Assembly: GCA_902761685.1 (NCBI GenBank)
Contig: CACWLI010000001.1
Span: 1 to 64,000, forward strand
Reading direction: 5' to 3'
DNA: 64,000 nucleotides
Source of the DNA: an uncultured Erysipelotrichaceae bacterium
GTDB taxonomy: Bacteria; Bacillota_I; Bacilli_A; RF39; UBA660
The translations under genes were made by a program, and so were the position numbers. Positions 1 through 64,000 of this stretch are shown piece after piece; position 1 is the stretch's first letter; each line of letters begins with the position of its first letter. Below the pieces are notes generated by a model that was given only the letters and a program-made list of their open reading frames with translations, was not told the DNA's origin and did no database searches.

Positions 1-120
1 TACTGGAGTTCTTGAATAATCATTATATTCATCTGATTTAACTATATATTTATCAGGTCTTTCATAATCAAATATATTTTCAAACTTACGTTGTTCCCAA
101 TCTTTTGTTAATATACTAGA
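1..120 (-). pseudogene. hsdS-like type I restriction specificity fragment (runs off left edge)
   Basis: Read on the minus strand this stretch is open for 40 codons and encodes ILTKDWEQRKFENIF followed by a charged, Tyr-rich segment. The DWEQRK(x)xE pattern is typical of the start of a target-recognition region of type I restriction specificity subunits (HsdS). The frame is closed by a stop at 121-123, and no ATG, GTG or TTG lies between that stop and the motif, so this end of the gene has no start. That fits a silent hsdS cassette or a 5'-truncated copy. Only 40 residues are visible, so the family call rests on one motif. Confidence 0.5.
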
Positions 121-412
121 TTAATATATTGATAATAAGTAAATTATTGTTATAATAGATATTACCAAATTAAGAGGTGAAAAAAATGTAATTGATTGGT
201 TTTTTAGAACAACTTTACTCTTATAACTTTTATACAAAAGATGACAATAAAAAAATAATTGATGTATATGAAACAAGTAATAAACAGTAGAAGAAAGCAT
301 TTTCGATAATTTAAGGTTAATAAAATAAAAATATATGTTTTTAAACACTATTTGCACACAGTTTTTAATTTTAAAATAATATTTACAATTAATAATGAAA
401 TTTTAATAATAA
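121..412. other. Intergenic stretch with no recognisable gene
   Basis: AT-rich sequence between the hsdS-like fragment and the promoter of the PIN-GNAT gene. A 78-codon minus-strand frame exists (121-357) but it is hydrophobic low-complexity sequence with no ribosome site, and I do not believe it is coding. Nothing else is supported here. Confidence 0.5.
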
Positions 413-414
413 TA

Positions 415-423
415 TGTTATAAT
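415..423 (+). promoter_or_regulatory. Extended -10 promoter of the PIN-GNAT gene
   Basis: TGTTATAAT matches TGnTATAAT, the extended -10 that recurs through the window. The predicted start is near 430, just before the leader hairpin at 440-487. No good -35 is seen. Confidence 0.65.
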
Positions 424-439
424 TTACTCAAGAAAAGGG

Positions 440-487
440 CGCTAGTACAGGCCATTTTTAAATGGTTTTTGTATTGGCGTTTTTTTG
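440..487 (+). terminator. Leader terminator/attenuator ahead of the PIN-GNAT gene
   Basis: CGCTAGTACA (440-449) pairs with TGTATTGGCG (470-479) over 10 pairs including wobbles, CCATTT pairs with AAATGG inside it, and a run of T follows at 480-486. There is no plus-strand gene upstream, so this intrinsic-terminator shape lies in the 5' leader, between the promoter and the start codon at 504. It could act as an attenuator or end a short (about 55 nt) RNA. Confidence 0.6.
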
Positions 488-503
488 GTAGTAGGAGGTA
501 TAA

Positions 504-1991
504 ATGAAAAAAATATTACTTGATACTAACATGTTTATTTATTTAGAGGATAATACTATTACAGATTCAAAAGTTCTTGAATTGACTAAAAGATTGTATG
601 ATTCAAATGATTATAAAATTGTAATTCATCCAGATACAAAAAAGGAGATTAATAAACTAAAAGATGAAAATAAGAAAAAAATTTTTCTGTCAAAAATAGC
701 AGTTTATAAAGAAATCGATTCTCCACCCATTCCGGATGATTCATTTCATAAATTGGTAGGATGTAAAAATGAACATGATAAAATCGATAATGAATTATTG
801 TTCTCAGTTCAAAGAAACTGTGTATCTTATTTAATAACAAATGATTATGGTTTAAAAAATAAAAGTAAGATTATAAATTTAAATGATAAAGTATTGTCAA
901 TTGATGAAGCTTTAAATCATTTTCAAATAATAAAAGATAATGAAATAAAGAAACCTGCTTTTGTACAAGAAAAGTATCTTCATGAATTAGATTTGAATGA
1001 TAATTTTTTTGATTCTTTAAAGAATGATTATAAAGGATTTAAAGAATGGTTTGAAAAAAAACAATTGGAAGAAAAAAAGGCGTATGTTAGTTTTGAAGAA
1101 AATAATATAATGTCATTTTTGATGCTTAAAGTTGAAGAAAATGAAGTTGATAAAACTTTTGAAAAACCATTTGGTCCGGGAAAAAGGTTAAAGGTATCAA
1201 CAATGAAGGTCTCTGATACAGGAAAAAGAATTGGAGAAACGTTTATTAAAATAATTACTGAAACTGCTATTAAGGAGAATGTTGATGAAGTTTTTGTTAC
1301 AGTTTTTGATAAACAAACACATTTGATTGAAATGTTAAAAGAGTATGGTTTTGAGTTTTATTGTAAAAAAAGTACTGAAAAATCTGATGGAACAATCGAA
1401 AAAGAGAATGTTTTAGTTAAAAATATTAAAAAAACTACAAAAGAGTATTATCCTTTTATTAATGTAAATAACAAAAAAATATTTATTGTTCCAATTCAAG
1501 AAAAATATCATGGTTTATTGTTTCAAGAATCAGAAAAAAGCATTCAACTATCTTTTGATGATTTAAAGGGATTGAATACGGCATCAAATTCAATAAGAAA
1601 AGCATATTTATGTGATTCAAATATAAAACAAATTGAACCAAAATCAATTCTACTATTTTATTCATCTGGTGTTAAAAAAGCAATTACTTGTTTAGGAGTA
1701 GTTGATGCTGTTTTTAGAAATTTTAATAGCTTTGAGGAATTAAGCAATTTAGTTAGAAAAAGGACTGCTTATAGTCAGAAAGAATTAAAGAAAGTTTACT
1801 CTGATAACAAATTAGTAATATTATTTAAATACTATTATTCTTTTCCAAAATATGTTTCATACGACTTTTTATTAAAGAATATGATAGTAAAAGGACCGAT
1901 TCAAACAATTAAACAAATTGATACTATTAATTTTCAGAAGATAATTGAAGAGTGTAAAATTGATAAAGAAAAATATTTTATTAATAATTAA
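504..1991 (+). CDS. PIN + GNAT + PUA/ASCH-like fusion protein
   Basis: 495 residues that look like three parts. Residues 1-130 resemble a PIN RNase: MKKILLDTNMFIYLED gives the first acidic residue of the LLDTN type, and a later LITNDYGL segment supplies the distal acidic site. Residues about 170-300 resemble a GNAT acetyltransferase (an RLKVSTMKVSD strand, then GKRIGETFIKIITETAIKE, then a YGF-ending helix-strand unit). Residues about 310-490 resemble a PUA-fold ASCH/EVE-type RNA-binding domain (KSILLFYSSG...GVVDAVFR). The start follows AGGAGG at 494-499. Its neighbours are a stand-alone ASCH protein and a GmrSD-like nuclease, which suggests a toxin-like or RNA-targeting defence role. The domain order is read by eye; the PIN part is the surest. 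Confidence 0.65.
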   Translation: MKKILLDTNMFIYLEDNTITDSKVLELTKRLYDSNDYKIVIHPDTKKEINKLKDENKKKIFLSKIAVYKEIDSPPIPDDSFHKLVGCKNEHDKIDNELLFSVQRNCVSYLITNDYGLKNKSKIINLNDKVLSIDEALNHFQIIKDNEIKKPAFVQEKYLHELDLNDNFFDSLKNDYKGFKEWFEKKQLEEKKAYVSFEENNIMSFLMLKVEENEVDKTFEKPFGPGKRLKVSTMKVSDTGKRIGETFIKIITETAIKENVDEVFVTVFDKQTHLIEMLKEYGFEFYCKKSTEKSDGTIEKENVLVKNIKKTTKEYYPFINVNNKKIFIVPIQEKYHGLLFQESEKSIQLSFDDLKGLNTASNSIRKAYLCDSNIKQIEPKSILLFYSSGVKKAITCLGVVDAVFRNFNSFEELSNLVRKRTAYSQKELKKVYSDNKLVILFKYYYSFPKYVSYDFLLKNMIVKGPIQTIKQIDTINFQKIIEECKIDKEKYFINN

Positions 1992-2003
1992 TTATTATTT
2001 TTA

Positions 2004-2012
2004 TGATATAAT
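2004..2012 (+). promoter_or_regulatory. Extended -10 promoter of the ASCH gene
   Basis: TGATATAAT matches TGnTATAAT, 28 bases before the start codon, suggesting that the ASCH gene can be transcribed on its own. Confidence 0.55.
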
Positions 2013-2039
2013 ATAAATATAATAGGAGGTTGATGTTAT

Positions 2040-2414
2040 ATGTGTAGAATATTAATGTCTATAAATCCAGAATATGTTGATAAAATATTAAATGGAAAGA
2101 AAAAATATGAATATAGAAAAATCAAAGCAAAAAAGCAAAACATTAATAGAATAGTTATATATGCAACAGCACCTATTATGCAAGTTGTTGGAGAAGTAGA
2201 AGTAAAGAATATTATTGAGGATACTCCAAATAGTCTTTGGAAAAAAACGAAAGAGAAATCAGGCGTAAAGAAAGATTTTTATGATTCATATTATAAAAAT
2301 AAAAACAAAGCAATTGCATATGAATTAGGAGATGTTATAATATATAATACTCCTATAACGTTATCTGATTTGGGTATTAATTACATCCCACAGTCATATA
2401 TATATTTAGATTAA
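2040..2414 (+). CDS. Stand-alone ASCH domain protein
   Basis: 124 residues. The opening MSINPEYVDKILNGKKKYEYRK is the signature start of ASCH (PUA-like) proteins: a strand, 'PeyvekIlsGkKtyEyR', then the RIVIYATAPIMQVVGEVEV strand pair. ASCH domains are predicted to bind RNA or modified nucleotides. The start follows AGGAGGT at 2024-2030. It lies 48 bases after the PIN-GNAT gene, whose own C-terminus also looks PUA/ASCH-like, so the two may act as a pair; this is inferred from position. Confidence 0.8.
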   Translation: MCRILMSINPEYVDKILNGKKKYEYRKIKAKKQNINRIVIYATAPIMQVVGEVEVKNIIEDTPNSLWKKTKEKSGVKKDFYDSYYKNKNKAIAYELGDVIIYNTPITLSDLGINYIPQSYIYLD

Positions 2415-2419
2415 TAATT

Positions 2420-2444
2420 AAGATAGTTTTAACTATCTTTTTTT
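2420..2444 (+). terminator. Intrinsic terminator after the ASCH gene
   Basis: AAGATAGTT/AACTATCTT hairpin followed by a T run. The next gene's -10 begins inside the T tract. Confidence 0.75.
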
Positions 2445-2452
2445 GTTATAAT
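2444..2452 (+). promoter_or_regulatory. Extended -10 promoter of the GmrSD-like gene
   Basis: TGTTATAAT (TGnTATAAT) overlaps the T tract of the preceding terminator, 17 bases before the start codon at 2470. Confidence 0.55.
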
Positions 2453-2469
2453 TATTATAAGGTGATAAT

Positions 2470-4554
2470 ATGGGAACAATAAATTCTAAAGAAATTTTTA
2501 TTCCAACTAGTAGAAGTTTGTCTATGGTATTTACTAATGATAATTCAAAATCGCAGGTAAAATTTTATATACCAGATTTTCAAAGACAATATAGCTGGAA
2601 AAATAACAATTTAGAGGAGTTGTGGAAAGATTTAAATGAAGCATTTAAAAATAATGATGATATTTATTTTCTTGGATCAATTGTTCTTGTCGCAGAAAAT
2701 TCTAATAAGTTTTCAATTATTGATGGGCAACAAAGGTTGACAACTATTGTAATAATGATGGATGTATTAATTAAAGATTTTAGTACAATAATTAGTAAAA
2801 AATTATTAAAAAGAATTCAAAAGTATCATAGCAACATATTTCAACTTCAAAATAATCCAAGTTATGATCAAGAATTTCATGTGGAAATAAGAGAAAAGAA
2901 TTCTTTTGCTCATAATGATTCAGAACTCGTTACTGAAAAAGAATTAGCCAATTCTGATCCAAAATATAAATATAGGAATACAGCTTATTTTTTCTTTGAT
3001 AAATTTAGTAAAATTGACATTGATATAAATAAATTTTTAGAGTTTATTTTTGATAATGTATTTGTTATTAGAACCATTTGTTATGATGAAAATTTTGCTA
3101 TTAAAATGTTTATTTCTTTAAATGATAGAGGATTACCATTAAGTAACGCAGATAATTTTAAATCATGGTTATATAGTAAGTGTACAAAAGATCAGAGACA
3201 AGCATTTAATCAAAATTGGAAAAAGCTTGTTGATGATTCAAATGATATTAAAATTACTATGGACGATTTTATTGTTTGGTATGAATATTATTTAATTAGA
3301 AGTAATCCTAAAATGAATGTTGTAGATGTTTTAAAAATGCAATTAGAGAAATTTGATAATCCTACTATTATGAGCAAGTTATTAAAATTTATGAGATGTG
3401 TAAAAAAAGTAAATAATCCTGAAGAAAATACTAATTTGATTTATAGCCTTAGATACATAAAATGGAAAGCATATATAATGAGTATTTTAGCTTCAGCTTT
3501 TATGGAAGATTATTATGATATGTCTAGATTATTAAAACTATTAAGAAAGTTTTATTATATTGCATGGGGTTCTGGAGGTAATGTCAGTTCTGTAAAGCAG
3601 ACTTCGTTTAACATTTTGGAGTGTGTTGTAAATAATAAGTCAATTGAAGATATAGAAAATTATGTAAATAATTTTATTTACAGAAAGAATAGAATATCCA
3701 ATTTTTATAATAATATTAATGGTAATGTATATGATTCAGATTTCTTTAAACCTTTATTGATGTCTATTGAATATGAAGAATGGGAGGACAATTCTTTAAA
3801 ATTTCAACCATTAGACATGAAACTTCATGTTGATCATATATTGCCAAAAGGATATGAAAAAGAAAAAAATCAAGAATGGAAACACATTACAAAACATGAT
3901 GAAGTTTTTCAAAAAATAAATACAATGGGTAATATGGCATTATTACAATGGTATAAGAATGAAAAAGCTCTCAATAAGGGATTGAAGAAAAAATTAAATT
4001 TTTATAGTGGGTTTGAAGAAGATGGAATTACACCTATTAAAGATGAAAAAGGAAAAGGTGCTACAAAATTTAAAACTACTCAAGTAATTATTGATGAATA
4101 TAAAAATAATCCTCATAAAAAATGGACTTTAAATTCGATTGATTTAAGAAAAGAATATTTGATAAAAAAAATTGAAAGTATGCTTGACATTCAAGAGGGT
4201 GATAAAAATATTAATTTTGATTTAGAATCTCAAGGAATAGGAAAGGGAAAATGGAAGTATAAAAATCAAATATATGATAATAAAAAATTTGTAAGGCAGA
4301 TATTAATCGATTATATTACAGATAATAAAATTAAAAATTTTGATAGAATACCTAATGAATTAACAACATTTAAAATTTATTATAGAGATTTTATAACTGA
4401 TAAAGTTGATTTACATGATAGATATTTATTAGAAATAAATGGCATGAAATTGTATGTTGTTAATGTATATTATTCCTCTGAGACTCCAGAGTTAATTGAA
4501 CTTTTTAAAAAATATTATTCCTTTGAATATGAAAGAATAGAAAAAGAAAAATAG
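2470..4554 (+). CDS. DUF262/DUF1524 protein (GmrSD-like type IV restriction nuclease)
   Basis: 694 residues. The N-terminal DUF262 (ParB-like nucleotidase/NTPase) domain shows IPDFQRQYSW at about residue 35, FLGSIVLV, and IIDGQQRLTTI at about 83. The C-terminal DUF1524 domain (about residues 440-530) shows HVDHILPKGYE, the His-containing part of an HNH nuclease, followed by NTMGNMALLQ. This is the single-chain layout of GmrSD-type enzymes that cut modified phage DNA. About 110 extra residues after the nuclease are unassigned. It has its own promoter. Together with the two preceding genes and the hsdS-like fragment it marks a defence island. Confidence 0.88.
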   Translation: MGTINSKEIFIPTSRSLSMVFTNDNSKSQVKFYIPDFQRQYSWKNNNLEELWKDLNEAFKNNDDIYFLGSIVLVAENSNKFSIIDGQQRLTTIVIMMDVLIKDFSTIISKKLLKRIQKYHSNIFQLQNNPSYDQEFHVEIREKNSFAHNDSELVTEKELANSDPKYKYRNTAYFFFDKFSKIDIDINKFLEFIFDNVFVIRTICYDENFAIKMFISLNDRGLPLSNADNFKSWLYSKCTKDQRQAFNQNWKKLVDDSNDIKITMDDFIVWYEYYLIRSNPKMNVVDVLKMQLEKFDNPTIMSKLLKFMRCVKKVNNPEENTNLIYSLRYIKWKAYIMSILASAFMEDYYDMSRLLKLLRKFYYIAWGSGGNVSSVKQTSFNILECVVNNKSIEDIENYVNNFIYRKNRISNFYNNINGNVYDSDFFKPLLMSIEYEEWEDNSLKFQPLDMKLHVDHILPKGYEKEKNQEWKHITKHDEVFQKINTMGNMALLQWYKNEKALNKGLKKKLNFYSGFEEDGITPIKDEKGKGATKFKTTQVIIDEYKNNPHKKWTLNSIDLRKEYLIKKIESMLDIQEGDKNINFDLESQGIGKGKWKYKNQIYDNKKFVRQILIDYITDNKIKNFDRIPNELTTFKIYYRDFITDKVDLHDRYLLEINGMKLYVVNVYYSSETPELIELFKKYYSFEYERIEKEK

Positions 4555-4584
4555 TCTAATATAAGTTAGGTTATTTTTCTTTTT
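4541..4584 (+). terminator. Terminator overlapping the end of the GmrSD-like gene
   Basis: A long A-rich/T-rich hairpin: AAAAAGAAAAATA (from 4541) pairs with TATTTTTCTTTTT (to 4584), with CTAA/TTAG at the tip. The gene's stop codon sits inside the stem. Confidence 0.6.
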
Positions 4585-4675
4585 ATAAAATGGTTTTAAG
4601 ATATTTTAGTAATAGTTTATTATGTGGATTACATATTATTAACTTAATGTGTTTTTTTAATTAATGATATTTTTA

Positions 4676-4684
4676 TGTTATAAT
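4676..4684 (+). promoter_or_regulatory. Extended -10 promoter
   Basis: TGTTATAAT, 25 bases before the start codon at 4709, with AGAAGAGG as ribosome site in between. Confidence 0.6.
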
Positions 4685-4708
4685 AATTCATAAGAAGAGG
4701 TTATTGGT

Positions 4709-5410
4709 ATGAATGGGTTTGGAAAATGGTTAGTAAAGAATAAATTATGTGATAAAGATAAGTGTTTATTACTTGGTAAAGATACTAAGTTAAGTATTGA
4801 TGAAGTAATTGAGTTACTTAATGAGTTATCTAAAATACTTAATGAGAAAAATATATTTGAGAGTAAAAGTTATAAAGAAATTAAAAGAGTAATGGACGTG
4901 CTTTGTGATAATAAAAAGTTATTTAAAAATAAACAGTATGATTTGTATTTGGAGTTACTCAATTATTATCTTAAATATATGTTAACTACTTATGAGAAGA
5001 AACATGATATAGAGGACTATGTAAATAGTTATAATATTTCTATGGATATAACTGATATTAGTATGTATTCTAATTCAATATATGAAGAGTTAAGTAAGTG
5101 GCCAAATGTGTATGTTATTTATAAAAATAATACTGTTTTTACTAAACCAATAAGATATAATAATCATAATATTTTATGCATACCAATGTATTCTAATAAA
5201 GAAGTAATACCAAGTGAATTTTTAAATGATGGTTATGTAATTAAAAAAGTTAAATTTAATTTATTTGTTAAAAAGATTGATGAAGATGACAATAATCATG
5301 CAGTTGTTATAGCAGTTAATCCAAAGTTTGATAATAATGATAAAGTGTTTTTAGAAATAGATAATTTATTTTGGTATTATTTTGGGGATTTATCTAATTA
5401 TTTTGATTAA
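4709..5410 (+). CDS. Hypothetical protein, soluble
   Basis: 233 residues, family not recognised. It is charged and mostly helical in the first half (a LSIDEVIELLNELSKIL-type segment), with strands such as VYVIYKNNTVF and HAVVIAVNPKF in the second half. No signal peptide, membrane segment or catalytic motif is visible. It is a single-gene unit with its own promoter and a terminator shared with the convergent DUF1294 gene. It may belong to the defence island on its left or to the housekeeping genes on its right; nothing decides this. Confidence 0.75.
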   Translation: MNGFGKWLVKNKLCDKDKCLLLGKDTKLSIDEVIELLNELSKILNEKNIFESKSYKEIKRVMDVLCDNKKLFKNKQYDLYLELLNYYLKYMLTTYEKKHDIEDYVNSYNISMDITDISMYSNSIYEELSKWPNVYVIYKNNTVFTKPIRYNNHNILCIPMYSNKEVIPSEFLNDGYVIKKVKFNLFVKKIDEDDNNHAVVIAVNPKFDNNDKVFLEIDNLFWYYFGDLSNYFD

Positions 5411-5413
5411 AAT

Positions 5414-5440
5414 AAAAATCTACATTATGTAGATTTTTTT
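5414..5440. terminator. Bidirectional terminator
   Basis: AAATCTACAT-t-ATGTAGATTT hairpin with A and T runs on either side, between convergent genes. The minus-strand gene's stop codon (5420-5422) lies in the stem. Confidence 0.75.
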
Positions 5441-5698
5441 AATTAGTAAAACTATTAATATTAATTGAATAATAAATATTAGTGGTATTCCAATTTTAAA
5501 GAATGGTTTTTTAGTTTTATGTCTAAACAATTTCATACCAATATACCCTAGGGGAGTGCCACCTAAAATACATAAAGATATTAGAGTAGATTCTCTTATT
5601 CTATACATATTTTTAATAGCATATAATTTATCTAAACCAAATGATATAAATGTAACTATGTTAATAATAATTAAATAATAAAAAATATATTTCATCAT
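5420..5698 (-). CDS. DUF1294 family membrane protein
   Basis: 92 residues. The family hallmarks are all present: FGLDKLYAIKNMYRIRESTL, then LGGTPLGYIGMKLFRHKTKKPFFKIGIP, framed by a hydrophobic segment at each end. DUF1294 proteins are small inner-membrane proteins of unknown function. It follows the mechanosensitive channel gene by 16 bases and probably shares its transcript; no clear Shine-Dalgarno is seen before its ATG. Confidence 0.88.
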   Translation of the reverse strand: MMKYIFYYLIIINIVTFISFGLDKLYAIKNMYRIRESTLISLCILGGTPLGYIGMKLFRHKTKKPFFKIGIPLIFIIQLILIVLLIKKIYIM

Positions 5699-5714
5699 AT
5701 TTATAATTATATAA

Positions 5715-6572
5715 CTAATCTACAAATAAATCTATTTTGTTTTCTTTATATTCTTTTAATATATTAGTCCATAGATAATCTTCTATAATTCTTGTTTTTT
5801 TAGGATGAGTTAAAAATCTTAAGTTAAGTTCTATATGATTATCTTGTACTTTTGTATATATAATTGGTTCTAAGTGATTATAGTAGATTCTATAATCAAC
5901 AGTAGCTTGTTTAATTTCTTTTTTCATTTTCTTTGGTATTTCTGATACTGTTTCATTTGAATTAATTATATTCATTATTTCTTGTTTATTCTTTTCAAGA
6001 TCAGCATCAATTCTTAATTTAATAGTTATTTCATTCCATATATATTTAAATGCTAGACTATAGTTTTTTAGTGTTTTAGAAAATACAAATGAATTTGGTA
6101 TATTAATAATTAAACCACTACTTTGTTCACCATTAATTCTATCTCCAACTTCTAATATTTTAAAAGATAAGTTATTTATTAAAACTACATCTCCAGTTAC
6201 TCCATCTATACTAATTCTATCTTCTAGTTTAAATGGTTTTTTAGCTTTGATATAAAAACCTGCGAATAAGTTTAATATTATTTCTCTAATTGCTATAGTT
6301 ACTCCAGCTGATACAAATGATATAATTGTCATTACGTTTTTTAAATATGGAAACCATAATAGGAATATTAGTCCAAAACATAGAATATTTAATATAATAT
6401 TTACACTTTGATGAAATACAAATCTTGTTTTACTTCTTTTTATCCATTTAGTAGTTACATAAACTATAATATGTTTTAGTAGTTTAAAGAATGCATATGT
6501 TATAAAAGTTCTAGCCATTATAATAAAATATTTACTATAATTAAATGTTAATAAGTAATCTAATATTTTCAT
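5715..6572 (-). CDS. MscS-family mechanosensitive ion channel
   Basis: 285 residues. Three hydrophobic N-terminal helices are followed by the pore helix and beta domain of small-conductance mechanosensitive channels: SFVSAGVTIAIREIILNLFAGFYI, then PFKLEDRISIDGVTGDVVLINN. This matches the MscS pattern of a Gly/Ala-rich TM3, then 'GDxIxxxgxxGxV'. The family opens under membrane tension to release solutes in osmotic downshock. The start has a good GAGGTGA ribosome site. The DUF1294 gene lies just downstream. Confidence 0.9.
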   Translation of the reverse strand: MKILDYLLTFNYSKYFIIMARTFITYAFFKLLKHIIVYVTTKWIKRSKTRFVFHQSVNIILNILCFGLIFLLWFPYLKNVMTIISFVSAGVTIAIREIILNLFAGFYIKAKKPFKLEDRISIDGVTGDVVLINNLSFKILEVGDRINGEQSSGLIINIPNSFVFSKTLKNYSLAFKYIWNEITIKLRIDADLEKNKQEIMNIINSNETVSEIPKKMKKEIKQATVDYRIYYNHLEPIIYTKVQDNHIELNLRFLTHPKKTRIIEDYLWTNILKEYKENKIDLFVD

Positions 6573-6640
6573 TTCTATTCACCTCGCGAACCACCATAAT
6601 AACACAAATAGAAGAAAAATACAAATAAAAAATAATAATA

Positions 6641-6649
6641 TGTTATAAT
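6641..6649 (+). promoter_or_regulatory. Extended -10 promoter of the metalloprotease-like operon
   Basis: TGTTATAAT, in the divergent gap between the MscS gene and the gene starting near 6665. Confidence 0.6.
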
Positions 6650-6664
6650 TGTTATATAAGATAG

Positions 6665-8644
6665 ATGTGGAAGATGGTGATTACTTTGATATATAAGAAG
6701 GATGTAACAAAAGATAGTATATTTGATGAAGAAGAATTATTTTCAAAAATGGATAGTAATGAAGTGTTAATAAACTATTTATTTGAAAGTAATCTTATTA
6801 ATATTCACCATATTGAAGCTATTTTTGATCATACTGAAATATTTGACTTATGTAAAAAATATAATCGCCTAGATTTATTAAAAGGATTAAATGTTTTTAT
6901 ATATTTTAGTGATAACGTTATGTTTGAAGAATTATTAAAAATGGATATAATACCAGATTCTATGAAAAATATGGATTTTTTTGATGAAGAACAAATAAAA
7001 CTATTAATAAAATATAAAAAATATGATTTATTAAAAAAATTACCATCAATTATTTTAATAGATAAATTTAACAGTAATAAAACATTATTAGAAGTATTAT
7101 TAGATAATGGAATAGAAGATTTTGATGTTGGTTCTTTTCCTGAAGAGGAGTTTATTAGAATATTAATTAATTATAAAAAATTTGATATATTAAAAAAAGT
7201 TAAAATGAATGATTTAACTTTAAGTCATTTTTTAAAACTAAATGATTTAAATGATACTAATCTTGAAAAATTATTAAAGTACTTTATGAAAGATAGAGAT
7301 AGATCTCATATTACACCAATTCTTAATCAAATATATAGAACTAATGATTTAGATTTAAAGATTAAAGCTATTGAAATATTTGTTAAATTAGGTATGTTTG
7401 ATTATTTAATACCATTTAATAAGAAACAATTATTTAATGGTGAAGAGGGTAAAAGATTAATTGATAGATTAAAAGTATTTGGAAAGGGTGTAGCTAGTTT
7501 TTTAGTGGAAGAACCACTTCTTCATGATGTTGATGTTGTGGCTGAACTTAGTTTGAATACTGATTCATTAAAATTAGATGTAAATAAGGAATATACTAGA
7601 AGTGAAATAAAGAAATTGACTAAGGTTCAAGAATCTAAAATTAGTGATGAATTTGAAAGAGCATTAATGCAATTTAAAATATTATTGATGGGTGATAATA
7701 ATGCAAATGAAGAAGATACAGAGATGACAATTTCTGCATTTAGAAATATTTTAAGATTAAATCCTGATGCAATTACAATAGTTGAAAAGATAATTCAAGA
7801 AAAAAGAGTTGAAACAGATAAAAAGTTTAGATATATGTTTAATCAAGAAGATACAGCTAGTTTTTTTAATCCAAAATCATTTATTATTTCTATGAATAGA
7901 GAACATAATCTACCTAGTATATTACTACATGAAACTGGTCATTTTCTTCATAAAGCATTTGATGAATCTAGAGTGCCTGATGGTTATATTGATTTAGTAA
8001 ATGAAATAAGAAATAATCCTGATTTTGTAAGAATAGTATATGAATTTTATCTTGAGTTTAATGAAAAAATGAAAGAAGTAGATGCTGAAGTTGCAAAATA
8101 TATGGAAGAATATGATAAGACTATTACTCCTGAAAGAGAAAAAAGAGTAGAAGAATTTTTAAATACTGAAAAAAGAAAACTTGTTGATTATTGGATTAGT
8201 AAAGGTCGATCAAGAGAATATATAGAGCAATTATTATCTAAAACATATACTAAAGAAGAGTATTTTAGACAAGAAAGAGAAATGTTTAAGAGAAAAATAA
8301 ACTCAGTAATTATAAATTCAAGATTTGGTAATTATGCCCAAATATCAGATATATTAGATGCAATATTTGAAGGAGCATTATTTAATAGATTAATTAGATA
8401 TAATGGTAAAACTATTATGAGATGTTCAGGACATGGAGTTAAGTATTATAGAGGTAGACCAGATAGAATGTTTAAAGAAACTATTGCAAATTATACTGGA
8501 CTTAGGTACACTACTAGTAAAGAAGAAAGCTTAAAAAAATTACGAAGTATATTAGGTGATAAATTTGTAGATTTTATTGAAGATTATTATGAAAAGTGTA
8601 TACTAGAAGCTGAACCAATACAAACAAAAGGAAAATCTAAATAG
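6665..8644 (+). CDS. Predicted zinc metalloprotease with leucine-rich helical N-terminal repeats
   Basis: 659 residues. Residues about 20-270 are repeating helical units resembling divergent ankyrin-like repeats (recurring 'LLKKYKKYDLLKKL'-type units about 30 residues apart). At residue 422 the sequence LLHETGHFLH gives the HExxH zinc-binding motif, in the variant HETGH. Downstream, KETIANYTGLRYTTSKEE may hold a third ligand. No signal peptide is seen, so it is probably cytoplasmic. The start is uncertain: ATG 6665, ATG 6674 or TTG 6686 (best spaced from GGTGA). A 76-residue gene follows 8 bases later. Function unknown; the protease call rests on the HExxH motif. Confidence 0.7.
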   Translation: MWKMVITLIYKKDVTKDSIFDEEELFSKMDSNEVLINYLFESNLINIHHIEAIFDHTEIFDLCKKYNRLDLLKGLNVFIYFSDNVMFEELLKMDIIPDSMKNMDFFDEEQIKLLIKYKKYDLLKKLPSIILIDKFNSNKTLLEVLLDNGIEDFDVGSFPEEEFIRILINYKKFDILKKVKMNDLTLSHFLKLNDLNDTNLEKLLKYFMKDRDRSHITPILNQIYRTNDLDLKIKAIEIFVKLGMFDYLIPFNKKQLFNGEEGKRLIDRLKVFGKGVASFLVEEPLLHDVDVVAELSLNTDSLKLDVNKEYTRSEIKKLTKVQESKISDEFERALMQFKILLMGDNNANEEDTEMTISAFRNILRLNPDAITIVEKIIQEKRVETDKKFRYMFNQEDTASFFNPKSFIISMNREHNLPSILLHETGHFLHKAFDESRVPDGYIDLVNEIRNNPDFVRIVYEFYLEFNEKMKEVDAEVAKYMEEYDKTITPEREKRVEEFLNTEKRKLVDYWISKGRSREYIEQLLSKTYTKEEYFRQEREMFKRKINSVIINSRFGNYAQISDILDAIFEGALFNRLIRYNGKTIMRCSGHGVKYYRGRPDRMFKETIANYTGLRYTTSKEESLKKLRSILGDKFVDFIEDYYEKCILEAEPIQTKGKSK

Positions 8645-8652
8645 GAGGAAAT

Positions 8653-8883
8653 ATGGAAAAGAATGATATTGAATATAATTTATTAGTTTTAGGAGAAATT
8701 AATTATAAGAATGCACATGTAGGTGTTGAAGAAGAGTTATTATTTCCACCTGAATGGGATTTGTATTCAGATTATAGTGTAAAAAATGAAATACTAGAAG
8801 AAGCAGTTATGAATAATTTATTAATATCTGAAACTGAAGGATATCAAAAATATTTTAATAATGATCATAAATCATTAAATTAA
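8653..8883 (+). CDS. Small hypothetical protein
   Basis: 76 residues, acidic, family not recognised. It begins 8 bases after the metalloprotease-like gene with an AGGAGGA ribosome site, so the two are surely co-transcribed. It contains GEINYKNAHVGVEEELLFPPEWDLYSD and no membrane segment. A partner or regulator of the preceding protein is plausible but not shown. Confidence 0.7.
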   Translation: MEKNDIEYNLLVLGEINYKNAHVGVEEELLFPPEWDLYSDYSVKNEILEEAVMNNLLISETEGYQKYFNNDHKSLN

Positions 8884-8899
8884 AAAATGAGGCGTTAAT

Positions 8900-9406
8900 A
8901 TGAAAAAAGTATTATTATTTTGTTTAATTATTTTTAGTTGTTTATTATTAATAGGTTGTGATAAAGAAGAAAAGGAAAATTTATTTGAGGAAATAAGTTA
9001 TAAAATACCAGATGAATTTGAAAAAGATGAATCATTTATATATACTAGAAATTATCATTATTATAATGATAGTATATATTGTGATGTTGATGTTAAAGCA
9101 TATGAAAAAAGATATTATAATGAAGATAGAGAAACATGGTTTAAAGATAATATCCGTGTTAATTTAAGTGATGAAGTGTCAGAATTAAAAGAAATAGATA
9201 TTTCTAATAATAAAGCAATGAATATAAATGTTAACAAATCGGAAACAAATGAAACTCATTATTATTATGGGTTCGTATCTAGTAACTTTTATTATTTAAT
9301 AGATTATAATATTTCAAATCATAATAAAGATGAAGATTTTGATGAAAAGACTAGTCCATGTTATAAGTATATTGATGAGATTATATATAGTGTTAAAGTA
9401 AAATAA
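8900..9406 (+). CDS. Lipoprotein of unknown function
   Basis: 168 residues. The N-terminus, MKKVLLFCLIIFSCLLLIGCDKEE, has a positively charged start, a hydrophobic core and a lipobox (LIGC) with the lipidated Cys at residue 20. The rest is Tyr-rich and predicted extracellular, with alternating strands. It is 16 bases after the 76-residue gene and probably last in that operon. No family recognised. Confidence 0.82.
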   Translation: MKKVLLFCLIIFSCLLLIGCDKEEKENLFEEISYKIPDEFEKDESFIYTRNYHYYNDSIYCDVDVKAYEKRYYNEDRETWFKDNIRVNLSDEVSELKEIDISNNKAMNINVNKSETNETHYYYGFVSSNFYYLIDYNISNHNKDEDFDEKTSPCYKYIDEIIYSVKVK

Positions 9407-9430
9407 AAAGAGATAATATATCTCTTTTTT
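9405..9430. terminator. Bidirectional terminator
   Basis: AAAAAGAGATA/TATCTCTTTTT hairpin between convergent genes, immediately after the lipoprotein stop codon. Confidence 0.75.
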
Positions 9431-10271
9431 ATTCTAGATTTTCATTAATTAAACCAATTGTTGGATGAAGTCCATCTTCTTTATGAAAATCACTGCCTGT
9501 GGTGGCTTTTAATTTATGTTTTTTAGAATATTTAGTCCATTTATCTATATCGTTATGTTTTATATTGTTTTTATCTATATAAATATAATTTGTTTCAATA
9601 CCATCTATTTGCGTTGTACTAATAATTTCATCAATATCTTTTTCATCTAAATTATCTTCATAATAATAAGCAACAGGGTGGGCAAGTATTACTTCACCAC
9701 CAGCTTGTTTAATTAAGATAGATGCTTCTTTTGGAGTAATAGATTCTTTTTTTGTATATGCTATGCCTCCTTCATTCATAATTGTTTCTATGAATTCACC
9801 TCTATTTGGTATATGATTAAATTCTTTCATTAACAATTCACTATTTTCTTTATTATCAACTATATTAGAAGCTATATGTGCTTTTGTAACTGCATCTATA
9901 GTATCTAGTTTATCTATATCAACAATATAACCTAGTTTTTGAAGCTTTTTACCTACATTATATAGATAATTATGTCTAGAATTTCTTAATTTAAATAATT
10001 TATCTTTTAATACTTTATTATTTAAATCAAAATTATAACCTAAAATATGTATACCAGTTTTATTGTATTTAGTAGATATTTCTACACCAACTATTAATTT
10101 AATATTATTCTTTTTTGCATAATTAAATAATTCATCATTATATGCTTCAATTGTATCATGATCAGTTATTGATATAGTATTAACACCATTTATTTTTGCT
10201 TTATCAATTATTTCAAATGGTGATAAGTCTCCATCAGAACAATTAGTATGAATGTGTAAATCCATTTTCAT
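9429..10271 (-). CDS. PHP-domain phosphoesterase (YciV/RNase AM-like)
   Basis: 280 residues. The N-terminus carries the PHP metal site DLHIHTNCSDG, then SITDHDTIEAY and GVEISTKYN; further sites are HILGYNF, VILAHPVAYY and TGSDFHKEDG. These are the usual PHP motifs of the cytoplasmic family that includes nucleoside 3',5'-bisphosphate phosphatases and 5'-3' exoribonucleases (YciV/RNase AM). All metal ligands appear intact and the length is normal. It diverges from the GH13 gene. Confidence 0.9.
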   Translation of the reverse strand: MKMDLHIHTNCSDGDLSPFEIIDKAKINGVNTISITDHDTIEAYNDELFNYAKKNNIKLIVGVEISTKYNKTGIHILGYNFDLNNKVLKDKLFKLRNSRHNYLYNVGKKLQKLGYIVDIDKLDTIDAVTKAHIASNIVDNKENSELLMKEFNHIPNRGEFIETIMNEGGIAYTKKESITPKEASILIKQAGGEVILAHPVAYYYEDNLDEKDIDEIISTTQIDGIETNYIYIDKNNIKHNDIDKWTKYSKKHKLKATTGSDFHKEDGLHPTIGLINENLE

Positions 10272-10320
10272 ATAATCACCTTCTTAAATATATTCTATCA
10301 TATTAATAAAAGAATTATTA

Positions 10321-10329
10321 TGTTATAAT
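10321..10329 (+). promoter_or_regulatory. Extended -10 promoter of the GH13 gene
   Basis: TGTTATAAT, 41 bases before the start codon at 10370. Confidence 0.6.
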
Positions 10330-10369
10330 AAATAAAGAGAGTAGATTATCAAATAAAGGATATTGTAAT

Positions 10370-11272
10370 ATGAGAGTATTAAGTTTGTTCGATTGTAATT
10401 TAGATTCAGTTACTAAATATTTAAGTGAAATTAAATATCAAGGTTTTGATGCAGTTCAAATTAGTCCTTTGCAAAATACAAAGGATGATAATTCTAAAGA
10501 ATGGTGGATGTTATATCAACCAATTAATTTTGAAATTGGAAATAGAATAGGAAATAAAGACAGTTTATCAAGATTATGTCATGAAGCTAATAAAAATGGT
10601 TTAATTATAGTTGCTGATGCAGTGGTTAATCATTTAGCATCAATTGATAATATTGGTAGTTTAAATCCTCATCCTATGTGTGATAGTGAAATACTTAAGT
10701 GTAGTGATAGTTTCAAAATAAAAAGAAATATAGACAACTGGGATGATAGATATCAAGTTACAAATTATTGTATGAGTTTACCTGGATTAAATCCTAATAG
10801 TAGGATAGTTCAAAAGAAAGTTATTGATATGTTAAATGAATACATTAGTTTAGGAGTAAGTGGCTTTAGATTTGATGCAGCTAAAAGTATTGCCCTTCCT
10901 GAAGAGGGATGTGATTTCTTTTCAAACGTTACATTTTCTCTTTCTAAATGGGTAGAAATTATTTATGGAGAAGTATTGTTTTCTGATAAGGAATTAATAC
11001 AAAAATATGCTAAATATATGAAAGTATTAACAAATAGTGATGCTTATAATAACCATGATATTATTAAGTTTGTAGAAAATAAAGATAGTTATTTATCTAA
11101 AGATTTAGGATGGACTAAAGATATTAATGTGCATACAATAAATGATTGGTATAAGAATATGTGTTTTTATTATCCAAACACATTATATTATGCTAGAAAT
11201 TATTCAAATGACTGGAACTCATGGAGAGGTAGAGAAGTAAGAGAAGCTAACTTATCTTTAAGAAAAAAATAA
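10370..11272 (+). CDS. Short GH13 (alpha-amylase family) enzyme, cytoplasmic
   Basis: 300 residues with no signal peptide. The GH13 regions are readable: GFDAVQISPLQ near the start, VADAVVNH (region I, about residue 85), GVSGFRFDAAK (region II with the nucleophile Asp), IIYGEVL (region III with the acid/base Glu), and IIKFVENKDSY (region IV). In region IV the usual NHD is NKD: the transition-state His is replaced by Lys. The chain ends just after the barrel, with no C-terminal beta domain, so it is shorter than most alpha-amylases (about 450 residues or more). Substrate and activity are uncertain. Confidence 0.82.
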   Translation: MRVLSLFDCNLDSVTKYLSEIKYQGFDAVQISPLQNTKDDNSKEWWMLYQPINFEIGNRIGNKDSLSRLCHEANKNGLIIVADAVVNHLASIDNIGSLNPHPMCDSEILKCSDSFKIKRNIDNWDDRYQVTNYCMSLPGLNPNSRIVQKKVIDMLNEYISLGVSGFRFDAAKSIALPEEGCDFFSNVTFSLSKWVEIIYGEVLFSDKELIQKYAKYMKVLTNSDAYNNHDIIKFVENKDSYLSKDLGWTKDINVHTINDWYKNMCFYYPNTLYYARNYSNDWNSWRGREVREANLSLRKK

Positions 11273-11280
11273 ATCATATT

Positions 11281-11312
11281 AAAATCCAAAGAATAAATCT
11301 TTGGATTTTTTT
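11281..11312. terminator. Bidirectional terminator
   Basis: AAATCCAAAGA/TCTTTGGATTT hairpin flanked by A and T runs, between convergent genes. Confidence 0.78.
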
Positions 11313-11319
11313 AGAATAA

Positions 11320-11700
11320 TTATTTAAAAATTAATTTTTTAACACTTTGAATACTTTTTTCACGGTTGTAAATTCTTTTGATTTTTTCTAAATATTTTTT
11401 TATGCTTTGAACTCTATAATCAGATAGTTTTTCATATTGACCAACTCCATAATATGTTCCTCTTGCAATTATAAATGATGAAATATCAAAATAGAAATTT
11501 TCATTTGTAACTGGACCACAAGCATTTTTACCATATCCAGTAAATCTACCATGTTCAAGCATGTTATTGTTTTCTTCTAAATATTTTAATAAGTCTTCAT
11601 AATATGAAATTAATAATTCACATTCATCAATTGTTAAACCTTTTAATGAATGAGCTCCATCATATTCTATGAAACCTCCTTCTTCTTTAAAATAATACAT
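11320..11700 (-). CDS. Small protein under a yybP-ykoY-type riboswitch
   Basis: 126 residues, family not recognised. It starts with EEGGFIEYDGAHSLKGLTIDECELLISYYEDLLKYLEE, has a Gly-rich middle (GYGKNACGPVTNENFYFDISSF) and a basic helical C-terminus. There is no signal peptide or transmembrane segment. The start follows AAGGGGGAA. Its leader holds a yybP-ykoY-like aptamer and a terminator, so its expression should respond to Mn2+. It does not look like any known gene of that regulon (MntP, TerC-like, P-type ATPase). Confidence 0.75.
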   Translation of the reverse strand: MYYFKEEGGFIEYDGAHSLKGLTIDECELLISYYEDLLKYLEENNNMLEHGRFTGYGKNACGPVTNENFYFDISSFIIARGTYYGVGQYEKLSDYRVQSIKKYLEKIKRIYNREKSIQSVKKLIFK

Positions 11701-11733
11701 ATAAATTCCCCCTTATTTTATGTGAAGGTATTT

Positions 11734-11765
11734 AAAAAGACCTTCACAATTTATTGTGAAAGTCT
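11734..11765 (-). terminator. Riboswitch terminator hairpin (expression platform 1)
   Basis: On the minus strand AGACTTTCACAAT-aa-ATTGTGAAGGTCT is followed by TTTTT. The 5' arm contains CUUUCA (11762-11757), which can instead pair with UGAAAG at the aptamer's 5' end. Forming the aptamer's closing stem would therefore break the terminator. Confidence 0.75.
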
Positions 11766-11847
11766 TGTTCTTTATCTAATCCGGATATCAAAGATATCGT
11801 ATTGACGAATTAGTTCTAAGTAACTTAGGAACTACTCCCTTTCAACG
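11757..11847 (-). promoter_or_regulatory. yybP-ykoY-like (Mn2+) riboswitch 1
   Basis: The minus strand has the family's conserved pieces in order: UGAAAGGGAGUAG (loop L1, 11844-11832), a hairpin GUUC...GAAC, the stem CUAAU/AUUAG enclosing the internal loop UCGUCAAUACG (core at 11807-11798) opposite CCGG (11784-11781), and an AUAUC/GAUAU hairpin. This is the layout of the Bacillus ykoY Mn2+ riboswitch. The closing stem overlaps the terminator arm, which predicts that metal turns expression on. The gene controlled is the 126-residue protein. Confidence 0.82.
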
Positions 11848-11853
11848 ATATAT

Positions 11854-11882
11854 ATTATACCATAAAACAGGGTAATTGTCAA
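11854..11882 (-). promoter_or_regulatory. Promoter of riboswitch 1 (TTGACA-N17-TATAAT)
   Basis: On the minus strand a perfect TTGACA (11882-11877), a 17-base spacer and a perfect TATAAT (11859-11854), also preceded by TGG (extended -10). The predicted transcript start is near 11847. The same arrangement occurs at the second riboswitch. Confidence 0.85.
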
Positions 11883-11909
11883 TGATATTAACAAAATGTT
11901 TAAAACATA

Positions 11910-14270
11910 TTAATATATTGCTATAAAATGCATACCATGCCAAACTGTAACTTTATCTCCAGGTTTGTAATAAATATTTTCTGAAGTAGAGTAGTATTTT
12001 TTAACTTTATTAGATTTAGGTAATATATAAGTACTTCCTTCTTCAAATAGGAAATCTTTTTTATTAAAATCATTTACATTATCTAAACTTGTTGTTACCA
12101 TCCAAGTTCGTTTACCATTTATATTTGTTACTGGGTTCTTTAAGTATGTTTCATTCATTACTAGAGTAGTTATATATTTTTTGAAATCATTTAATGTAAT
12201 AAAATTATTATTAATTAAGAATCCAGCTTCTTTTACTCTAAATCCTTTAAATAAATAATATGGTAATACATCTTCAAAATATTTATACTCTAATGTATTA
12301 TTTTGAACTAATAAATCTTTTTCTTTTGGCCAAATAGCATTATCATTAAAGCCATATAAATTAGATATCATAGTATTAACATCTGTAGTCAATACATTAT
12401 CAGCTATTATATTATAATATGCTGTTGAGCCTACAAAATAATATGTTGTATTTTCGTTTATTGTTTCAATATTTGTTATTTTAACTTTTTCAAGTTTATT
12501 ATTATTTAATTTTGCAATATTTGTTCCAACTTTAAATTCTTTATCATCTAAGTTTATAAATTTATTATGATCCATACTGTATAGTGAATGATTTCCATAT
12601 ATTTTTAAATATGTTTTATCACTAAATGATATTTTTATATATGTATTTGTTTTCTTTTCTTTTTCAATCCATATTGGATACTCGTAAGTTATACTTCCAT
12701 CATTATAATTCCATACAGCTAATAAGTCATTATAGTCTATATCTTCTATATTTTTTGTTTTCCCATTTGCTAGTAAAATTTTAGTTCCTTTTACTAGACA
12801 TGCTCCATTTTGAATACCTTCTGCTGTAATTGTTACATTTCCAGTAACATTACTTATTGTTAATACTCCGTTACTTGTATTGTATGTATAATCATTTTCT
12901 GTAAGAGTTGTTTGCTGTTGAGTTACACTATCTGTCATAACTACAGATACTAGTTGAGGCCTATTATCTGTATATCCATTTCTTCCTGTTAAGGTAACAC
13001 TAAATGATTGACCTGCTTCAACATTCTGAGTTGTAGGATTAGCAGTACAGTTTGTACAAGTTGTTACTCTTGCAGTATATGTCCATGAGTAAGCAGTACT
13101 ATCTGTACTTTTTTCTGAATTATTTCCTTTACCATCGTATGCTACTACTTTGAAATAATAGCTACCATTTGATAAATTATCAAATGTATAAGTAGTGTCA
13201 GTTATATTAGTGGCTGAACCAACTTCTGTACCACTTGAATTATATGCATACACATTATAATGATCTATTCCATAATTATCTGTTGCAGCCCATGAAACTG
13301 AAACACTTTTTTTGTTGCTTACTTTTGTTGCTGTTACACTTGATATATTTGGTGGTTGATTATCATAGAAGTTAGGATCAACATCAACTGCCATTTCAAC
13401 CGTACCAACACTTATTTGATTATCATCAGTTGGATTTAAATATAAATTAAATCTTTGAGGTGAATTACCAAAAGCATCATTTGTATTTCTTTTAATGTAA
13501 ATTGTAAAATCTTGACTTTCAGTATTTGCTGGTATTTGAAAGGATGGATTTGAATTGTTGTTACTATCAACAACACTGAAATTATTATTTGTAACTGAGA
13601 ATGTAAATGTTTTATCTTGATTAAATGTATTCATTACAGTGATTGTTAATGGAGCAGTTGTATTATTTCCAGTTAAATCTCCTGTATTATTGTTATTTTT
13701 AAAAATTCCAACTAACAATCCTTGATTATTTTCTTCAGCTGTAACATCTGTTGATACTCCTCCTGAATAGTTACCTGCACCACCAGAAGGATAAAGATTT
13801 AATTTAACAGTGAATGTTACAGAAGTTTTTGCTGGAATTGTATCACCTGCTTTAATACCAATTACATCATAAGTATAATCAAGTGTTTCTCCTTCTGGAG
13901 GAGTAATATTTAAAGTGGGTCTAAATACATCAGAACCAAATGAATACTCTGAAATAGTATCATTTAATAATGTTACTTCATATGTTGCTGATCTTTCGTC
14001 TGTTATTGTTTGATCATCTTCTTCTAAAGTGAAATCTACTGAAAAGCTTATATTAGATGAGTCTTCTGACCAAACAGGTTCTGATGCAGTAACATTATCA
14101 GTGTGTTCTTTTACTATAACATTTGTTATTTTTATTATCCCATTTTCAGCTGAACCAGATAGCCCTGATATAGTTAGTGTAACATCATTGACTGTAGCAT
14201 ATCCAATACCTAAAAATAGGGTTACAAATAAAATACAAAATCCAAAAAATAAGTAATTATTTTTTTTCAT
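11910..14270 (-). CDS. SipW-class secreted protein with Fn3-like and Hint (intein/hedgehog) domains
   Basis: 786 residues from the ATG at 14270 (13 more if a weaker upstream start is used). The signal sequence ends in LFLGIGYATVNDVTLTISG, closely matching the GVGYAVVSSVTLTIDG of the divergent TasA-like protein, so it is probably cut by SipW. Beta-rich modules follow: TasA-like (about 30-165), others to about 300, and an Fn3-like module at about 305-405. At residue 491 NGACLVKGTKILLANGKTKNIEDI starts a Hint domain with catalytic Cys, running to about 630 (ending near IIADNVLTTD). About 155 further residues follow. Hint domains splice or cleave proteins; processing on the surface is likely but inferred. 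Confidence 0.8.
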   Translation of the reverse strand: MKKNNYLFFGFCILFVTLFLGIGYATVNDVTLTISGLSGSAENGIIKITNVIVKEHTDNVTASEPVWSEDSSNISFSVDFTLEEDDQTITDERSATYEVTLLNDTISEYSFGSDVFRPTLNITPPEGETLDYTYDVIGIKAGDTIPAKTSVTFTVKLNLYPSGGAGNYSGGVSTDVTAEENNQGLLVGIFKNNNNTGDLTGNNTTAPLTITVMNTFNQDKTFTFSVTNNNFSVVDSNNNSNPSFQIPANTESQDFTIYIKRNTNDAFGNSPQRFNLYLNPTDDNQISVGTVEMAVDVDPNFYDNQPPNISSVTATKVSNKKSVSVSWAATDNYGIDHYNVYAYNSSGTEVGSATNITDTTYTFDNLSNGSYYFKVVAYDGKGNNSEKSTDSTAYSWTYTARVTTCTNCTANPTTQNVEAGQSFSVTLTGRNGYTDNRPQLVSVVMTDSVTQQQTTLTENDYTYNTSNGVLTISNVTGNVTITAEGIQNGACLVKGTKILLANGKTKNIEDIDYNDLLAVWNYNDGSITYEYPIWIEKEKKTNTYIKISFSDKTYLKIYGNHSLYSMDHNKFINLDDKEFKVGTNIAKLNNNKLEKVKITNIETINENTTYYFVGSTAYYNIIADNVLTTDVNTMISNLYGFNDNAIWPKEKDLLVQNNTLEYKYFEDVLPYYLFKGFRVKEAGFLINNNFITLNDFKKYITTLVMNETYLKNPVTNINGKRTWMVTTSLDNVNDFNKKDFLFEEGSTYILPKSNKVKKYYSTSENIYYKPGDKVTVWHGMHFIAIY

Positions 14271-14371
14271 ATTTATCACTCTACCTATATTGTGCTTTAA
14301 TTTTATCATATATTTTAAACAAAATATAGCTTTAAATGTCGAAAAATGTAGATTTTTATAAAAAAATGTAT

Positions 14372-14511
14372 TATACTTTTAATAGGGTAGAAAGTAAAGG
14401 TTAAAGTTTCTTCTACTTGCTCAATTTTACATATTTTGTGTAAAATTGTAACTGCCTAGTACTATGGGAAAGGGTATTTGGGCATAAAGTTTATTTCCCA
14501 TAGTAATAAAA
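14372..14511 (+). promoter_or_regulatory. Promoter and structured 5' leader of the TasA-like/SipW operon
   Basis: A -10-like TATACT (14372-14377) precedes about 140 bases of leader with three hairpins: GTAGAA/TTCTAC (14387-14416), AATTTTACA/TGTAAAATT (14423-14447) and CTATGGGAAA/TTTCCCATAG (14462-14503). The ribosome site AGGAGG is free, after the last hairpin. I do not recognise a known riboswitch. It may be a stabilising or regulatory leader for an abundant fibre protein. Confidence 0.5.
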
Positions 14512-14529
14512 ATGATAGGAGGTGAAACA

Positions 14530-15039
14530 ATGAAGAAGAGAAAGAATGTATTTGCTTTAGCAATTGTTGCTTTAATCTTAGTTTTAGGTGTTGGTTATGC
14601 AGTTGTTTCATCAGTTACCCTAACTATTGATGGTACTGGTGCAGCTGCCACTCAAGATTTAAAAGTTGTATATGATGGAGTTAACACAAAATCAGGAAAG
14701 AATGTTACTGAGTTAGCTGCTGAAGATGATAGCAAAGCAGCAACTTTTAAAGTTGAGAACATGGTTTTAAATACTGAAGAATATGCAGAATTTGAAATCA
14801 AAAATAAAGAAGAAGATGTTAATGCAACAGTTAAAGTTCCAACAGTTACAAATAGTAAATCTGAATTTTTCCAAGTTAAAGTATATTATGGTGGTACTGA
14901 ATGGACAGCAGATCAAACTTTAAATGCTGGAGCTACTGCTAAAGTTAAAGTTGTAGTAAAACTTATTAAGACTCCAGTTCAAAGCGCTGATTCAACTACA
15001 ACTATTTCTGTAAGCTATGATGCACAACCTGCTGCATAG
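14530..15039 (+). CDS. TasA-like SipW-dependent secreted protein
   Basis: 169 residues from the ATG at 14530, set by AGGAGGTGA at 14517-14525 (an in-frame ATG at 14512 would precede that site). The signal peptide MKKRKNVFALAIVALILVLGVGYAVV is followed by VTLTIDGTGAAATQDLKV, the type of N-terminus seen in TasA/camelysin substrates of SipW. The body is an Ala/Val/Thr/Lys-rich beta sandwich of about 140 residues, as expected of a fibre subunit. It opens an operon with SipW and a DUF5305-like protein. Codon use is Ala/Lys-rich, suggesting high expression. Confidence 0.8.
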   Translation: MKKRKNVFALAIVALILVLGVGYAVVSSVTLTIDGTGAAATQDLKVVYDGVNTKSGKNVTELAAEDDSKAATFKVENMVLNTEEYAEFEIKNKEEDVNATVKVPTVTNSKSEFFQVKVYYGGTEWTADQTLNAGATAKVKVVVKLIKTPVQSADSTTTISVSYDAQPAA

Positions 15040-15084
15040 TATAAAAATATTTGATGAAAAGTAGGCAAAGAAGGAAGTGAGAAG

Positions 15085-16221
15085 ATGAGAACTATTAAAT
15101 TTAAGCTTTATGCCTTAGAAATATTACTTATTTTATCTCTTTTCTTTGCTCTCTTTGCATTAAATATTGAAAAAAAGCTAACAGTAATGATTATACTTAT
15201 AGTTGCTACAGCTTTATCATTCATAATGTTAGGTAGAAAAAAAGAGAAATCTATTTTTGAAAGACATGTATCAATATTAATGCTAATATTTGCAGTTATA
15301 TATCTAGGTGGTTTTTACTTAATAGGATTATATTATGGTTTTGTAAGAAGCAAATATTTATTTACTCTTGGAAATATCATTAAAGTAATTATTCCAATTG
15401 CAGTAATAGTTGTGTTATCTGAAATATTAAGGAAACAATTATTACTACAAGATGGAACTATAACTGTAAAAGGAAGAAAATATAATTTTTCTTCAACACT
15501 TATTTTTTTGGGTATGACACTTATTGATTTAGTAATATATACAGGTATATATAATTTATCAAATATGGACGATTTTCTAATGATTATTGGTTTTATATTA
15601 TTTGCATCACTTTCTTGTAATTTATTATATAATTACATATCTAGAAGATTCGGTTATAAACCAATTATTATATTTAGATTAATTACTTGTTTATACATGT
15701 ATATAATTCCATTTATTCCTGATGTTTATGTTTTTATGAGAACATTTTTGAGAATGGTATATCCATTTATAATCTTTGTTATTCTTGAAGGTACTTATTC
15801 TAAAACATATTATAGAACAAGAAAAAGAGATACCTTTTTAACAGGAGTATTATTTTTTGGAATTACATTACTTGTTATGTTGATTTCATGCCAATTTAAA
15901 TATGGAATAATTGTTATTGGTTCTGATAGTATGACAGGTACTATAGATAGAGGAGATGCTGTTATATTTGAAAGATACGATGGACAATTATTGAATGCTG
16001 GACAAATTATTATATTTGAATTTAACGATATAAAAACAGTCCATAGAATTGTAGATAAACAATCTGTAAATGGTGAAATGAGATATACAACAAAAGGTGA
16101 CTATAATAAAAAAGAAGATAGTGGTTATAGAAAAGCCGATAATATTAATGGTGTTGTTAAATTAAAAATTAAATATATCGGTCTTCCAACATTATGGTTT
16201 AGATCGCTATTTGAAAAATAA
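15085..16221 (+). CDS. sipW: SipW/ER-type signal peptidase I with a polytopic N-terminus
   Basis: 378 residues. About seven hydrophobic helices fill residues 1-270, far more than the one or two of Bacillus SipW. The S26B peptidase domain is at the C-terminus: VIGSDSMTGTIDRGDAVIFER contains the catalytic Ser (SDSM), and TVHRIVD the catalytic His that replaces Lys in ER-type enzymes, followed by YTTKGDYNKKED. It is 45 bases after the TasA-like gene and 20 before the DUF5305-like gene. It probably removes the GYA-type signal peptides of the TasA-like and Hint-containing neighbours. Confidence 0.85.
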   Translation: MRTIKFKLYALEILLILSLFFALFALNIEKKLTVMIILIVATALSFIMLGRKKEKSIFERHVSILMLIFAVIYLGGFYLIGLYYGFVRSKYLFTLGNIIKVIIPIAVIVVLSEILRKQLLLQDGTITVKGRKYNFSSTLIFLGMTLIDLVIYTGIYNLSNMDDFLMIIGFILFASLSCNLLYNYISRRFGYKPIIIFRLITCLYMYIIPFIPDVYVFMRTFLRMVYPFIIFVILEGTYSKTYYRTRKRDTFLTGVLFFGITLLVMLISCQFKYGIIVIGSDSMTGTIDRGDAVIFERYDGQLLNAGQIIIFEFNDIKTVHRIVDKQSVNGEMRYTTKGDYNKKEDSGYRKADNINGVVKLKIKYIGLPTLWFRSLFEK

Positions 16222-16241
16222 AATGGAAAGGAGTACAGGAT

Positions 16242-17390
16242 ATGAAAAAGAATGCAGTCAATGATATATTTGCTGATGATTATAAAAGAAAAGTTAAAAT
16301 AATATCATATATTTGTGTTATTGCTGTTTTTGCTGTACTTTTTATTTCATTTGCTTGTACTTATTATTTAAAAAGTAAAAAAGATTATATAAATTATACT
16401 GAAAGTAGTGATGTAAACTATAAAGTATATTTAAAACAAAACGAATTCTTTGATAAGAATTATGCAGAAGAAGAAAAACAATATATAGCAAGTTTAATTG
16501 ACTATATTAATACTACATTTAAGTATAATATCGAAGTTGAAAGAAAAAATGTGGATTTTAATTATTCTTATTATATTGATGCTGAAGTTAATGTAAAAGA
16601 AAGAAATGGAACTCGTTCATTATATAATTTTAATGAAACAATTCTTGATACTAAAACTGGTAGCTCTCATGGAAGCTCAAAGATTGGAATTACTGAAAGT
16701 GTATCAGTAGATTATAATCATTACAATGAAATAATTAAAAAATTTATTAGTACTTATAAATTAGATGACATAGTTAGTACATTAACAATTAATATGCATG
16801 TAAGTACAGCATCTACTTGTGATGATTTTGACAGTGATAATAATACTGAATCTGTAGTAAGTCTTGTTATTCCATTAACAACAAAAACAATGGCAATTGA
16901 TATTACAAATGATTTAGCAGATAATGAATATAAATTTGTAGTATGTAATAAACCTGCTGTTGTAGTTGTTTATTTAATACTATCACTTGTATTTTTAGGA
17001 ATAACAGTATTCTTATGTGTAAAATTATCTGAATATATTGCTAAAACTAGAAGTATAAATGCTCTATATGATAGAGAACTAAAAAAAATATTAAGTAATT
17101 ACCATTCATATATTCAAAAAGTTCAAAATAAGATTGATTTGAAAAAAGGATTAGGTCTTGATAACTTTAAAGAATGTCAAATATTCAAATTAGAAACATT
17201 CACTGATATGTTAGAAATTAGAGATAACATAAATGCTCCAATACTAATGGCTTGTGATGAAAATAATACTTCAACATATTTCTTAATATTGGATGTATCT
17301 AATAAAGCAATTTATGTTTATAGTATAAGAATTAAAGATATTAAAAGAAAAATAAAAAAACAAAATAGTGAATTAGAAGAGAATAATTAA
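16242..17390 (+). CDS. DUF5305-like membrane protein
   Basis: 382 residues. One membrane helix near residues 20-40, an extracellular Asn/Tyr-rich domain (about 45-240) with GSSHGSSKIGITESVSVDYNHY in its middle, a second helix at about 243-262, and a cytoplasmic C-terminus of about 120 residues. This layout and the position next to a signal peptidase I resemble DUF5305 proteins, known mainly from archaea beside signal peptidase genes. The family name is from memory and only moderately sure. It is the last gene of the TasA-like/SipW operon, so it may help export or anchoring. Confidence 0.6.
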   Translation: MKKNAVNDIFADDYKRKVKIISYICVIAVFAVLFISFACTYYLKSKKDYINYTESSDVNYKVYLKQNEFFDKNYAEEEKQYIASLIDYINTTFKYNIEVERKNVDFNYSYYIDAEVNVKERNGTRSLYNFNETILDTKTGSSHGSSKIGITESVSVDYNHYNEIIKKFISTYKLDDIVSTLTINMHVSTASTCDDFDSDNNTESVVSLVIPLTTKTMAIDITNDLADNEYKFVVCNKPAVVVVYLILSLVFLGITVFLCVKLSEYIAKTRSINALYDRELKKILSNYHSYIQKVQNKIDLKKGLGLDNFKECQIFKLETFTDMLEIRDNINAPILMACDENNTSTYFLILDVSNKAIYVYSIRIKDIKRKIKKQNSELEENN

Positions 17391-17406
17391 TAATTATTCT
17401 TTTTTT
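17379..17406 (+). terminator. Terminator of the TasA-like/SipW operon
   Basis: GAATAATT/AATTATTC hairpin followed by TTTTTTT; the stop codon of the DUF5305-like gene is inside the stem. Confidence 0.6.
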
Positions 17407-17541
17407 ATATAAAATTGATTATGTATTATTATTTATGATAATATAATAATAGGTGAGAATATAAAAGAAGATTTTAAAAAAATATTCTTTTCAAAATTAA
17501 ATAAAATATGTTATTCTATTAATAGAGAATAGGTGATTAAA

Positions 17542-19158
17542 ATGGGTAGTGAATTAAGTGACTATGAAATGTATAGGGAGTCTTTAATACAATATTTAGA
17601 AAATAGGATAAGTGGTTTAGATAGCAGAATAGATACTTTAGAAGATAAAATATTAAAGAATAGATTAAGTAAAAAATCAGCTGATAAATTAAATATTCCT
17701 TTTGATTCTAATGAACTTAAAAAATTAAGTAGTAGAAGATTAAAATATGCTAAACTACTTGGAGTTATTAGAGATATTAATCTTATAAGATATTATGAAA
17801 TAGATTATAAATCATCTGAAATTCTAGGAGAGTTATTTAGTAAACTAAGTAGGGAAGAAAAAGATGCTTTATCAAGCGTAGTTAATAGTTGTATTAATAA
17901 ACAAAATAAAGAATCTAATGATGAATTAAGAAGATTACAACAAGAGGCTCTTAGATTTGCAAAAAGTTTAGGAATAGAAGAATGGGAAGTTGTTGTAAAA
18001 GGTAAAAATCATGAGTTATTTCAAGTTGACTATATTATAGATAGAATAAAAAGCTTAAAATCACAAGAAGAAAAAGGTATATATTTTACTGATGAAACAA
18101 CTGCTCATATAATAAGTGACAGCAAAGCTTTTGAAAATAAAAACATAGTTAGAATACCTAAAAAAGAAATATCTGATAAAGACGTAGAAGAATTAATTAG
18201 AAGAGAAATAAAAGAAGAATATAATTTAATACTTAATGATGAAAAATTAAATAAGCATTTATCTGGCAAAATAAAGAGAAATATTCATAAAATAGTAGAA
18301 CTTGAAGTTGAAAATGAGATGCTAAGTAGAAAAATAATTAGTTTGAATACTCGTGAACTTGATAGAAGTGTTTTTGGACCAGTAATTGAATATATTGAGA
18401 GATTAAAAATAGAAGCTTCTAAAAAAATTAAGAAAAATAATATTGAATTAAATAGAGTAGTTAGCTTGGGTGAATTAAAAGCATTAAAAGAAGAAGCTAA
18501 GAAAAATGAGATTGATAAGAATAAAAAAGAAGAACTTGAAAGAATTGCTAAAGGTAGAGTTGAGAAAGCTGCATATGAATTAGAAAAGATGAGACATAGT
18601 AATGCTAGCACTGCTCAAATACAAAAACTTGAAAGAGAATTAAATGAAATGCTACATGTTCAGGGTGGCGTAAGGGTAGACCTAACAGAAGCTCGTGAAA
18701 AAGGTATCGAAAGATTTAGAAAAGAAGAATCAGAAAAGAAATTTAGAAAAATTGAAATAGAAAGACAAGAAGTAGAAAGACAAGAAAAAATTAAAGAGAA
18801 AAGTTTAAGTAACACAGAAAGAATATTACATGAAGCAATTATGGATTTATATAATGTTAGAGGTGGACATAGACCTTTAAGAATAGATTCAGTTGAATAT
18901 AGAGATTTAAGAGATGAATTATTAAAAAAATATAAATCTACTCCTATTGAAAGAGCTTTAATTGAAGGTAAGGCAAATGGTAGAATAAGAAGAGAAGCTA
19001 CTTTGGATACACTTAATGAAGAGGAAAGAAAAATTGTTGAATTATTAGTTCCATATTGTCAAGATTCTAATTATTCATATTTTGGAGCATTAAGAGATTT
19101 CCATGGTCTTGGTGGACAAGATGTTGAATTTGAACAAGAGAGTGAAATGAGATTGTAA
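17542..19158 (+). CDS. Long coiled-coil hypothetical protein
   Basis: 538 residues from the ATG at 17542 (AGGTGA at 17531-17536). It is very rich in Lys, Glu and Arg. Strong coiled coil is evident from about 215 to 430, with a Met/Gly break near HVQGGVRVDLTEARE. The C-terminal 100 residues look globular (ALIEGKANGRIRREATLDTL, then HGLGGQDVEFEQESE). No signal peptide or membrane helix. Family not recognised; a cytoplasmic structural or scaffold role is the most that can be guessed. It is a single-gene unit. Confidence 0.75.
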   Translation: MGSELSDYEMYRESLIQYLENRISGLDSRIDTLEDKILKNRLSKKSADKLNIPFDSNELKKLSSRRLKYAKLLGVIRDINLIRYYEIDYKSSEILGELFSKLSREEKDALSSVVNSCINKQNKESNDELRRLQQEALRFAKSLGIEEWEVVVKGKNHELFQVDYIIDRIKSLKSQEEKGIYFTDETTAHIISDSKAFENKNIVRIPKKEISDKDVEELIRREIKEEYNLILNDEKLNKHLSGKIKRNIHKIVELEVENEMLSRKIISLNTRELDRSVFGPVIEYIERLKIEASKKIKKNNIELNRVVSLGELKALKEEAKKNEIDKNKKEELERIAKGRVEKAAYELEKMRHSNASTAQIQKLERELNEMLHVQGGVRVDLTEAREKGIERFRKEESEKKFRKIEIERQEVERQEKIKEKSLSNTERILHEAIMDLYNVRGGHRPLRIDSVEYRDLRDELLKKYKSTPIERALIEGKANGRIRREATLDTLNEEERKIVELLVPYCQDSNYSYFGALRDFHGLGGQDVEFEQESEMRL

Positions 19159-19183
19159 AAGAGTCATATAAATGACTCTTTTT
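19157..19183 (+). terminator. Terminator after the coiled-coil gene
   Basis: AAAAGAGTCAT/ATGACTCTTTT hairpin with a T run; the next -10 follows at once. Confidence 0.78.
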
Positions 19184-19184
19184 A

Positions 19185-19193
19185 TGTTATAAT
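19185..19193 (+). promoter_or_regulatory. Extended -10 promoter
   Basis: TGTTATAAT, only 20 bases before the start codon at 19213. The transcript would begin almost at the ribosome site (AAGGAG at 19200-19205). Confidence 0.6.
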
Positions 19194-19212
19194 TATTATA
19201 AGGAGAGTAGAT

Positions 19213-20532
19213 ATGATTCTAAATGTGTGTGATAGTGGTGATGTTTTATCAGCTCTTAGAATAGTTAGAATTGCTATTATAATTATTAAAATAGTGGTTC
19301 CAATTATTTTAATAGTAAGTTTAATGATTAATTATATGTCTGCTGTATCTAGTAAAGATAATGATGCATTATCACGAGCAAATAAAAATTTAGTTCCAAA
19401 AGTAATTTCTGCATTACTTGTTTTTTTCATACCTACTTTTATAGGTTTAATAGCAGATGCAACATCTAATAGTGTTGATTATATGAATTGCATTAGTAAT
19501 GCTACTAGTGAAGGCGTTAATAACGCATATAAAAGTGAAGCTAAAAATTATATTGAAACTGCTCGTAATAGTTTAAATAAATCTGATTATAATATTGCTG
19601 CTGTTTCTATTGGTAAAGTTCAGGATGAAAGTGATAAAAATGCACTTAGAAATGAATTATCAATTGTATCAAAATATATAACATTAAAAGAAAGAATTAA
19701 TAAATTAAAAACTAATTATGATGAAGCAGAGTATAAAAAAATAAAAAATGAAATTAATGCAATTAGTGATAATAAAATAAAAAAAGAGTTACTTGAATTA
19801 TTAGAAAAAGCAATGAGTTCTTCCGGGGTAAATTTGAATATTCAAGCTGGTACATTTGAAAGAAGTGACTATGATAGTGAAATGAGATATATAGAGGTTA
19901 TACCTGAAGGTGCTACTACAAATATGCCTCTTGTTATTTATTTGCATGGTATATGGTCATATTCATCATTTTCATCAAATGCTCCAAATTATAAAATAAC
20001 TAATTATGTTAAAAGTGGTGGAGCATATACTTATGGTAAGTTTATATTAATTGTTCCAAGAGTAGTTTTATCACAAGGAGATGCTAATAATATGGTTACT
20101 TGGAAAACTAGTCAGGGAAGAGAGCAAACTCAAAAATTAAAAGGACTTATTGATTTTATTGTTAACAAGTATAAAATAAACAATAGAAAGATAATAATTA
20201 CTGGTGTTTCTTTAGGTGGTGATGGAACATGGAATATGATTGAGTCATATCCTAACTTCTTTGCTGCAGGTGTTCCAATAAGTGGTTGTGCAGGATCTAA
20301 TGCTGTTGTTAGTAATTATATTAGTACTCCAATTGTTGCATATCATGGAACAGGTGCTAATGAAGATGCATATAAACAATGTGTACCATCTATTTATAGT
20401 AAAATAAAAAGATCTGGTGGAAATATTCAAATGATTGTTAAGAATGGTTATTCTCATGGTATGATGCAAAATGTATATACTGATGATAATGGAATAATCT
20501 TTAAATGGATGCTTCAACAGGAAAGAAAATAA
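19213..20532 (+). CDS. VirB2/TrbC-like two-helix domain fused to an alpha/beta hydrolase (paralogue 1)
   Basis: 439 residues. Residues 1-95 (ILNVCDSGDVLSALRIVRI, then IIKIVVPIILIV and ALLVFFIPTFIGLI) form a two-helix membrane unit shared with the genes at 23536 and 30029 and resembling VirB2/TrbC-type pilins. A charged helical linker spans 100-200. Residues about 215-439 form an esterase-like hydrolase: LVIYLHGIW (oxyanion strand), GVSLGG with nucleophile Ser333, a D/E in GTGANEDAY, and His in NGYSHGM. The enzyme is probably held outside the membrane. Substrate unknown. A small HNH-like gene starts 3 bases after its stop. Confidence 0.75.
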   Translation: MILNVCDSGDVLSALRIVRIAIIIIKIVVPIILIVSLMINYMSAVSSKDNDALSRANKNLVPKVISALLVFFIPTFIGLIADATSNSVDYMNCISNATSEGVNNAYKSEAKNYIETARNSLNKSDYNIAAVSIGKVQDESDKNALRNELSIVSKYITLKERINKLKTNYDEAEYKKIKNEINAISDNKIKKELLELLEKAMSSSGVNLNIQAGTFERSDYDSEMRYIEVIPEGATTNMPLVIYLHGIWSYSSFSSNAPNYKITNYVKSGGAYTYGKFILIVPRVVLSQGDANNMVTWKTSQGREQTQKLKGLIDFIVNKYKINNRKIIITGVSLGGDGTWNMIESYPNFFAAGVPISGCAGSNAVVSNYISTPIVAYHGTGANEDAYKQCVPSIYSKIKRSGGNIQMIVKNGYSHGMMQNVYTDDNGIIFKWMLQQERK

Positions 20533-20535
20533 TTT

Positions 20536-20886
20536 ATGAATAATGATATTAGAGAAATGATAAATATTTATAATACTGTTGATGTTGATTGGATGGGTGA
20601 TAAGATTAATAGTCCATCTGATTTAACTCGTCATCATATAGTAAAGAAACAATATGATGGTGAAGATGATATTAATAATTATGCTTTATTAACAACTTAT
20701 TCACATCATTTAATTCACTATTTAGAGATTAATTATAATCAAGAATATAATTCTATTAATAAGTTATTATTGAACTTAAATAGAAGTAATAAACCACCTA
20801 CAAATGAGTATTATAATGAAATGCTATCAATACTAAAGAGAGTAAGAAAAGATATAAAAAATAAAAAAAGAAACAGAAAAAAATAA
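20536..20886 (+). CDS. Small HNH-like nuclease
   Basis: 116 residues. TRHHIVKKQYDGEDDINNYALL then TYSHHLIHYLE gives the spacing His-His, Asn, His of a compact HNH/beta-beta-alpha metal site (residues 33-60). The C-terminus is a Lys/Arg-rich tail. It starts 3 bases after the hydrolase fusion gene and has no strong ribosome site of its own, so translational coupling is likely. DNA or RNA as substrate is unknown; there is no signal peptide. Confidence 0.6.
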   Translation: MNNDIREMINIYNTVDVDWMGDKINSPSDLTRHHIVKKQYDGEDDINNYALLTTYSHHLIHYLEINYNQEYNSINKLLLNLNRSNKPPTNEYYNEMLSILKRVRKDIKNKKRNRKK

Positions 20887-20911
20887 GTTCAGAATTCTGA
20901 ACTTATTTTTA
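20881..20911. terminator. Bidirectional terminator
   Basis: AAATAAGTTCAGA/TCTGAACTTATTT palindrome between convergent genes. Confidence 0.75.
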
Positions 20912-21178
20912 TTCTTCATTTAATAATGATTCTTTAGCTGCATTGTATATTTCTAATACAGTAGGCATTTCTTCTTCAGGAATACTTTTAATTTCGTTAT
21001 TATCATAATCTATTTCTGAAATTAACATATTAATATCTTCGCTTTCAACGTTATTATCTAATGTATAAGCTATATATTTTTTTCTTAATTCTGGAACTTC
21101 GAATGCAAATAATATATATACTGTAATACTATTATTTTCTTCATCAACAACAGTTAAACTTCCATCTTCTTTTATCAT
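20909..21178 (-). CDS. DUF1292 family protein
   Basis: 89 residues, acidic. It has the DUF1292 pattern: a start like 'dedGsltvvdEenneitvyiLftFe', then KKYIAYTLD, and an ILEIYNAAKE-type tail. These are small cytoplasmic proteins of unknown function, common in Bacillota. Its ATG overlaps the stop of the upstream gene by 4 bases, so the two are co-translated. Ribosome site GGAGGT. Confidence 0.85.
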   Translation of the reverse strand: MIKEDGSLTVVDEENNSITVYILFAFEVPELRKKYIAYTLDNNVESEDINMLISEIDYDNNEIKSIPEEEMPTVLEIYNAAKESLLNEE

Positions 21179-21567
21179 CTTGATTTACCTCCTATTGTAT
21201 CAATTAAATTTTTAACATCTAATGCAACTGCTTTTCCATCCTCAACTTCAAATAAACTAATAGCGTCTTGAAGTTTGTTTTGTGCATTATCCATATCACC
21301 TTTTAATGCTTCACCTAAAGCATCATATCCTTTATTGGTGATTTTTGTTAATTGTTTACCAGATTTAGTTCTTAAAAATTTAGAAATAGAAGTTAATACT
21401 GGTGCAGCTTCTGGAACAAATACTGAAACAATATCTAAAGTAACTGGAGCAGTTTTTAAATTAAATTTTTCTTGTTTAATTCTACGATCAACAATTTTTT
21501 TCCAAACTTTAGCTATTTTTTCTTTTCTTTCTTTAACAACTAAAACTTTCTTTTCATTTTCTTCCAT
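21175..21567 (-). CDS. Hypothetical protein
   Basis: 130 residues from the ATG at 21567 (a GTG at 21576 is too close to the AGGAG site). Basic N-terminus (KVLVVKERKEKIAKVWKKIVDRR), then a hydrophobic stretch (TLDIVSVFVPEAAPVLTSISKFL) and an Ala-rich helical C-terminus. Family not recognised. It sits in a two-gene unit with the DUF1292 protein. Confidence 0.7.
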   Translation of the reverse strand: MEENEKKVLVVKERKEKIAKVWKKIVDRRIKQEKFNLKTAPVTLDIVSVFVPEAAPVLTSISKFLRTKSGKQLTKITNKGYDALGEALKGDMDNAQNKLQDAISLFEVEDGKAVALDVKNLIDTIGGKSR

Positions 21568-21673
21568 AATGTACACTCCTATAATTTTAATTTAACATTT
21601 AGTAAAAAAATAGTAAATGTTTTTTATAAATAATTACATTTTATGGTGTAAAATTGATTTTTACTTATAAATA

Positions 21674-21682
21674 TGATATAAT
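21674..21682 (+). promoter_or_regulatory. Extended -10 promoter
   Basis: TGATATAAT, 29 bases before the start codon at 21711, in the divergent gap. Confidence 0.6.
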
Positions 21683-21710
21683 ATGCCACTATTAACAAAG
21701 GGGTATTATT

Positions 21711-22778
21711 ATGGAAAAAAGTATAATTGGAAATATTGATTCTAAAACATTTAATACTATAGGAAGAATTGCAAGTATTATACCTAGTACAATTCTAGTA
21801 TCTGATATAGTACTATCTTATTATTATCCAGATATTCACTATATTATGACTGCTGGTGTTTTTTTGACTGGTTTTGGTGGTATGTATTTTAATATGAGTG
21901 ATTTAAAGAATTATACTAGTGATGTAAAAGAAACAATGATTTTATATAATGAGTTTTTAAATAACTATAACAAGTTAAATAAGATGTTTGATTTTAATGA
22001 TCCAACTCAAGTTTATACTTTATATACATATTTATATAAGAATGGTTTTTTATCAAAAGATAAACAATTTGTTTTTGATAATGAAAGAAAGTACAATAAT
22101 ATTACTGCTTGTATGGGTTGTGATGTTATAAATGGTAGTGGAGTATGTAGAAATATTTCTGCTATGTTAGTTGATATACTTAATAATTATGGAATGAGTT
22201 CTTTGAATTTAGGAGTTTATCAAAATGGATATTTTGTTGCATATGATAAATCATTATTAAAAGGATATACAAAAGAAGAATTAATTGAGCAAGCTAAAAA
22301 ATTAATTGTTGATGAAGAAAGATTAGATATAGTTATTAAAGAAATAAATGAATTTGAGGAACCTGTTCATAAAAAAATACTATTATGTGATGATTTAGAT
22401 TTTTTAAATCCTACAAAGTTAACTGGAAATCATGCTATTACATTTACATATCATAATGGAAAAAAATATTTTATGGATTCAACACAGGAAACAACATATA
22501 GAATGAGTATGAGAGATAAAGCTTTATATGATAAATATGAAAGGTTAAAAATCAAAAGTTCAACTTCTAAGTTTTTGTCACATGATAAAAATTGTTATAA
22601 AGAAATTGGCGGAAAAATATTTGAGGATGTTCCAATGATAAGTAGAGAAGAAGAGAAACAAATAATTTTAGGGGTTAGAGATATTATAAAGAATAATGGT
22701 GATTTATTAGAAAGCTTTTATTCTGAAAATAAAGAATTATATGATGAAATATCTGAAAGTGTCTTAAAACTAAAATAA
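21711..22778 (+). CDS. Transglutaminase-like (Cys-His-Asp) protein
   Basis: 355 residues. Two hydrophobic stretches near residues 22-65 may anchor it in the membrane. The later part has the transglutaminase-like triad order: GSGVCRNISAMLVDIL (Cys at about residue 145), NHAITFTYHNGKKYFMDSTQ (His and Asp at about 243-260). This fold includes proteases and crosslinking enzymes; the spacing between Cys and His is longer than usual. No other family is recognised. It is a single-gene unit with a terminator shared with the convergent gene. Confidence 0.65.
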   Translation: MEKSIIGNIDSKTFNTIGRIASIIPSTILVSDIVLSYYYPDIHYIMTAGVFLTGFGGMYFNMSDLKNYTSDVKETMILYNEFLNNYNKLNKMFDFNDPTQVYTLYTYLYKNGFLSKDKQFVFDNERKYNNITACMGCDVINGSGVCRNISAMLVDILNNYGMSSLNLGVYQNGYFVAYDKSLLKGYTKEELIEQAKKLIVDEERLDIVIKEINEFEEPVHKKILLCDDLDFLNPTKLTGNHAITFTYHNGKKYFMDSTQETTYRMSMRDKALYDKYERLKIKSSTSKFLSHDKNCYKEIGGKIFEDVPMISREEEKQIILGVRDIIKNNGDLLESFYSENKELYDEISESVLKLK

Positions 22779-22807
22779 AAATAGTTGAGTTTAACTCAAC
22801 TATTTTT
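22777..22807. terminator. Bidirectional terminator
   Basis: AAAAATAGTTGAG/CTCAACTATTTTT hairpin between convergent genes. Confidence 0.78.
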
Positions 22808-22819
22808 ATTGTCATGAAA

Positions 22820-23245
22820 TTATAATGTAATTTGTTTTTGTTTTTCTAAACTATTTAAGTATTGAGAAACTTCTTCTAGACTACTAAATACAGGAACTCC
22901 TGCTTTAAGTAAATCTTTTTTAATTTTAATCATGTTTTTTAGAATATGTTTTTCAAATACTTTACCATCACGTTCTTCTAAAATACAACAAATAACTCTT
23001 CCTGGTCTCTTGCAACTATCCATAGCTACTTCAAATACACTATATACTCCTGTCATTTCTGGTGTTAGAGTATAAAGAGTAATATCATCATTAGCTTTGT
23101 GATAATCTTCCTCCATTTGAGCTTTCTCATCCCAGTGTTCTACTACTGGATTAAATGAACTAATTTTGCTTTCATCTAACATTGGTATTAATTCATCTCT
23201 CCATGTTGAACCATTACAAGTTCCTCCTAAAAAAATACTATACAT
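22820..23245 (-). CDS. Nucleoside 2-deoxyribosyltransferase-like protein under a yybP-ykoY-type riboswitch
   Basis: 141 residues. IFLGGTCNGSTWRDELIP at the start, SFNPVVEHWDEKAQ, then YTLTPEMTGVYSVFEVAMDSCKRPG match the nucleoside deoxyribosyltransferase-like family (Nuc_deoxyri_tr2 type): a Gly-rich strand-loop and a P-x-MTGxYSxxE motif holding the usual catalytic Glu. Members cleave or exchange nucleoside bases, or hydrolyse related nucleotides. The ribosome site is AAGGAGGGTGATA. Its leader carries a Mn2+-type riboswitch, an unusual target for that RNA. Confidence 0.82.
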   Translation of the reverse strand: MYSIFLGGTCNGSTWRDELIPMLDESKISSFNPVVEHWDEKAQMEEDYHKANDDITLYTLTPEMTGVYSVFEVAMDSCKRPGRVICCILEERDGKVFEKHILKNMIKIKKDLLKAGVPVFSSLEEVSQYLNSLEKQKQITL

Positions 23246-23307
23246 ATTATCACCCTCCTTTTTTAATATCTATATATATTTTTTAGAACAAATTTTGGAG
23301 TTCTTTT

Positions 23308-23343
23308 AAAAATGCAAGACTCCCCCTTTAAAAGTCTTGCATT
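23308..23343 (-). terminator. Riboswitch terminator hairpin (expression platform 2)
   Basis: Minus strand ATGCAAGACT - loop - AGTCTTGCAT followed by TTTTTA. The CUUUUAA at 23334-23328, at the loop edge of the left arm, can pair with UUAAAG at the aptamer's 5' end, so the two structures exclude each other. The loop also repeats AAAGGGGGAG, very like the aptamer's L1 segment. Confidence 0.75.
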
Positions 23344-23419
23344 TTAATCTATATCCGGATATTAAATCGTATTGACGAATATAGTACATATAATATATGT
23401 TTGCTACTCCCCTTTAACG
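23328..23419 (-). promoter_or_regulatory. yybP-ykoY-like (Mn2+) riboswitch 2
   Basis: Minus strand: UUAAAGGGGAGUAGC (23417-23403), hairpin ACAUAU/AUAUGU, the stem CUAUAU/AUAUAG enclosing UCGUCAAUACG (core 23377-23368) opposite CCGG (23358-23355), and a small GAU/AUC hairpin. Both conserved loops are identical or nearly identical to riboswitch 1, while the stems differ in sequence but keep pairing, which is good evidence for a functional RNA. The gene controlled is the deoxyribosyltransferase-like protein. Confidence 0.85.
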
Positions 23420-23425
23420 ATATTA

Positions 23426-23454
23426 ATTATACCACAAAAAGTTTGTTATGTCAA
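23426..23454 (-). promoter_or_regulatory. Promoter of riboswitch 2 (TTGACA-N17-TATAAT)
   Basis: Minus strand TTGACA (23454-23449), 17-base spacer, TATAAT (23431-23426) preceded by TGG. Predicted transcript start near 23419. Confidence 0.85.
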
Positions 23455-23510
23455 TAATGATAATAACAAAAAATTAAAAACAAAAAACCTTAATATATTT
23501 TTTAATATTA

Positions 23511-23519
23511 TGATATAAT
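23511..23519 (+). promoter_or_regulatory. Extended -10 promoter of hydrolase paralogue 2
   Basis: TGATATAAT, 17 bases before the ATG at 23536. The 5' leader would be only about 10 bases. Confidence 0.6.
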
Positions 23520-23535
23520 ATTCTTGGTGAATAAT

Positions 23536-24867
23536 ATGATATTATCTGTTTGTGACAATTCAAGTGTTTTATCCGCTCTTAGAGTAGTTAGAATATTGAT
23601 AATGATTATTAAAATAGTTGTTCCAATTATATTAATAGTTACTACAATGTTAAATTATATGGCAGCGGTCTCTAGTAATGACAATGATGCTCTTACAAAA
23701 GCCAATAAAAACGTTATTCCAAAAATAATTGCTGCAATTCTTATATTTTTTATACCAACGTTTATTAATATAATAGCTGATGCTACATCAAATAGTGTAG
23801 ATTTTATGAAATGTATTAGTGAAGCTACTAGCGAGGGTATAAGTAAAGCAAAATATAATGAGACTATTAACTTGGTTGCTGTTGCTGAAAAAAGAATGAG
23901 TGAATCTGATTATAAAATAGCTTTAACTAATGTTAATAGTTTAGAAGATTCTAGTGATAAGAATACTTTAATTAGTAGATTAAATAAAATAAAAGATGGA
24001 ATTGAATTAAAAAAAGAAATTGATATAAAAATGAAAAATCCTACAGAGGGAGATTATAATGAACTATTAAAGAAAGTAAATGCTCTTGAAGATGGAGAAT
24101 TTAAAAATCAATTATTAAAAAAACTTGAAGAAATGAAAAAGAAATTGGTTGGAAATGTTGATGAAGTATTAGCTAAAATAAGTTCTTATGCTCCTAAAAA
24201 GTATAAGGATAATATAACTATAAATTATTATGTGTCATCAAGTAACCAAGGATTTACTTATTGGCTATATGTTCCTTCGAATGTGAGTGCTGGATTACCA
24301 ATTGTATTCTTTATGCATGATTTAGGATGTAGAGGAGATGATTATCATAATGGTACTGATGCTAGCATTTGGGGCGGACCAATTAGAGAAATAAATCAAG
24401 GAAATAGAAATTATAATGCAATATTAGTTCATGCTCAAGTACCTAGTGGTGATAGAAGTCAAAATTATTCAGGATCTTATATAGAGTTATTAAATAAACT
24501 TGCAGACGGATTTAAAGCAGATAAGAAAAAAATATCAGTTATGGGATTTTCTAATGGATGTTATGGAGTAATGACAATAGTTAGTCAAAATCCAAATTAT
24601 TTTTCATCTGCAGTACCAATTGGATGTTCTACTTCTGGTAGTAGTCCATCTTCATTTAAAAATCTTGCATATTGGAGTTTTGTTGGAACAGGAGATGGAG
24701 CAGGTGACATGCCATCATTTGCAAATTCTATTAATTCCATTGGAGGTAATGCTAAACATTCTAATTCTAAATATAAATCTCATAATTGTTTATATCCAAG
24801 TAATAAAGAAGGTGTTCTTCTTGAATATAATGTTGTTGAATGGATGTTAAATCAAACAAAAAAATAA
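23536..24867 (+). CDS. VirB2/TrbC-like two-helix domain fused to an alpha/beta hydrolase (paralogue 2)
   Basis: 443 residues from the ATG at 23536, chosen because the mature start (MILSVCDNSSVLSALRVVRI) then aligns with the paralogues at 19213 and 30029; a GTG 12 bases upstream is the alternative. The two-helix unit (residues 1-95) and charged linker match paralogue 1. The C-terminal half is a hydrolase with FFMHDLGCRG, GFSNG (nucleophile Ser339), a D in VGTGDGAGDM and a late His in SHNCLYPSNK. It differs enough from paralogue 1 that substrates probably differ. It is likely a membrane-held extracellular esterase or peptidase. Confidence 0.73.
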   Translation: MILSVCDNSSVLSALRVVRILIMIIKIVVPIILIVTTMLNYMAAVSSNDNDALTKANKNVIPKIIAAILIFFIPTFINIIADATSNSVDFMKCISEATSEGISKAKYNETINLVAVAEKRMSESDYKIALTNVNSLEDSSDKNTLISRLNKIKDGIELKKEIDIKMKNPTEGDYNELLKKVNALEDGEFKNQLLKKLEEMKKKLVGNVDEVLAKISSYAPKKYKDNITINYYVSSSNQGFTYWLYVPSNVSAGLPIVFFMHDLGCRGDDYHNGTDASIWGGPIREINQGNRNYNAILVHAQVPSGDRSQNYSGSYIELLNKLADGFKADKKKISVMGFSNGCYGVMTIVSQNPNYFSSAVPIGCSTSGSSPSSFKNLAYWSFVGTGDGAGDMPSFANSINSIGGNAKHSNSKYKSHNCLYPSNKEGVLLEYNVVEWMLNQTKK

Positions 24868-24893
24868 AAGAGAATTGCTTCTCTTTTATTTTA
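24860..24893. terminator. Bidirectional terminator
   Basis: AAAATAAAAGAGAA/TTCTCTTTTATTTT hairpin between convergent genes. Confidence 0.78.
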
Positions 24894-25196
24894 TTCAAAA
24901 TGTGTATGTTTTGTTTTCCATTTTTTAAGTGAAATGTCTAACCAGAAACTATATATACCAAGTGTGATGATAGTAAGAAGTAGCCATTTAATCCAATTAC
25001 CAAATAATTGTAAGGCAGTTCCATCAAATGTAAGTCTTTTACCATTTATAACAGTATGTTTTGCTTCCCAACTATAAACCATACAAAATGCCCATGGATA
25101 ACAAATCCCAAGAGTTAATGTTGTAATTAAACCACCTAAAAATTTCCATCCAAGTAATTGAAGTAGTCCACCATCAAAGTAAGATTCTTCTTTCAT
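24891..25196 (-). CDS. DUF898-like small membrane protein
   Basis: 101 residues from the ATG at 25196, 8 bases after GGAGG (the upstream in-frame TTG overlaps that site). SYFDGGLLQLLGWKFLGGL, then LTLGICYPWAFCMVYSWEAKHTVINGKRLTFDGTA and a second LTLGIYSFWL-type helix give the pattern of DUF898/YjgN-related proteins: hydrophobic helices around a conserved 'WexkhTvinGkrL.FdGta' loop. Function unknown. Confidence 0.8.
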   Translation of the reverse strand: MKEESYFDGGLLQLLGWKFLGGLITTLTLGICYPWAFCMVYSWEAKHTVINGKRLTFDGTALQLFGNWIKWLLLTIITLGIYSFWLDISLKKWKTKHTHFE

Positions 25197-25288
25197 ATTC
25201 ATATCCTCCAAACAAATTTTATCAAAATTTTATTTAATCTTCAATCTTTGATTATTATATGGTAAAATAAAATTAATAAGGAGGAATC

Positions 25289-25714
25289 ATGAAAAAGTTA
25301 ATAATGTTTGTAGGTGTATTATTAGTTGTACTTTTTTGTAGTGGATGTGGTGGTACTAAAGTTTTAGATTGTAAACAAAATGCATCTGGTGTTGATGTTG
25401 ACTTTAAAGTAACATTTAACGGTAAAAAACTTGAAAAAATGGAATTTGGTTATGATATGGATTTATCATCTTATAATCAAACTCAAATAGATGCTATTTC
25501 AAAAGTTGATTATTGTTCAGTTGTTAAAAAATCAATGCCTCAATATGCTAATGCAATTGCTAATTGTAAACAAGATGTTGCAAGTCAAAAATTATTAGTA
25601 TCTGCTGAATTTGATATTAGTAAATTCTCAAAAACTCAATTAAATACATTAGAATCACCTGAAAAAGCTAAAAGCGATTTAGAATCAGCAGGTTATAAGT
25701 GTACATTAAATTAA
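25289..25714 (+). CDS. Lipoprotein, possibly DUF1307/YehR-like
   Basis: 141 residues. A lipobox signal peptide (MKKLIMFVGVLLVVLFCSGCGG, Cys at residue 20) precedes a small domain with VDVDFKVTFNGKKLEKMEFGYDMDL and several Cys residues. The size and 'f.gkkl.k.e..y..dls.y' pattern recall YehR-type lipoproteins, but that is weak. It is a single-gene unit with a strong GGAGGA site. Confidence 0.75.
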   Translation: MKKLIMFVGVLLVVLFCSGCGGTKVLDCKQNASGVDVDFKVTFNGKKLEKMEFGYDMDLSSYNQTQIDAISKVDYCSVVKKSMPQYANAIANCKQDVASQKLLVSAEFDISKFSKTQLNTLESPEKAKSDLESAGYKCTLN

Positions 25715-25743
25715 AAAAATGTTCAATTTTGAACATTTTTTTA
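25713..25743. terminator. Bidirectional terminator
   Basis: AAAAAATGTTCA/TGAACATTTTTT hairpin between convergent genes. Confidence 0.75.
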
Positions 25744-26220
25744 TTTTAACTTAAATGATGGAGAAGATGAGTTCATAAATAGTTCTTCCAAGGTTTTTAG
25801 TTCAGGAATGATAATTGTATCTCCAACTTTTATTAAGTTTATATCTTTAATTTTATTATAGTTTGCTAAAGCTTCTACTACTTTTAAATCATTTGTTCCA
25901 TATTTTTTAAAACATATATCCCAAAGATTATCATCTTCTTTTATTGTATAGTAACAAAAGTTTTCAATCTTTGGTAGTTTAATTGTGTCACCTGGTTTAA
26001 TTGAATTTGGATCTTTAATTCCATTATAATCTGCTATATCATCCCAGTAAGTGTCTACTCCATATATCCTTTTAGAAATATCATATAATGTATCTCCTTC
26101 TTGAATAGTATATGTTTTAGCACTTAAATCTGGAAAACTTCTATTTGAACAACCACTAGTTGTAAAAAGTATTTCAGCAGCAAGAACACAACTTAGTAAT
26201 TTTTTATATTTATTTTTCAT
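25741..26220 (-). CDS. LysM lipoprotein (two LysM domains)
   Basis: 159 residues from the ATG at 26220 (GGGGGTA site). Signal peptide with lipobox (LFTTSGC, Cys near 24). Two LysM repeats follow: YTIQEGDTLYDISKRIYG...NGIKDPNSIKPGDTIKLP and YTIKEDDNLWDICFKKYG...NKIKDINLIKVGDTIIIP. LysM binds the glycan of peptidoglycan, so this is a wall-associated lipoprotein with no catalytic domain visible. Confidence 0.92.
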   Translation of the reverse strand: MKNKYKKLLSCVLAAEILFTTSGCSNRSFPDLSAKTYTIQEGDTLYDISKRIYGVDTYWDDIADYNGIKDPNSIKPGDTIKLPKIENFCYYTIKEDDNLWDICFKKYGTNDLKVVEALANYNKIKDINLIKVGDTIIIPELKTLEELFMNSSSPSFKLK

Positions 26221-26312
26221 TTTTACCCCCATTTAAAAAGTGATATAATTATACCATTTTTAGTAAAATAAGTCAATTTTTAGGGGTTAAAGTTGAAATT
26301 TTATGTAAAATA

Positions 26313-26321
26313 TGATATAAT
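26313..26321 (+). promoter_or_regulatory. Extended -10 promoter
   Basis: TGATATAAT, 30 bases before the start codon at 26351. Confidence 0.58.
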
Positions 26322-26350
26322 ATGCCCGGTTTTAAAAAGAGGGGTTTTGT

Positions 26351-27043
26351 ATGATTATAGAGGATATTAGTAAAAGAGAGTTTTTAAAAATGTTAGATTC
26401 TATTGAAACTGGATTTATATATAATTATAAAGGAAAGATGATTAAATTTGATAAAACTTTTGCAGGACAAATGATGACTAAAAAGAAAATTAATCCATCA
26501 TCTAGTACTGATATTAAAGTTGATCAAGTATTTTGGCTAAGTTCACTTAATAGTAGAATTAAAAATAGTAGTTTACCTGAGGGAATTGTAAGTTATGAAC
26601 ATGTTCCTGTTGGTGTAATTTATCCACATTATTTTAAGGATTATAAAAGTTTACTTGAATTAAGTAATGAAGATTATAAATTATTATTGAGTAATCTTAG
26701 AAGAGCTATTAAGAATGATATAGAGTTAACTGATAATGGAATATATAATACTGATTTTGCTCTTAAAAATGCACTATATCGTGGTAGTGATGTTCAATTA
26801 ATTGATTTAGATGGTAAACATATAAAAAGAAGAGAGAATAGTAATTATGCTCAAGCATATTCATATTTTACTCCAGATATGTTTATGGTTATTGCTAGAA
26901 AATTAGTGAAAATATATGGAAAAGAAAATGCTGAAGAAAGAATTAAAGAATTAAAAAATATATTTATGTATTATAGACAAATGGATAGGGAAACACCATT
27001 AATGATACTTGATGAAGTTGAAAAGTCTAGAATATTAAAATAA
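26351..27043 (+). CDS. Hypothetical protein with a possible kinase-like catalytic region
   Basis: 230 residues. Not recognised with confidence. The segment DNGIYNTDFALKNALYRGSDVQLIDLDGKHIK (residues about 127-158) has the order of a kinase catalytic loop and metal-binding acidic residues (D...N...xxIDLDG), and an upstream YEHVPVGVIYPHYFKDYKSL could be a hinge. No Gly-rich loop is obvious. It could be a small phosphotransferase-fold protein. Cytoplasmic, single-gene unit. Confidence 0.65.
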   Translation: MIIEDISKREFLKMLDSIETGFIYNYKGKMIKFDKTFAGQMMTKKKINPSSSTDIKVDQVFWLSSLNSRIKNSSLPEGIVSYEHVPVGVIYPHYFKDYKSLLELSNEDYKLLLSNLRRAIKNDIELTDNGIYNTDFALKNALYRGSDVQLIDLDGKHIKRRENSNYAQAYSYFTPDMFMVIARKLVKIYGKENAEERIKELKNIFMYYRQMDRETPLMILDEVEKSRILK

Positions 27044-27068
27044 GTGAATTTAAATTCACTTATTTTTT
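27038..27068. terminator. Bidirectional terminator
   Basis: AAATAAGTGAATTT/AAATTCACTTATTT palindrome between convergent genes. Confidence 0.75.
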
Positions 27069-27930
27069 ATAGATTAAATAAATCTTTTAATTTTTGTTCT
27101 TCAATTTTAGGATAAAGTTCAGGATAAAAACCTTTTACTTCATTTACAGTTGTTCTACCAAGTCCTTCATAATAGTATTTACTTGTTTTATCTCTATAGC
27201 TTGCTCCAACTGTAGCATCAAATACATAATATTTACCTTGATATTCTACATAGTTCCACATATGATCTTTATTCATTACTAAATATGATTTAATACCTAT
27301 ATTTTGAAAAATAATTTGAGATGCTTTAGCAAATCCAGCACATACTGTTGAGCCACCGGTAAAAAAACTATATGCTGATTGATTAGATCTATATGTCATA
27401 AAAATTCTATCATAGTTATGGGATGCTACATAATTGTATACAAATATTATTTTATCCTTTTCACTTAAATCTTTTGTTTTGTTTCTTAAATTATCCATTA
27501 CTCTTTCTATTCTTTTTGTACCCAAATAAGTTTTAAGTGTACTTAGATTAGAATAGTTTCTATAAGTTATTTCATTATTAGAGTATCTGTATGCATTCAT
27601 TCCTTGAAAACTAATTAATTCAGGATGATCTATATATATTGCATTATATGAATTACTTAATGCTTTTACGCAATCATTTACAGTACATTTGATAGTAACA
27701 TTTGGTATATCTTTTAAACTTGCTTCAATTACTTGATCATATATATAGTATTCATTTGGTTTTAGTAAATATTTTTTTACTATTTCATCACTTTTATACA
27801 AGTTGTTAACATAAGCACTACTATTTTTATATTCTTCTGTAATCAGATTATTTCCATTTATTGGTCTAAAATAAATAATAAATAATACAACTATTAAACA
27901 AACTAAAATTATTAATAATATCTTTTTCAT
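27067..27930 (-). CDS. Membrane-anchored transglutaminase-like protein
   Basis: 287 residues. An N-terminal membrane helix (residues 2-22, ILLIILVCLIVVLFIIYF) leads to an extracellular domain. The transglutaminase core is clear: GGSTVCAGFAKASQIIF (catalytic Cys), NKDHMWNYVEYQGKYYVFDATVG (His and Asp). Such domains cleave or crosslink peptides on the surface. Upstream is a Tyr-rich region of about 130 residues. Good GGAG ribosome site. Confidence 0.88.
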   Translation of the reverse strand: MKKILLIILVCLIVVLFIIYFRPINGNNLITEEYKNSSAYVNNLYKSDEIVKKYLLKPNEYYIYDQVIEASLKDIPNVTIKCTVNDCVKALSNSYNAIYIDHPELISFQGMNAYRYSNNEITYRNYSNLSTLKTYLGTKRIERVMDNLRNKTKDLSEKDKIIFVYNYVASHNYDRIFMTYRSNQSAYSFFTGGSTVCAGFAKASQIIFQNIGIKSYLVMNKDHMWNYVEYQGKYYVFDATVGASYRDKTSKYYYEGLGRTTVNEVKGFYPELYPKIEEQKLKDLFNL

Positions 27931-27974
27931 ATATACTCCTATTAAAATAATTATAACATTTATTTAATCGTCTG

Positions 27975-27983
27975 TGATATAAT
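27975..27983 (+). promoter_or_regulatory. Extended -10 promoter
   Basis: TGATATAAT, 26 bases before the start codon at 28009. Confidence 0.58.
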
Positions 27984-28008
27984 TTTATTAGTATAAGGAG
28001 GAAATAAT

Positions 28009-28809
28009 ATGGTAATTACAAAGGAAGTATTATTTATTTTAATTGCAGTATTAGTTGTGTGTTTGATAGGATTTAAGAAATATGTGTATTTTATATCTAT
28101 AGGATATGGTTTATCTATTTCGATAATAGGTATAATGTCATTAATATTATTTCATGATTTAACTTTATCTTACATAATTGGGTGTATTATTCTTATATGC
28201 TATGGATTTAGATTAAGTGGATTTTTACTTATTAGAGAACTTAAAAGTAGTGCATATAATAGAAAAATGAAAAATGAGATATCAGATGGTAGTCATATGA
28301 CTATTCCACTAAAAATTATGTTGTGGATAAGTTGTGCATTATTATATATTATGATGTGTAGTCCTGTAATATATCGTTTTGTAAATTTAAAAGAATACGA
28401 TAATTGTTTCTTAATAGGTATGATCATTTGTGTACTTGGAATTGTTTTAGAGTCATTATCTGATGCTCAAAAGAGTAAACAAAAGAAGATTAATCCAAAT
28501 AGATTTTGTGATAAAGGTTTGTTTAGAATTGTTAGATGTCCTAATTATTTAGGTGAATTAATAATATGGACTGGTGTGTTTGTATCTGGTTTAACAGCAT
28601 TAAATAGTGTAGGTCAATATATAGTTGCTATAATTGGATATTTAGGAATAGTTTATATAATGTTTAGTGGAGCTAGAAGATTAGAAATTAGACAAGATAA
28701 AAATTATGGAAATGATAAAGAATATCAAAAATATGTAAAGAACACACCAATTTTATTACCATTAATACCACTATATAGTGTCAAAAAACATAAATGGTTA
28801 GTTGGATAA
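28009..28809 (+). CDS. DUF1295 / steroid 5-alpha reductase-like membrane protein
   Basis: 266 residues with six or more hydrophobic helices. The C-terminal region has the family signature: RFCDKGLFRIVRCPNYLGELIIWTGVFVSG, matching 'f...GLfryvRHPNYlgE', then a RRLEIRQDKNYGNDKEYQKYVKNTP tail. In better-known members these residues bind NADPH; the physiological substrate in bacteria is mostly unknown. Here the His of 'RHPNY' is Cys. Single-gene unit. Confidence 0.85.
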   Translation: MVITKEVLFILIAVLVVCLIGFKKYVYFISIGYGLSISIIGIMSLILFHDLTLSYIIGCIILICYGFRLSGFLLIRELKSSAYNRKMKNEISDGSHMTIPLKIMLWISCALLYIMMCSPVIYRFVNLKEYDNCFLIGMIICVLGIVLESLSDAQKSKQKKINPNRFCDKGLFRIVRCPNYLGELIIWTGVFVSGLTALNSVGQYIVAIIGYLGIVYIMFSGARRLEIRQDKNYGNDKEYQKYVKNTPILLPLIPLYSVKKHKWLVG

Positions 28810-28836
28810 AAAAAGAGTCATTAATGACTCTTTTTT
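28808..28836. terminator. Bidirectional terminator
   Basis: AAAAAAGAGTCATT/AATGACTCTTTTTT palindrome between convergent genes. Confidence 0.78.
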
Positions 28837-29338
28837 AATAGTTAAATAGTTTACAATTATAATCACTTAACAAGTTATTAACATCATCTAATTTGTAAAT
28901 CTTATTTATAAAACAAAATCTAATTATTAAATCAAAATAATTATTTTTAGGAAGAGAGTATGATGCACTATCAAGTAATTCTACTATTTCTTGTTCACTT
29001 AATTCTAGTGATAAACCAAGTAGAATAATTGTATCTTTACTTGGATGATAATCTTCATCACTTCTTATTTTTGAAAACAATCTTCTATCAATATGAACTT
29101 TATTGTATACATCACTATCTTTTAGATTTCTATCATCTATGAGTTTAAATAACATATTTTGAAACTTATTTAAGTTATTATTGTTATTAATATAATCTTT
29201 TATACTAGATGAACTACTTTTTTCATAGTAGTCTTCTAACATATCCTCATCATAAAAAACTTTATTTATTTTAAATTTAGGCAATGAAAAGTGTTTTTCC
29301 ATGTTTTGTTTAATGTATAATTTTAATTCTTCTTTCAT
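28835..29338 (-). CDS. HTH-containing protein paired with a VWA protein
   Basis: 167 residues. The C-terminal half carries a helix-turn-helix-like array: FQNMLFKLIDDRNLKDSDVYNKVHIDRRLFSKIRSD, then PSKDTIILLGLSLELSEQEIVELLDSAS, which resembles the Cro/C1-type fold ('lSKIrsgk..Pskdtil.LalaLgls..e...LL..ag'). The N-terminal 55 residues are charged. It diverges from the VWA gene at 29412. This HTH/VWA pairing also occurs in other Bacillota, to my knowledge. It may regulate its neighbour. Confidence 0.75.
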   Translation of the reverse strand: MKEELKLYIKQNMEKHFSLPKFKINKVFYDEDMLEDYYEKSSSSSIKDYINNNNNLNKFQNMLFKLIDDRNLKDSDVYNKVHIDRRLFSKIRSDEDYHPSKDTIILLGLSLELSEQEIVELLDSASYSLPKNNYFDLIIRFCFINKIYKLDDVNNLLSDYNCKLFNY

Positions 29339-29411
29339 AATTTGTCTCCTTTAAAGCGACCAATAATATTTAAAAATATATTACTATTATATCAGAAAAG
29401 GAGGAAAAAAT

Positions 29412-29993
29412 ATGAAAAATGAAATGGATGTTATTTTTTTACTTGATAGAAGTGGATCAATGTCTGGAATAGAAGAGGATACAATAGGAGGTTATAATAG
29501 TTATATTACATCAAATAAAAATAAGAATTATAAAGTTACAACAGTATTGTTTGATGATAAATATGAAATGATAACTAATAGAGAAGATATAAAAAACATA
29601 AAAAAATTAACAAATAAAAAGTATTTTGTAAGAGGATGTACTGCTTTATTAGATGCAATTGGTAAAACTATAAAATATATTGAATCAAAAAATAGTAAAA
29701 AAGTTTTATTTATAATTACTACTGATGGACTTGAGAATGCTTCTAGTGAATATAATAAATCTCAAATAAGTGAAATGATTAAAGGCCATAAAGATTGGGA
29801 ATTTATGTATATTGGGGCAGATATTGATTCATATAGTGAAGGAGAAAAAATTGGTATTAGTAAAAAGAATATATCTAATTATAAAAAGGATAGAAAAGGT
29901 GTAGGAAAACTATTTAAAGCGATAAGTGCAGCTAGTGAAATGATGTATGAAGAGTGTGAACTTAATGAAGATTGGAAAAAGAATTTAGAATAA
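29412..29993 (+). CDS. von Willebrand factor A (VWA) domain protein, TerY-like
   Basis: 193 residues, one VWA domain. The MIDAS metal site is intact: DVIFLLDRSGSMSG at residues 6-19 (DxSxS as DRSGS), a Thr in RGCTALLDAIG, and Asp in FIITTDGLENAS. No signal peptide, so it is cytoplasmic, like TerY-type proteins of stress and tellurite gene sets. It follows AAAGGAGG. Divergent to the HTH gene. Confidence 0.88.
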   Translation: MKNEMDVIFLLDRSGSMSGIEEDTIGGYNSYITSNKNKNYKVTTVLFDDKYEMITNREDIKNIKKLTNKKYFVRGCTALLDAIGKTIKYIESKNSKKVLFIITTDGLENASSEYNKSQISEMIKGHKDWEFMYIGADIDSYSEGEKIGISKKNISNYKKDRKGVGKLFKAISAASEMMYEECELNEDWKKNLE

Positions 29994-30003
29994 CTAAAAA
30001 ATA

Positions 30004-30012
30004 TGTTATAAT
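30004..30012 (+). promoter_or_regulatory. Extended -10 promoter of the glucosaminidase fusion
   Basis: TGTTATAAT, 17-20 bases before the start codon. As with hydrolase paralogue 2, the leader would be about 10 bases. Confidence 0.6.
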
Positions 30013-30028
30013 ATTTTTGTGAAGTATT

Positions 30029-31099
30029 ATGATGTTAAATGTTTGTGCAGATCCAGAAGTATTATCTGCGTTAAGAATTGTTAGAATAGTTATTACTATT
30101 ATTAAAATAGTTGTACCAATTATATTAATCGTAACTGGTATGCTTGATTTTGCTCATGCAACTATGGAAGGCGATAATAGTAAGGTTATGGGAGTATTTG
30201 TAAAAAGAATTATTGCTGCGATACTTGTATTCTTTATACCTACTTTTGTTAATATAATAGCTGATGCTACAAGTTATGATTCGGAAAATTTTTTAAGCTG
30301 TATTAAAAATGCAACAGAAGAAGGTGTTAAATCAGCTAAATTAAAAAGAGCAGAAAGCTATGTTTTAAGTGCTAAAAATACATTACAAACAGGATATTAT
30401 ACTTTAGCTAAAACATATGTTGCTTCTCTTGAAGATAGTTCAACTAAAACAAGCTTAAACAATCAACTTGCAAAAGTAAAAAGTGATTTAGATGAAGCTC
30501 AAAAGGAAAGAGAAAAAAGAAAAAAAGAAGCTGAAGCAAAGGGACCTATCGGTGGAGGCGGCTCTTCAGGTGGAAGTAGTGGAGGATCTTGGAGTGGTGC
30601 TGGAGCAGGGCCTGTAAATATTAAAACTGATGGTAAATATACAAAATCTGAAATTATGGATATGTCAGAAGAACAAGTTAAAAGTATGACAAAACAACAA
30701 TTTATAGAATTTATAGGAGCAGCTGCAAGATATGTATATGCTGAATATGGTGGTGTTCTTCCAAGTATAACTATCGCTCAAGCATGTCTTGAATCAGGAT
30801 ATGGAAAACATTTTGAAGCAACATCGCATAATGTATATGGATTAATTGGATATCCAGGTAGTAAACCTAAAGTTAATAGATTAAGAAAATTTGAAAATTT
30901 TTATGAAGCTACATATTATCATTATGCTTACTTTCAAAATTATTCAAATGTATATGGTTCATTTTTAAATAATTGCGCAGCTCATCAGCCATTAGCTGCA
31001 GCAGATTCTCTTCATGCTTATGCAGGAGGGTCACAAACATATGCACCTAGTATTAAATCAATTATAAATACAAATAATTTAACACAATATGATTATTAA
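30029..31099 (+). CDS. VirB2/TrbC-like two-helix domain fused to a glucosaminidase (paralogue 3)
   Basis: 356 residues (355 from the second ATG at 30032). The N-terminus (MLNVCADPEVLSALRIVRI, IIKIVVPIILIVTGML, AILVFFIPTFVNIIADA) is homologous to the proteins at 19213 and 23536. A short helical linker and a Gly/Ser-rich spacer (GGGGSSGGSSGGSWSG, about residues 172-190) follow. Residues about 200-356 are a glucosaminidase/FlgJ-type lysozyme domain: LPSITIAQACLESGYG (catalytic Glu near 254), NVYGLIGYPG, AYAGGSQTYAPSIKSII. It probably cuts peptidoglycan from the outer face of the membrane. An FtsK-like ATPase gene follows. Confidence 0.85.
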   Translation: MMLNVCADPEVLSALRIVRIVITIIKIVVPIILIVTGMLDFAHATMEGDNSKVMGVFVKRIIAAILVFFIPTFVNIIADATSYDSENFLSCIKNATEEGVKSAKLKRAESYVLSAKNTLQTGYYTLAKTYVASLEDSSTKTSLNNQLAKVKSDLDEAQKEREKRKKEAEAKGPIGGGGSSGGSSGGSWSGAGAGPVNIKTDGKYTKSEIMDMSEEQVKSMTKQQFIEFIGAAARYVYAEYGGVLPSITIAQACLESGYGKHFEATSHNVYGLIGYPGSKPKVNRLRKFENFYEATYYHYAYFQNYSNVYGSFLNNCAAHQPLAAADSLHAYAGGSQTYAPSIKSIINTNNLTQYDY

Positions 31100-31117
31100 G
31101 AGTAGAAATACTCTTTT
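31098..31117 (+). terminator. Terminator after the glucosaminidase fusion
   Basis: AAGAGTA-gaaa-TACTCTTTT hairpin with a T-rich tail. Confidence 0.65.
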
Positions 31118-31123
31118 ATTTTT

Positions 31124-31132
31124 TGGTATAAT
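31124..31132 (+). promoter_or_regulatory. Extended -10 promoter of the FtsK-like gene
   Basis: TGGTATAAT, 19-27 bases before the start codon at 31151. Confidence 0.55.
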
Positions 31133-31150
31133 AAAAGAGAGGTAGATAAT

Positions 31151-32239
31151 ATGGGATTGGCAATTGTTTTTGTGATATTTGTTTTTTGTGTAGTTTATAA
31201 AGATGAAATAGGATCTTTAATTTCTAAATTAATTAAGAAATTTTCAAAAAAGAATGAAGATATTAATAATATTGAAGATGTTAAGAAAGATAATAATGAT
31301 AAAGTTATAGAGAAAGTTAAAGAATCACCTGAAATTAAAATTGTAGAAGAACCAAAAGAAGATATTATTGAAAAGAAAGAATATGTAAAACCAAGTGTTA
31401 ATTTATTAAGTAAAAATAAAAAATCTTCTATAGAGAATAATAATGTAACAATAAGAGAAGTTATCAGAGCAATGAATAAAGATAATAATATAAGTAATTC
31501 TAAGATTGTTACTTCTCTTGGAAAAGATATGACTGGTAATATTAAATATATTGATATTGAAAAATCATCTCATATTTTAGTTGCTGGAAGAGCAATGTCT
31601 GGTAAAACAACATTTTTAAATAATATTATTGTTTCTAATTTAATTAGAAATAATCCAGAAGAAGTTAAATTTGTTTTAATTGATACAGCTAAAAATGAAT
31701 TTGGTATTTATGATGAATTACCACATCTATTATCAAATTCTAAAAAAAATAATGATGCATTAAATGTATTAAAGAATTTGACGGTAGAAATTGATCATAG
31801 ATATGATATATTAAAAAATGAAAATGTAAATAATATAAAAAAGTATAATGAAAAGAATAAAAATGTTATGCCATATATTTTAGTAATAATAGATGAGTAT
31901 TCTGATACGTTGTTTAGATTCAATGAAGTAAAAGAATATATTTCTAAAATATTAGATTCTGGAAGTATATGTGGAATTAACCTTATATTAAGTACACAAG
32001 ATATTGGTTCTATTAATGATGATATGAATAAAAAATTTGGTTCTAAGGTTATATTTGACTTAGTTACTAAAGATGAAAGTAGATTTTATTTAGGTGTAGA
32101 AGATGCAGAACATTTGGATGGAAAAGGAGATCTATTATATAAAAATCCTAGTAATGAAATCATACATGTTCAAGCTAGCAATGTTACTTTAGATGAAATC
32201 AATAAAGTAGTTAATTTTATTAAAAATGAAAACAAATAA
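31151..32239 (+). CDS. FtsK/SpoIIIE-like ATPase, small and membrane-anchored
   Basis: 362 residues. One membrane helix (3-15), a charged linker to about residue 95, then a single FtsK-type ATPase domain: SLGKDMTGNIKYIDIEKSSHILVAG, Walker A GRAMSGKTT (Lys152), LIDTAKNEFGIYDELPHLL, Walker B ILVIIDEYSD, and LILSTQDIGS. It is shorter than FtsK/SpoIIIE (about 750 or more) and lacks multiple helices and the gamma DNA-reading domain. Such single-domain forms occur in conjugation (TcpA-like) and type VII secretion. Standing after a VirB2-like fusion, it may serve export; not shown. Confidence 0.8.
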   Translation: MGLAIVFVIFVFCVVYKDEIGSLISKLIKKFSKKNEDINNIEDVKKDNNDKVIEKVKESPEIKIVEEPKEDIIEKKEYVKPSVNLLSKNKKSSIENNNVTIREVIRAMNKDNNISNSKIVTSLGKDMTGNIKYIDIEKSSHILVAGRAMSGKTTFLNNIIVSNLIRNNPEEVKFVLIDTAKNEFGIYDELPHLLSNSKKNNDALNVLKNLTVEIDHRYDILKNENVNNIKKYNEKNKNVMPYILVIIDEYSDTLFRFNEVKEYISKILDSGSICGINLILSTQDIGSINDDMNKKFGSKVIFDLVTKDESRFYLGVEDAEHLDGKGDLLYKNPSNEIIHVQASNVTLDEINKVVNFIKNENK

Positions 32240-32245
32240 ATTGTG

Positions 32246-32254
32246 TGATATAAT
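32246..32254 (+). promoter_or_regulatory. Extended -10 promoter
   Basis: TGATATAAT, 25 bases before the start codon at 32279. Confidence 0.58.
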
Positions 32255-32278
32255 AACGACTACGTAAAGGAGATAATT

Positions 32279-32716
32279 ATGAATAAATTAAATGTTTCAT
32301 ACAAACAAAGAAAAGAAGAGATATATCATTTTTATAGTCATTTTAAAAAGATTGATATAGATAGTATACAAGACGTTAATGATCATATTGTTGATGTTGA
32401 TTTAAAAAAAGAACATTTTGAAAATCCATTAGAAGAATTCTATAATACTATATCTATGTGTTTATATATGATTGAACATGAATTGTATGATGAATATTTC
32501 TTTGATGCATATAAAGAAATATTAGAAGAGTATAATGATAATAAATATGATGATTATTTTATGAACGAAAGTGATAAAGAATTATTAGATTCTGATATTG
32601 AAATTGTTAATGATTATTTAAAAAAAGATGAAGCTAAATCTAAATACTATGATACTTTAACTGAAGTAATGGATAAAGAGGTAAATGTAAAAAATGAAGA
32701 AAAAGGTAATAATTAG
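32279..32716 (+). CDS. Hypothetical acidic protein
   Basis: 145 residues, very acidic (many Asp, Glu, Tyr), predicted helical and soluble. Family not recognised. Its 3' end overlaps the next gene by 23 bases in another frame, so the two are in one operon and probably translationally coupled. Good AAGGAGA site. Confidence 0.72.
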   Translation: MNKLNVSYKQRKEEIYHFYSHFKKIDIDSIQDVNDHIVDVDLKKEHFENPLEEFYNTISMCLYMIEHELYDEYFFDAYKEILEEYNDNKYDDYFMNESDKELLDSDIEIVNDYLKKDEAKSKYYDTLTEVMDKEVNVKNEEKGNN

Positions 32717-33713
32717 TCTTGCTGTAGTAATATCAATTATAGTTATAGTTTTATTAATAATTTTTAATAAACCAGAAGTAGAAGTAACTGTTTATACTAT
32801 GGATGAATATGTTAAATTAATTGGTCCTAATATAAAAGAAGAAGTAAAAGAAAATTATATTATAAAAGATTATGAAGATTATACAAGAATTATTGATTCT
32901 AATGTGTTAGTTGAAAGTGACTTTGAAAATAATAATTATGTATTACTAGATATTAAATATGATCCATGTAGTGAAGATAATTTAATTCCATATGAACATA
33001 GTTTTAGTGGTAATGAAATAAATATTAAGGTTGCATATACGGCTTCTTGTGGATTATGTGCTCAAAAAGATATGTATTATTTAATGAAAGTTAGTAAAAA
33101 TATTAATTATGTAGATATTCAATATGACTTTACAGCAACTAATAAAATAGAATGTGATAGTAATATTGAATATAAACCAATAATATATTTATATCCAACA
33201 GAAGAAATGGATATTAGTGTTAAACTAGTTGATTCAAATAGACTTGATTTAACATATCCAAAATATAATGGATTATGGAGTGTTCATGCATATAGTGATG
33301 GTAGACTTATTGATAATAATACTAATAGAGAATTATATGGACTTTATTGGCAAGGAAAAAATCACTATGCTAGGGTAATGGATGATGGATTTGTTGTAAA
33401 AGGAGAAGATACAATTGCGTTTCTTGAAGAAAAATTAGAATATTTAGGACTTAATGAAAGAGAAAGCGAAGAATTCATTATTTATTGGTTACCTAAATTA
33501 GAAAAGAATAAATATAATTATATAAGATTTGAAACAATGGATGAAATTAATAATTATATGAGATTAGATGTTGATCCTGCACCAGATACTATTATTCGTG
33601 TATATATGAATTTTAAAGCACTAGATAAATATATAAATGTAAAAGAACAAAGACTAAGAAGTGTTAAAAGAAGTGGCTATACATTAGTTGAGTGGGGTGG
33701 AAGTGAAATGTAA
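32694..33713 (+). CDS. Membrane-anchored extracellular protein with a conserved 'KPIIYLYPTE' domain
   Basis: 339 residues. The N-terminus (MKKKVIISLAVVISIIVIVLLII) is an uncleaved signal anchor without a lipobox Cys. Residues about 160-335 hold a domain common in gut Bacillota but unnamed as far as I know: KPIIYLYPTEEMDISVKL, LTYPKYNGLWSVHAYSDGRL, LYGLYWQGK, a VKGEDTIAFLEEKLEYLGLNERE helix and FIIYWLPKLEKN. Two CxxC-like Cys occur upstream (SCGLCAQKDM). Function unknown. Confidence 0.78.
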   Translation: MKKKVIISLAVVISIIVIVLLIIFNKPEVEVTVYTMDEYVKLIGPNIKEEVKENYIIKDYEDYTRIIDSNVLVESDFENNNYVLLDIKYDPCSEDNLIPYEHSFSGNEINIKVAYTASCGLCAQKDMYYLMKVSKNINYVDIQYDFTATNKIECDSNIEYKPIIYLYPTEEMDISVKLVDSNRLDLTYPKYNGLWSVHAYSDGRLIDNNTNRELYGLYWQGKNHYARVMDDGFVVKGEDTIAFLEEKLEYLGLNERESEEFIIYWLPKLEKNKYNYIRFETMDEINNYMRLDVDPAPDTIIRVYMNFKALDKYINVKEQRLRSVKRSGYTLVEWGGSEM

Positions 33714-33740
33714 AAAGATATTCATGTAATATCTTTTTTT
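33713..33740 (+). terminator. Terminator
   Basis: AAAAAGATATT/AATATCTTTTTTT hairpin right after the stop codon. Confidence 0.75.
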
Positions 33741-33779
33741 AATGTTTTGTGGTATATTTTTTATAGAATAGGTGATTAT

Positions 33780-34823
33780 ATGAAAAAGTTTTTGTTTTTG
33801 ATTTGTTCTTTTTTAATTGGTTTTTACTATGTTAATGCAGATACTTTATTTGTGTTTTCTATGAAAGAGAATAATTATAGTGATTTAAAAGTAAATGACA
33901 TTACATGTATAGATATAATGTCTGATGCTAGAAATGATATAGATGAAGCTAATATACACATTAATTATTCAAATGAATATTTTGATTTTGTTCCATATGA
34001 TAATAATAGTGATGTTTATTTAAATAATGGATGGAAATTAAATGAAATAAAATATGAAAAGAATGATTATGAATTTGATGACCCTAATAATTATGGATAT
34101 GTAAGATTTAATTTAACAGGTGGGCCTCAGCTATTAATAAATGAAAGTAAAAATTATAATTTAATTACTAAGGTATGTTTTAAAGCTAAAGCTACTACTG
34201 GTGAATCTAGTGCATATATTTCATTAAATGATAAAAAAACTACTGTTAGATATGATGATGAAATTTATGCTAATATAGTTGATAGTATTTTATATTATGA
34301 TATAAAAGATACTATTACTAATCACTTAGTTGATTCAAGTTTATCTAGTTTAAATATTTTAGAATATAAAGCCACTTTATCTAAAGCTGAAATATTTAAC
34401 GTAAAAAAAGATTTATATAAATATTTTCCAAATTATTATAAATATGAAATTAATTATATTGAGGACTTAGATATTGAACCATTTTGTTCTAGTATTAATT
34501 GTGAAATAAAATATTATAAAAATGATGCTGAAATAGAAGGAATTAATTCTATTGAATATGATAATACTGATATAACAATTGTTTCTACAGTAGATGGTGT
34601 TTCTTCTACATATAAATTATTTTTTAATAAAAAGTCATCTACTCCAATTAAAAATGAAGAAAGTGTTAATGATACTAGTACAGAAGTAGTTGAGGAAGAG
34701 AATGGTTTTGATTTTAAACTTATATTATTAATAGCTTTACCTGTAATAGCAATTGTAGTAATAGTAGTTCTAATCATTTCAAATAAAAAGAAAAATAAAT
34801 GGAAAAAAAGATTTGATATTTAA
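33780..34823 (+). CDS. Surface protein with signal peptide and C-terminal membrane anchor
   Basis: 347 residues from the ATG at 33780, which follows AGGTGA at 33770-33775. Signal peptide (MKKFLFLICSFLIGFYYVNA), an extracellular beta-rich region with a cohesin-like pattern (DIDEANIHINYSNEYFDF, then LITKVCFKAKA) to about residue 180, a second small beta domain, a charged stalk, and a C-terminal helix (FKLILLIALPVIAIVVIVVLII) with a Lys-rich tail. There is no LPxTG sortase motif; it is anchored by its helix. Function unknown. Confidence 0.8.
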   Translation: MKKFLFLICSFLIGFYYVNADTLFVFSMKENNYSDLKVNDITCIDIMSDARNDIDEANIHINYSNEYFDFVPYDNNSDVYLNNGWKLNEIKYEKNDYEFDDPNNYGYVRFNLTGGPQLLINESKNYNLITKVCFKAKATTGESSAYISLNDKKTTVRYDDEIYANIVDSILYYDIKDTITNHLVDSSLSSLNILEYKATLSKAEIFNVKKDLYKYFPNYYKYEINYIEDLDIEPFCSSINCEIKYYKNDAEIEGINSIEYDNTDITIVSTVDGVSSTYKLFFNKKSSTPIKNEESVNDTSTEVVEEENGFDFKLILLIALPVIAIVVIVVLIISNKKKNKWKKRFDI

Positions 34824-34853
34824 AAAAAGATATTAGTTTAACTAATATCTTTT
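34823..34853. terminator. Bidirectional terminator
   Basis: AAAGATATTAGTT/AACTAATATCTTT palindrome between convergent genes. Confidence 0.78.
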
Positions 34854-36204
34854 ATAATGCAGCCATTATGTATTTCAAAATAAATAAGAAAGAGAATATA
34901 TATATAATTGGGGATACTTCTTTTTCTTTTCCACTATATAAGTTAATAATAGCATAGAAGACAAATCCAAATTCAATTCCAGTCGTAATTGAATATGCTA
35001 GTGGCATCATTATTATTGTAAAAAATGCAGGAATTGCTATCATGTAATCTTTCCAATTAATTGATCCAATATTTTCTATCATTGATACTCCAATTAGTAT
35101 TAATACAGGTGCAACTGCAGCCATTGGAACGCATTCAATAATAGGGTATGCAAATAGTGCAACTATAAATAATAATGCTACAAATACTGATGTAAGTCCT
35201 GTTCTACCTCCTGCTTCAATACCAGCACTACTTTCTAAATAAGTAGTAGCATTACTTGTTCCAAGACATGCTCCAATAATAGTACCACAAGAATCAGCAA
35301 TCATTGCTCTTTCTAAATTCTTTGGCATATTACCATCTTTATCAATTTTAAATATTCCAGATTTTTTACCTGTTCCAATAAATATACCAATTGTATCAAA
35401 TAAATCTGATATTAGTAGAGTAAATATAGTCATAAATACAACTAGTATTCCAGATTTAACACTAAATAATCCAGTAAAATCTAATTTGAATATTGTTGGT
35501 GCTATACTTGGTAGTATTTTATAATTAGTAAAGTTTGGTAAGGCTGTAACTCCAAGAGGAATTCCAAGTATTGTAGAGAATATTATGCCTTTTAAATAAG
35601 CACCCTTTCTTTTTTTGATTACTAAAATAGATGTAAATATTAATCCAAATATTGCAAGTAGTACACTATTTTGTGTTACATCTGTAATTCTTGGTACAAC
35701 ATTAGTAGCAATACCATTTTCAATACTTGATGCTGAGAATTCAATAATACCAGCATTTAATAATCCAACATATGTAATAAATAATCCAATTCCTACAGTT
35801 ATTGATTCTTGAAGAAATTGAGGAATAGATTTTATAATTATTTTTCTTAAACTAGTTAATGTAACTATCAAGTTTAAAATACCACATATAAATACTATTG
35901 CTAATCCTTGTTGCCAAGAGTATCCAAGTGCTCCACATATTGTATAAGTAAATAAACTACCAAGTCCAATGCCAGCACTAGAAGCATAAGGTACATTTGC
36001 ATATAAGCCTATTATTAAAGTGGCAAGAACTGTAGTTATAATTGTTGCTACATACACACTTCCATAGTCCATACCTGTTTGACTTAGTACACTAGGATTT
36101 ACAAATATTATATATGACATTGCCATAAATGTAGTCAGTCCTGCAATAAACTCTGTACTTATATTTGTTTTATTTTGCTTTAATTTAAATATTTTTTCTA
36201 TCAT
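34852..36204 (-). CDS. NCS2-family purine permease (guanine/hypoxanthine/adenine)
   Basis: 450 residues from the ATG at 36204 (GGAGAAG site; a longer frame upstream has no such site). About 12 to 14 helices. AzgA/PbuG-type NCS2 signatures: TEFIAGLTTFMAMSYIIFVNPSVLSQTG, YANVPYASSAGIGLGSLFTY, LISDLFDTIGIFIGTG, CLGTSNATTYLESSAGIEAGGRTGLTS. These match purine:H+ symporters of this branch. A -10-like TGTTATACT lies at 36232-36224 on the minus strand. The upstream gap is shared with a retron, and no purine riboswitch was found. Confidence 0.93.
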   Translation of the reverse strand: MIEKIFKLKQNKTNISTEFIAGLTTFMAMSYIIFVNPSVLSQTGMDYGSVYVATIITTVLATLIIGLYANVPYASSAGIGLGSLFTYTICGALGYSWQQGLAIVFICGILNLIVTLTSLRKIIIKSIPQFLQESITVGIGLFITYVGLLNAGIIEFSASSIENGIATNVVPRITDVTQNSVLLAIFGLIFTSILVIKKRKGAYLKGIIFSTILGIPLGVTALPNFTNYKILPSIAPTIFKLDFTGLFSVKSGILVVFMTIFTLLISDLFDTIGIFIGTGKKSGIFKIDKDGNMPKNLERAMIADSCGTIIGACLGTSNATTYLESSAGIEAGGRTGLTSVFVALLFIVALFAYPIIECVPMAAVAPVLILIGVSMIENIGSINWKDYMIAIPAFFTIIMMPLAYSITTGIEFGFVFYAIINLYSGKEKEVSPIIYIFSFLFILKYIMAAL

Positions 36205-36310
36205 ACTATCTTCTCCAATTATAAGTATAACATAAAAAATACATGGATTCACTTTTTTTATAATTAGTATTTATATAGCTTTATTTTTTTAATATTTAAT
36301 GATATTATGT

Positions 36311-36472
36311 ATTTGAGCAATAGCGATTGGATTTATTTCCTACTTTAGTGAGTCACTAAGGGACTAATTAACTTAAGATATATAATTTGAATACTCCGAA
36401 TAGCTAAAATACGTTTTCAACGTATCATAATTGCTAATCTCCGTATTAAAATATCATTAGTATTGCTTAGAT
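36311..36472 (+). ncRNA. Retron msr-msd RNA
   Basis: The region upstream of the retron RT folds as expected. Arm a1 ATTTGAGCAATA (36311-36322) pairs over 12 positions (two wobbles) with a2 TATTGCTTAGAT (36461-36472). After a1 comes AGCG, giving a candidate branching G at 36323. The msr part has GGA/TCC and a CTTTAGT/ACTAAGG hairpin (36343-36361). The msd is a long hairpin: GATAT (36377-36381) and ATTTGAATAC (36385-36394) with GTATTAAAATATC (36443-36455), tipped by ATACGTT-ttc-AACGTAT (36409-36425). Exact msd ends cannot be read from sequence. Confidence 0.8.
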
Positions 36473-36486
36473 TAGGAGGTAATGAT

Positions 36487-37428
36487 ATGTGGAATTATAC
36501 TGATAAAAGTAAAATTGTTGAATATTTATTATCTCTTAATCTTTTAAATTGTGAAAAAAAAGAATATATAAAGAAAATATATTCTATTAGTAATAACATA
36601 GAAAATAATTATAAAGTTTTTAAAATTAAAAAGAAAAATGGTAATTATAGAACAATATATTCACCAAACTCAACTCTTAAACATATTCAAAGACAATTGT
36701 TAAAAAATGTTTTATATGAAAGAAAACCATCAAAGTATGCTTGTGCATATAAAATTGGTTCAAGTCTTAGAGATAATGCAATATGCCATGTAAATAAAAA
36801 AATAATATTAAAATTAGACATTGAAAGTTTTTTTGATAGCATAGAATTCATGACAATATATAATTCTTGTTTTCCTTTAGAATTATATCCTAAAGAAATT
36901 GGTATGCTATTTACTTATTTATGTTCATATGATGATTATTTACCACAAGGTGCTCCTACTAGTGCATATATTTCAAATTTAGTTATGAGAGATTTTGATA
37001 TTAGTGTTGGATCATGGTGTGATAGTAATAATATATCTTATACTAGATATTGTGATGATATGACTTTTTCTGGTGATTTTAATGTAAGCGATGTAATTAG
37101 TAAAGTGAATAATGAATTAAAAAAACTTAGTTTAAATTTAAATAGAGAAAAAATACATGTAATTCATTCTAATAATTCACAAATAGTAACGGGAATAGTT
37201 GTCAATGACCATCTTCAAGTTAGCAGTAAATATAGAAATAATATTAGAAAAGAAATCTATTATATTAATAAATATGGTATTGAATCTCATCTAAAATATA
37301 TAAATTGTAATATTGATAAAAATATTTATTTAAGTAAACTATATGGAAAAGTATTATTTGTACTACAAATAAATAGTAATGATAAAGAATTTTTGAAATA
37401 TAAAGAATTTTTAAAGAGTTTAAAATAA
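36487..37428 (+). CDS. Retron reverse transcriptase
   Basis: 313 residues from the ATG at 36487, 6 bases after AGGAGGT (a TTG at 36463 would lie in the a2 arm). RT motifs in order: FKIKKKNGNYRTIYSPNSTLKHIQRQLL, the retron hallmark NAxxH as DNAICH, LKLDIESFFDSIE, LPQGAPTSAYISNLVMRDFD, the catalytic YTRYCDDMTFSGD (YxDD as YCDD), and the C-terminal VTG as SQIVTGIVVND. Normal length for a minimal retron RT; no fused effector domain. No convincing effector gene is adjacent. Confidence 0.93.
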   Translation: MWNYTDKSKIVEYLLSLNLLNCEKKEYIKKIYSISNNIENNYKVFKIKKKNGNYRTIYSPNSTLKHIQRQLLKNVLYERKPSKYACAYKIGSSLRDNAICHVNKKIILKLDIESFFDSIEFMTIYNSCFPLELYPKEIGMLFTYLCSYDDYLPQGAPTSAYISNLVMRDFDISVGSWCDSNNISYTRYCDDMTFSGDFNVSDVISKVNNELKKLSLNLNREKIHVIHSNNSQIVTGIVVNDHLQVSSKYRNNIRKEIYYINKYGIESHLKYINCNIDKNIYLSKLYGKVLFVLQINSNDKEFLKYKEFLKSLK

Positions 37429-37431
37429 ATT

Positions 37432-37475
37432 ATTGCAAAATTCAACATTTTTTATTGCAATTTTTTATTTTTTTT
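37432..37475 (+). terminator. Probable terminator after the retron RT
   Basis: TTGCAA...TTGCAA inverted repeat with a long, mostly T tail (37459-37476). The stem is short, so only moderately supported. Confidence 0.45.
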
Positions 37476-37554
37476 AATATAATTGACTTATATATGATAG
37501 ATAAGCTCTCTACCATGTATAAAATTGATAACTACTAGTCATTGGAGGAGTTTT

Positions 37555-38277
37555 ATGGCAAAGAAGGATGTAGTAGTTAAGGCTGATAGAGTAAGAAAAT
37601 GGCATAGGCTTGGTAGAATTATCAGGATATCATTATTACTTCTATTATTGTTATTAATTATCATCTATATTGTTCTTAAAATATTATTCGATGATGGAAG
37701 TTTTATCGTTACTCTTGATAACAATGATATGCTTTATAGTGGGCTTGCAATGTATGAAACATTGAATGATCCTACTGCCAAAAGAAGACTTAAAGCTGAA
37801 GATTTACAGTTTATGGATAACATTTCAATTAAATGGCTTCCTGATAATATAACTGAGGCAGAAGGTTCTCATAATGGTAAAAACTATATTGCGTACACAT
37901 TTTATATGGAAAACCAAGGCGATGTTAAATTAAATTATTGGTATTCTATTATAATGGATGATGTTATTAAACATGCAGATGAAGCATTAAGAATAATGAT
38001 ATATATCAATGATAAATCAACTGTTTATGCTAAAGGAAACAGCCTTAATGGAGAAGCTGAACCTGATACTAAGAAATTTAGGGAAGACAAGGATGGAACT
38101 ATAATCTTAGAGCAAAGGAAAGATATGGAAGCTGGAGATTTAGATAAAATTACAGTTGTTGTATGGATTGAGGGAGATGATCCTGAATGTACAGATGCTC
38201 TAATTGGTGGACATGTAAGGTTACATATGAAATTAATTGAAGAGCATGATTCGGATACTATAAAAGAATTGGAGTGA
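37555..38277 (+). CDS. SipW-class surface protein, 'WIEGxDPxC' family (member 1)
   Basis: 240 residues from the ATG at 37555 (GGAGGAG site). A basic start, then one membrane helix (residues 23-45, ISLLLLLLLLIIIYIVLKIL), then an extracellular beta domain that opens FIVTLDNNDMLYSGLAMYET. Near the C-terminus is ITVVVWIEGDDPECTDALIGG, echoed by IRVYMWIEGQDVDCENKASGA in the next gene, so the two share a domain. It begins the cluster running to 58.8 kb; its stop is 7 bases before the next start. Its helix lacks an obvious cleavage motif, so it may stay anchored. Confidence 0.72.
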   Translation: MAKKDVVVKADRVRKWHRLGRIIRISLLLLLLLLIIIYIVLKILFDDGSFIVTLDNNDMLYSGLAMYETLNDPTAKRRLKAEDLQFMDNISIKWLPDNITEAEGSHNGKNYIAYTFYMENQGDVKLNYWYSIIMDDVIKHADEALRIMIYINDKSTVYAKGNSLNGEAEPDTKKFREDKDGTIILEQRKDMEAGDLDKITVVVWIEGDDPECTDALIGGHVRLHMKLIEEHDSDTIKELE

Positions 38278-38284
38278 GGTTTAA

Positions 38285-39364
38285 ATGACAAGAAAAGAAA
38301 GAAAAAATGAAAGAAAAAAAAGATTAAAATCACTAATATTATTGTTGTTTTTAACAATTATATTATTAAGTACATCAACATATGCATGGTTCACATCAAA
38401 CAGAACTGTTACAATTGATCCAATTAATGTAAATGTTGCTGCTGCATCTGGTTTACAAATTTCAACTGATGCAACTGAATGGAAAGCATTAATTAATAAT
38501 AATGATATTACTACACCACAAAACTGGAGTGCTAATGTTAATCAATTTCCAAGTGAATTAGCACCTGTATCTACAGTAGGTGATACAAATGGGCAATTCC
38601 TAAAATTCTTTAAAGGAGTTGTTGAAGGTGATGCTAATAATGGTGGTGCTATGTCTTTAACTGCAACAGCTACACCAGAAGAAACAAAAGGAACAAACGG
38701 AGATTTTATTGCATTTGATATATTCTTAAAAGTTGATGATGCTGCAACTGTATATTTAGATAATGGTTCTGGAGTTACTGTTACTAGTGGTCAAGATGAT
38801 AAAGGCTTACAATTTGCAGCTAGATATGCGTTTGTAGTTCAAGGAACTGTAGCTTCTACAAATAATTCAGCAAGTGATACTGCTAATGCAATTGCATTAC
38901 CATCAAGTAATCCAGTAGATGTAATTATAGTTGAACCTAACTATGATGGACATAAAGCATCTGGTACTAACAATGCATCAACATATTATAACCAAACTGC
39001 ATCAACAGCAGATTCTGGTGTAGCAGCTATACCTTATTATGGTGTTAAAGCACCAGTTACAGATCCAGTTGTATTAGTTAATACTAACCCAGGTGGAACT
39101 GCTGATTCAAATTTATTTACAAGTGTTAATAAATTATATAAGACAAATGTTGCATATTCAACAGCATCTGCTACTGGAAAGAAATCATTCCAAAATAATA
39201 CAACAGAAATAACTAAAAAATTACCAATTTTTGATTTAACTGAAGGTATTACAAAAATAAGAGTATATATGTGGATTGAAGGACAAGATGTTGACTGTGA
39301 AAACAAAGCATCTGGTGCATATTTAACATATAAATTAGGATTTACTCTTGATGATGATGAATAG
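38285..39364 (+). CDS. SipW-class secreted (TasA-like) protein, 'WIEGxDPxC' family (member 2)
   Basis: 359 residues. A Lys/Arg-rich start, a hydrophobic helix and STSTYAWFTSNRTVTIDPINVNVAAASG at residues 31-58. TYAWF(T) after the helix is characteristic of predicted SipW-dependent signal peptides in Bacillota. The mature part is Thr/Ala/Asn-rich beta sandwich, lacking Cys except in the C-terminal WIEGQDVDC element. Probably an abundant fibre or surface-layer component. It starts 7 bases after the preceding stop and ends at a strong terminator. Confidence 0.8.
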   Translation: MTRKERKNERKKRLKSLILLLFLTIILLSTSTYAWFTSNRTVTIDPINVNVAAASGLQISTDATEWKALINNNDITTPQNWSANVNQFPSELAPVSTVGDTNGQFLKFFKGVVEGDANNGGAMSLTATATPEETKGTNGDFIAFDIFLKVDDAATVYLDNGSGVTVTSGQDDKGLQFAARYAFVVQGTVASTNNSASDTANAIALPSSNPVDVIIVEPNYDGHKASGTNNASTYYNQTASTADSGVAAIPYYGVKAPVTDPVVLVNTNPGGTADSNLFTSVNKLYKTNVAYSTASATGKKSFQNNTTEITKKLPIFDLTEGITKIRVYMWIEGQDVDCENKASGAYLTYKLGFTLDDDE

Positions 39365-39370
39365 TAAAAA

Positions 39371-39396
39371 AATAGTGCTTGAAAAAGCACTTTTTT
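39371..39396 (+). terminator. Terminator after the TasA-like gene
   Basis: AAGTGCTT-like hairpin: AGTGCTT-gaaa-AAGCACT followed by TTTTT. Confidence 0.75.
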
Positions 39397-39440
39397 ATTT
39401 GATTTTTAAATGTAAATTTGTTGTTTGATTTTCTTTAATA

Positions 39441-39449
39441 TGATATAAT
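39441..39449 (+). promoter_or_regulatory. Extended -10 promoter of the giant repeat protein
   Basis: TGATATAAT, 33 bases before the start codon at 39482. Confidence 0.6.
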
Positions 39450-39481
39450 TTTTAATAGAATGGGAAAGTAGGAAGTAATAG

Positions 39482-42400
39482 ATGTACAACAAAATTATTA
39501 AAAAAATTAAGGAAAACAAGTTACTAGTAGTATTATTACTCCTATTTTTTAGCTTGAATATTTTTGTTATATATAATACTTTTAGTGAAAAAACTACTTC
39601 TAGTATTTGGGATGGAAGTATAGCAACTAAATTTTCTGGTGGAGATGGAAGCGTTACAAAGCCATATATTATTAAAGATGGTAGTGAACTTGCATATTTA
39701 TTTACTTTAATTAATAGTGAAGACAACTCAGAATATTTTAATAAATTTTATTCATTACAAAATAATATTAATTTAAATGGAAAAGATTTTTCATTTGCTG
39801 AATATGATAAAAAATTTAGTGGTAATTTTAATGGTAATGGTTATTCAATATTTAATTTTAATATTAGCAAATACTATATCGATGAAGAAGAAAAAACAGC
39901 TTATGTTAGTTTACTTGATTCATTATATAGTTCTAACATTCATGATTTAAATATTAGAGATGTTACTTTTGTTGTAGATTCAGATGATATTATAAATAAT
40001 AGCGTTAAAAAAAGTAATTCTGATAATGAAGATGTTAATGCCAATGAGGCAGTTGTAATAGATAACAAAGATAATAGTGAAACTTCTAATAGTAGTGATA
40101 GTGAAAAAAATAAGATAGAAGAGAATATCAAAGATAATACTGATTCAACTATTGATTCAACACAAAATAATGAAAATGAAACTGAAAAAAACAGTGAAGA
40201 GTCTAAAGAAGAAGTAACAAATGAAAATACTGAAGATAATGTTAAAACTGAAGAAGAAAACACCAACGATGTTACTAAAGAAGGTAGTGAAGAAAATCTT
40301 GAAGTTGAAGAAAATCCTGATGAAGTTGTTCAAACTAAAATTGAAAACTTTGAGATTGCATTATTTAGAAATGTTGAACAAACAGTTTTAAATAATATTA
40401 GTATTAACAATATAAAAGTAAATTATAAGGGTAATCTTGAAATAGTTAGATCATCACTATTTGTGCTTAATGATGTTTCTAATAATAGAATTAGTAATAT
40501 TAATATAAATGGTGAAAGTACAATAAATGATACTACTGTATTAATAAACTATTATAATGATGCTAGTATTAATAACATTATTTCATCTACTAATTCTTTA
40601 ACTCTTATAAACAATTATGAGGAAGAAAATAGTACAATTTATAGTTATAAAATTGTAGATGGAAAGTTAACATTTGATAATAGTTATCCTGTTAAATCTA
40701 TTTTAGAAACTTTTAATAATAATTCAAATTATTTATGGAAATTTGAAAATAATCAATTTAGAATTGTTAATAATGGAAAAGATGATACTAAGAATACTTT
40801 AAAAGCAAGAAAAATGATTAGAAGTATTCCTAGTGGACATAAAAGCGGTATAGAAGGGGATACAGTTTATGTAAATGATTATGAATCTGATGCTAATTAT
40901 TATGATGGTTTAAACTATACATATTCTTCTGACTTTAAAACACCTACTACTGAAAAGAAAAATATTTATATTGATTCTAACTTGGTATTTGTACAAGTAA
41001 ACTATAGTGGAACAGACAAAAGTAATACTTATACAGGGTATGTTTCTAATAGTGAATCACAAAGCAAATATGTTTATTATAAAATATATAAAGTAAATGA
41101 TAATGGAACAGGGGATACTAGTGATGATTATGTTGAATTTGAATTAATTGATAATCCATTTGCTAGAAGACCAAATTCAAGAGTATTTAATGGATGGATT
41201 ACTGACTACGAAGGAGCAACAATTTCTCTTAACACTGATATCTATGTTAGAAGCATTAAAATACCTGTTACTTATAATGGAAATAATCCAAATAATATTA
41301 ATATAAATGTATATGCTGTTTGGGGCGAAGGATCTATTACTAATTATAGAAATAGTACATATGGTTATGCTTGGAGTGATACATTTAGTTATTTAAGTTC
41401 TAAGGGATTCCATTCTGTAAGTTCTTTTATAACAGAATACGAGAGTGTTACACCATATTATGTGAGGGCAACTGCTAGATATAATAGAACCTATCCTTCT
41501 GATGCTGTAAATAATTATGGCGAAGCATTAACAGGAACATGTAATTCTATATTTGGATGTACATACTATACTCATGCGACTGGATCATATAACGCAGGTA
41601 CAACATATTATGAATTAGATGGTACTATGCAAACACATACTGTTCAATCATATCAAGTATATCAGTCTGATATACCTGTTGGAGAATCAATAGCCGGTTA
41701 TTATAGACAAGTAACTATTCCAAGAAATGCTTCTACTACTGGTTACTTTGATACTAATGGTAATTCACTAAATGGTACATGTACAAGTAACAATTGTACT
41801 TGCTATGAATTAATACCATATTATGATGATAATGGTGATGAAGAAGTTGTAATATCTGGTACTTTGTATTATTACTTGACAACTAGAGACACAAATATAG
41901 TTGTTATGACTAGCAATGTATCTTCTACTTGGTCAAGTAACCAAAATAAACCATTTACTTTAACTGGTATTAACAATGGAACTAATTATTATACTAGTTA
42001 TTATTGGAATACTAGAAGTGCTTATGTTCAAGCTTATGCAGATACAAGAATAGAATTTTTAAGAATATATGGACCTGCCAACTTAAATACTGATACATCC
42101 CCAGGAGTTAGAAGTACAAATTATAATACTTCTCCTGCAGCTGGTGGTATGTTTGGAAATTATTATAATCTTAAAATTGGTAGAGGACTTGTAAGATATG
42201 ATGATTCTGCTTCTAACTTTACATATGTTGCTGGTGGTAATAATACTTCTACTGGTGGTAGTAGATCAAGTTTAACTAAGTATAGATTAATAATTGAATC
42301 AGGCTTTTATAATAACTTAAGTTTAACTAGTGTATTATATGGTAATAATAATAATCAAACAAGAGAATATTATATAGATGTAACAGGAATATATGGAAAT

Positions 42401-45400
42401 GATTATGATAGAGTTCATGGCAACGATAATGATAACTTAGAAGTTAAATACTGTGCATCTGGTTCATGGTCAGGACTTCTATATGGTGAGAGTGTTACTA
42501 AACCAATGTTACATACAATTGTAAAAAGTGGTTCATATGGTACTAATAAATACGACTATGCTGCTGGTTTATATGTTGGTGGTAGAGGTTATGGAGAACA
42601 TAATTCAGCAAGAGAGGCTATTATTGAAGGTGGGTACATATATAACTTAATAGGTGGACCATTCTCTCAAGAAGCTAATAAACAATATAATGATGCATAC
42701 ATCTATATGAAAGGTGGAAGTGTTGATATTATTATTGGTGGAGCTGGAAGAAGTACAACATATGGAAATAGAATTATTAGTGTAACTGATGGAACTGTAA
42801 ACTATGCTGTATTTGGTGGATCAAATGGTATTGAAGGAAATGATTCAAATTATAATAGTACTGTTGATGGGGATTCATATGTTTATATTGGTGGATCTGC
42901 TGTAATAGGTAATACTGCTTTAGGTGAAGATGCTATAGAATCTACTTCTATGGTAGAAGCAGGAAGTGTATTTGGAATTGGTAATGGTAGAGAAGGATAT
43001 AGTGAAATTGGTACTGTTAACAATTCAAATGTAGTTATAGATGGTAACGCTATTATTAATAAGAATGTCTATGGTGGTGGAAATTATGGTGCTACTGGAC
43101 AAAATGGTAGCAATAAAACATATAATACTAACATAGTTATTCATAGTGGAGAAATAAAAGGTTCTGTCTATGGTGGTGGAAATAATAATGGTGCTGGTTC
43201 AACAAGCAATACAACCAATATTTCTATTTCAATGGATGGAGGAGAAGTTAGTGGATCTATTTATGGAGGTTCTAGAAGTAAAGGTAGAATATATGGTTCT
43301 ACTAATATAAATGTAACTGCTGGAACAGTATATTCTGATATATATGGTGGTGGTGAAGGTGGTTATGAAGACGATAACAATTATGGAACTTATGTAAGAG
43401 ATAATGTAGATATCACTATTGGTAACTCAAGTGGTGGACCAACTATAAATGGTTCTGTTTACGGAGGAAGTGCTTTTGGTAGTGTAAATACAGTAAGTGA
43501 AAATGCTACTGCTAATAATAATACAATTAATGTAACAGTTAATAATGGAAATATATTAAACTCTGTTTATGGAGGAGCAAAAGGAAGTGATACATTTACT
43601 CCTCAAGTATGTGGAAATATTACTGTAGATATAAACGGTGGAACAATTCCATCAGTTTATGGTGGATGCGATCAATCTGGTAAACCACTAGGTTCTGCTA
43701 CTGTGTATATGGATGGTGGAACAGTAACAAATATCTATGGTGGTGGAAATAAAACATCTATTGATGATACTAATATATATTTAAGAGGTGGAACATCAAC
43801 AACTGTTTATGGAGGATCTAATCAATTAGGTGATGTTATTAACACAAATATTCATGTACAAGGCGGAATAACTAACACTATATTTGGAGGAAATAATGAA
43901 GGTGGAACTTGTCAAAATACAAATATAGACGTACATGGTGGGACAATAAATACAGCAATATATGGTGGTGGTAATTTAGTTGATACTATTTCTACTAAGA
44001 TAGATATTTATAAAATTGAAAATACTTTACCAGCCGTCTATGGTGGAGGAAATCAAGCAGGAGCAACTACAACATTAATTAATACATATAGCGGAGAAGG
44101 AAATGTTAATATAACTGATGTTTATGGAGGTTCTAATCAAAGTGGAAATGTAGGAGAATCTACTATAAATGTTAGACATGGAAATATAACTAGTGTGTAT
44201 GGTGGAAATAATGCTGGTGGTGAAACTGATAAAACAAATGTTAATATAAGTGGAGGCACTATTACTACCGTTTATGGTGGAGGAAATGAAGCTGATACCA
44301 CAAATACTAATGTAAGTATTACTAATGGAACAATTAACCTTGTATATGGTGGAGGAAACCAAGCAAAGGTTAAAGAAGATACAAATGTTAGTATGAGTGG
44401 TGGAACGGTAAATACTACTATCTATGGTGGTGGTAATGAAGGAGCTATTAACGGAGAAACGCATGTTACTATTACTGGAGGAACAAGCGATAAAGTCTTT
44501 GGTGGTGGTAATAAAGCAGCGGTAGAAAAAAATACACATGTAGACTTTAATAATGGAACAACAAATACAATCTTTGGCGGAGGAAATCAAGCTGAAGTAA
44601 AAGAAAATACATATGTAAATGTTAATGGTGGAACAATAAACACTGCAATATATGGTGGTGGTAATGAAGGAGCTATTAACGGAAATACTAATGTTGTTGT
44701 TACAAATGTTGCAAATACTCTACCAGATTTATATGGTGGAGGAAATCAAGCAGGAGCCTCAACAACAAATGTAACTCTTAATGGAAATGCAAATTATACA
44801 ATCACAAATATATATGGAGGTTCTAATCAAGCTGGAACAGTAAATACATCAAATGTAATAATTAATAATGGAACTTCTACAAATGTATATGGTGGAAATA
44901 ATGCCGGTGGAAAAACTGCTACAACAAATGTAACATTAAATAATGGAACAATTAGTACTATTTATGGTGGAGGAAATGAAGCGATAAGTGATGATACTCA
45001 TGTCACTATAAATAATGGAAGTATACAGGATATTTATGGTGGAGGAAACAAAGCAAATATTACTAATTCAACAAATGTGGAAGTAATTAAATCAACTTCA
45101 CAAATTTCATCTATCTATGGTGGAGGAAATCAAGCAGGAGCCTCAACAACAAATGTAAATATTAATCCAGCAGATACAATAAATATTACTAATGTATATG
45201 GAGGTTCTAATCAAGCTGGAACAATTGGAAAATCAAATGTTATAGTAAATAATGGAACAATATCAAATTTGTATGGTGGAAATAATGCCGGTGGACAAAC
45301 TAATGATGCTAATCTTACACTAAATAATGGAACAGTTAATAATATGTTTGGTGGAGGTAATAGAGCTGTTACTGGTAAAACAAATGTATTAATTAATAAT

Positions 45401-48400
45401 GGACATATTAATGTTTTATATGGTGGAGGAGATGCAGCAGGAGTTAATCAAGATACAATTCTTACTATGCTTGGTGGTAGTACAACATCTAATATTTATG
45501 GTGGAGGAAACCAAGGAGCAGTAGGAGGAAATACAACTGTTGTTATTAACAATTCAAATATTGGTGGAAGTGCTTATGCAGGAGGAAATGGTTCAACTGC
45601 TACAGTACAAGGAAATACTGATATAACAGTTGGTGGAAATACAGTTGTTGGATCAAGTTCATGTACAGTTCTTAGTACTTGTTCTGTGTTTGGTGGTGGT
45701 AATGCTGCTACAACTGGTTCAGAATTAACAAATGATTCAACTGCTAATGTTAAAATAGCAGGTGCTACTATTTATGGAAATGTATATGGTGGTGCTAATA
45801 CTTCTAAAGTATATGGTGAAACAAATGTTAATATTGGAGCTGATGTAACACTTATAGATAACGTTACTAGAGGACCAATAAGTATACATGGAACAGTATT
45901 CGGTGGTGGTGAAGCAAATGCTTCAGGATCTGATGAATACGACTGGACATTTGTCAGTGTTACTAAAGGAATTACTGTTAATATAAATGGTAATAATTAT
46001 GAAACATTTGATATTTTAGGTTCAATATTTGGTAGTGGAAATGCATCTACTGCTGCAGGAACGAGTGAAGTAACTATTAAAAACTATGGAACATTTAATA
46101 ATCCAAAGAAAAATACTTCAATACAAAGAACTGATTTATTAACAATTGATAATTCATCAATTATATTAGTTGGAGCAACCGATAGAGAAAATGAATACTC
46201 TGATGTATTATTTAGTTTATCAAGAATTGATGAATTGGATTTAGTTAATAATTCAACTTTATATCTTGAAACAGGTGCTAATCTTTTACAAGAATTTAAG
46301 AGTTTAACAAGTAGTGGAGATTTAGCTAAAGTTGATATTGATAGTGATAATGGAACAATTACTAAAAATGTTGATAATAGAGTTTATATGTTTATTGATA
46401 AAAAACTTAACATAGCTAAAAACCAAAATGTTACAGATTATGGTGAAGTTAGTGGTATGTCATTCTTTGGAATGTATAAATACAATTCTAATGGAACTGT
46501 TAATACTGGTATATATAACAAACATGATTATGGAGATACTCTTGACTGGGGTGGTGTATTTGATAATGTATCATCTTATGTTCTAGGACTTCATAAAGCA
46601 AACCATGATATAGAAAAAGATGGATTCTATACAAATTATATTGATGATACAACTAGTAAAAATGTACCAAATTATATAACTCCTACACCACCTAGTGGAC
46701 CACTTTATATGTGGACAATTGGTGAAGGAGTAATTGAATATACTGTTGAATTATCAGCATCTAAATATTCTACATTAGGTACTGCAGAACTTACACTTAG
46801 AGATTTTACAGATCCTAATACTACTTTCCAAATTTTAGGATTTGATTACAGTGAAATAGCTGAAGGTATTTCTTTAGTAGAAAAAAATAACATAAAGAAA
46901 ATTGCTGATAATGAAACTGATGCAGATACAATATTTGGTTTATCAATGGAAACAAGTAATGCAGGATGGCTTGCTAATAGTAGTACACAATTTTTAACAA
47001 GAGAAAATGATCCTGTAGTTGGTTCTCAAAACTATATTGGTGGTAATAACTCATCAGCACCAACTATATTATTCTATTTGCATCACTCAAAAAATATAGC
47101 AACATCTGGTGATTTAGGTAAAGTAACAATACAATTAATGTCAATTAGACAAATTGATGCTTTAACAAAAGAAACTAAGAGACTTATTATTACTGTTGAT
47201 ATGTCTAGAGTACTATTTGATACAATTAATTATGAAGGAGCTATGACAGCAGGTCGTAAATATGAATTATTTACATCTACAGCTACAAATATTACATCTT
47301 CTTCTTCAATTAGTGCATTCTATTCATTATTTAATACAGGAAATAATATTTATAGAGAAGGATATCATAGAAGTTTAGTTTCAAATTATGTATTACCATT
47401 AAATACTAAAATTACTATGATTGATTATAGTAATGATGATACTCAATACTATTATCATATTATTAATCAAAATGATGTTGATGAAGCAACGCTTGAATTA
47501 CAAAATCGAAGAGAAGTTGCTTATGATATATCTATGTTTGAAGTAATGGGCGCTGAGAATAGCGGAGTATACTATAATGATGCTATTAAAAATACAGAAT
47601 ACTATCATAGTAGTGAAGGATATTGTAATGAAGAGTTTATATTTATAATAGACTTTGGCGACACTAATATAACTTCTAATTCAATTGGAAATCAATTATT
47701 AATTGAAATTAGAGATGATGATGATGAAACCATCTATAGTGTACTTGCACCACAACATTTAGATATGGTGTATAACATTTATACAGGAAAAGATGCTATA
47801 ATAGATATGGATGGTACAATAGATAAAAACAAAATATATAATGGTGAATCTTTAATAGCTGACTTAAATATTGATTATACTCAATCAATGGTTGGTTCAA
47901 CATTAATATATGATACTCATTATTTTGATTCAAAACTTGGTATTAAGATTTCTTTAATAAACGAAGAAGGGGAAGTTGTAACTGGAACTACTTTACTTGG
48001 TTTATATTATGAAATAGATGGTGTTAGATATGATCCAAATATCGATGGAACTACAAGAATTAAAATAGCAGATAAAGTTGATAGTGCTGAAAAGTGGGTA
48101 ATAGTAAATACAGGTACATCAAAGATAGCTTCTGGAAATTATAAGTTAAGATTTGAATCATTTGGTTCTGCTGATGGAATTTATTATGGTTTAAATTCTT
48201 CTGACACTAAAGATTTTGATATTGAAATTGTAAATGAAATTTATGGTCTTGATATTGATACAGCACCAGAAGATATGATTATTAATAAAGATACTGGCTT
48301 AAATGCAAATGATACTGATACAATTACATATAATATTTCTTATAACTCTGGTCTTAATAATCCAAGTATAAGATTAAAAATGTATAGAAGAGGATACGAC

Positions 48401-48631
48401 ACAATTGATGATACAAGTTATCATTTAGTAGATGCTCAAGATTACTTTAAATCAGCATTAGTAAGAGTAAATGAAAAAGAGTATGTTGTTAGTGAAAATC
48501 CAAATGAAGAAACACAATTCTCTGTAAAAATGAAAGATAATTTAATCTCTGGAACGTACAAATTGGAATTTATCTTGTATGATGATAATTCTCCAATTGG
48601 AACAGTTGATAAATACATTATTATTAAATAG
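39482..48631 (+). CDS. Giant secreted repeat protein (3049 residues, YGGGN repeats)
   Basis: An uninterrupted 9150-base frame. Residues 12-31 are a hydrophobic export segment; SIWDGSIATKFSGGDGSVTKPYII then starts a GLUG-like beta-helix opening. A long acidic Asn/Ser/Glu linker fills about 165-285. After beta modules (some with Cys pairs), residues about 1195-2170 hold roughly 36 short repeats built on V/I-YGGGN...tNvxixxGtixx, 22-35 residues each, as in parallel beta-helix adhesins. Residues 2170-3049 are non-repetitive beta modules. There is no LPxTG, no C-terminal helix and no visible anchor, so attachment depends on something else. It is followed by a 36-codon gene and the SipW cluster. 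Confidence 0.85.
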   Translation: MYNKIIKKIKENKLLVVLLLLFFSLNIFVIYNTFSEKTTSSIWDGSIATKFSGGDGSVTKPYIIKDGSELAYLFTLINSEDNSEYFNKFYSLQNNINLNGKDFSFAEYDKKFSGNFNGNGYSIFNFNISKYYIDEEEKTAYVSLLDSLYSSNIHDLNIRDVTFVVDSDDIINNSVKKSNSDNEDVNANEAVVIDNKDNSETSNSSDSEKNKIEENIKDNTDSTIDSTQNNENETEKNSEESKEEVTNENTEDNVKTEEENTNDVTKEGSEENLEVEENPDEVVQTKIENFEIALFRNVEQTVLNNISINNIKVNYKGNLEIVRSSLFVLNDVSNNRISNININGESTINDTTVLINYYNDASINNIISSTNSLTLINNYEEENSTIYSYKIVDGKLTFDNSYPVKSILETFNNNSNYLWKFENNQFRIVNNGKDDTKNTLKARKMIRSIPSGHKSGIEGDTVYVNDYESDANYYDGLNYTYSSDFKTPTTEKKNIYIDSNLVFVQVNYSGTDKSNTYTGYVSNSESQSKYVYYKIYKVNDNGTGDTSDDYVEFELIDNPFARRPNSRVFNGWITDYEGATISLNTDIYVRSIKIPVTYNGNNPNNININVYAVWGEGSITNYRNSTYGYAWSDTFSYLSSKGFHSVSSFITEYESVTPYYVRATARYNRTYPSDAVNNYGEALTGTCNSIFGCTYYTHATGSYNAGTTYYELDGTMQTHTVQSYQVYQSDIPVGESIAGYYRQVTIPRNASTTGYFDTNGNSLNGTCTSNNCTCYELIPYYDDNGDEEVVISGTLYYYLTTRDTNIVVMTSNVSSTWSSNQNKPFTLTGINNGTNYYTSYYWNTRSAYVQAYADTRIEFLRIYGPANLNTDTSPGVRSTNYNTSPAAGGMFGNYYNLKIGRGLVRYDDSASNFTYVAGGNNTSTGGSRSSLTKYRLIIESGFYNNLSLTSVLYGNNNNQTREYYIDVTGIYGNDYDRVHGNDNDNLEVKYCASGSWSGLLYGESVTKPMLHTIVKSGSYGTNKYDYAAGLYVGGRGYGEHNSAREAIIEGGYIYNLIGGPFSQEANKQYNDAYIYMKGGSVDIIIGGAGRSTTYGNRIISVTDGTVNYAVFGGSNGIEGNDSNYNSTVDGDSYVYIGGSAVIGNTALGEDAIESTSMVEAGSVFGIGNGREGYSEIGTVNNSNVVIDGNAIINKNVYGGGNYGATGQNGSNKTYNTNIVIHSGEIKGSVYGGGNNNGAGSTSNTTNISISMDGGEVSGSIYGGSRSKGRIYGSTNINVTAGTVYSDIYGGGEGGYEDDNNYGTYVRDNVDITIGNSSGGPTINGSVYGGSAFGSVNTVSENATANNNTINVTVNNGNILNSVYGGAKGSDTFTPQVCGNITVDINGGTIPSVYGGCDQSGKPLGSATVYMDGGTVTNIYGGGNKTSIDDTNIYLRGGTSTTVYGGSNQLGDVINTNIHVQGGITNTIFGGNNEGGTCQNTNIDVHGGTINTAIYGGGNLVDTISTKIDIYKIENTLPAVYGGGNQAGATTTLINTYSGEGNVNITDVYGGSNQSGNVGESTINVRHGNITSVYGGNNAGGETDKTNVNISGGTITTVYGGGNEADTTNTNVSITNGTINLVYGGGNQAKVKEDTNVSMSGGTVNTTIYGGGNEGAINGETHVTITGGTSDKVFGGGNKAAVEKNTHVDFNNGTTNTIFGGGNQAEVKENTYVNVNGGTINTAIYGGGNEGAINGNTNVVVTNVANTLPDLYGGGNQAGASTTNVTLNGNANYTITNIYGGSNQAGTVNTSNVIINNGTSTNVYGGNNAGGKTATTNVTLNNGTISTIYGGGNEAISDDTHVTINNGSIQDIYGGGNKANITNSTNVEVIKSTSQISSIYGGGNQAGASTTNVNINPADTINITNVYGGSNQAGTIGKSNVIVNNGTISNLYGGNNAGGQTNDANLTLNNGTVNNMFGGGNRAVTGKTNVLINNGHINVLYGGGDAAGVNQDTILTMLGGSTTSNIYGGGNQGAVGGNTTVVINNSNIGGSAYAGGNGSTATVQGNTDITVGGNTVVGSSSCTVLSTCSVFGGGNAATTGSELTNDSTANVKIAGATIYGNVYGGANTSKVYGETNVNIGADVTLIDNVTRGPISIHGTVFGGGEANASGSDEYDWTFVSVTKGITVNINGNNYETFDILGSIFGSGNASTAAGTSEVTIKNYGTFNNPKKNTSIQRTDLLTIDNSSIILVGATDRENEYSDVLFSLSRIDELDLVNNSTLYLETGANLLQEFKSLTSSGDLAKVDIDSDNGTITKNVDNRVYMFIDKKLNIAKNQNVTDYGEVSGMSFFGMYKYNSNGTVNTGIYNKHDYGDTLDWGGVFDNVSSYVLGLHKANHDIEKDGFYTNYIDDTTSKNVPNYITPTPPSGPLYMWTIGEGVIEYTVELSASKYSTLGTAELTLRDFTDPNTTFQILGFDYSEIAEGISLVEKNNIKKIADNETDADTIFGLSMETSNAGWLANSSTQFLTRENDPVVGSQNYIGGNNSSAPTILFYLHHSKNIATSGDLGKVTIQLMSIRQIDALTKETKRLIITVDMSRVLFDTINYEGAMTAGRKYELFTSTATNITSSSSISAFYSLFNTGNNIYREGYHRSLVSNYVLPLNTKITMIDYSNDDTQYYYHIINQNDVDEATLELQNRREVAYDISMFEVMGAENSGVYYNDAIKNTEYYHSSEGYCNEEFIFIIDFGDTNITSNSIGNQLLIEIRDDDDETIYSVLAPQHLDMVYNIYTGKDAIIDMDGTIDKNKIYNGESLIADLNIDYTQSMVGSTLIYDTHYFDSKLGIKISLINEEGEVVTGTTLLGLYYEIDGVRYDPNIDGTTRIKIADKVDSAEKWVIVNTGTSKIASGNYKLRFESFGSADGIYYGLNSSDTKDFDIEIVNEIYGLDIDTAPEDMIINKDTGLNANDTDTITYNISYNSGLNNPSIRLKMYRRGYDTIDDTSYHLVDAQDYFKSALVRVNEKEYVVSENPNEETQFSVKMKDNLISGTYKLEFILYDDNSPIGTVDKYIIIK
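43060..45990 (+). repeat. About 36 tandem YGGGN-type repeats with a 384-base higher-order copy
   Basis: In the giant gene the unit V/I/L-Y/F-GG-G/S/N-N recurs about 36 times. Blocks of the pattern YGGGNQAGAxTT, YGGSNQAG, YGGNNAGG, YGGGNEA recur three times, near 44039, 44732 and 45116. The last two copies are exactly 384 bases (128 codons) apart at three landmarks: 44732/45116, 44811/45195 and 44888/45272. That constant spacing and the near-identical bases suggest recent in-frame duplication. Confidence 0.85.
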
Positions 48632-48644
48632 GAAGGATGATATT

Positions 48645-48755
48645 ATGAATGAACTTAATAACAAAGATTTATTAGAACTATATGAAATATTAAAAAAGTT
48701 TATTAAAAATCTTGAAAACGCTAAGGAGGAATATGACAATGATAGAAAATCTTAA
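48645..48755 (+). CDS. 36-residue small protein
   Basis: ATG at 48645 follows GGAAGGA (48631-48637), 13 bases after the giant gene's stop, and reads MNELNNKDLLELYEILKKF then a Lys/Glu-rich helix to a TAA at 48753-48755. It overlaps the next gene's start in another frame. It is a plausible amphipathic helix with a real ribosome site, but short enough that it may simply couple translation of the next gene. Confidence 0.5.
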   Translation: MNELNNKDLLELYEILKKFIKNLENAKEEYDNDRKS

Positions 48756-50247
48756 TCAAGAAATAGAAAGTATTAATTCAAATATATCTGTCCTTCCTAA
48801 AAATAATAAAAAGAATTTAGAGAAGTATAATGCATATATTGATGAAATATTAGCAAAATATAAACCAATGTTAGAAGAAAGTGAAAGAATAATTAAAGCT
48901 AGATATCAAGATACGCTTTCTAAATATAAAAATTTAACATTTTCATTAGAAGATGATAGTATGGATTATAATTCTTTAAAACTTTCTGATGAAAGAGTGT
49001 TTTCAAGTGAAAAGATGAATTTAGAATATCTATTATATAAACTTGATACTTCATCTAATAACTTAGATGAAGTAAATGAAATATTATTAAAAATATTAGA
49101 AAATTTTGAATCTTGTGGAATAGTTTTAACAGTAGATGATTTTAATCATACAGAGAGTGTTAATTTATATATGAAAGCTTTGTTTGATAAATCTACTGGA
49201 ATTATTGAAGTGTTTAATGAATTATTTTGGAAAGATCCAGAATTAATTAAAGAAATAGAACTTAATATAAAATACTTATATTATAAAAATGAAAGTAAAA
49301 TAAATGATTATTATAAAAATAAATATGCTGATTTTGATTTTCATAGTTTTATAACTAATCATAGAAATATAGTATTAAGAAATGAATTATCTAAACATAA
49401 GAGTGTTAAGTATATTTATGATTTATTTATGAATGGAGAATTAGAATTAGATGATTTTATAATAGAAAGTAGAGTACAAGATTTAATTTCTTTATTCTTA
49501 TCTGATCCTTCTTCAGAAAGAAATTATGATAATTTAATAGAATTAAATAAGAGTTTAGTTGAATTTTCTGGTTATTTAAAATATAAATTCATTATAGATA
49601 ATTTTAAGGAATTATTTAGTCATAAAGAAGAGTACAAAGATTTATTTACTAATAAATTAAAAGAAATAGCTAAAATGGAGCATGATTTATTTGCTATTAA
49701 TAAGAAAATTAATAAAACTGGATTGTTTAAGTTAAATAAAATTAAATTATCAGATGCTAAAATAGAAAGAAATAGAATAATAGGGGAGTTATTAAATCAA
49801 TATAAGGAATTAGATGATTTAAAAATCAAAGAAGTTATTAACAAGTATGTAACTAGTGAGACAAATTGTTATGATGTATTAAAATTTGCTACATATAACT
49901 TTCATTATTTTATTAGTTTATTAGAATCTGATAACGAAGCAATAACTATTGAGAATATTGAAAATAATTTGCATGAATTACAAAAGTTCATATATGACAA
50001 TAATATAGATATTATAGATAATATTAATTTATCAGAAGAAAAAGATGTAGCAAAAATGATAAGTGAAAGATATAAATTAAATAGTATTTTAGTAAATGAG
50101 GATAAATTAAATGTAAATGGATTAAAAGATTTATTATTTGGTGTAAAAAAATTACTAATTTATTTTGATATTTATATTCTTATGATTAATTTAAAAGATT
50201 TAAGATTTTTAATAGATGCCCCTAAAGCATTAGGAAAGCAAGATTGA
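48739..50247 (+). CDS. Large helical cytoplasmic protein of the surface cluster
   Basis: 502 residues from the ATG at 48739, 9 bases after AAGGAGG (48723-48729); ATG 48733 is possible and a TTG at 48712 is upstream of that site. Predicted almost entirely helical with many Leu/Lys/Glu heptads, no signal peptide and no membrane helix. Family not recognised. Sitting between the giant repeat protein and the signal-peptidase-like gene, it may be a chaperone or cytoplasmic partner of the export system; this is inference from position. Confidence 0.7.
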   Translation: MIENLNQEIESINSNISVLPKNNKKNLEKYNAYIDEILAKYKPMLEESERIIKARYQDTLSKYKNLTFSLEDDSMDYNSLKLSDERVFSSEKMNLEYLLYKLDTSSNNLDEVNEILLKILENFESCGIVLTVDDFNHTESVNLYMKALFDKSTGIIEVFNELFWKDPELIKEIELNIKYLYYKNESKINDYYKNKYADFDFHSFITNHRNIVLRNELSKHKSVKYIYDLFMNGELELDDFIIESRVQDLISLFLSDPSSERNYDNLIELNKSLVEFSGYLKYKFIIDNFKELFSHKEEYKDLFTNKLKEIAKMEHDLFAINKKINKTGLFKLNKIKLSDAKIERNRIIGELLNQYKELDDLKIKEVINKYVTSETNCYDVLKFATYNFHYFISLLESDNEAITIENIENNLHELQKFIYDNNIDIIDNINLSEEKDVAKMISERYKLNSILVNEDKLNVNGLKDLLFGVKKLLIYFDIYILMINLKDLRFLIDAPKALGKQD

Positions 50248-50306
50248 TAATTGACTATTATTGTTTTAAATTATATAATTGATTTATGGTAGTAGAGTGA
50301 GGGTTT

Positions 50307-50840
50307 ATGAAAAAAGTATTAAATTTTATTAAAGGAATTATTATTTCTGTTTGGGTTTTAATTGCTATAGTTACAACTATATGCTTAATATCATATAATG
50401 ATTATAGTGTTAGTGAAATAGGAGATAATTCAATCTTTATTGTAGATAATGAAAGATTAGAACCTGATTTTTTGAAAAATGATTTAGTTATTGTTAAAAA
50501 AGTAGCAGAAAATAAATATCATGTAGGAGATCCTGTATTTTTCTATATAACTAATCCTGCTGATGCAGTATTTATTAATTATGGTAAAATTACTAAAATT
50601 GTAGAAGCAGATCACGCAGAAGATGCATATTGTTTTGATGATGATGTTGTTTCTTATTCTGATATGATAGGTCCAGCAAATGGAGCTATTGTTTATCATA
50701 AATGGGGATTAGTATTATCTATATTTGAATCAAGATGGGGATTTATGTTCTTAGTTATTTTTCCAACTATATTTGCTATAGTATATGAAATCTATTCTAT
50801 TATAGAGGAAGCTAGAGCAGCAAGAGATGAAGAAGAATAG
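50307..50840 (+). CDS. Catalytically dead signal peptidase I homologue
   Basis: 177 residues. N-terminal helix (about 10-32), a peptidase-like domain and a C-terminal helix (about 142-162), as in SipW. Alignment by eye with the neighbours shows the loss: their SGSM or TGSMEP site reads NERLEP here (IFIVDNERLEPDFLKNDLVIVKK), so Ser becomes Arg, and the VTHR/VTHK His site reads VFINYGKI. The fold and the LVIVKK strand are kept. It may be a regulator or chaperone of signal-peptide processing. The next gene overlaps its last 14 bases. Confidence 0.75.
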   Translation: MKKVLNFIKGIIISVWVLIAIVTTICLISYNDYSVSEIGDNSIFIVDNERLEPDFLKNDLVIVKKVAENKYHVGDPVFFYITNPADAVFINYGKITKIVEADHAEDAYCFDDDVVSYSDMIGPANGAIVYHKWGLVLSIFESRWGFMFLVIFPTIFAIVYEIYSIIEEARAARDEEE

Positions 50841-51480
50841 TATAAGAATTTTACTTTGGTCATTAGTAATAATATTTATTATTATTACTTTTACTTTATT
50901 TAAAAATACTTTCGCTTTATTTGAAACAGAAGCAAGTGGTAAAGCAAACAATGATATAGGTAAGTGGATAATCAAAATAAATGATGAACTGATAAGTGAT
51001 GGAATAGTAGAAACAATTAGTGTTGATCAATTTGTATATGAAGAAAATGAAAAAGTAGAAAGTGGTTATATAGCTCCAGGAACAAGTGCATATTTTGATT
51101 TAGTATTTGATGCAACTGAATGCGATGTTGCGGTTAAATATGATATAGAGTTTTTATTAGAAGATATGGATTATGCTGAAAATATAAGCATTACTGTTAA
51201 TGAGACTGGTGAAAATAGTTCTATTAAAACTGGACCAAATACATATTCTGGTGTAATTGATTTAGATTCTATTATTGATGGGGATTTAATTACACTTAGG
51301 ATAACAATTAATTGGGCAAATTTAGAAGATTATAATGAAAGTGATACACTTCTTGGAACAACTGAGGATAGTAAATTGAGTGTTCCGATTAAAGTATCAG
51401 CAATACAATATTTAGGAGAAGAAATAATTCCTTATGTTGAGAATGATGAAAATGATGGAGAAAGTAATTTAGGTGGCTAA
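50827..51480 (+). CDS. TasA-like SipW-class secreted protein
   Basis: 217 residues. The hydrophobic segment is followed by KNTFALFETEASGKANNDIGKWIIKIN, the standard start of the SipW-substrate family ('a.f.t.asg.a...IakW.ikvn'). The mature part is a beta sandwich of about 165 residues with one Cys (TECDVAVKYD). The ATG is inside the end of the pseudo-peptidase gene (14-base overlap), so translation is coupled. It has a close cousin at 59360 on the opposite strand (AKYISSANASADLTIARWNILIN). Confidence 0.78.
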   Translation: MKKNSIRILLWSLVIIFIIITFTLFKNTFALFETEASGKANNDIGKWIIKINDELISDGIVETISVDQFVYEENEKVESGYIAPGTSAYFDLVFDATECDVAVKYDIEFLLEDMDYAENISITVNETGENSSIKTGPNTYSGVIDLDSIIDGDLITLRITINWANLEDYNESDTLLGTTEDSKLSVPIKVSAIQYLGEEIIPYVENDENDGESNLGG

Positions 51481-51584
51481 ATTACTTTTTTAATTATTGA
51501 TTATTTATATAAAAAATGATATATTTGATAATATAGAATGGATTATAATGAATTCTATATAAAGAATAAAAGGATGGTTGCATA

Positions 51585-52334
51585 GTGCCAAAGGTATTAA
51601 AGAAAGTATTAAAAACTATTGTCGATATTTTAACTTTACTTGTTTTTTTAGTTTTAATATTGATTATTTTTACTAAGGTTAAAATGATGTTTAGCGGAAA
51701 AACATATTTTGATTTTTTTGGCTATTCTGTTTTTAGTGTAGCAACAGGTAGTATGGAACCAACTTTAAAGCAAAATGATGTTATTCTAATTAAAAAGAAA
51801 GACTCTTATAAAGTGGATGATATTGTTACATTTAAAAGTGATGATTCATATGTAACACATAGAATTATATCTAAAAAGGGTAATGATATTATTACAAAAG
51901 GAGATGCTAATAATACTAAGGATGTTGGTATTAAAGAAGAAGACATAATTGGAAAAGTAATAAAAATATATTCTAATGCTGGAATATGGCAAAAAGTTTT
52001 TACAACTCCACAAATTATAATAATGATATTTGTTACATTAATTCTATTTGACTTTGCTTTTTCTTACAAAGGATTTAAACAAAAACAAAATGTTAAAATT
52101 GTAGATAAAATTAAAGATGTTAAATTAGAAGAAGTAAATAAAAAAGAAGAAGCACCTAAAATGAGTGATTTGGAAATAGTAGAATTATATAAGAAAACTG
52201 ATATGGTTAAAAATGGTGAAGATGTTAAATTTGATAAAAAAGAGAAAGAATTCTTAAATTATACAATAAGATTAGATTTAAACGAATTACAAAAAGAAAT
52301 TGATAATAAAATGAATGGGGATAAGAATGACTAA
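51585..52334 (+). CDS. sipW: SipW-type signal peptidase with a long cytoplasmic tail
   Basis: 249 residues, GTG start 7 bases after AGGATGG. N-terminal helix (10-30), then VFSVATGSMEPTLKQNDVILIKK with the catalytic Ser, YKVDDIVTFKSDDSYVTHRIISKK with the His, and DIITKGDANNTKDVGIKEEDIIGKVI, all intact. A C-terminal helix (about 138-155) is followed by an 85-residue charged tail with helical segments, longer than in Bacillus SipW. It is placed between TasA-like substrates, which it should process. Confidence 0.9.
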   Translation: MPKVLKKVLKTIVDILTLLVFLVLILIIFTKVKMMFSGKTYFDFFGYSVFSVATGSMEPTLKQNDVILIKKKDSYKVDDIVTFKSDDSYVTHRIISKKGNDIITKGDANNTKDVGIKEEDIIGKVIKIYSNAGIWQKVFTTPQIIIMIFVTLILFDFAFSYKGFKQKQNVKIVDKIKDVKLEEVNKKEEAPKMSDLEIVELYKKTDMVKNGEDVKFDKKEKEFLNYTIRLDLNELQKEIDNKMNGDKND

Positions 52335-52926
52335 AAAGTTTTTTAAAAACTTTGATAAGAAAAGATTTATATTAGTTAGTGAATTAATATTTGTTTTAGC
52401 ATCTTTATTTGCAATAGTAAATATAGTAGGTAAAACATATACTAGATATGAATCTAAAGTAGATGTAAGCGCTGATGCTAGTGTTGCTTTCTTTGTTGTT
52501 GACCAGGGAACATATGAAAGCTCTATTTCATTAAATGGATTAACACCTAGTTTAGAACCAAAATATTACAAATTTTATGTTACAAATTATAAAGATGATA
52601 AAAGAGCAAATGTTGATTTAGAATATAAAATTACATTTGAAACAACAACTAATTTGCCTTTATATTATGAAATTGTAAGAAATGAAGAATTTACTACTGG
52701 GTATACAAATATAATAGATGAAGAGAGTGTAAGACAAGATGAATATGATGTCTTCTATAAGGTGTTTAAAGATAATAATACATATAGTTTTAATCACAAA
52801 AGAAATGAAGCTGATGAATACACTTTAAAGGTGATTTTCCCTGAAAGTTATAAAGATCAACCAGACTTATATCAAGGGAAAGTTGAATTATTTTCTATAA
52901 TAATTGATGCTTCTCAAGTTGCATAA
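52327..52926 (+). CDS. TasA-like SipW-class secreted protein
   Basis: 199 residues from the ATG at 52327 (8-base overlap with SipW; an earlier in-frame ATG at 52315 is possible). A helix (about 11-30) ends in VGKTYTRYESKVDVSADASVAFFVVDQG, matching the SipW-substrate pattern with A.xY.s.v. The mature part is all-beta, no Cys. It is coupled to the peptidase gene, so peptidase and substrate are made together. Confidence 0.77.
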   Translation: MTKKFFKNFDKKRFILVSELIFVLASLFAIVNIVGKTYTRYESKVDVSADASVAFFVVDQGTYESSISLNGLTPSLEPKYYKFYVTNYKDDKRANVDLEYKITFETTTNLPLYYEIVRNEEFTTGYTNIIDEESVRQDEYDVFYKVFKDNNTYSFNHKRNEADEYTLKVIFPESYKDQPDLYQGKVELFSIIIDASQVA

Positions 52927-52938
52927 ATAGACATAATA

Positions 52939-52947
52939 TGCTATAAT
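52939..52947 (+). promoter_or_regulatory. Internal extended -10 promoter
   Basis: TGCTATAAT, 23 bases before the start codon at 52970; it could drive the downstream half of the cluster on its own. Confidence 0.5.
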
Positions 52948-52969
52948 TTTTATGATTGGAGAATAGCGG

Positions 52970-53869
52970 ATGAAAAGAAGAACGCTCATCATAATAATTA
53001 TAGTATTTTTATTGTTATTACCATATGGAATTACTTTAAGTCGTTATGTAGTAAAAAATATTAGAAATTATATTATGGAAGCAAATAATTTCTTCTTTAA
53101 TTCTGACAAATTGGTTGATGGTGGTACTACTTATGGTATAAATAACTGGGGTGGTGCTGGAAATATTGAAATACAATTTGAATTAAACAATCATAAAAAC
53201 AATATATTAACTAGCGATAGTGATATTACTTATACACTATCAACAACATGTGATTCAAGTGTTATTTGTTCTCTTAATTCAAGCAGTGGTATTATCTATA
53301 AAGATGAAAAAACAGATGATTTTGTATTAACTGTAACACCTTTAAGACCATTTAATGATAATGAATCAGTAACGATAAATGTAACAGCAGTTTCTAGTAG
53401 TCCGTATGTTAAAACACTAAGCGCTACATTTGTAATTACTGTAGGTAAGAGAGGAATTGATTACGAAATAACAGATAGTGTTAATTCACCTTATTTTATG
53501 TTTTCAATAACAAATGCTCTTGATACATATAAGGTTGTTAGTGCTTTTAATGGCCATAATGTAGGTGATATTCTTACAACAAATGAATATTTAGCATTAT
53601 CAAATGATTTAAAATCTAAATGTGCATCTGTAGTAGTAACATTAACATTTGATCCATCTATTGTAATAATTGATACAACTAGTGATATATTGAAAAAATC
53701 AACTTTTCAAACAACACAATATAATGGTGTTGATTATATAAGCAGTATAACATTTGGAATAGATGCTATGACAAATGAAGAGGTAAGATTTTATAAAAGA
53801 AATAATAGTGAAAATTATACTTATCCTTTTGTAAATGATACACCTATTGTTACATTTACTGCTTCATAG
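52970..53869 (+). CDS. SipW-class surface protein with 'FYFNSD'-like element
   Basis: 299 residues. A helix (5-20, IIIIIVFLLLLPYGITL) is followed by SRYVVKNIRNYIMEANNFFFNSDKLVDGG, similar to the '.Y.LaSknFYFNSD.L' segment seen in other secreted proteins of this kind (from memory). The body is two beta-sandwich domains: CDSSVICSLNSSSGIIY (a possible disulfide) and TNALDTYKVVSAFNG. No C-terminal anchor. Likely a surface or fibre subunit, as with its neighbours. Confidence 0.72.
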   Translation: MKRRTLIIIIIVFLLLLPYGITLSRYVVKNIRNYIMEANNFFFNSDKLVDGGTTYGINNWGGAGNIEIQFELNNHKNNILTSDSDITYTLSTTCDSSVICSLNSSSGIIYKDEKTDDFVLTVTPLRPFNDNESVTINVTAVSSSPYVKTLSATFVITVGKRGIDYEITDSVNSPYFMFSITNALDTYKVVSAFNGHNVGDILTTNEYLALSNDLKSKCASVVVTLTFDPSIVIIDTTSDILKKSTFQTTQYNGVDYISSITFGIDAMTNEEVRFYKRNNSENYTYPFVNDTPIVTFTAS

Positions 53870-53878
53870 GAGGAATTT

Positions 53879-54856
53879 ATGGATTGCATATATGAAGAAT
53901 ATATAAAATATGTAGATAATTTCCTTGTTAATTACTTTAAGTTATTACTTAGTACTAAATATGAAAAGAGATTAGTAAAACCATTTATTGATAAATATAT
54001 TGATGTAAGATATTACAATAAATATGTGGTTAGAGATGATGATTTTACTAATAGACTTAATAGAGAACTTAATAATATAGCAAAAGAAGTAATGGAGGAA
54101 AATGAAGATAAAGTAGATAAAATAAAGAATGTATTTGCTTTATTTAGCTATGTTATGTTTATTGATGGATGTACAAAGTTTACTGATTTAAATACATTAC
54201 TTAAAACACTTTATTCAGATAGTAATATTACTCTTGAATATTCTGATAGTACTAAAAAAGAATTGAATTCATTAGTAAGAGATTATATAAGTAAAAAAAT
54301 TGCATTCTTTAAGTTGTTTGAATCTGATGAGTTCTATTTAAAAGGTAAAAAGTATCCAAATAATATATATATTGTGGATGTAGGACAAAGATGTAATGTT
54401 TCTAAATTATATAGTGATTATGCTGTTGAAAAAGCATATAATTCGGATTTAGTAATAGAAAACAAGACTTATTTAGGTATTTTGATGATATCATCTAAGA
54501 TATTATCTGAGGTAATAGCTTTAGATTTTAAAAATAATTATATAATAGATTTTCCTGTTACATTACTTGAAAAGCCTAAAAAGATAATTAAGTTTTTAAA
54601 AGCATTAGATGATGAATTATTAAGAACAAAAATACATCTAAAATTTAAATATAAAGATTTTAAAACATATAAAAGAGAAATATTTAATTTAATAAATCAA
54701 GATTATAGTGTGTGTCTTGAATTAGATGAAACATATGACATTAATTTTGATGATTTATTCTTATTTAGTTATATACTTGTGGATAGAAAATATAGATACT
54801 ATAATATAATTATTAATAGTAAGGAAGATGTTAAAACAAACATTATTACATTGTGA
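53879..54856 (+). CDS. Cytoplasmic protein of the McrB-like module
   Basis: 325 residues, GGAGGA site, 9 bases after the preceding gene. No signal peptide or membrane helix; helical N-terminus (KRLVKPFIDKYIDVRYYNK, then FALFSYVMFIDGC) and a mixed C-terminal part. It ends 8 bases before the AAA+ gene, so it should be part of the same complex. Family not recognised. Confidence 0.7.
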   Translation: MDCIYEEYIKYVDNFLVNYFKLLLSTKYEKRLVKPFIDKYIDVRYYNKYVVRDDDFTNRLNRELNNIAKEVMEENEDKVDKIKNVFALFSYVMFIDGCTKFTDLNTLLKTLYSDSNITLEYSDSTKKELNSLVRDYISKKIAFFKLFESDEFYLKGKKYPNNIYIVDVGQRCNVSKLYSDYAVEKAYNSDLVIENKTYLGILMISSKILSEVIALDFKNNYIIDFPVTLLEKPKKIIKFLKALDDELLRTKIHLKFKYKDFKTYKREIFNLINQDYSVCLELDETYDINFDDLFLFSYILVDRKYRYYNIIINSKEDVKTNIITL

Positions 54857-54864
54857 GGTGAGAG

Positions 54865-56400
54865 ATGAAAACCTTTTTGAAGTTTTTTTACGAAATTTTA
54901 TCACAATTTTTTTCAGGATTTATTGCTTTCTTTAATGGAATAATTGAAGGTGTTAAAAAGACTTTCAACATAAAAATGTATATTAAGATAGCTAGCGAAT
55001 ATAAAAATGACTTTAGTGTAGGTGAGTGGATTCTTTTTGGAATAGCTGTATTATTACTAATAGCATTTATAATTCTTGTTGTATTTTTAGTATTATTTAT
55101 AATTAGAAAGTATATTAGATTTAGAAAAACAATTGTAGAACAAGAATCAATGCTTGATGAAATATCAGAGTTAAATGGTAAAGTAGCTACATTATTAAAA
55201 GAAAAAGAAGATATTTTAGCTATGAAAGTATCTCAAATTGGACTAAGACCAGGAGAGTCACCTGTTATAGAAGGTGCTACTGGTGGTGAAAACGCTGAAG
55301 AAGAGATAGACACTAATACTTCTATTAGATTTGCTAAATTACATGATGTAGATGTTCAATATCAAGATTATAAACCAATTAATTATGGAAATAATTTCTC
55401 ACTTTCAGATTTAGTTGAAATGTTTAGAAACTTTGCTGCTAGTCAATTAGGACTTTATTATAAAAGCGAACTGATTAGATTGTTTATATCAGCATTAGCA
55501 AGTACAAAACTTGTAATTTTACAAGGTATATCTGGTACTGGTAAAACATCTCTTGCTTATGCTTGGGGAAAATTTTTGAAACATGACTCATGTGTTGCGT
55601 CTGTTCAACCTTCTTGGAGAGATAGATCAGAGTTATTTGGATACTTTAATGAGTTTACAAAGAAATTTAATGAAACAGATATATTAAAAGAACTTTATGA
55701 AGCAGGTTATACAGATGATATTCATACAATTATTCTAGATGAAATGAACATCTCTCGTGTTGAGTATTATTTTGCTGAAATGCTATCAATACTAGAGATG
55801 CCTAATAAAGATGAATGGATTGTTGAAATAGTTTCTTCAGGATGGCCAAGTGACCCTAAACATTTAAAGAGTGGTAAATTAAAAATACCACCAAACTGTT
55901 GGTATATTGGAACAATCAATAACGATGACTCAACATTTATGGTTACTGATAAAGTTTACGACCGTGCTATGCCAATAGATATAAACGATAAAGGACAAGT
56001 ATTTGAACCAACTTCTGTTATGGCACAAGATATTAACTATTCATACTTAAATGGATTATTTGAAGATGCAATTAATAATATTAGTATGAGTGAGGATGTT
56101 CTTGCTAAAATAGAGGAAATGGATGATTATGTAATTCAACATTTTAGAATTGCCTTTGGTAACAGAATTGTTGCTCACATGAAAAAATTTGTTCCAGTTT
56201 ATATGGCGTGTGGTGGAGATGAAATAGATGGAGTAGATTACTTCATTGCTAAAAAGATATTGCGTAAGTTTGAACAATTAAATATATCATTTATTCGTGA
56301 TGAAATAGATGGTTTTGTAAGTTTTTTAAATAAAACATTTGGTGAAGGAAAAATGAAAGAATGTATTGAATACGTTCTTAGATTAAAGAAAATAGGATAG
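54865..56400 (+). CDS. Membrane-anchored McrB-type AAA+ ATPase
   Basis: 511 residues. A hydrophobic stretch at 10-30 and a strong helix at about 54-82 (WILFGIAVLLLIAFIILVVF) put the N-terminus in the membrane, followed by a coiled coil (about 90-135). The AAA+ domain follows: QGISGTGKTS (Walker A, Lys227), TIILDEMNIS (Walker B, Asp292 Glu293) and the McrB-type 'GTINNDDSTFMVTDKVYDRAM' sensor, close to GTMNxxDxS..xlDxAlrRR. McrB of restriction systems is soluble with a DNA-binding N-terminus; here that end is replaced by membrane helices. So a role in the envelope is likelier than DNA restriction. Confidence 0.85.
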   Translation: MKTFLKFFYEILSQFFSGFIAFFNGIIEGVKKTFNIKMYIKIASEYKNDFSVGEWILFGIAVLLLIAFIILVVFLVLFIIRKYIRFRKTIVEQESMLDEISELNGKVATLLKEKEDILAMKVSQIGLRPGESPVIEGATGGENAEEEIDTNTSIRFAKLHDVDVQYQDYKPINYGNNFSLSDLVEMFRNFAASQLGLYYKSELIRLFISALASTKLVILQGISGTGKTSLAYAWGKFLKHDSCVASVQPSWRDRSELFGYFNEFTKKFNETDILKELYEAGYTDDIHTIILDEMNISRVEYYFAEMLSILEMPNKDEWIVEIVSSGWPSDPKHLKSGKLKIPPNCWYIGTINNDDSTFMVTDKVYDRAMPIDINDKGQVFEPTSVMAQDINYSYLNGLFEDAINNISMSEDVLAKIEEMDDYVIQHFRIAFGNRIVAHMKKFVPVYMACGGDEIDGVDYFIAKKILRKFEQLNISFIRDEIDGFVSFLNKTFGEGKMKECIEYVLRLKKIG

Positions 56401-56420
56401 AATAAAGAAGGGATTTAAAA

Positions 56421-57548
56421 ATGCAGAATGAGCTTAAAGTTATAGAATTATATAACAATTCTGATGAAGAAATAATTAATAGATTTAATTCTTCATTAAA
56501 ATCAAAGTATAATATAACATCTAACTATGAAAAAATAGAAGCTGATTTTGCATGGTTAGATATTATGGAAGATACAATAATGTATTTAGATAATATATTA
56601 AGAAACCCTAATAGATTTATTATTAATGAAGAAGAAATTGTTAAAGTTGAACAAGCTAAAAGAATTACTGTTGAAAGTATTAAACATTTAGCTAAACATA
56701 CTAATTATATTCAAGAAATAGAAGATAATGGAGATGTAAAACCTTCAAAAGTTTTAAATATTAATAAAGATGAAAGTTATAACACATATGAAAATAGATT
56801 GATTTACACTTTAATTAATAACATGAAATTATTTATTGAAATGAAAGAAAAGGCTTTTGTAGGTTCTTCTTCACTAAAGGATGATAAAAAGTGTGAATAT
56901 CAAGCTGTTTCAAAAATTGGAGCAGAAAAAATAGTATTTACTATGGCTTTAACAAGTAAAACAGATTATGAAAAAGAAGATGGTATAAGAAATGGTCTTA
57001 GTGTTGCTCAAAGAATTGAGAAACTTAAATTAAGAATTTCTGATTTAACTAATATGCCGGTATATGTTGCTCTTGCAAAAGAACATGTTGCTAAAGTTAT
57101 ACCACCTGTTAAAAAAACAAACTTAATATTAAAGAATACGAACTTTCAATATGCAATGAAATTATGGAATTTTCTACAATCATATACTAATGATGATACA
57201 AGAATAGTTAAAGATAAAAAGAATAGTGAAAATGATACATTAATGAAGCAAATGTTTGATGATACATTTTTGCTTAATTATTTGACTGTTTCTAGTGTTA
57301 ATCCAAATTATACTAATTTAGATGAAGATGCTAAAAGTGAGTTAATAGAAGATATTACTAATAGAATGATTGATAAGATAGTTGAATTAAATGTTGATTT
57401 GCCTATAGAAAGAATTCAAGAAATAATTGGTGAAAAAATAGCAGTTATTAAAAGCAAAAGAGAAGCATCTCTATCTGAACTTGAACATAAGTTTAATGAA
57501 AGAATTGATGCATTTACTGATAAAATTACAGAATTTAGTTTTAGGTGA
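56421..57548 (+). CDS. DUF2357/McrC-N-like partner of the AAA+ ATPase, no nuclease
   Basis: 375 residues, 20 bases after the AAA+ gene. The segment NKDESYNTYENRLIYTLINNMKLFIE (about residues 114-140) matches the 'TYENRFvkyll..l' pattern of DUF2357/McrC-type adaptor proteins. Helices dominate, with a coiled coil at the end (SKREASLSELEHKFNERID). I see no PD-(D/E)xK nuclease site (D then ExK), which McrC restriction subunits carry at the C-terminus. It probably stimulates or docks to the AAA+ ring. Confidence 0.65.
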   Translation: MQNELKVIELYNNSDEEIINRFNSSLKSKYNITSNYEKIEADFAWLDIMEDTIMYLDNILRNPNRFIINEEEIVKVEQAKRITVESIKHLAKHTNYIQEIEDNGDVKPSKVLNINKDESYNTYENRLIYTLINNMKLFIEMKEKAFVGSSSLKDDKKCEYQAVSKIGAEKIVFTMALTSKTDYEKEDGIRNGLSVAQRIEKLKLRISDLTNMPVYVALAKEHVAKVIPPVKKTNLILKNTNFQYAMKLWNFLQSYTNDDTRIVKDKKNSENDTLMKQMFDDTFLLNYLTVSSVNPNYTNLDEDAKSELIEDITNRMIDKIVELNVDLPIERIQEIIGEKIAVIKSKREASLSELEHKFNERIDAFTDKITEFSFR

Positions 57549-57552
57549 TGAT

Positions 57553-58131
57553 ATGAAAAAAATAAAAAATATTAAAGAAAAGATAGAAAGTAACGTAGTA
57601 TTTAAGATTCTAAAATGGATTATTAATATTATAGTAATTCTATTATTGTTAATAATAATAGTTCAAAAAGTTACTAAAAATAATTTTGCTGTTGGTGGTA
57701 TAAGAATATTTATGGTAGTATCTGGATCAATGGTTGATGAGTACAATATTGGCGATATTTTAATATCAAAAGCAACAGATGAAGAAGATATTAATGTTGG
57801 AGATAATGTTACATATCTTGGTAAAACAGGAGGAGTTAAAGGTTTAATAGTAACTCACAAAGTTATTAATAAAGAAAAAAGAGATGGAAATACATATTTT
57901 GTTACAAAAGGTATAGCAAATGAAATATCAGATCCTGAAATAACTTATGATCAAATATATGGAAAAGTAATATATAAAACAATAGTTTTAAGTTTTCTTG
58001 GAAAACTAATGAGTAGAACGATAAGCTATTATATTTTATTTATGATAGTTGGCGTTATTATTTCATTTGAAATAGTTTCTTCTATGTTTGACTCTGATAG
58101 AGAAGAGGATGAAGATGGAAGAAAAGAATAA
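57553..58131 (+). CDS. sipW: SipW-type signal peptidase
   Basis: 192 residues from the ATG at 57553, four bases after the preceding stop. N-terminal helix (about 23-42), then FMVVSGSMVDEYNIGDILISKA (catalytic Ser in SGSM), VGDNVTYLGK, LIVTHKVINKEKRD (catalytic His in VTHK), YFVTKGIANEISDPEITYDQIYGKVI and a C-terminal helix (about 150-170). All sites of the ER-type family are intact. It is the third intact SipW in the window and is followed directly, with overlap, by a TYAWF-type substrate gene. Confidence 0.9.
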   Translation: MKKIKNIKEKIESNVVFKILKWIINIIVILLLLIIIVQKVTKNNFAVGGIRIFMVVSGSMVDEYNIGDILISKATDEEDINVGDNVTYLGKTGGVKGLIVTHKVINKEKRDGNTYFVTKGIANEISDPEITYDQIYGKVIYKTIVLSFLGKLMSRTISYYILFMIVGVIISFEIVSSMFDSDREEDEDGRKE

Positions 58132-58771
58132 AAAGAAAAAGAAAAGTTTATTATATTATATTATAAAAAAAATAAGAATAAGTCATATTATAATTCTTAT
58201 AGTTTTATTAGCAGCTAATACATATGCATGGTTTATATATGTTAATACTGTTAGCAATAGTGTTGATGTTCATGTTAAAAGTTGGAGAATTGATTTTGAT
58301 GATGGAACACAACCGGTAACAGATTATGTAAATGTATATGTTGATAATGTATATCCTGGAATGACAACTTTTGAAAAGCCAATTAATGCATATAACTATA
58401 GTGAAGTATCTGCTAATGTTACATTTAGTATAATAGAAGCTCAAATTATGGATGAAACTTATGTAACAGTTGAGGGAAGAAATGAAAGAAGTCAAACTGT
58501 ATTAGATACTGATTTAACAAGTGCACAATTAATTAATAAGCTAGGAAATGATTATCCATTTAAAATAAGATTTGATTTATCTTCTAGTACAATGGAAGCA
58601 CAAGATGGTGAAGCTACATATACAATTTCAATTGAATGGCCATATGAGTCAGGAGATGATGATGCTGATACATTATGGGGAGTTAAAGCTTACCAATTTA
58701 AAGAGGAGCATCCATCTGCTCCTTGTATACGATTTATAGTTAAGATATATATAACACAAGCTAATGAATAG
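58115..58771 (+). CDS. SipW-class secreted protein with TYAWF signal
   Basis: 218 residues from the ATG at 58115 (17-base overlap with the SipW gene). A long Lys tract, then the helix ISHIIILIVLLAANTYAWFIYVNTV, the same TYAWF element as the protein at 38285. The mature part is a beta sandwich of about 165 residues with one Cys near the end. Its stop codon lies in a terminator, closing the cluster. Confidence 0.78.
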   Translation: MEEKNKKKKKSLLYYIIKKIRISHIIILIVLLAANTYAWFIYVNTVSNSVDVHVKSWRIDFDDGTQPVTDYVNVYVDNVYPGMTTFEKPINAYNYSEVSANVTFSIIEAQIMDETYVTVEGRNERSQTVLDTDLTSAQLINKLGNDYPFKIRFDLSSSTMEAQDGEATYTISIEWPYESGDDDADTLWGVKAYQFKEEHPSAPCIRFIVKIYITQANE

Positions 58772-58784
58772 CTTGTGTTTTTTA
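58752..58784. terminator. Bidirectional terminator at the end of the surface cluster
   Basis: AACACAAGCTA/TAGCTTGTGTT followed by TTTT; the stop codon (58769-58771) is inside the stem. Confidence 0.78.
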
Positions 58785-59360
58785 TTTTACTTGAATTACA
58801 TTTACATCTACATTAAATGCAGCAACTCCACCATTAGCAGCTGTAGTATCATCAGCATTATTCATAATTTGAGTTTCTTCATTATCATTCCATTTAACAT
58901 AGAATCTTATAGTTCTTGTTTTATTAATGTCATCTAATAATATTGTTTCTGTAATATCACTTCCATCATAAGTATATTCAGTTCCATCAATTGTGTATTT
59001 AGATATTATTAAATCTTCAACTGTATTTTCACTAGCAAAGCTAATTCCTAATGTATATTTGAAAGATACATCAGTACTAGTACCATTTAATATTACATCA
59101 AAGTATCCTTCAGCAGTAGGAGCAATAACATTACTTCTAATATTAGATGTTCCTTCAAATACTGGAGTTATTGTATCTGTAAAGTTTGAATTGTTTAAAA
59201 TATCTTGATTATTAATAAGAATATTCCATCTTGCAATAGTTAAATCTGCACTTGCATTAGCACTGCTTATATATTTTGCATAAGTTTCTTGCATTAGAGT
59301 AAGGCAGTATAATAGGGACATTAAAGCTATGAAAAACACAATTTTTCTTTTTATTTTCAT
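58782..59360 (-). CDS. TasA-like SipW-class secreted protein (inverted)
   Basis: 192 residues from the ATG at 59360, 8 bases after AGGAGGCG. Signal helix, then MQETYAKYISSANASADLTIARWNILINNQDIL, the most typical SipW-substrate start in the window ('tyAkYts.a.g.a...iArWnI.iN'). Ser/Thr/Asn-rich beta sandwich with no Cys in the mature part. It is on the opposite strand to the cluster and has its own promoter (minus strand TTGTTA-N17-TATAAT, -10 near 59401-59396). Confidence 0.82.
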   Translation of the reverse strand: MKIKRKIVFFIALMSLLYCLTLMQETYAKYISSANASADLTIARWNILINNQDILNNSNFTDTITPVFEGTSNIRSNVIAPTAEGYFDVILNGTSTDVSFKYTLGISFASENTVEDLIISKYTIDGTEYTYDGSDITETILLDDINKTRTIRFYVKWNDNEETQIMNNADDTTAANGGVAAFNVDVNVIQVK

Positions 59361-59477
59361 AAATTCTTCGCCTCCTATCATATTCTTATATATATATTAT
59401 AAAAGCTGTACAAATTATTAACAATACTAGTCGTGTAAATTGACAATTACATTTTACACATTTTATTATAAAAAATG

Positions 59478-59486
59478 TGTTATAAT
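59478..59486 (+). promoter_or_regulatory. Extended -10 promoter
   Basis: TGTTATAAT, 19-27 bases before the ATG at 59505. Confidence 0.58.
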
Positions 59487-59504
59487 AACTATGAGGAAAA
59501 GAAT

Positions 59505-60500
59505 ATGAATAATAAATTTAAAATTATTGATGAATTAGAGTTTATTGTTGATAAAATTCTAAAGGATGATGAAGTAATTTATTTGATGTTTTCAATAAAA
59601 AATGTTGAAGAACTTAATCATTATTATTTTGTGTGTGATAAAAAAGGTGAATATGAAGTATATCATGTAAGTTTAGATAAAGAATTTAAGTTTGGCATTG
59701 ATGATAAAATAGATAAAGATAGTGTTAAAAAACTATTTTTAACCGGAGGTTTTTCAAGATTAAAATCATTAATTAGCTATGCATTTAATTATGATGTTAT
59801 TAGAGATGGAGAAATAGAGTGTAATAAAACTAAAAAACCAAAGTTTTATTGTTTTATACCAGGTATAGATAAATTCTATAGTTTTAATGAAACATGTAAG
59901 AATGTTGCATATAATGGATTTTATGATTTTATTAATTATTTACTTATTTATTCTAGTATTGAAAACAAATATTTTACTAGATCAGATAAAGATAAATCTA
60001 TTTTTGATTCTGCTATTGTATTAGATGATGAAATAACATTATTTATGAATAAAAATCAAACTGGTAGAAGTTTTAGTTTTGAACACAAAATAAATGATGA
60101 ATGGAAAAGAACAGGATATAGTGAGAAATGTAATGATTTATGTTCGATGATGGATAATTATAATCTAATTGCTATTATATGCTTTACAGATTATGTTTTT
60201 GATGTTGGAAATGCTATAAACAAATTAAAACCTGAAAGTTTTGACTGGGAAACAATAAGAATAGATAAAAATGAAAGATTAAGAGCATTATATAAATTAA
60301 CTAATAATAAAGATTTTATTTTAAAAAGAAACTTATCAGTTACAATTATAAAAGAGATTTTAGATAGGTTAGATATAGATCATCAAATTGATATGGTTTT
60401 AAAATGTATGACCAATGAAGAAATATATGAATTATCAAATGAAACTAAGAATTGGAATGTTAAATTAGACTTAATGAAATATATTGATTCATCAAAATAA
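59505..60500 (+). CDS. Hypothetical soluble protein
   Basis: 331 residues from the ATG at 59505 (GAGGAAAAG site). No signal peptide or membrane segment. Alternating strands and helices (FIVDKILKDDEVIYLMFSIKN, SRLKSLISYAFNYDVI) with a C-terminal helical part. Family not recognised. A separate promoter precedes the next gene, so it is likely monocistronic. Confidence 0.7.
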   Translation: MNNKFKIIDELEFIVDKILKDDEVIYLMFSIKNVEELNHYYFVCDKKGEYEVYHVSLDKEFKFGIDDKIDKDSVKKLFLTGGFSRLKSLISYAFNYDVIRDGEIECNKTKKPKFYCFIPGIDKFYSFNETCKNVAYNGFYDFINYLLIYSSIENKYFTRSDKDKSIFDSAIVLDDEITLFMNKNQTGRSFSFEHKINDEWKRTGYSEKCNDLCSMMDNYNLIAIICFTDYVFDVGNAINKLKPESFDWETIRIDKNERLRALYKLTNNKDFILKRNLSVTIIKEILDRLDIDHQIDMVLKCMTNEEIYELSNETKNWNVKLDLMKYIDSSK

Positions 60501-60524
60501 TAGCTTTAATGATATTATATTTTA

Positions 60525-60533
60525 TGTTATAAT
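60525..60533 (+). promoter_or_regulatory. Extended -10 promoter of the DUF4272 gene
   Basis: TGTTATAAT, 33 bases before the start codon at 60566. Confidence 0.6.
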
Positions 60534-60565
60534 ATGTTTATAAGAAGAATGAAAGGGAGATTTAT

Positions 60566-62242
60566 ATGAGGGATGATATTAAAATAACATCTGAAGAGTT
60601 TTTTGATAATGAAAAATATATTTTAGATGATAAAGATAAAGAGAGAATAGAAAAAAATATAGAATTTTTAAAAAAACAAAATCTTCCTTATATTGAATAT
60701 ATGAGAACTGTTCCAATTAATTCAGTATGTGATATTAAATCAAAAGATGATATATTAAAAAAACTTTTGGTTGATTTTACTATGGCAACATTTAGTATAT
60801 ACTCAGGTGAAAGTGACATAAATATTATTAATAGTGTATTTAGTAAATTAGATAAAAAATTAAATATAAAAAAATTTTTATCAGATAAGGACATTATATT
60901 AATAGATGATATTGTTAATGGTAACGTAACTAGCAAAGAATTAAATAAATTGTCGTGGGTTCTTGAAAGAATCCCAGTTTATTTATGGGTACTTGGGTTA
61001 ATGGATAAACCATCATCCAATGAAGAATGTGATATTAATACAGTTAGTAAAATAATATTTAAATATTCTAGTTATGATGAGTTTTTGAATAAATGTAATC
61101 TTAGAAGTAAAGAAGATATTTTAGCATATGCAGATTTAATTAGTAGATTACATTATGCATGTAGAAATTTAAGAATGAATGATAAAGAAATTCCAGATTA
61201 TAATGAAAATGTGATTGAAGAACAAGAGGCTGCATTACAATGGATTACATCTTTTGATTTAAATAAACTAACTAAAGATAATTTAAAAGTAGAGTGTGAA
61301 ACACCTGATATTAAATTTGAATTTAAAATACCATTTTATTTATCATTTGAAGATGTTAAAGATAATTTAAATGAACTAATTGGTTTAACAAGTTCAGATA
61401 AAAAAACAAGAATCGTTATTACAGATTTAGGCATATGTGATGAGTCTGATTTTTCATCTAGAGTTTCTAGATTTATTAATATGTATAATTCAATAGATTT
61501 TAGAGTTATTAATAAATATGAATTAACCTCAAATTTCTTAAGTGAAAAAATAAAACAAGTTGTAATAGAAAAGAAAATAAATGATGTATCAGTAGCATTA
61601 AATAGTTATTTTATGTATATTGGTAATCATATTATAAAAATGGATTCTATTATAAATAATAGAACTAACTATAATAATTATAATGATTTAGTTAACTCAT
61701 TTAATTCAAGTATTGATATGAATATAATATTATCTATGAAATTTGTTTCTTATAAAAGTCAAAAACATGAAATAGTTCAAAATAAAAAAGAAGAAATAAA
61801 CAATGAATATGATTATTCTGACATTTTTCCAAATAAAGAAAACATATATAAAATATTTAGTTTTTGTTATTCTTTGTATGATAAATTTAATTCATTATTA
61901 GAACGTCAAGATAAGCATCAAATAGAAAAGGGTAAACTATGTGGATATGAAATCTTTATTGTAGATAATAGTCATGAAAATAAAGTTTATTCCAATTTTG
62001 AAGATTTTAAAAATGAATTTGAAAACATTAAAAATATTAGTTACATCACATTAGTAATTAATCTTCAATATATTAAACTTAATGAAGAATATAACAATGA
62101 ATTTAGAATAATTATAAAACCATATAATATTAAATTTAATAGAAAATCTAATCATGAACAAGTTGTTATGAATCAAATTGAAGATTCAATTAACAATGTA
62201 ATGAGTAAGTTAAGAGCTGAAGATACAATATTTAAAAATTAA
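60566..62242 (+). CDS. DUF4272 family protein
   Basis: 558 residues. The N-terminal half has the DUF4272 order: KNIEFLKKQNLPYIEYM, ...LSWVLERIPVYLWVLGLMDKPSSNEECD, LRSKEDILAYADLISRLHYACRNLRMNDKEIPDYNENVIEEQEAALQWI (about residues 125-225). These match the family's 'SWr.E.l.vLLWALGl' and 'LRp..eIld.aDl.yRlhWa.rd.r.n....l...Vv.ER..ALnWl' patterns. DUF4272 has no known function. The remaining 320 residues are unassigned. Normal start with AAGGGAG. A terminator follows. Confidence 0.85.
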   Translation: MRDDIKITSEEFFDNEKYILDDKDKERIEKNIEFLKKQNLPYIEYMRTVPINSVCDIKSKDDILKKLLVDFTMATFSIYSGESDINIINSVFSKLDKKLNIKKFLSDKDIILIDDIVNGNVTSKELNKLSWVLERIPVYLWVLGLMDKPSSNEECDINTVSKIIFKYSSYDEFLNKCNLRSKEDILAYADLISRLHYACRNLRMNDKEIPDYNENVIEEQEAALQWITSFDLNKLTKDNLKVECETPDIKFEFKIPFYLSFEDVKDNLNELIGLTSSDKKTRIVITDLGICDESDFSSRVSRFINMYNSIDFRVINKYELTSNFLSEKIKQVVIEKKINDVSVALNSYFMYIGNHIIKMDSIINNRTNYNNYNDLVNSFNSSIDMNIILSMKFVSYKSQKHEIVQNKKEEINNEYDYSDIFPNKENIYKIFSFCYSLYDKFNSLLERQDKHQIEKGKLCGYEIFIVDNSHENKVYSNFEDFKNEFENIKNISYITLVINLQYIKLNEEYNNEFRIIIKPYNIKFNRKSNHEQVVMNQIEDSINNVMSKLRAEDTIFKN

Positions 62243-62266
62243 CCTAATATTATTTAGGTTTTTTTG
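62241..62266 (+). terminator. Terminator after the DUF4272 gene
   Basis: AACCTAA/TTAGGTT hairpin with a T run; the next extended -10 starts in it. Confidence 0.7.
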
Positions 62267-62273
62267 TTATAAT
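62265..62273 (+). promoter_or_regulatory. Extended -10 promoter
   Basis: TGTTATAAT, 16-24 bases before the start codon at 62289. Confidence 0.55.
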
Positions 62274-62288
62274 AGAATTGGTGAATTT

Positions 62289-62849
62289 ATGAAAATATAT
62301 GGTAAGGATAAAAGAATAAATTTTACTATTTATATTTTAGTATTTATTTCAATAATATGGACTATTATTTCGATATATACAATAATTGGATTAGTTAAAA
62401 GAAGTACTTTTGATGTTATAATCTTATTTTATTGTTTAATAACAGCTTATGTTGATATAGTAAGTTTTTATGGATTAAAGAATTTAAAAAGAATTTTTAT
62501 TCAAGTTGATGATAATAAAATACAAGTTACACAATATGAAACTATTAATAAAAGAGACATTAGAACAATTATTATGTACCCATATTATGTAAATAGATCG
62601 AATATGAAATATCCAATTAGTTGGAAATTGAATTTAAAAGATATAAAAAAATATGGTTTTGTTATGGATTTAAATACTAAATTTAAATATTCAACAAAAT
62701 TTAATATAGGTTTTATTGATAAAAAAGATAATAAATACATTATTATTCTAAATCAATTTAATGAAGATGACGTTGTTGAAATTATTAAAAGAATTAACAA
62801 TGTAACTAAAATAGATCCAGTTGGAAATTTAAAAAATATTTTAAAATAG
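62289..62849 (+). CDS. Small membrane protein with a cytoplasmic domain
   Basis: 186 residues. Two membrane helices (about 12-34 and 40-62) are followed by a soluble part with strands (FIQVDDNKIQVTQYETINKRDIRTIIMYP), somewhat like a bacterial PH domain. Family not recognised. A terminator-like leader separates it from the ABC genes, so it is probably its own unit. Confidence 0.7.
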   Translation: MKIYGKDKRINFTIYILVFISIIWTIISIYTIIGLVKRSTFDVIILFYCLITAYVDIVSFYGLKNLKRIFIQVDDNKIQVTQYETINKRDIRTIIMYPYYVNRSNMKYPISWKLNLKDIKKYGFVMDLNTKFKYSTKFNIGFIDKKDNKYIIILNQFNEDDVVEIIKRINNVTKIDPVGNLKNILK

Positions 62850-62851
62850 TA

Positions 62852-62880
62852 TTTACTTCGAAAAAACATTTTGCTATAAT
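62852..62880 (+). promoter_or_regulatory. Promoter of the ABC exporter genes
   Basis: TTTACT (62852-62857), 17-base spacer, perfect TATAAT (62875-62880). Start near 62887. Confidence 0.6.
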
Positions 62881-62902
62881 AAAATTTAACAAGCCGAAAA
62901 AT

Positions 62903-62955
62903 TGACACATTATGATTTTTGAAAATTTATCATAAATAATTATGTGTCTTTTTTG
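62903..62955 (+). terminator. Leader hairpin/attenuator before the ABC exporter
   Basis: GACACAT pairs with ATGTGTC, an inner TATGAT pairs with ATCATA, and TTTTTT follows, all within the leader between the promoter and the ATP-binding gene. The outer and inner stems are separated by an asymmetric bulge. It has the shape of a leader terminator but I recognise no ligand-binding domain. Confidence 0.5.
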
Positions 62956-62975
62956 TTTGTTAGAAAGGAGTGAAA

Positions 62976-63959
62976 ATGTCGTACATCAGTGTTGATGGCA
63001 TAAGCAAAACCTTTAAAGTGGCCAAAAGAAATAGTGGTCTTAAATCTGCTTTAAAGTCTTTTTTCAAAAGAGAATATGTGTTAATAGATGCAGTCAAAGA
63101 CATATCATTTGAAATTGAAAAAGGTGAAATTGTTGGTTATATTGGTCCAAATGGAGCTGGAAAAAGTACTACGATTAAAATGTTAAGTGGAATCTTATTA
63201 CCAACCGCTGGAAACATAAGCGTGAATGGTTTAAATCCATTCAAAGATAGACGTAAATATGTTTCTAATATAGGTGTTGTATTCGGGCAAAGAAGTCAAC
63301 TTGCTTGGGATATACCTGCGGAGGATACTTTTGACTTATTAAAAGATATCTATAAAATAGAGGATAGTAAGTATCAGAAAACCAAACAAGAACTAATTGA
63401 ATTATTGGATATTGGTGACATTATAAAAAAACCAGTTAGAAGTTTAAGTTTAGGTCAACGTATGAGATGTGAAATAGCAGCCTCATTATTACATAGTCCA
63501 AGTATTTTATTTTTAGATGAACCAACAATTGGATTAGATGCTGCTAGTAAAAAAGTAATTAGAAACTTTATTCTTAAAATTAATAGAGAAAGAAAAGTTA
63601 CAGTTATTTTAACTACACACGATATGCAAGATATTGCATCACTTGCTAAAAGAATTATTTTAATTGGCAAGGGTCAAATTTTATACGACGGATCACTTGA
63701 TAAACTCAAAACTAAATATGGTAGTTATAAAAATATTTTAGTTAATACAAAACAAACAATTAAAGAACCAAGATTAAAAGGAATTATAAGTAAAAAGAAA
63801 GTCGATAATGGTTATAACTTTATAATTGATTCTAATTTAATTACAGTATCAAAATTTATAAACTATTTAACAGATAGATATCAAGTAAGTGATTTAGATA
63901 TTGATAATGAACAAATAGATGATATAATTTTAAAGTTATATGAAGACTATAAAATATGA
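62976..63959 (+). CDS. ABC-2 type transporter ATP-binding protein
   Basis: 327 residues from the ATG at 62976 (AAAGGAG; the GTG 6 bases upstream is too close). Walker A GYIGPNGAGKST, Q-loop region VVFGQRSQLAWDIPAEDT, signature LSLGQRMRCEIA, Walker B LFLDEPTIGLDA and switch TTHDMQ are all intact. The 'FGQrsqLaWDlpa.dtf.llk.iY.i' segment marks the exporter group that pairs with ABC-2 permeases of the PF06182-like type. It ends with a C-terminal domain of about 85 residues. The next gene starts on the overlapping ATGA. Confidence 0.93.
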   Translation: MSYISVDGISKTFKVAKRNSGLKSALKSFFKREYVLIDAVKDISFEIEKGEIVGYIGPNGAGKSTTIKMLSGILLPTAGNISVNGLNPFKDRRKYVSNIGVVFGQRSQLAWDIPAEDTFDLLKDIYKIEDSKYQKTKQELIELLDIGDIIKKPVRSLSLGQRMRCEIAASLLHSPSILFLDEPTIGLDAASKKVIRNFILKINRERKVTVILTTHDMQDIASLAKRIILIGKGQILYDGSLDKLKTKYGSYKNILVNTKQTIKEPRLKGIISKKKVDNGYNFIIDSNLITVSKFINYLTDRYQVSDLDIDNEQIDDIILKLYEDYKI

Positions 63960-64000
63960 AACCTTACTTAAATTATTTTAAGTTAAGAATAATAACTAAT
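63956..64000 (+). CDS. ABC-2 permease, start only (runs off right edge)
   Basis: ATG overlaps the ATP-binding gene's stop (ATGA). The first 15 codons read MKPYLNYFKLRIITN, matching the usual start of ABC-2 permeases of this exporter type ('ylkyfklrf.tnlqYR'). Partial gene. Confidence 0.75.
   Translation, partial: MKPYLNYFKLRIITN

Follow-up and report, generated by a model that had tools for sequence, protein, structure and literature searches.

Why should a relative of the McrBC restriction motor be encoded in the midst of genes for SipW-type signal peptidases and exported proteins? Such an arrangement is found in an uncultured Erysipelotrichaceae bacterium (contig CACWLI010000001.1), of which the first 64,000 nucleotides were analysed as one stretch, termed the window herein. 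The original prediction regarded the locus as a surface system without any described counterpart, which can no longer be upheld, for membrane-anchored McrB-type GTPases that are FtsB-like and associated with signal peptidases were named CoCoPALM in 2024, in a few sentences and without analysis, within a survey of restriction systems (Bell et al. 2024, eLife, PMC11090510). The comparisons described below indicate that the motor probably serves the making of the cell surface and not the cutting of DNA.

Gene Organization of the Locus

The core of the locus is a compact ten-gene block on the + strand (50307-58771), which harbors three SipW-type peptidases (two active, one dead), four exported proteins, a 325-residue protein termed p325, an AAA+ protein and a DUF2357 protein. 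Its conservation was assessed in 80 compared loci, namely the 80 best of the 119 that a search with the AAA+ protein yielded, in which the AAA+ gene is thus present by construction and the flanks end at 10 kb or at the contig edge. Upstream of the block, likewise on the + strand, lie genes for a 250-residue membrane-anchored protein with a transmembrane segment at residues 37-55 (37525..38277; relatives in 56 of the 80 loci), a 359-residue exported protein with a SipW-type signal sequence (38285..39364; 61/80), a 3049-residue exported repeat protein whose single hydrophobic segment is N-terminal (39482..48631; 50/80), and a 511-residue protein without family assignment that is often found near the giant gene (48712..50247; 27/80). 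A short C-terminal motif, WIEGxDxxC, is common to the 37525 and 38285 products, the match being weak (E 0.00026, probability 42%).

A promoter-like site precedes the block (50251..50279, +, 11/12), and it is considered weak because such sites are not commoner in the sequence than in shuffles (98 found versus a shuffle mean of 103.6). The block ends in a terminator-like hairpin of 11 pairs followed by a T run (58753..58779, +), one of two in the region against a shuffle mean of 1.0. Beyond it, a convergent gene (58782..59381, − strand) encodes a 199-residue exported protein related to the 50827 product (phmmer E 4.7e-11), and genes of this type stand on the strand opposite to AAA+ in 64 of 65 copies, the window included. 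A retron-type RT adjoins the cluster. All the genes that had been predicted to share one strand are present on the + strand, at the positions originally given.

SipW-Type Peptidases and Exported Proteins

The products of 51585..52334 and 57481..58131 (both +; the start of the latter is probably 57553) match TIGR02228 with 79 and 76.1 bits (E 3.3e-22 and 2.7e-21), both above the cut-off of 51.85 bits, and both fall short of the 190 bits set for NF046067, the equivalog for Bacillus SipW. The product of 50307..50840 (+) scores 25.3 bits, under the cut-off. The alignment bears out the predicted set of two intact peptidases and a dead one, with the catalytic Ser and His (Ser56 and His92 in the 51585 product) kept in the former and replaced by Arg and Tyr in the latter. 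Across relatives, Ser and His are found in 79/79 and 79/79 copies of one active slot and in 46/47 and 47/47 of the other; in the dead slot, a conserved slot in its own right, Ser is retained in 11 of 51 and His in 2 of 51. In the 51585 SipW, the second transmembrane segment is followed by a C-terminal extension of about 88 residues.

The exported proteins of the block comprise 217 (50827..51480), 203 (52315..52926), 299 (52970..53869, termed sec5) and 227 residues (58088..58771), all encoded on the + strand, the first and the last with a SipW-type signal sequence (TYAWF in the last). This signal is recognised by an aromatic residue near the cleavage site, a loose pattern that occurs in most of the exported families, as opposed to 24 of 114 control genes scored with the same pattern. 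It was detected in 68 of 69 members of the 38285 family, in only 23 of 51 of the giant protein's family, and in 14 of 57 of the 37525 family. The membrane-anchored 37525 product was, given this last count, rejected as a clear SipW-type precursor. What makes the exported proteins TasA-like is their signal sequence and not any homology so far detected: a TasA family turned up neither in Pfam and NCBIfam scans of the proteins scanned nor when the profiles of two of the families were run against PDB. The sec5 gene was found in 9 of 392 genomes, 8 of which also possess the window's AAA+ type.

The Membrane-Anchored Motor and Its DUF2357 Partner

The 511-residue AAA+ protein (54865..56400, +) consists of an amphipathic N-terminal helix, one predicted transmembrane segment (residues 62-80) and a linker, which together make up its first 190 residues, followed by Walker A (221-229), Walker B (290-295) and an NxD motif (352-354). 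McrB was the sole match of its profile among PDB sequences (three entries, E 4.2e-4 to 6.1e-4), and the predicted membrane-anchored McrB-type enzyme is thus corroborated. A transmembrane segment was predicted within the first 250 residues of 168 of 170 copies, and the NxD motif, IGTINNDDST in the window, follows the pattern N[NKRT]D[DE]ST in 167 of 170, some loci being counted twice; the motif is not specific to the membrane type, as 8 of 8 soluble McrB-like copies also possess it. Pfam gave no FtsB/DivIC match for the AAA+ protein and no modified-base-binding domain in its N-terminal 190 residues, and residues 84-121 give an ambiguous heptad signal, which is equalled in 15 of 200 permutations. 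Since McrB itself is a GTPase, the motor may use either ATP or GTP.

The adjacent gene (56421..57548, +) encodes a 375-residue protein of the type of the McrC N-terminal domain, whose DUF2357 assignment, as predicted, was supported by PF09823 (E 1.5e-10). Three tests revealed no nuclease in it, in agreement with the original claim. A PDDEXK match in Pfam was obtained neither for this protein nor for 11 other membrane-type partners (7 + 4, from two scans); no PD-(D/E)xK core is visible in its predicted structure, which is of moderate confidence (pLDDT 73.9); and among 50 relatives E169 is the only acidic column conserved to at least 90% within residues 148-375. A negative Pfam scan by itself proves little, because five of six soluble partners from the same phylum also lacked a match, the sixth having PDDEXK_7 (L153, E 9.5e-52).

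These results bear on the notion of an envelope-linked phage defence, in which a relative of Type IV restriction would sense infection at the membrane and the surface genes would be guarded, or would use the motor as an addiction partner. McrBC ancestry, a relative of the AAA+ protein that is listed in PADLOC as PDC-M26A (E 4.5e-35), the restriction survey in which CoCoPALM is described, the adjoining retron-type RT, and matches to the AAA domain only, in 266 records of plasmids and 2 of phages (below 60% identity and 80% of the query), all speak for it. Nevertheless, no nuclease is recognised in the DUF2357 protein or the 11 partners, no place covering 80% of the AAA+ protein was found in 72,556 plasmid or 50,697 phage records, and viral contigs scanned with two peptide patterns gave no confirmed relative. 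The motor is moreover single-copy in 14 of 14 small genomes, its gene order is stable, and it is accompanied elsewhere by SipW-p325 fusions, which leaves this explanation distinctly improbable.

p325 and the SipW-p325 Fusions

The p325 protein (53879..54856, +) has no predicted transmembrane segment and a helical N-terminal part, and its residues 148-325 are modelled as a degenerate EAL-like fold resembling those of FimX, YdiV and STM1697. It differs from these degenerate EAL proteins in being joined to, or encoded beside, a signal peptidase; no Pfam family, EAL included, matched it, and the EAL catalytic set is not conserved, E194 (97% acidic) and D283 (82%) being the only conserved acidic columns within 148-325. 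The fold might suggest that p325 reads c-di-GMP and thereby controls the motor, a role comparable to that of FimX in type IV pili. We give this very little credence, as no metal or base set of EAL is conserved, PF00563 was found in 0 of 14 genomes, and the GGDEF-type motif is absent from 2 of the 5 GGDEF proteins inspected, the long-type one included.

In another branch, p325 forms the C-terminal part of an active SipW, whereas the branch to which the window belongs encodes it as a separate protein. Among the matches listed, 118 of 120 long p325 homologues carry SipW, always as the N-terminal part (118/118), in a search restricted to 441-1403 residues that lets fusions in and shuts unfused p325 out, so that the ratio does not tell how common fusions are among p325 proteins as a whole. 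The fusion lies directly upstream of AAA+ in 12 of 12 fusion genomes, the AAA+ match beginning 4-21 bases downstream; in two of these (G455 and G462), TAG codons were flagged inside the matched stretch. By virtue of these fusions, the module is tied to the peptidase. Among 39 motor genomes of one order, a p325 match was listed in 23 and absent at the same cut-off from 16, in at least one of which (G073) p325 was found with another profile.

Conservation and Genomic Linkage

Nearly the same gene order recurs in the 80 compared loci, and the arrangement of the window is accordingly not due to chance. The DUF2357 gene is adjacent to and after AAA+ in all 80 and in the window, and it is directly followed by a SipW gene in 78, the remaining two ending at the contig edge. 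Along the conserved order sec5-p325-AAA-DUF2357-SipW, the gaps amount to at most 50 bp in 75/75, 79/79, 79/81 and 78/79 adjacent pairs, respectively, the window included.

The linkage extends to other architectures, which were compared in a table of 79 rows from 80 regions (L091-L170; L146 was left out because gene calling favoured a longer frame on the antisense strand). A same-strand SipW gene no more than four genes away was found in 25 of 27 distinct loci of the 510-residue class, which is defined by length and includes copies of 402-557 residues (26 of 28 rows, L170 being the same locus as L094; the misses are L118, on a 4.8-kb contig, and L127), and in 17 of 18 loci of the 600-residue type, versus 0 of 8 soluble McrB-like loci from the same phylum. 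The claim that the AAA+/DUF2357 pair goes with SipW is thereby substantiated for the close loci and these two architectures, and the motor was found apart from SipW in two other membrane-anchored subfamilies, namely tandem-AAA (0 of 13 loci) and the 900-residue type (1 of 12, the sole case, L142, also holding a 600-residue-type motor). The first refuting condition named with the original prediction, a separation of the pair from SipW in related genomes, thus receives a divided answer. At the genome level, SipW was present in 72 of the 79 genomes that possess a membrane-type motor and in 53 of the 313 that lack it, phylogeny being uncontrolled in these figures. Tree support was 0.997 for the window's class and 0.996 and 0.984 for two others, and only 0.51 for the node uniting all membrane-anchored classes.

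Neither partner is universally bound to the other, as the two SipW-free subfamilies and the existence of SipW clusters without the motor attest; L176, for instance, combines SipW, a sec5-like gene and a 2607-residue gene, but lacks AAA+, DUF2357 and p325. Such cases would fit mere neighbourhood, that is, a linkage arising only from vertical inheritance in compact genomes. This view is hardly credible, as the linkage holds across the 510- and 600-residue architectures while the other neighbours differ, duplicated motors each have their own SipW (L098, L099 and L104), and the SipW-p325 fusions adjoin the motor.

Comparison with Known Systems and Proposed Function

The window shares with CoCoPALM an NxD McrB-type NTPase, an N-terminal membrane segment, a DUF2357 partner and associated signal peptidases, and the very loci compared here may be among those in the supplementary files of that survey; its CoCoPALM passages are silent on p325, on the dead SipW, on SipW-p325 fusions and on exported substrates (PMC11090510). 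What is added here to the naming is the predicted EAL-like fold of p325, the fusions beside AAA+ and the conserved dead-SipW slot. The locus resembles E. coli McrBC in its AAA+ domain and in the DUF2357 partner encoded in one operon with it, yet it differs in its lack of a recognisable PD-(D/E)xK nuclease, in a membrane anchor where McrB has its DNA-reading N-terminal domain, and in NxD in place of NxxD. The SipW-TasA-TapA system of Bacillus subtilis likewise employs a signal peptidase of the archaeal type, together with exported proteins that have an aromatic P2' residue, and no McrB-type motor figures in the account of it that was drawn upon (PMC10269814); TasA homology was not detected in the window's exported proteins.

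We consider it fairly probable that the locus encodes an NTPase module of the McrBC and CoCoPALM type, tethered to the membrane and devoid of a nuclease, which operates within a SipW-dependent production line for surface proteins. An ATP-driven step by which fibres are exported, assembled or released, as originally proposed, is plausible. The AAA+ protein would form an McrB-like hexamer under the membrane, in or on which the DUF2357 protein would stimulate hydrolysis as in McrBC, and p325, the equivalent of the cytoplasmic tail domain of SipW elsewhere, would serve to dock the motor onto the peptidase. Hydrolysis of NTP may then drive or gate the processing, export or assembly of surface subunits (38285, 50827, 52315 and 58088), together with the anchor 37525 and the giant protein 39482, with the dead SipW perhaps retaining subunits that are still unprocessed. 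More tentatively, the restriction-type NTPase could be pictured as the cytoplasmic engine of a line for protein secretion and fibre assembly, with the EAL-like tail of an active SipW, here the separate p325, clamping the peptidase to a membrane-anchored McrB ring whose activator is an McrC that lacks the nuclease, hydrolysis driving subunit cleavage, release or polymerisation, and the dead SipW serving as substrate holder.

The same parts could instead perform quality control, the motor pulling stalled or uncleaved SipW precursors from the membrane or remodelling the peptidase, in the manner of AAA+ chaperones or membrane dislocases, and not powering normal export. Such a role would suit a membrane-anchored AAA+ protein tied to an active peptidase with a conserved dead one alongside, its amphipathic N-terminal helix in addition to the transmembrane segment, and SipW clusters that do without the motor; no degradative protease gene was recognised in the block by Pfam scans, and we regard this role as rather unlikely.

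Returning to the production line, the SipW-p325 fusions beside the motor shift the reading of this branch from restriction toward cell-surface biogenesis. CoCoPALM systems had been named but left unexplained, and the fusions provide a concrete, testable link between motor and signal peptidase. If the proposal is true, a defence-type motor, minus its nuclease, would have found a new use at the membrane, and the assembly of SipW-dependent surfaces could have an energy-driven partner.

Organization of the gene cluster

Ten plus-strand genes, overlapping or closely spaced with a widest gap of 104 bp, occupy positions 50307-58771. From 50307 onward, they encode a dead SipW, a 217-aa exported protein, an active SipW (51585), a 203-aa exported protein, the 299-aa exported protein sec5 (52970-53869), the 325-aa protein p325 with a degenerate EAL-like fold (53879-54856), a 511-aa membrane-anchored McrB-like AAA+ protein termed the motor (54865-56400), its 375-aa DUF2357 partner (56421-57548), a further active SipW (57481), and a 227-aa exported protein. 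The block is closed by a terminator-like hairpin (58753-58779), downstream of which lies a convergent exported gene (58782-59381), and a promoter-like site is found 5' of it, such sites being no commoner than in shuffles. Genes further upstream, starting at 37525, 38285, 39482, and 48712, encode a membrane-anchored protein, an exported protein, a 3049-aa repeat protein, and a 511-aa protein, respectively.

Immediately 5' of the cluster, a retron-type reverse transcriptase (36463-37428; PADLOC RT_Ec107-like, E 2.4e-123, and RT_III-A, E 2.7e-103) was observed, which has no match among the 80 related loci described below. No RNA family was found by Rfam within the window. A second small SipW-type set (11910-17390) harbors three proteins: one of 799 aa, exported, encoded on the minus strand and with a stretch that looks Hint-like by eye; one of 175 aa, also exported; and a signal-peptidase-like protein of 378 aa with multiple TMs that matches the 51585 SipW at E 2.4e-7. 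In addition, three proteins (19213-20532, 23524-24867, and 30029-31099) have a common hydrophobic module at the N-terminus (LSALR[IV]VRI..IKIVVPIILIV); their C-terminal parts differ and resemble esterase or glucosaminidase types by eye only.

Conservation among close relatives

The cluster is real and conserved. With the AAA+ protein as query, a scan of genome contigs yielded 119 relatives, the best 80 of which were kept, all from bacteria titled as uncultured or metagenome-assembled, including Erysipelotrichaceae, Bacilli, Clostridia, Tenericutes, and Mollicutes. Compared with the window proteins, the 80 AAA+ copies show identities of 0.63-0.87, the 80 DUF2357 copies 0.36-0.76, and the 73 full-length p325 copies only 0.20-0.75. 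The AAA+ and DUF2357 genes are adjacent in 80/80 loci and in the window, p325 is present in 78/80 and sec5 in 75/80, and a SipW directly follows DUF2357 in 78/80, the other two (L015 and L067) stopping there at a contig edge. With the window included, gaps of at most 50 bp separate sec5 from p325 (75/75), p325 from AAA+ (79/79), AAA+ from DUF2357 (79/81), and DUF2357 from SipW (78/79). The motor is single copy in 14/14 genomes of 0.9-1.7 Mb. In loci L098, L099, and L104, the motor occurs twice at a spacing of about 15 kb; both copies have a SipW and exported genes of their own, and a 251-255-aa gene follows the upstream motor where a recognised DUF2357 would otherwise stand.

The motor and its DUF2357 partner

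McrB was the only match of the AAA+ profile among solved structures (best E 4.2e-4), and the Walker A (GISGTGKTS), Walker B (ILDEMN), and NxD (TINNDDST) motifs are invariant across 26 aligned relatives. Bell et al. tell the CoCoNuT-like side of the McrB tree apart by the NxD motif (PMC11090510). This motif also occurs in all eight soluble McrB-like copies fetched from the same phylum, and is thus not a mark of the membrane type. The N-terminus of the motor comprises a strongly amphipathic helix (residues 3-40), whose periodicity was reached by 0/200 permutations, besides one predicted TM.

In the partner, PF09823 (DUF2357) matches residues 27-147, outside which E169 is the sole acidic position to reach at least 90% conservation among 50 relatives, and a PD-(D/E)xK core was not seen in the predicted model (mean pLDDT 73.9). 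Likewise, no Pfam nuclease match was obtained for 11 partners of other membrane-type motors, some of which also lack a PF09823 match. Among six partners of soluble McrB-like proteins, PDDEXK_7 was detected in one (L153, E 9.5e-52) and no nuclease in the other five, so Pfam alone is not decisive on nuclease absence.

Some observations weigh against the surface-protein explanation proposed below. PADLOC contains a relative of the AAA+ protein under the label PDC-M26A, which we interpret as denoting a defence candidate. AAA-domain matches below 60% identity were found in 266 plasmid records and 2 phage records; no match spans 80% of the protein.

SipW peptidases and exported proteins

At the catalytic positions of the alignment (counting the window wherever it has the slot), Ser and His are retained in 79/79 and 79/79 copies of the slot after DUF2357 and in 46/47 and 47/47 of that before the 203-aa gene, compared with 11/51 and 2/51 before the 217-aa gene and 0/21 and 2/21 in the corresponding slot directly before sec5. 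The dead SipW is thus a retained component of the cluster.

A loose SipW-type site pattern, namely a hydrophobic stretch followed by a small residue with an aromatic at its +2 position, was found in 68/69, 49/53, 30/50, 69/78, 69/74, and 64/65 members of six exported families, in 14/57 of the family of 37525, and in 23/51 of the giant protein's family, versus 24/114 other exported-like genes of the same loci. An aromatic P2' is reported to make the SipW substrate TasA poor for ordinary signal peptidase I, with P2 also blamed (PMC10269814). In another branch, p325 forms the C-terminal domain of an active SipW; the cytoplasmic linker joining the two carries short repeats (LxKTxxxRxxSV) in L177:5935-8343 and L178:7502-9937, and at least one copy of this pattern occurs in 54 of 120 homologues among the matches listed.

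The wider motor family

At an E-value cut-off of 1e-20, AAA+ matches were present in 84/392 genomes of the phylum, five of which (weak matches, 1e-21 to 1e-27) are of the soluble type. SipW, called by TIGR02228 at E 1e-10, was present in 72/79 of the remaining motor genomes versus 53/313 others (Fisher p 7e-36, a statistic that ignores phylogeny). At the locus level, SipW lies near the motor in 25/27 distinct loci of the 510-aa type and 17/18 of the 600-aa type, versus 0/13 tandem AAA-DUF2357-AAA loci, 1/12 of the 900-aa type, and 0/8 soluble McrB-like loci. Also weighing against the surface-protein explanation, motor-free SipW clusters exist, including L176 (genome G161, no AAA+ match), where a sec5-like gene is accompanied by a gene for 2607 aa, indicating that SipW secretion in itself does not require the motor.

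Counts of exported-like genes close to the motor versus at greater distance were 102/179 versus 56/156 for the 510-aa type (one locus counted twice), 63/133 versus 29/131 for the 600-aa type, 31/78 versus 3/32 for the tandem type, 14/65 versus 22/95 for the 900-aa type, and 5/51 versus 5/47 for the soluble type, which links motor and exported proteins in three types, the 900-aa type showing no such link. In L132:6237-17993 and similar loci, motors of about 600 aa with multiple TMs stand beside two short exported proteins and SipW, together with a zinc-ribbon-like partner, an ABC ATPase, a permease-like gene, and one large exported protein; across L132, L140, and L143, the additional ABC transporter and large exported proteins recur, and the zinc-ribbon matches of the partner are sub-threshold. 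The tandem arrangement without SipW was observed in L112-L126 (e.g. L122:2657-14266), and in the tandem loci inspected the motor lies beside very large N-terminally anchored proteins, possibly another role of this motor at the surface.

Relation to described systems

Judged against part of the text of Bell et al. (PMC11090510), the window agrees with CoCoPALM, their membrane-anchored, signal-peptidase-linked McrBC relatives, on the features with a clear outcome; as to FtsB homology and the coiled coil, Pfam gave no FtsB/DivIC match and the heptad signal at residues 84-121 was weak (reached by 15/200 permutations). The composition, taken as undescribed in the original prediction, therefore belongs to an already described kind. 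What goes beyond that part of the source is the EAL-like p325, the SipW-p325 fusion, the conservation of a dead SipW, and substrates of the SipW type. The cluster is probably best explained as a surface-protein system, in which a nuclease-free McrBC-type motor is proposed to be docked on SipW.
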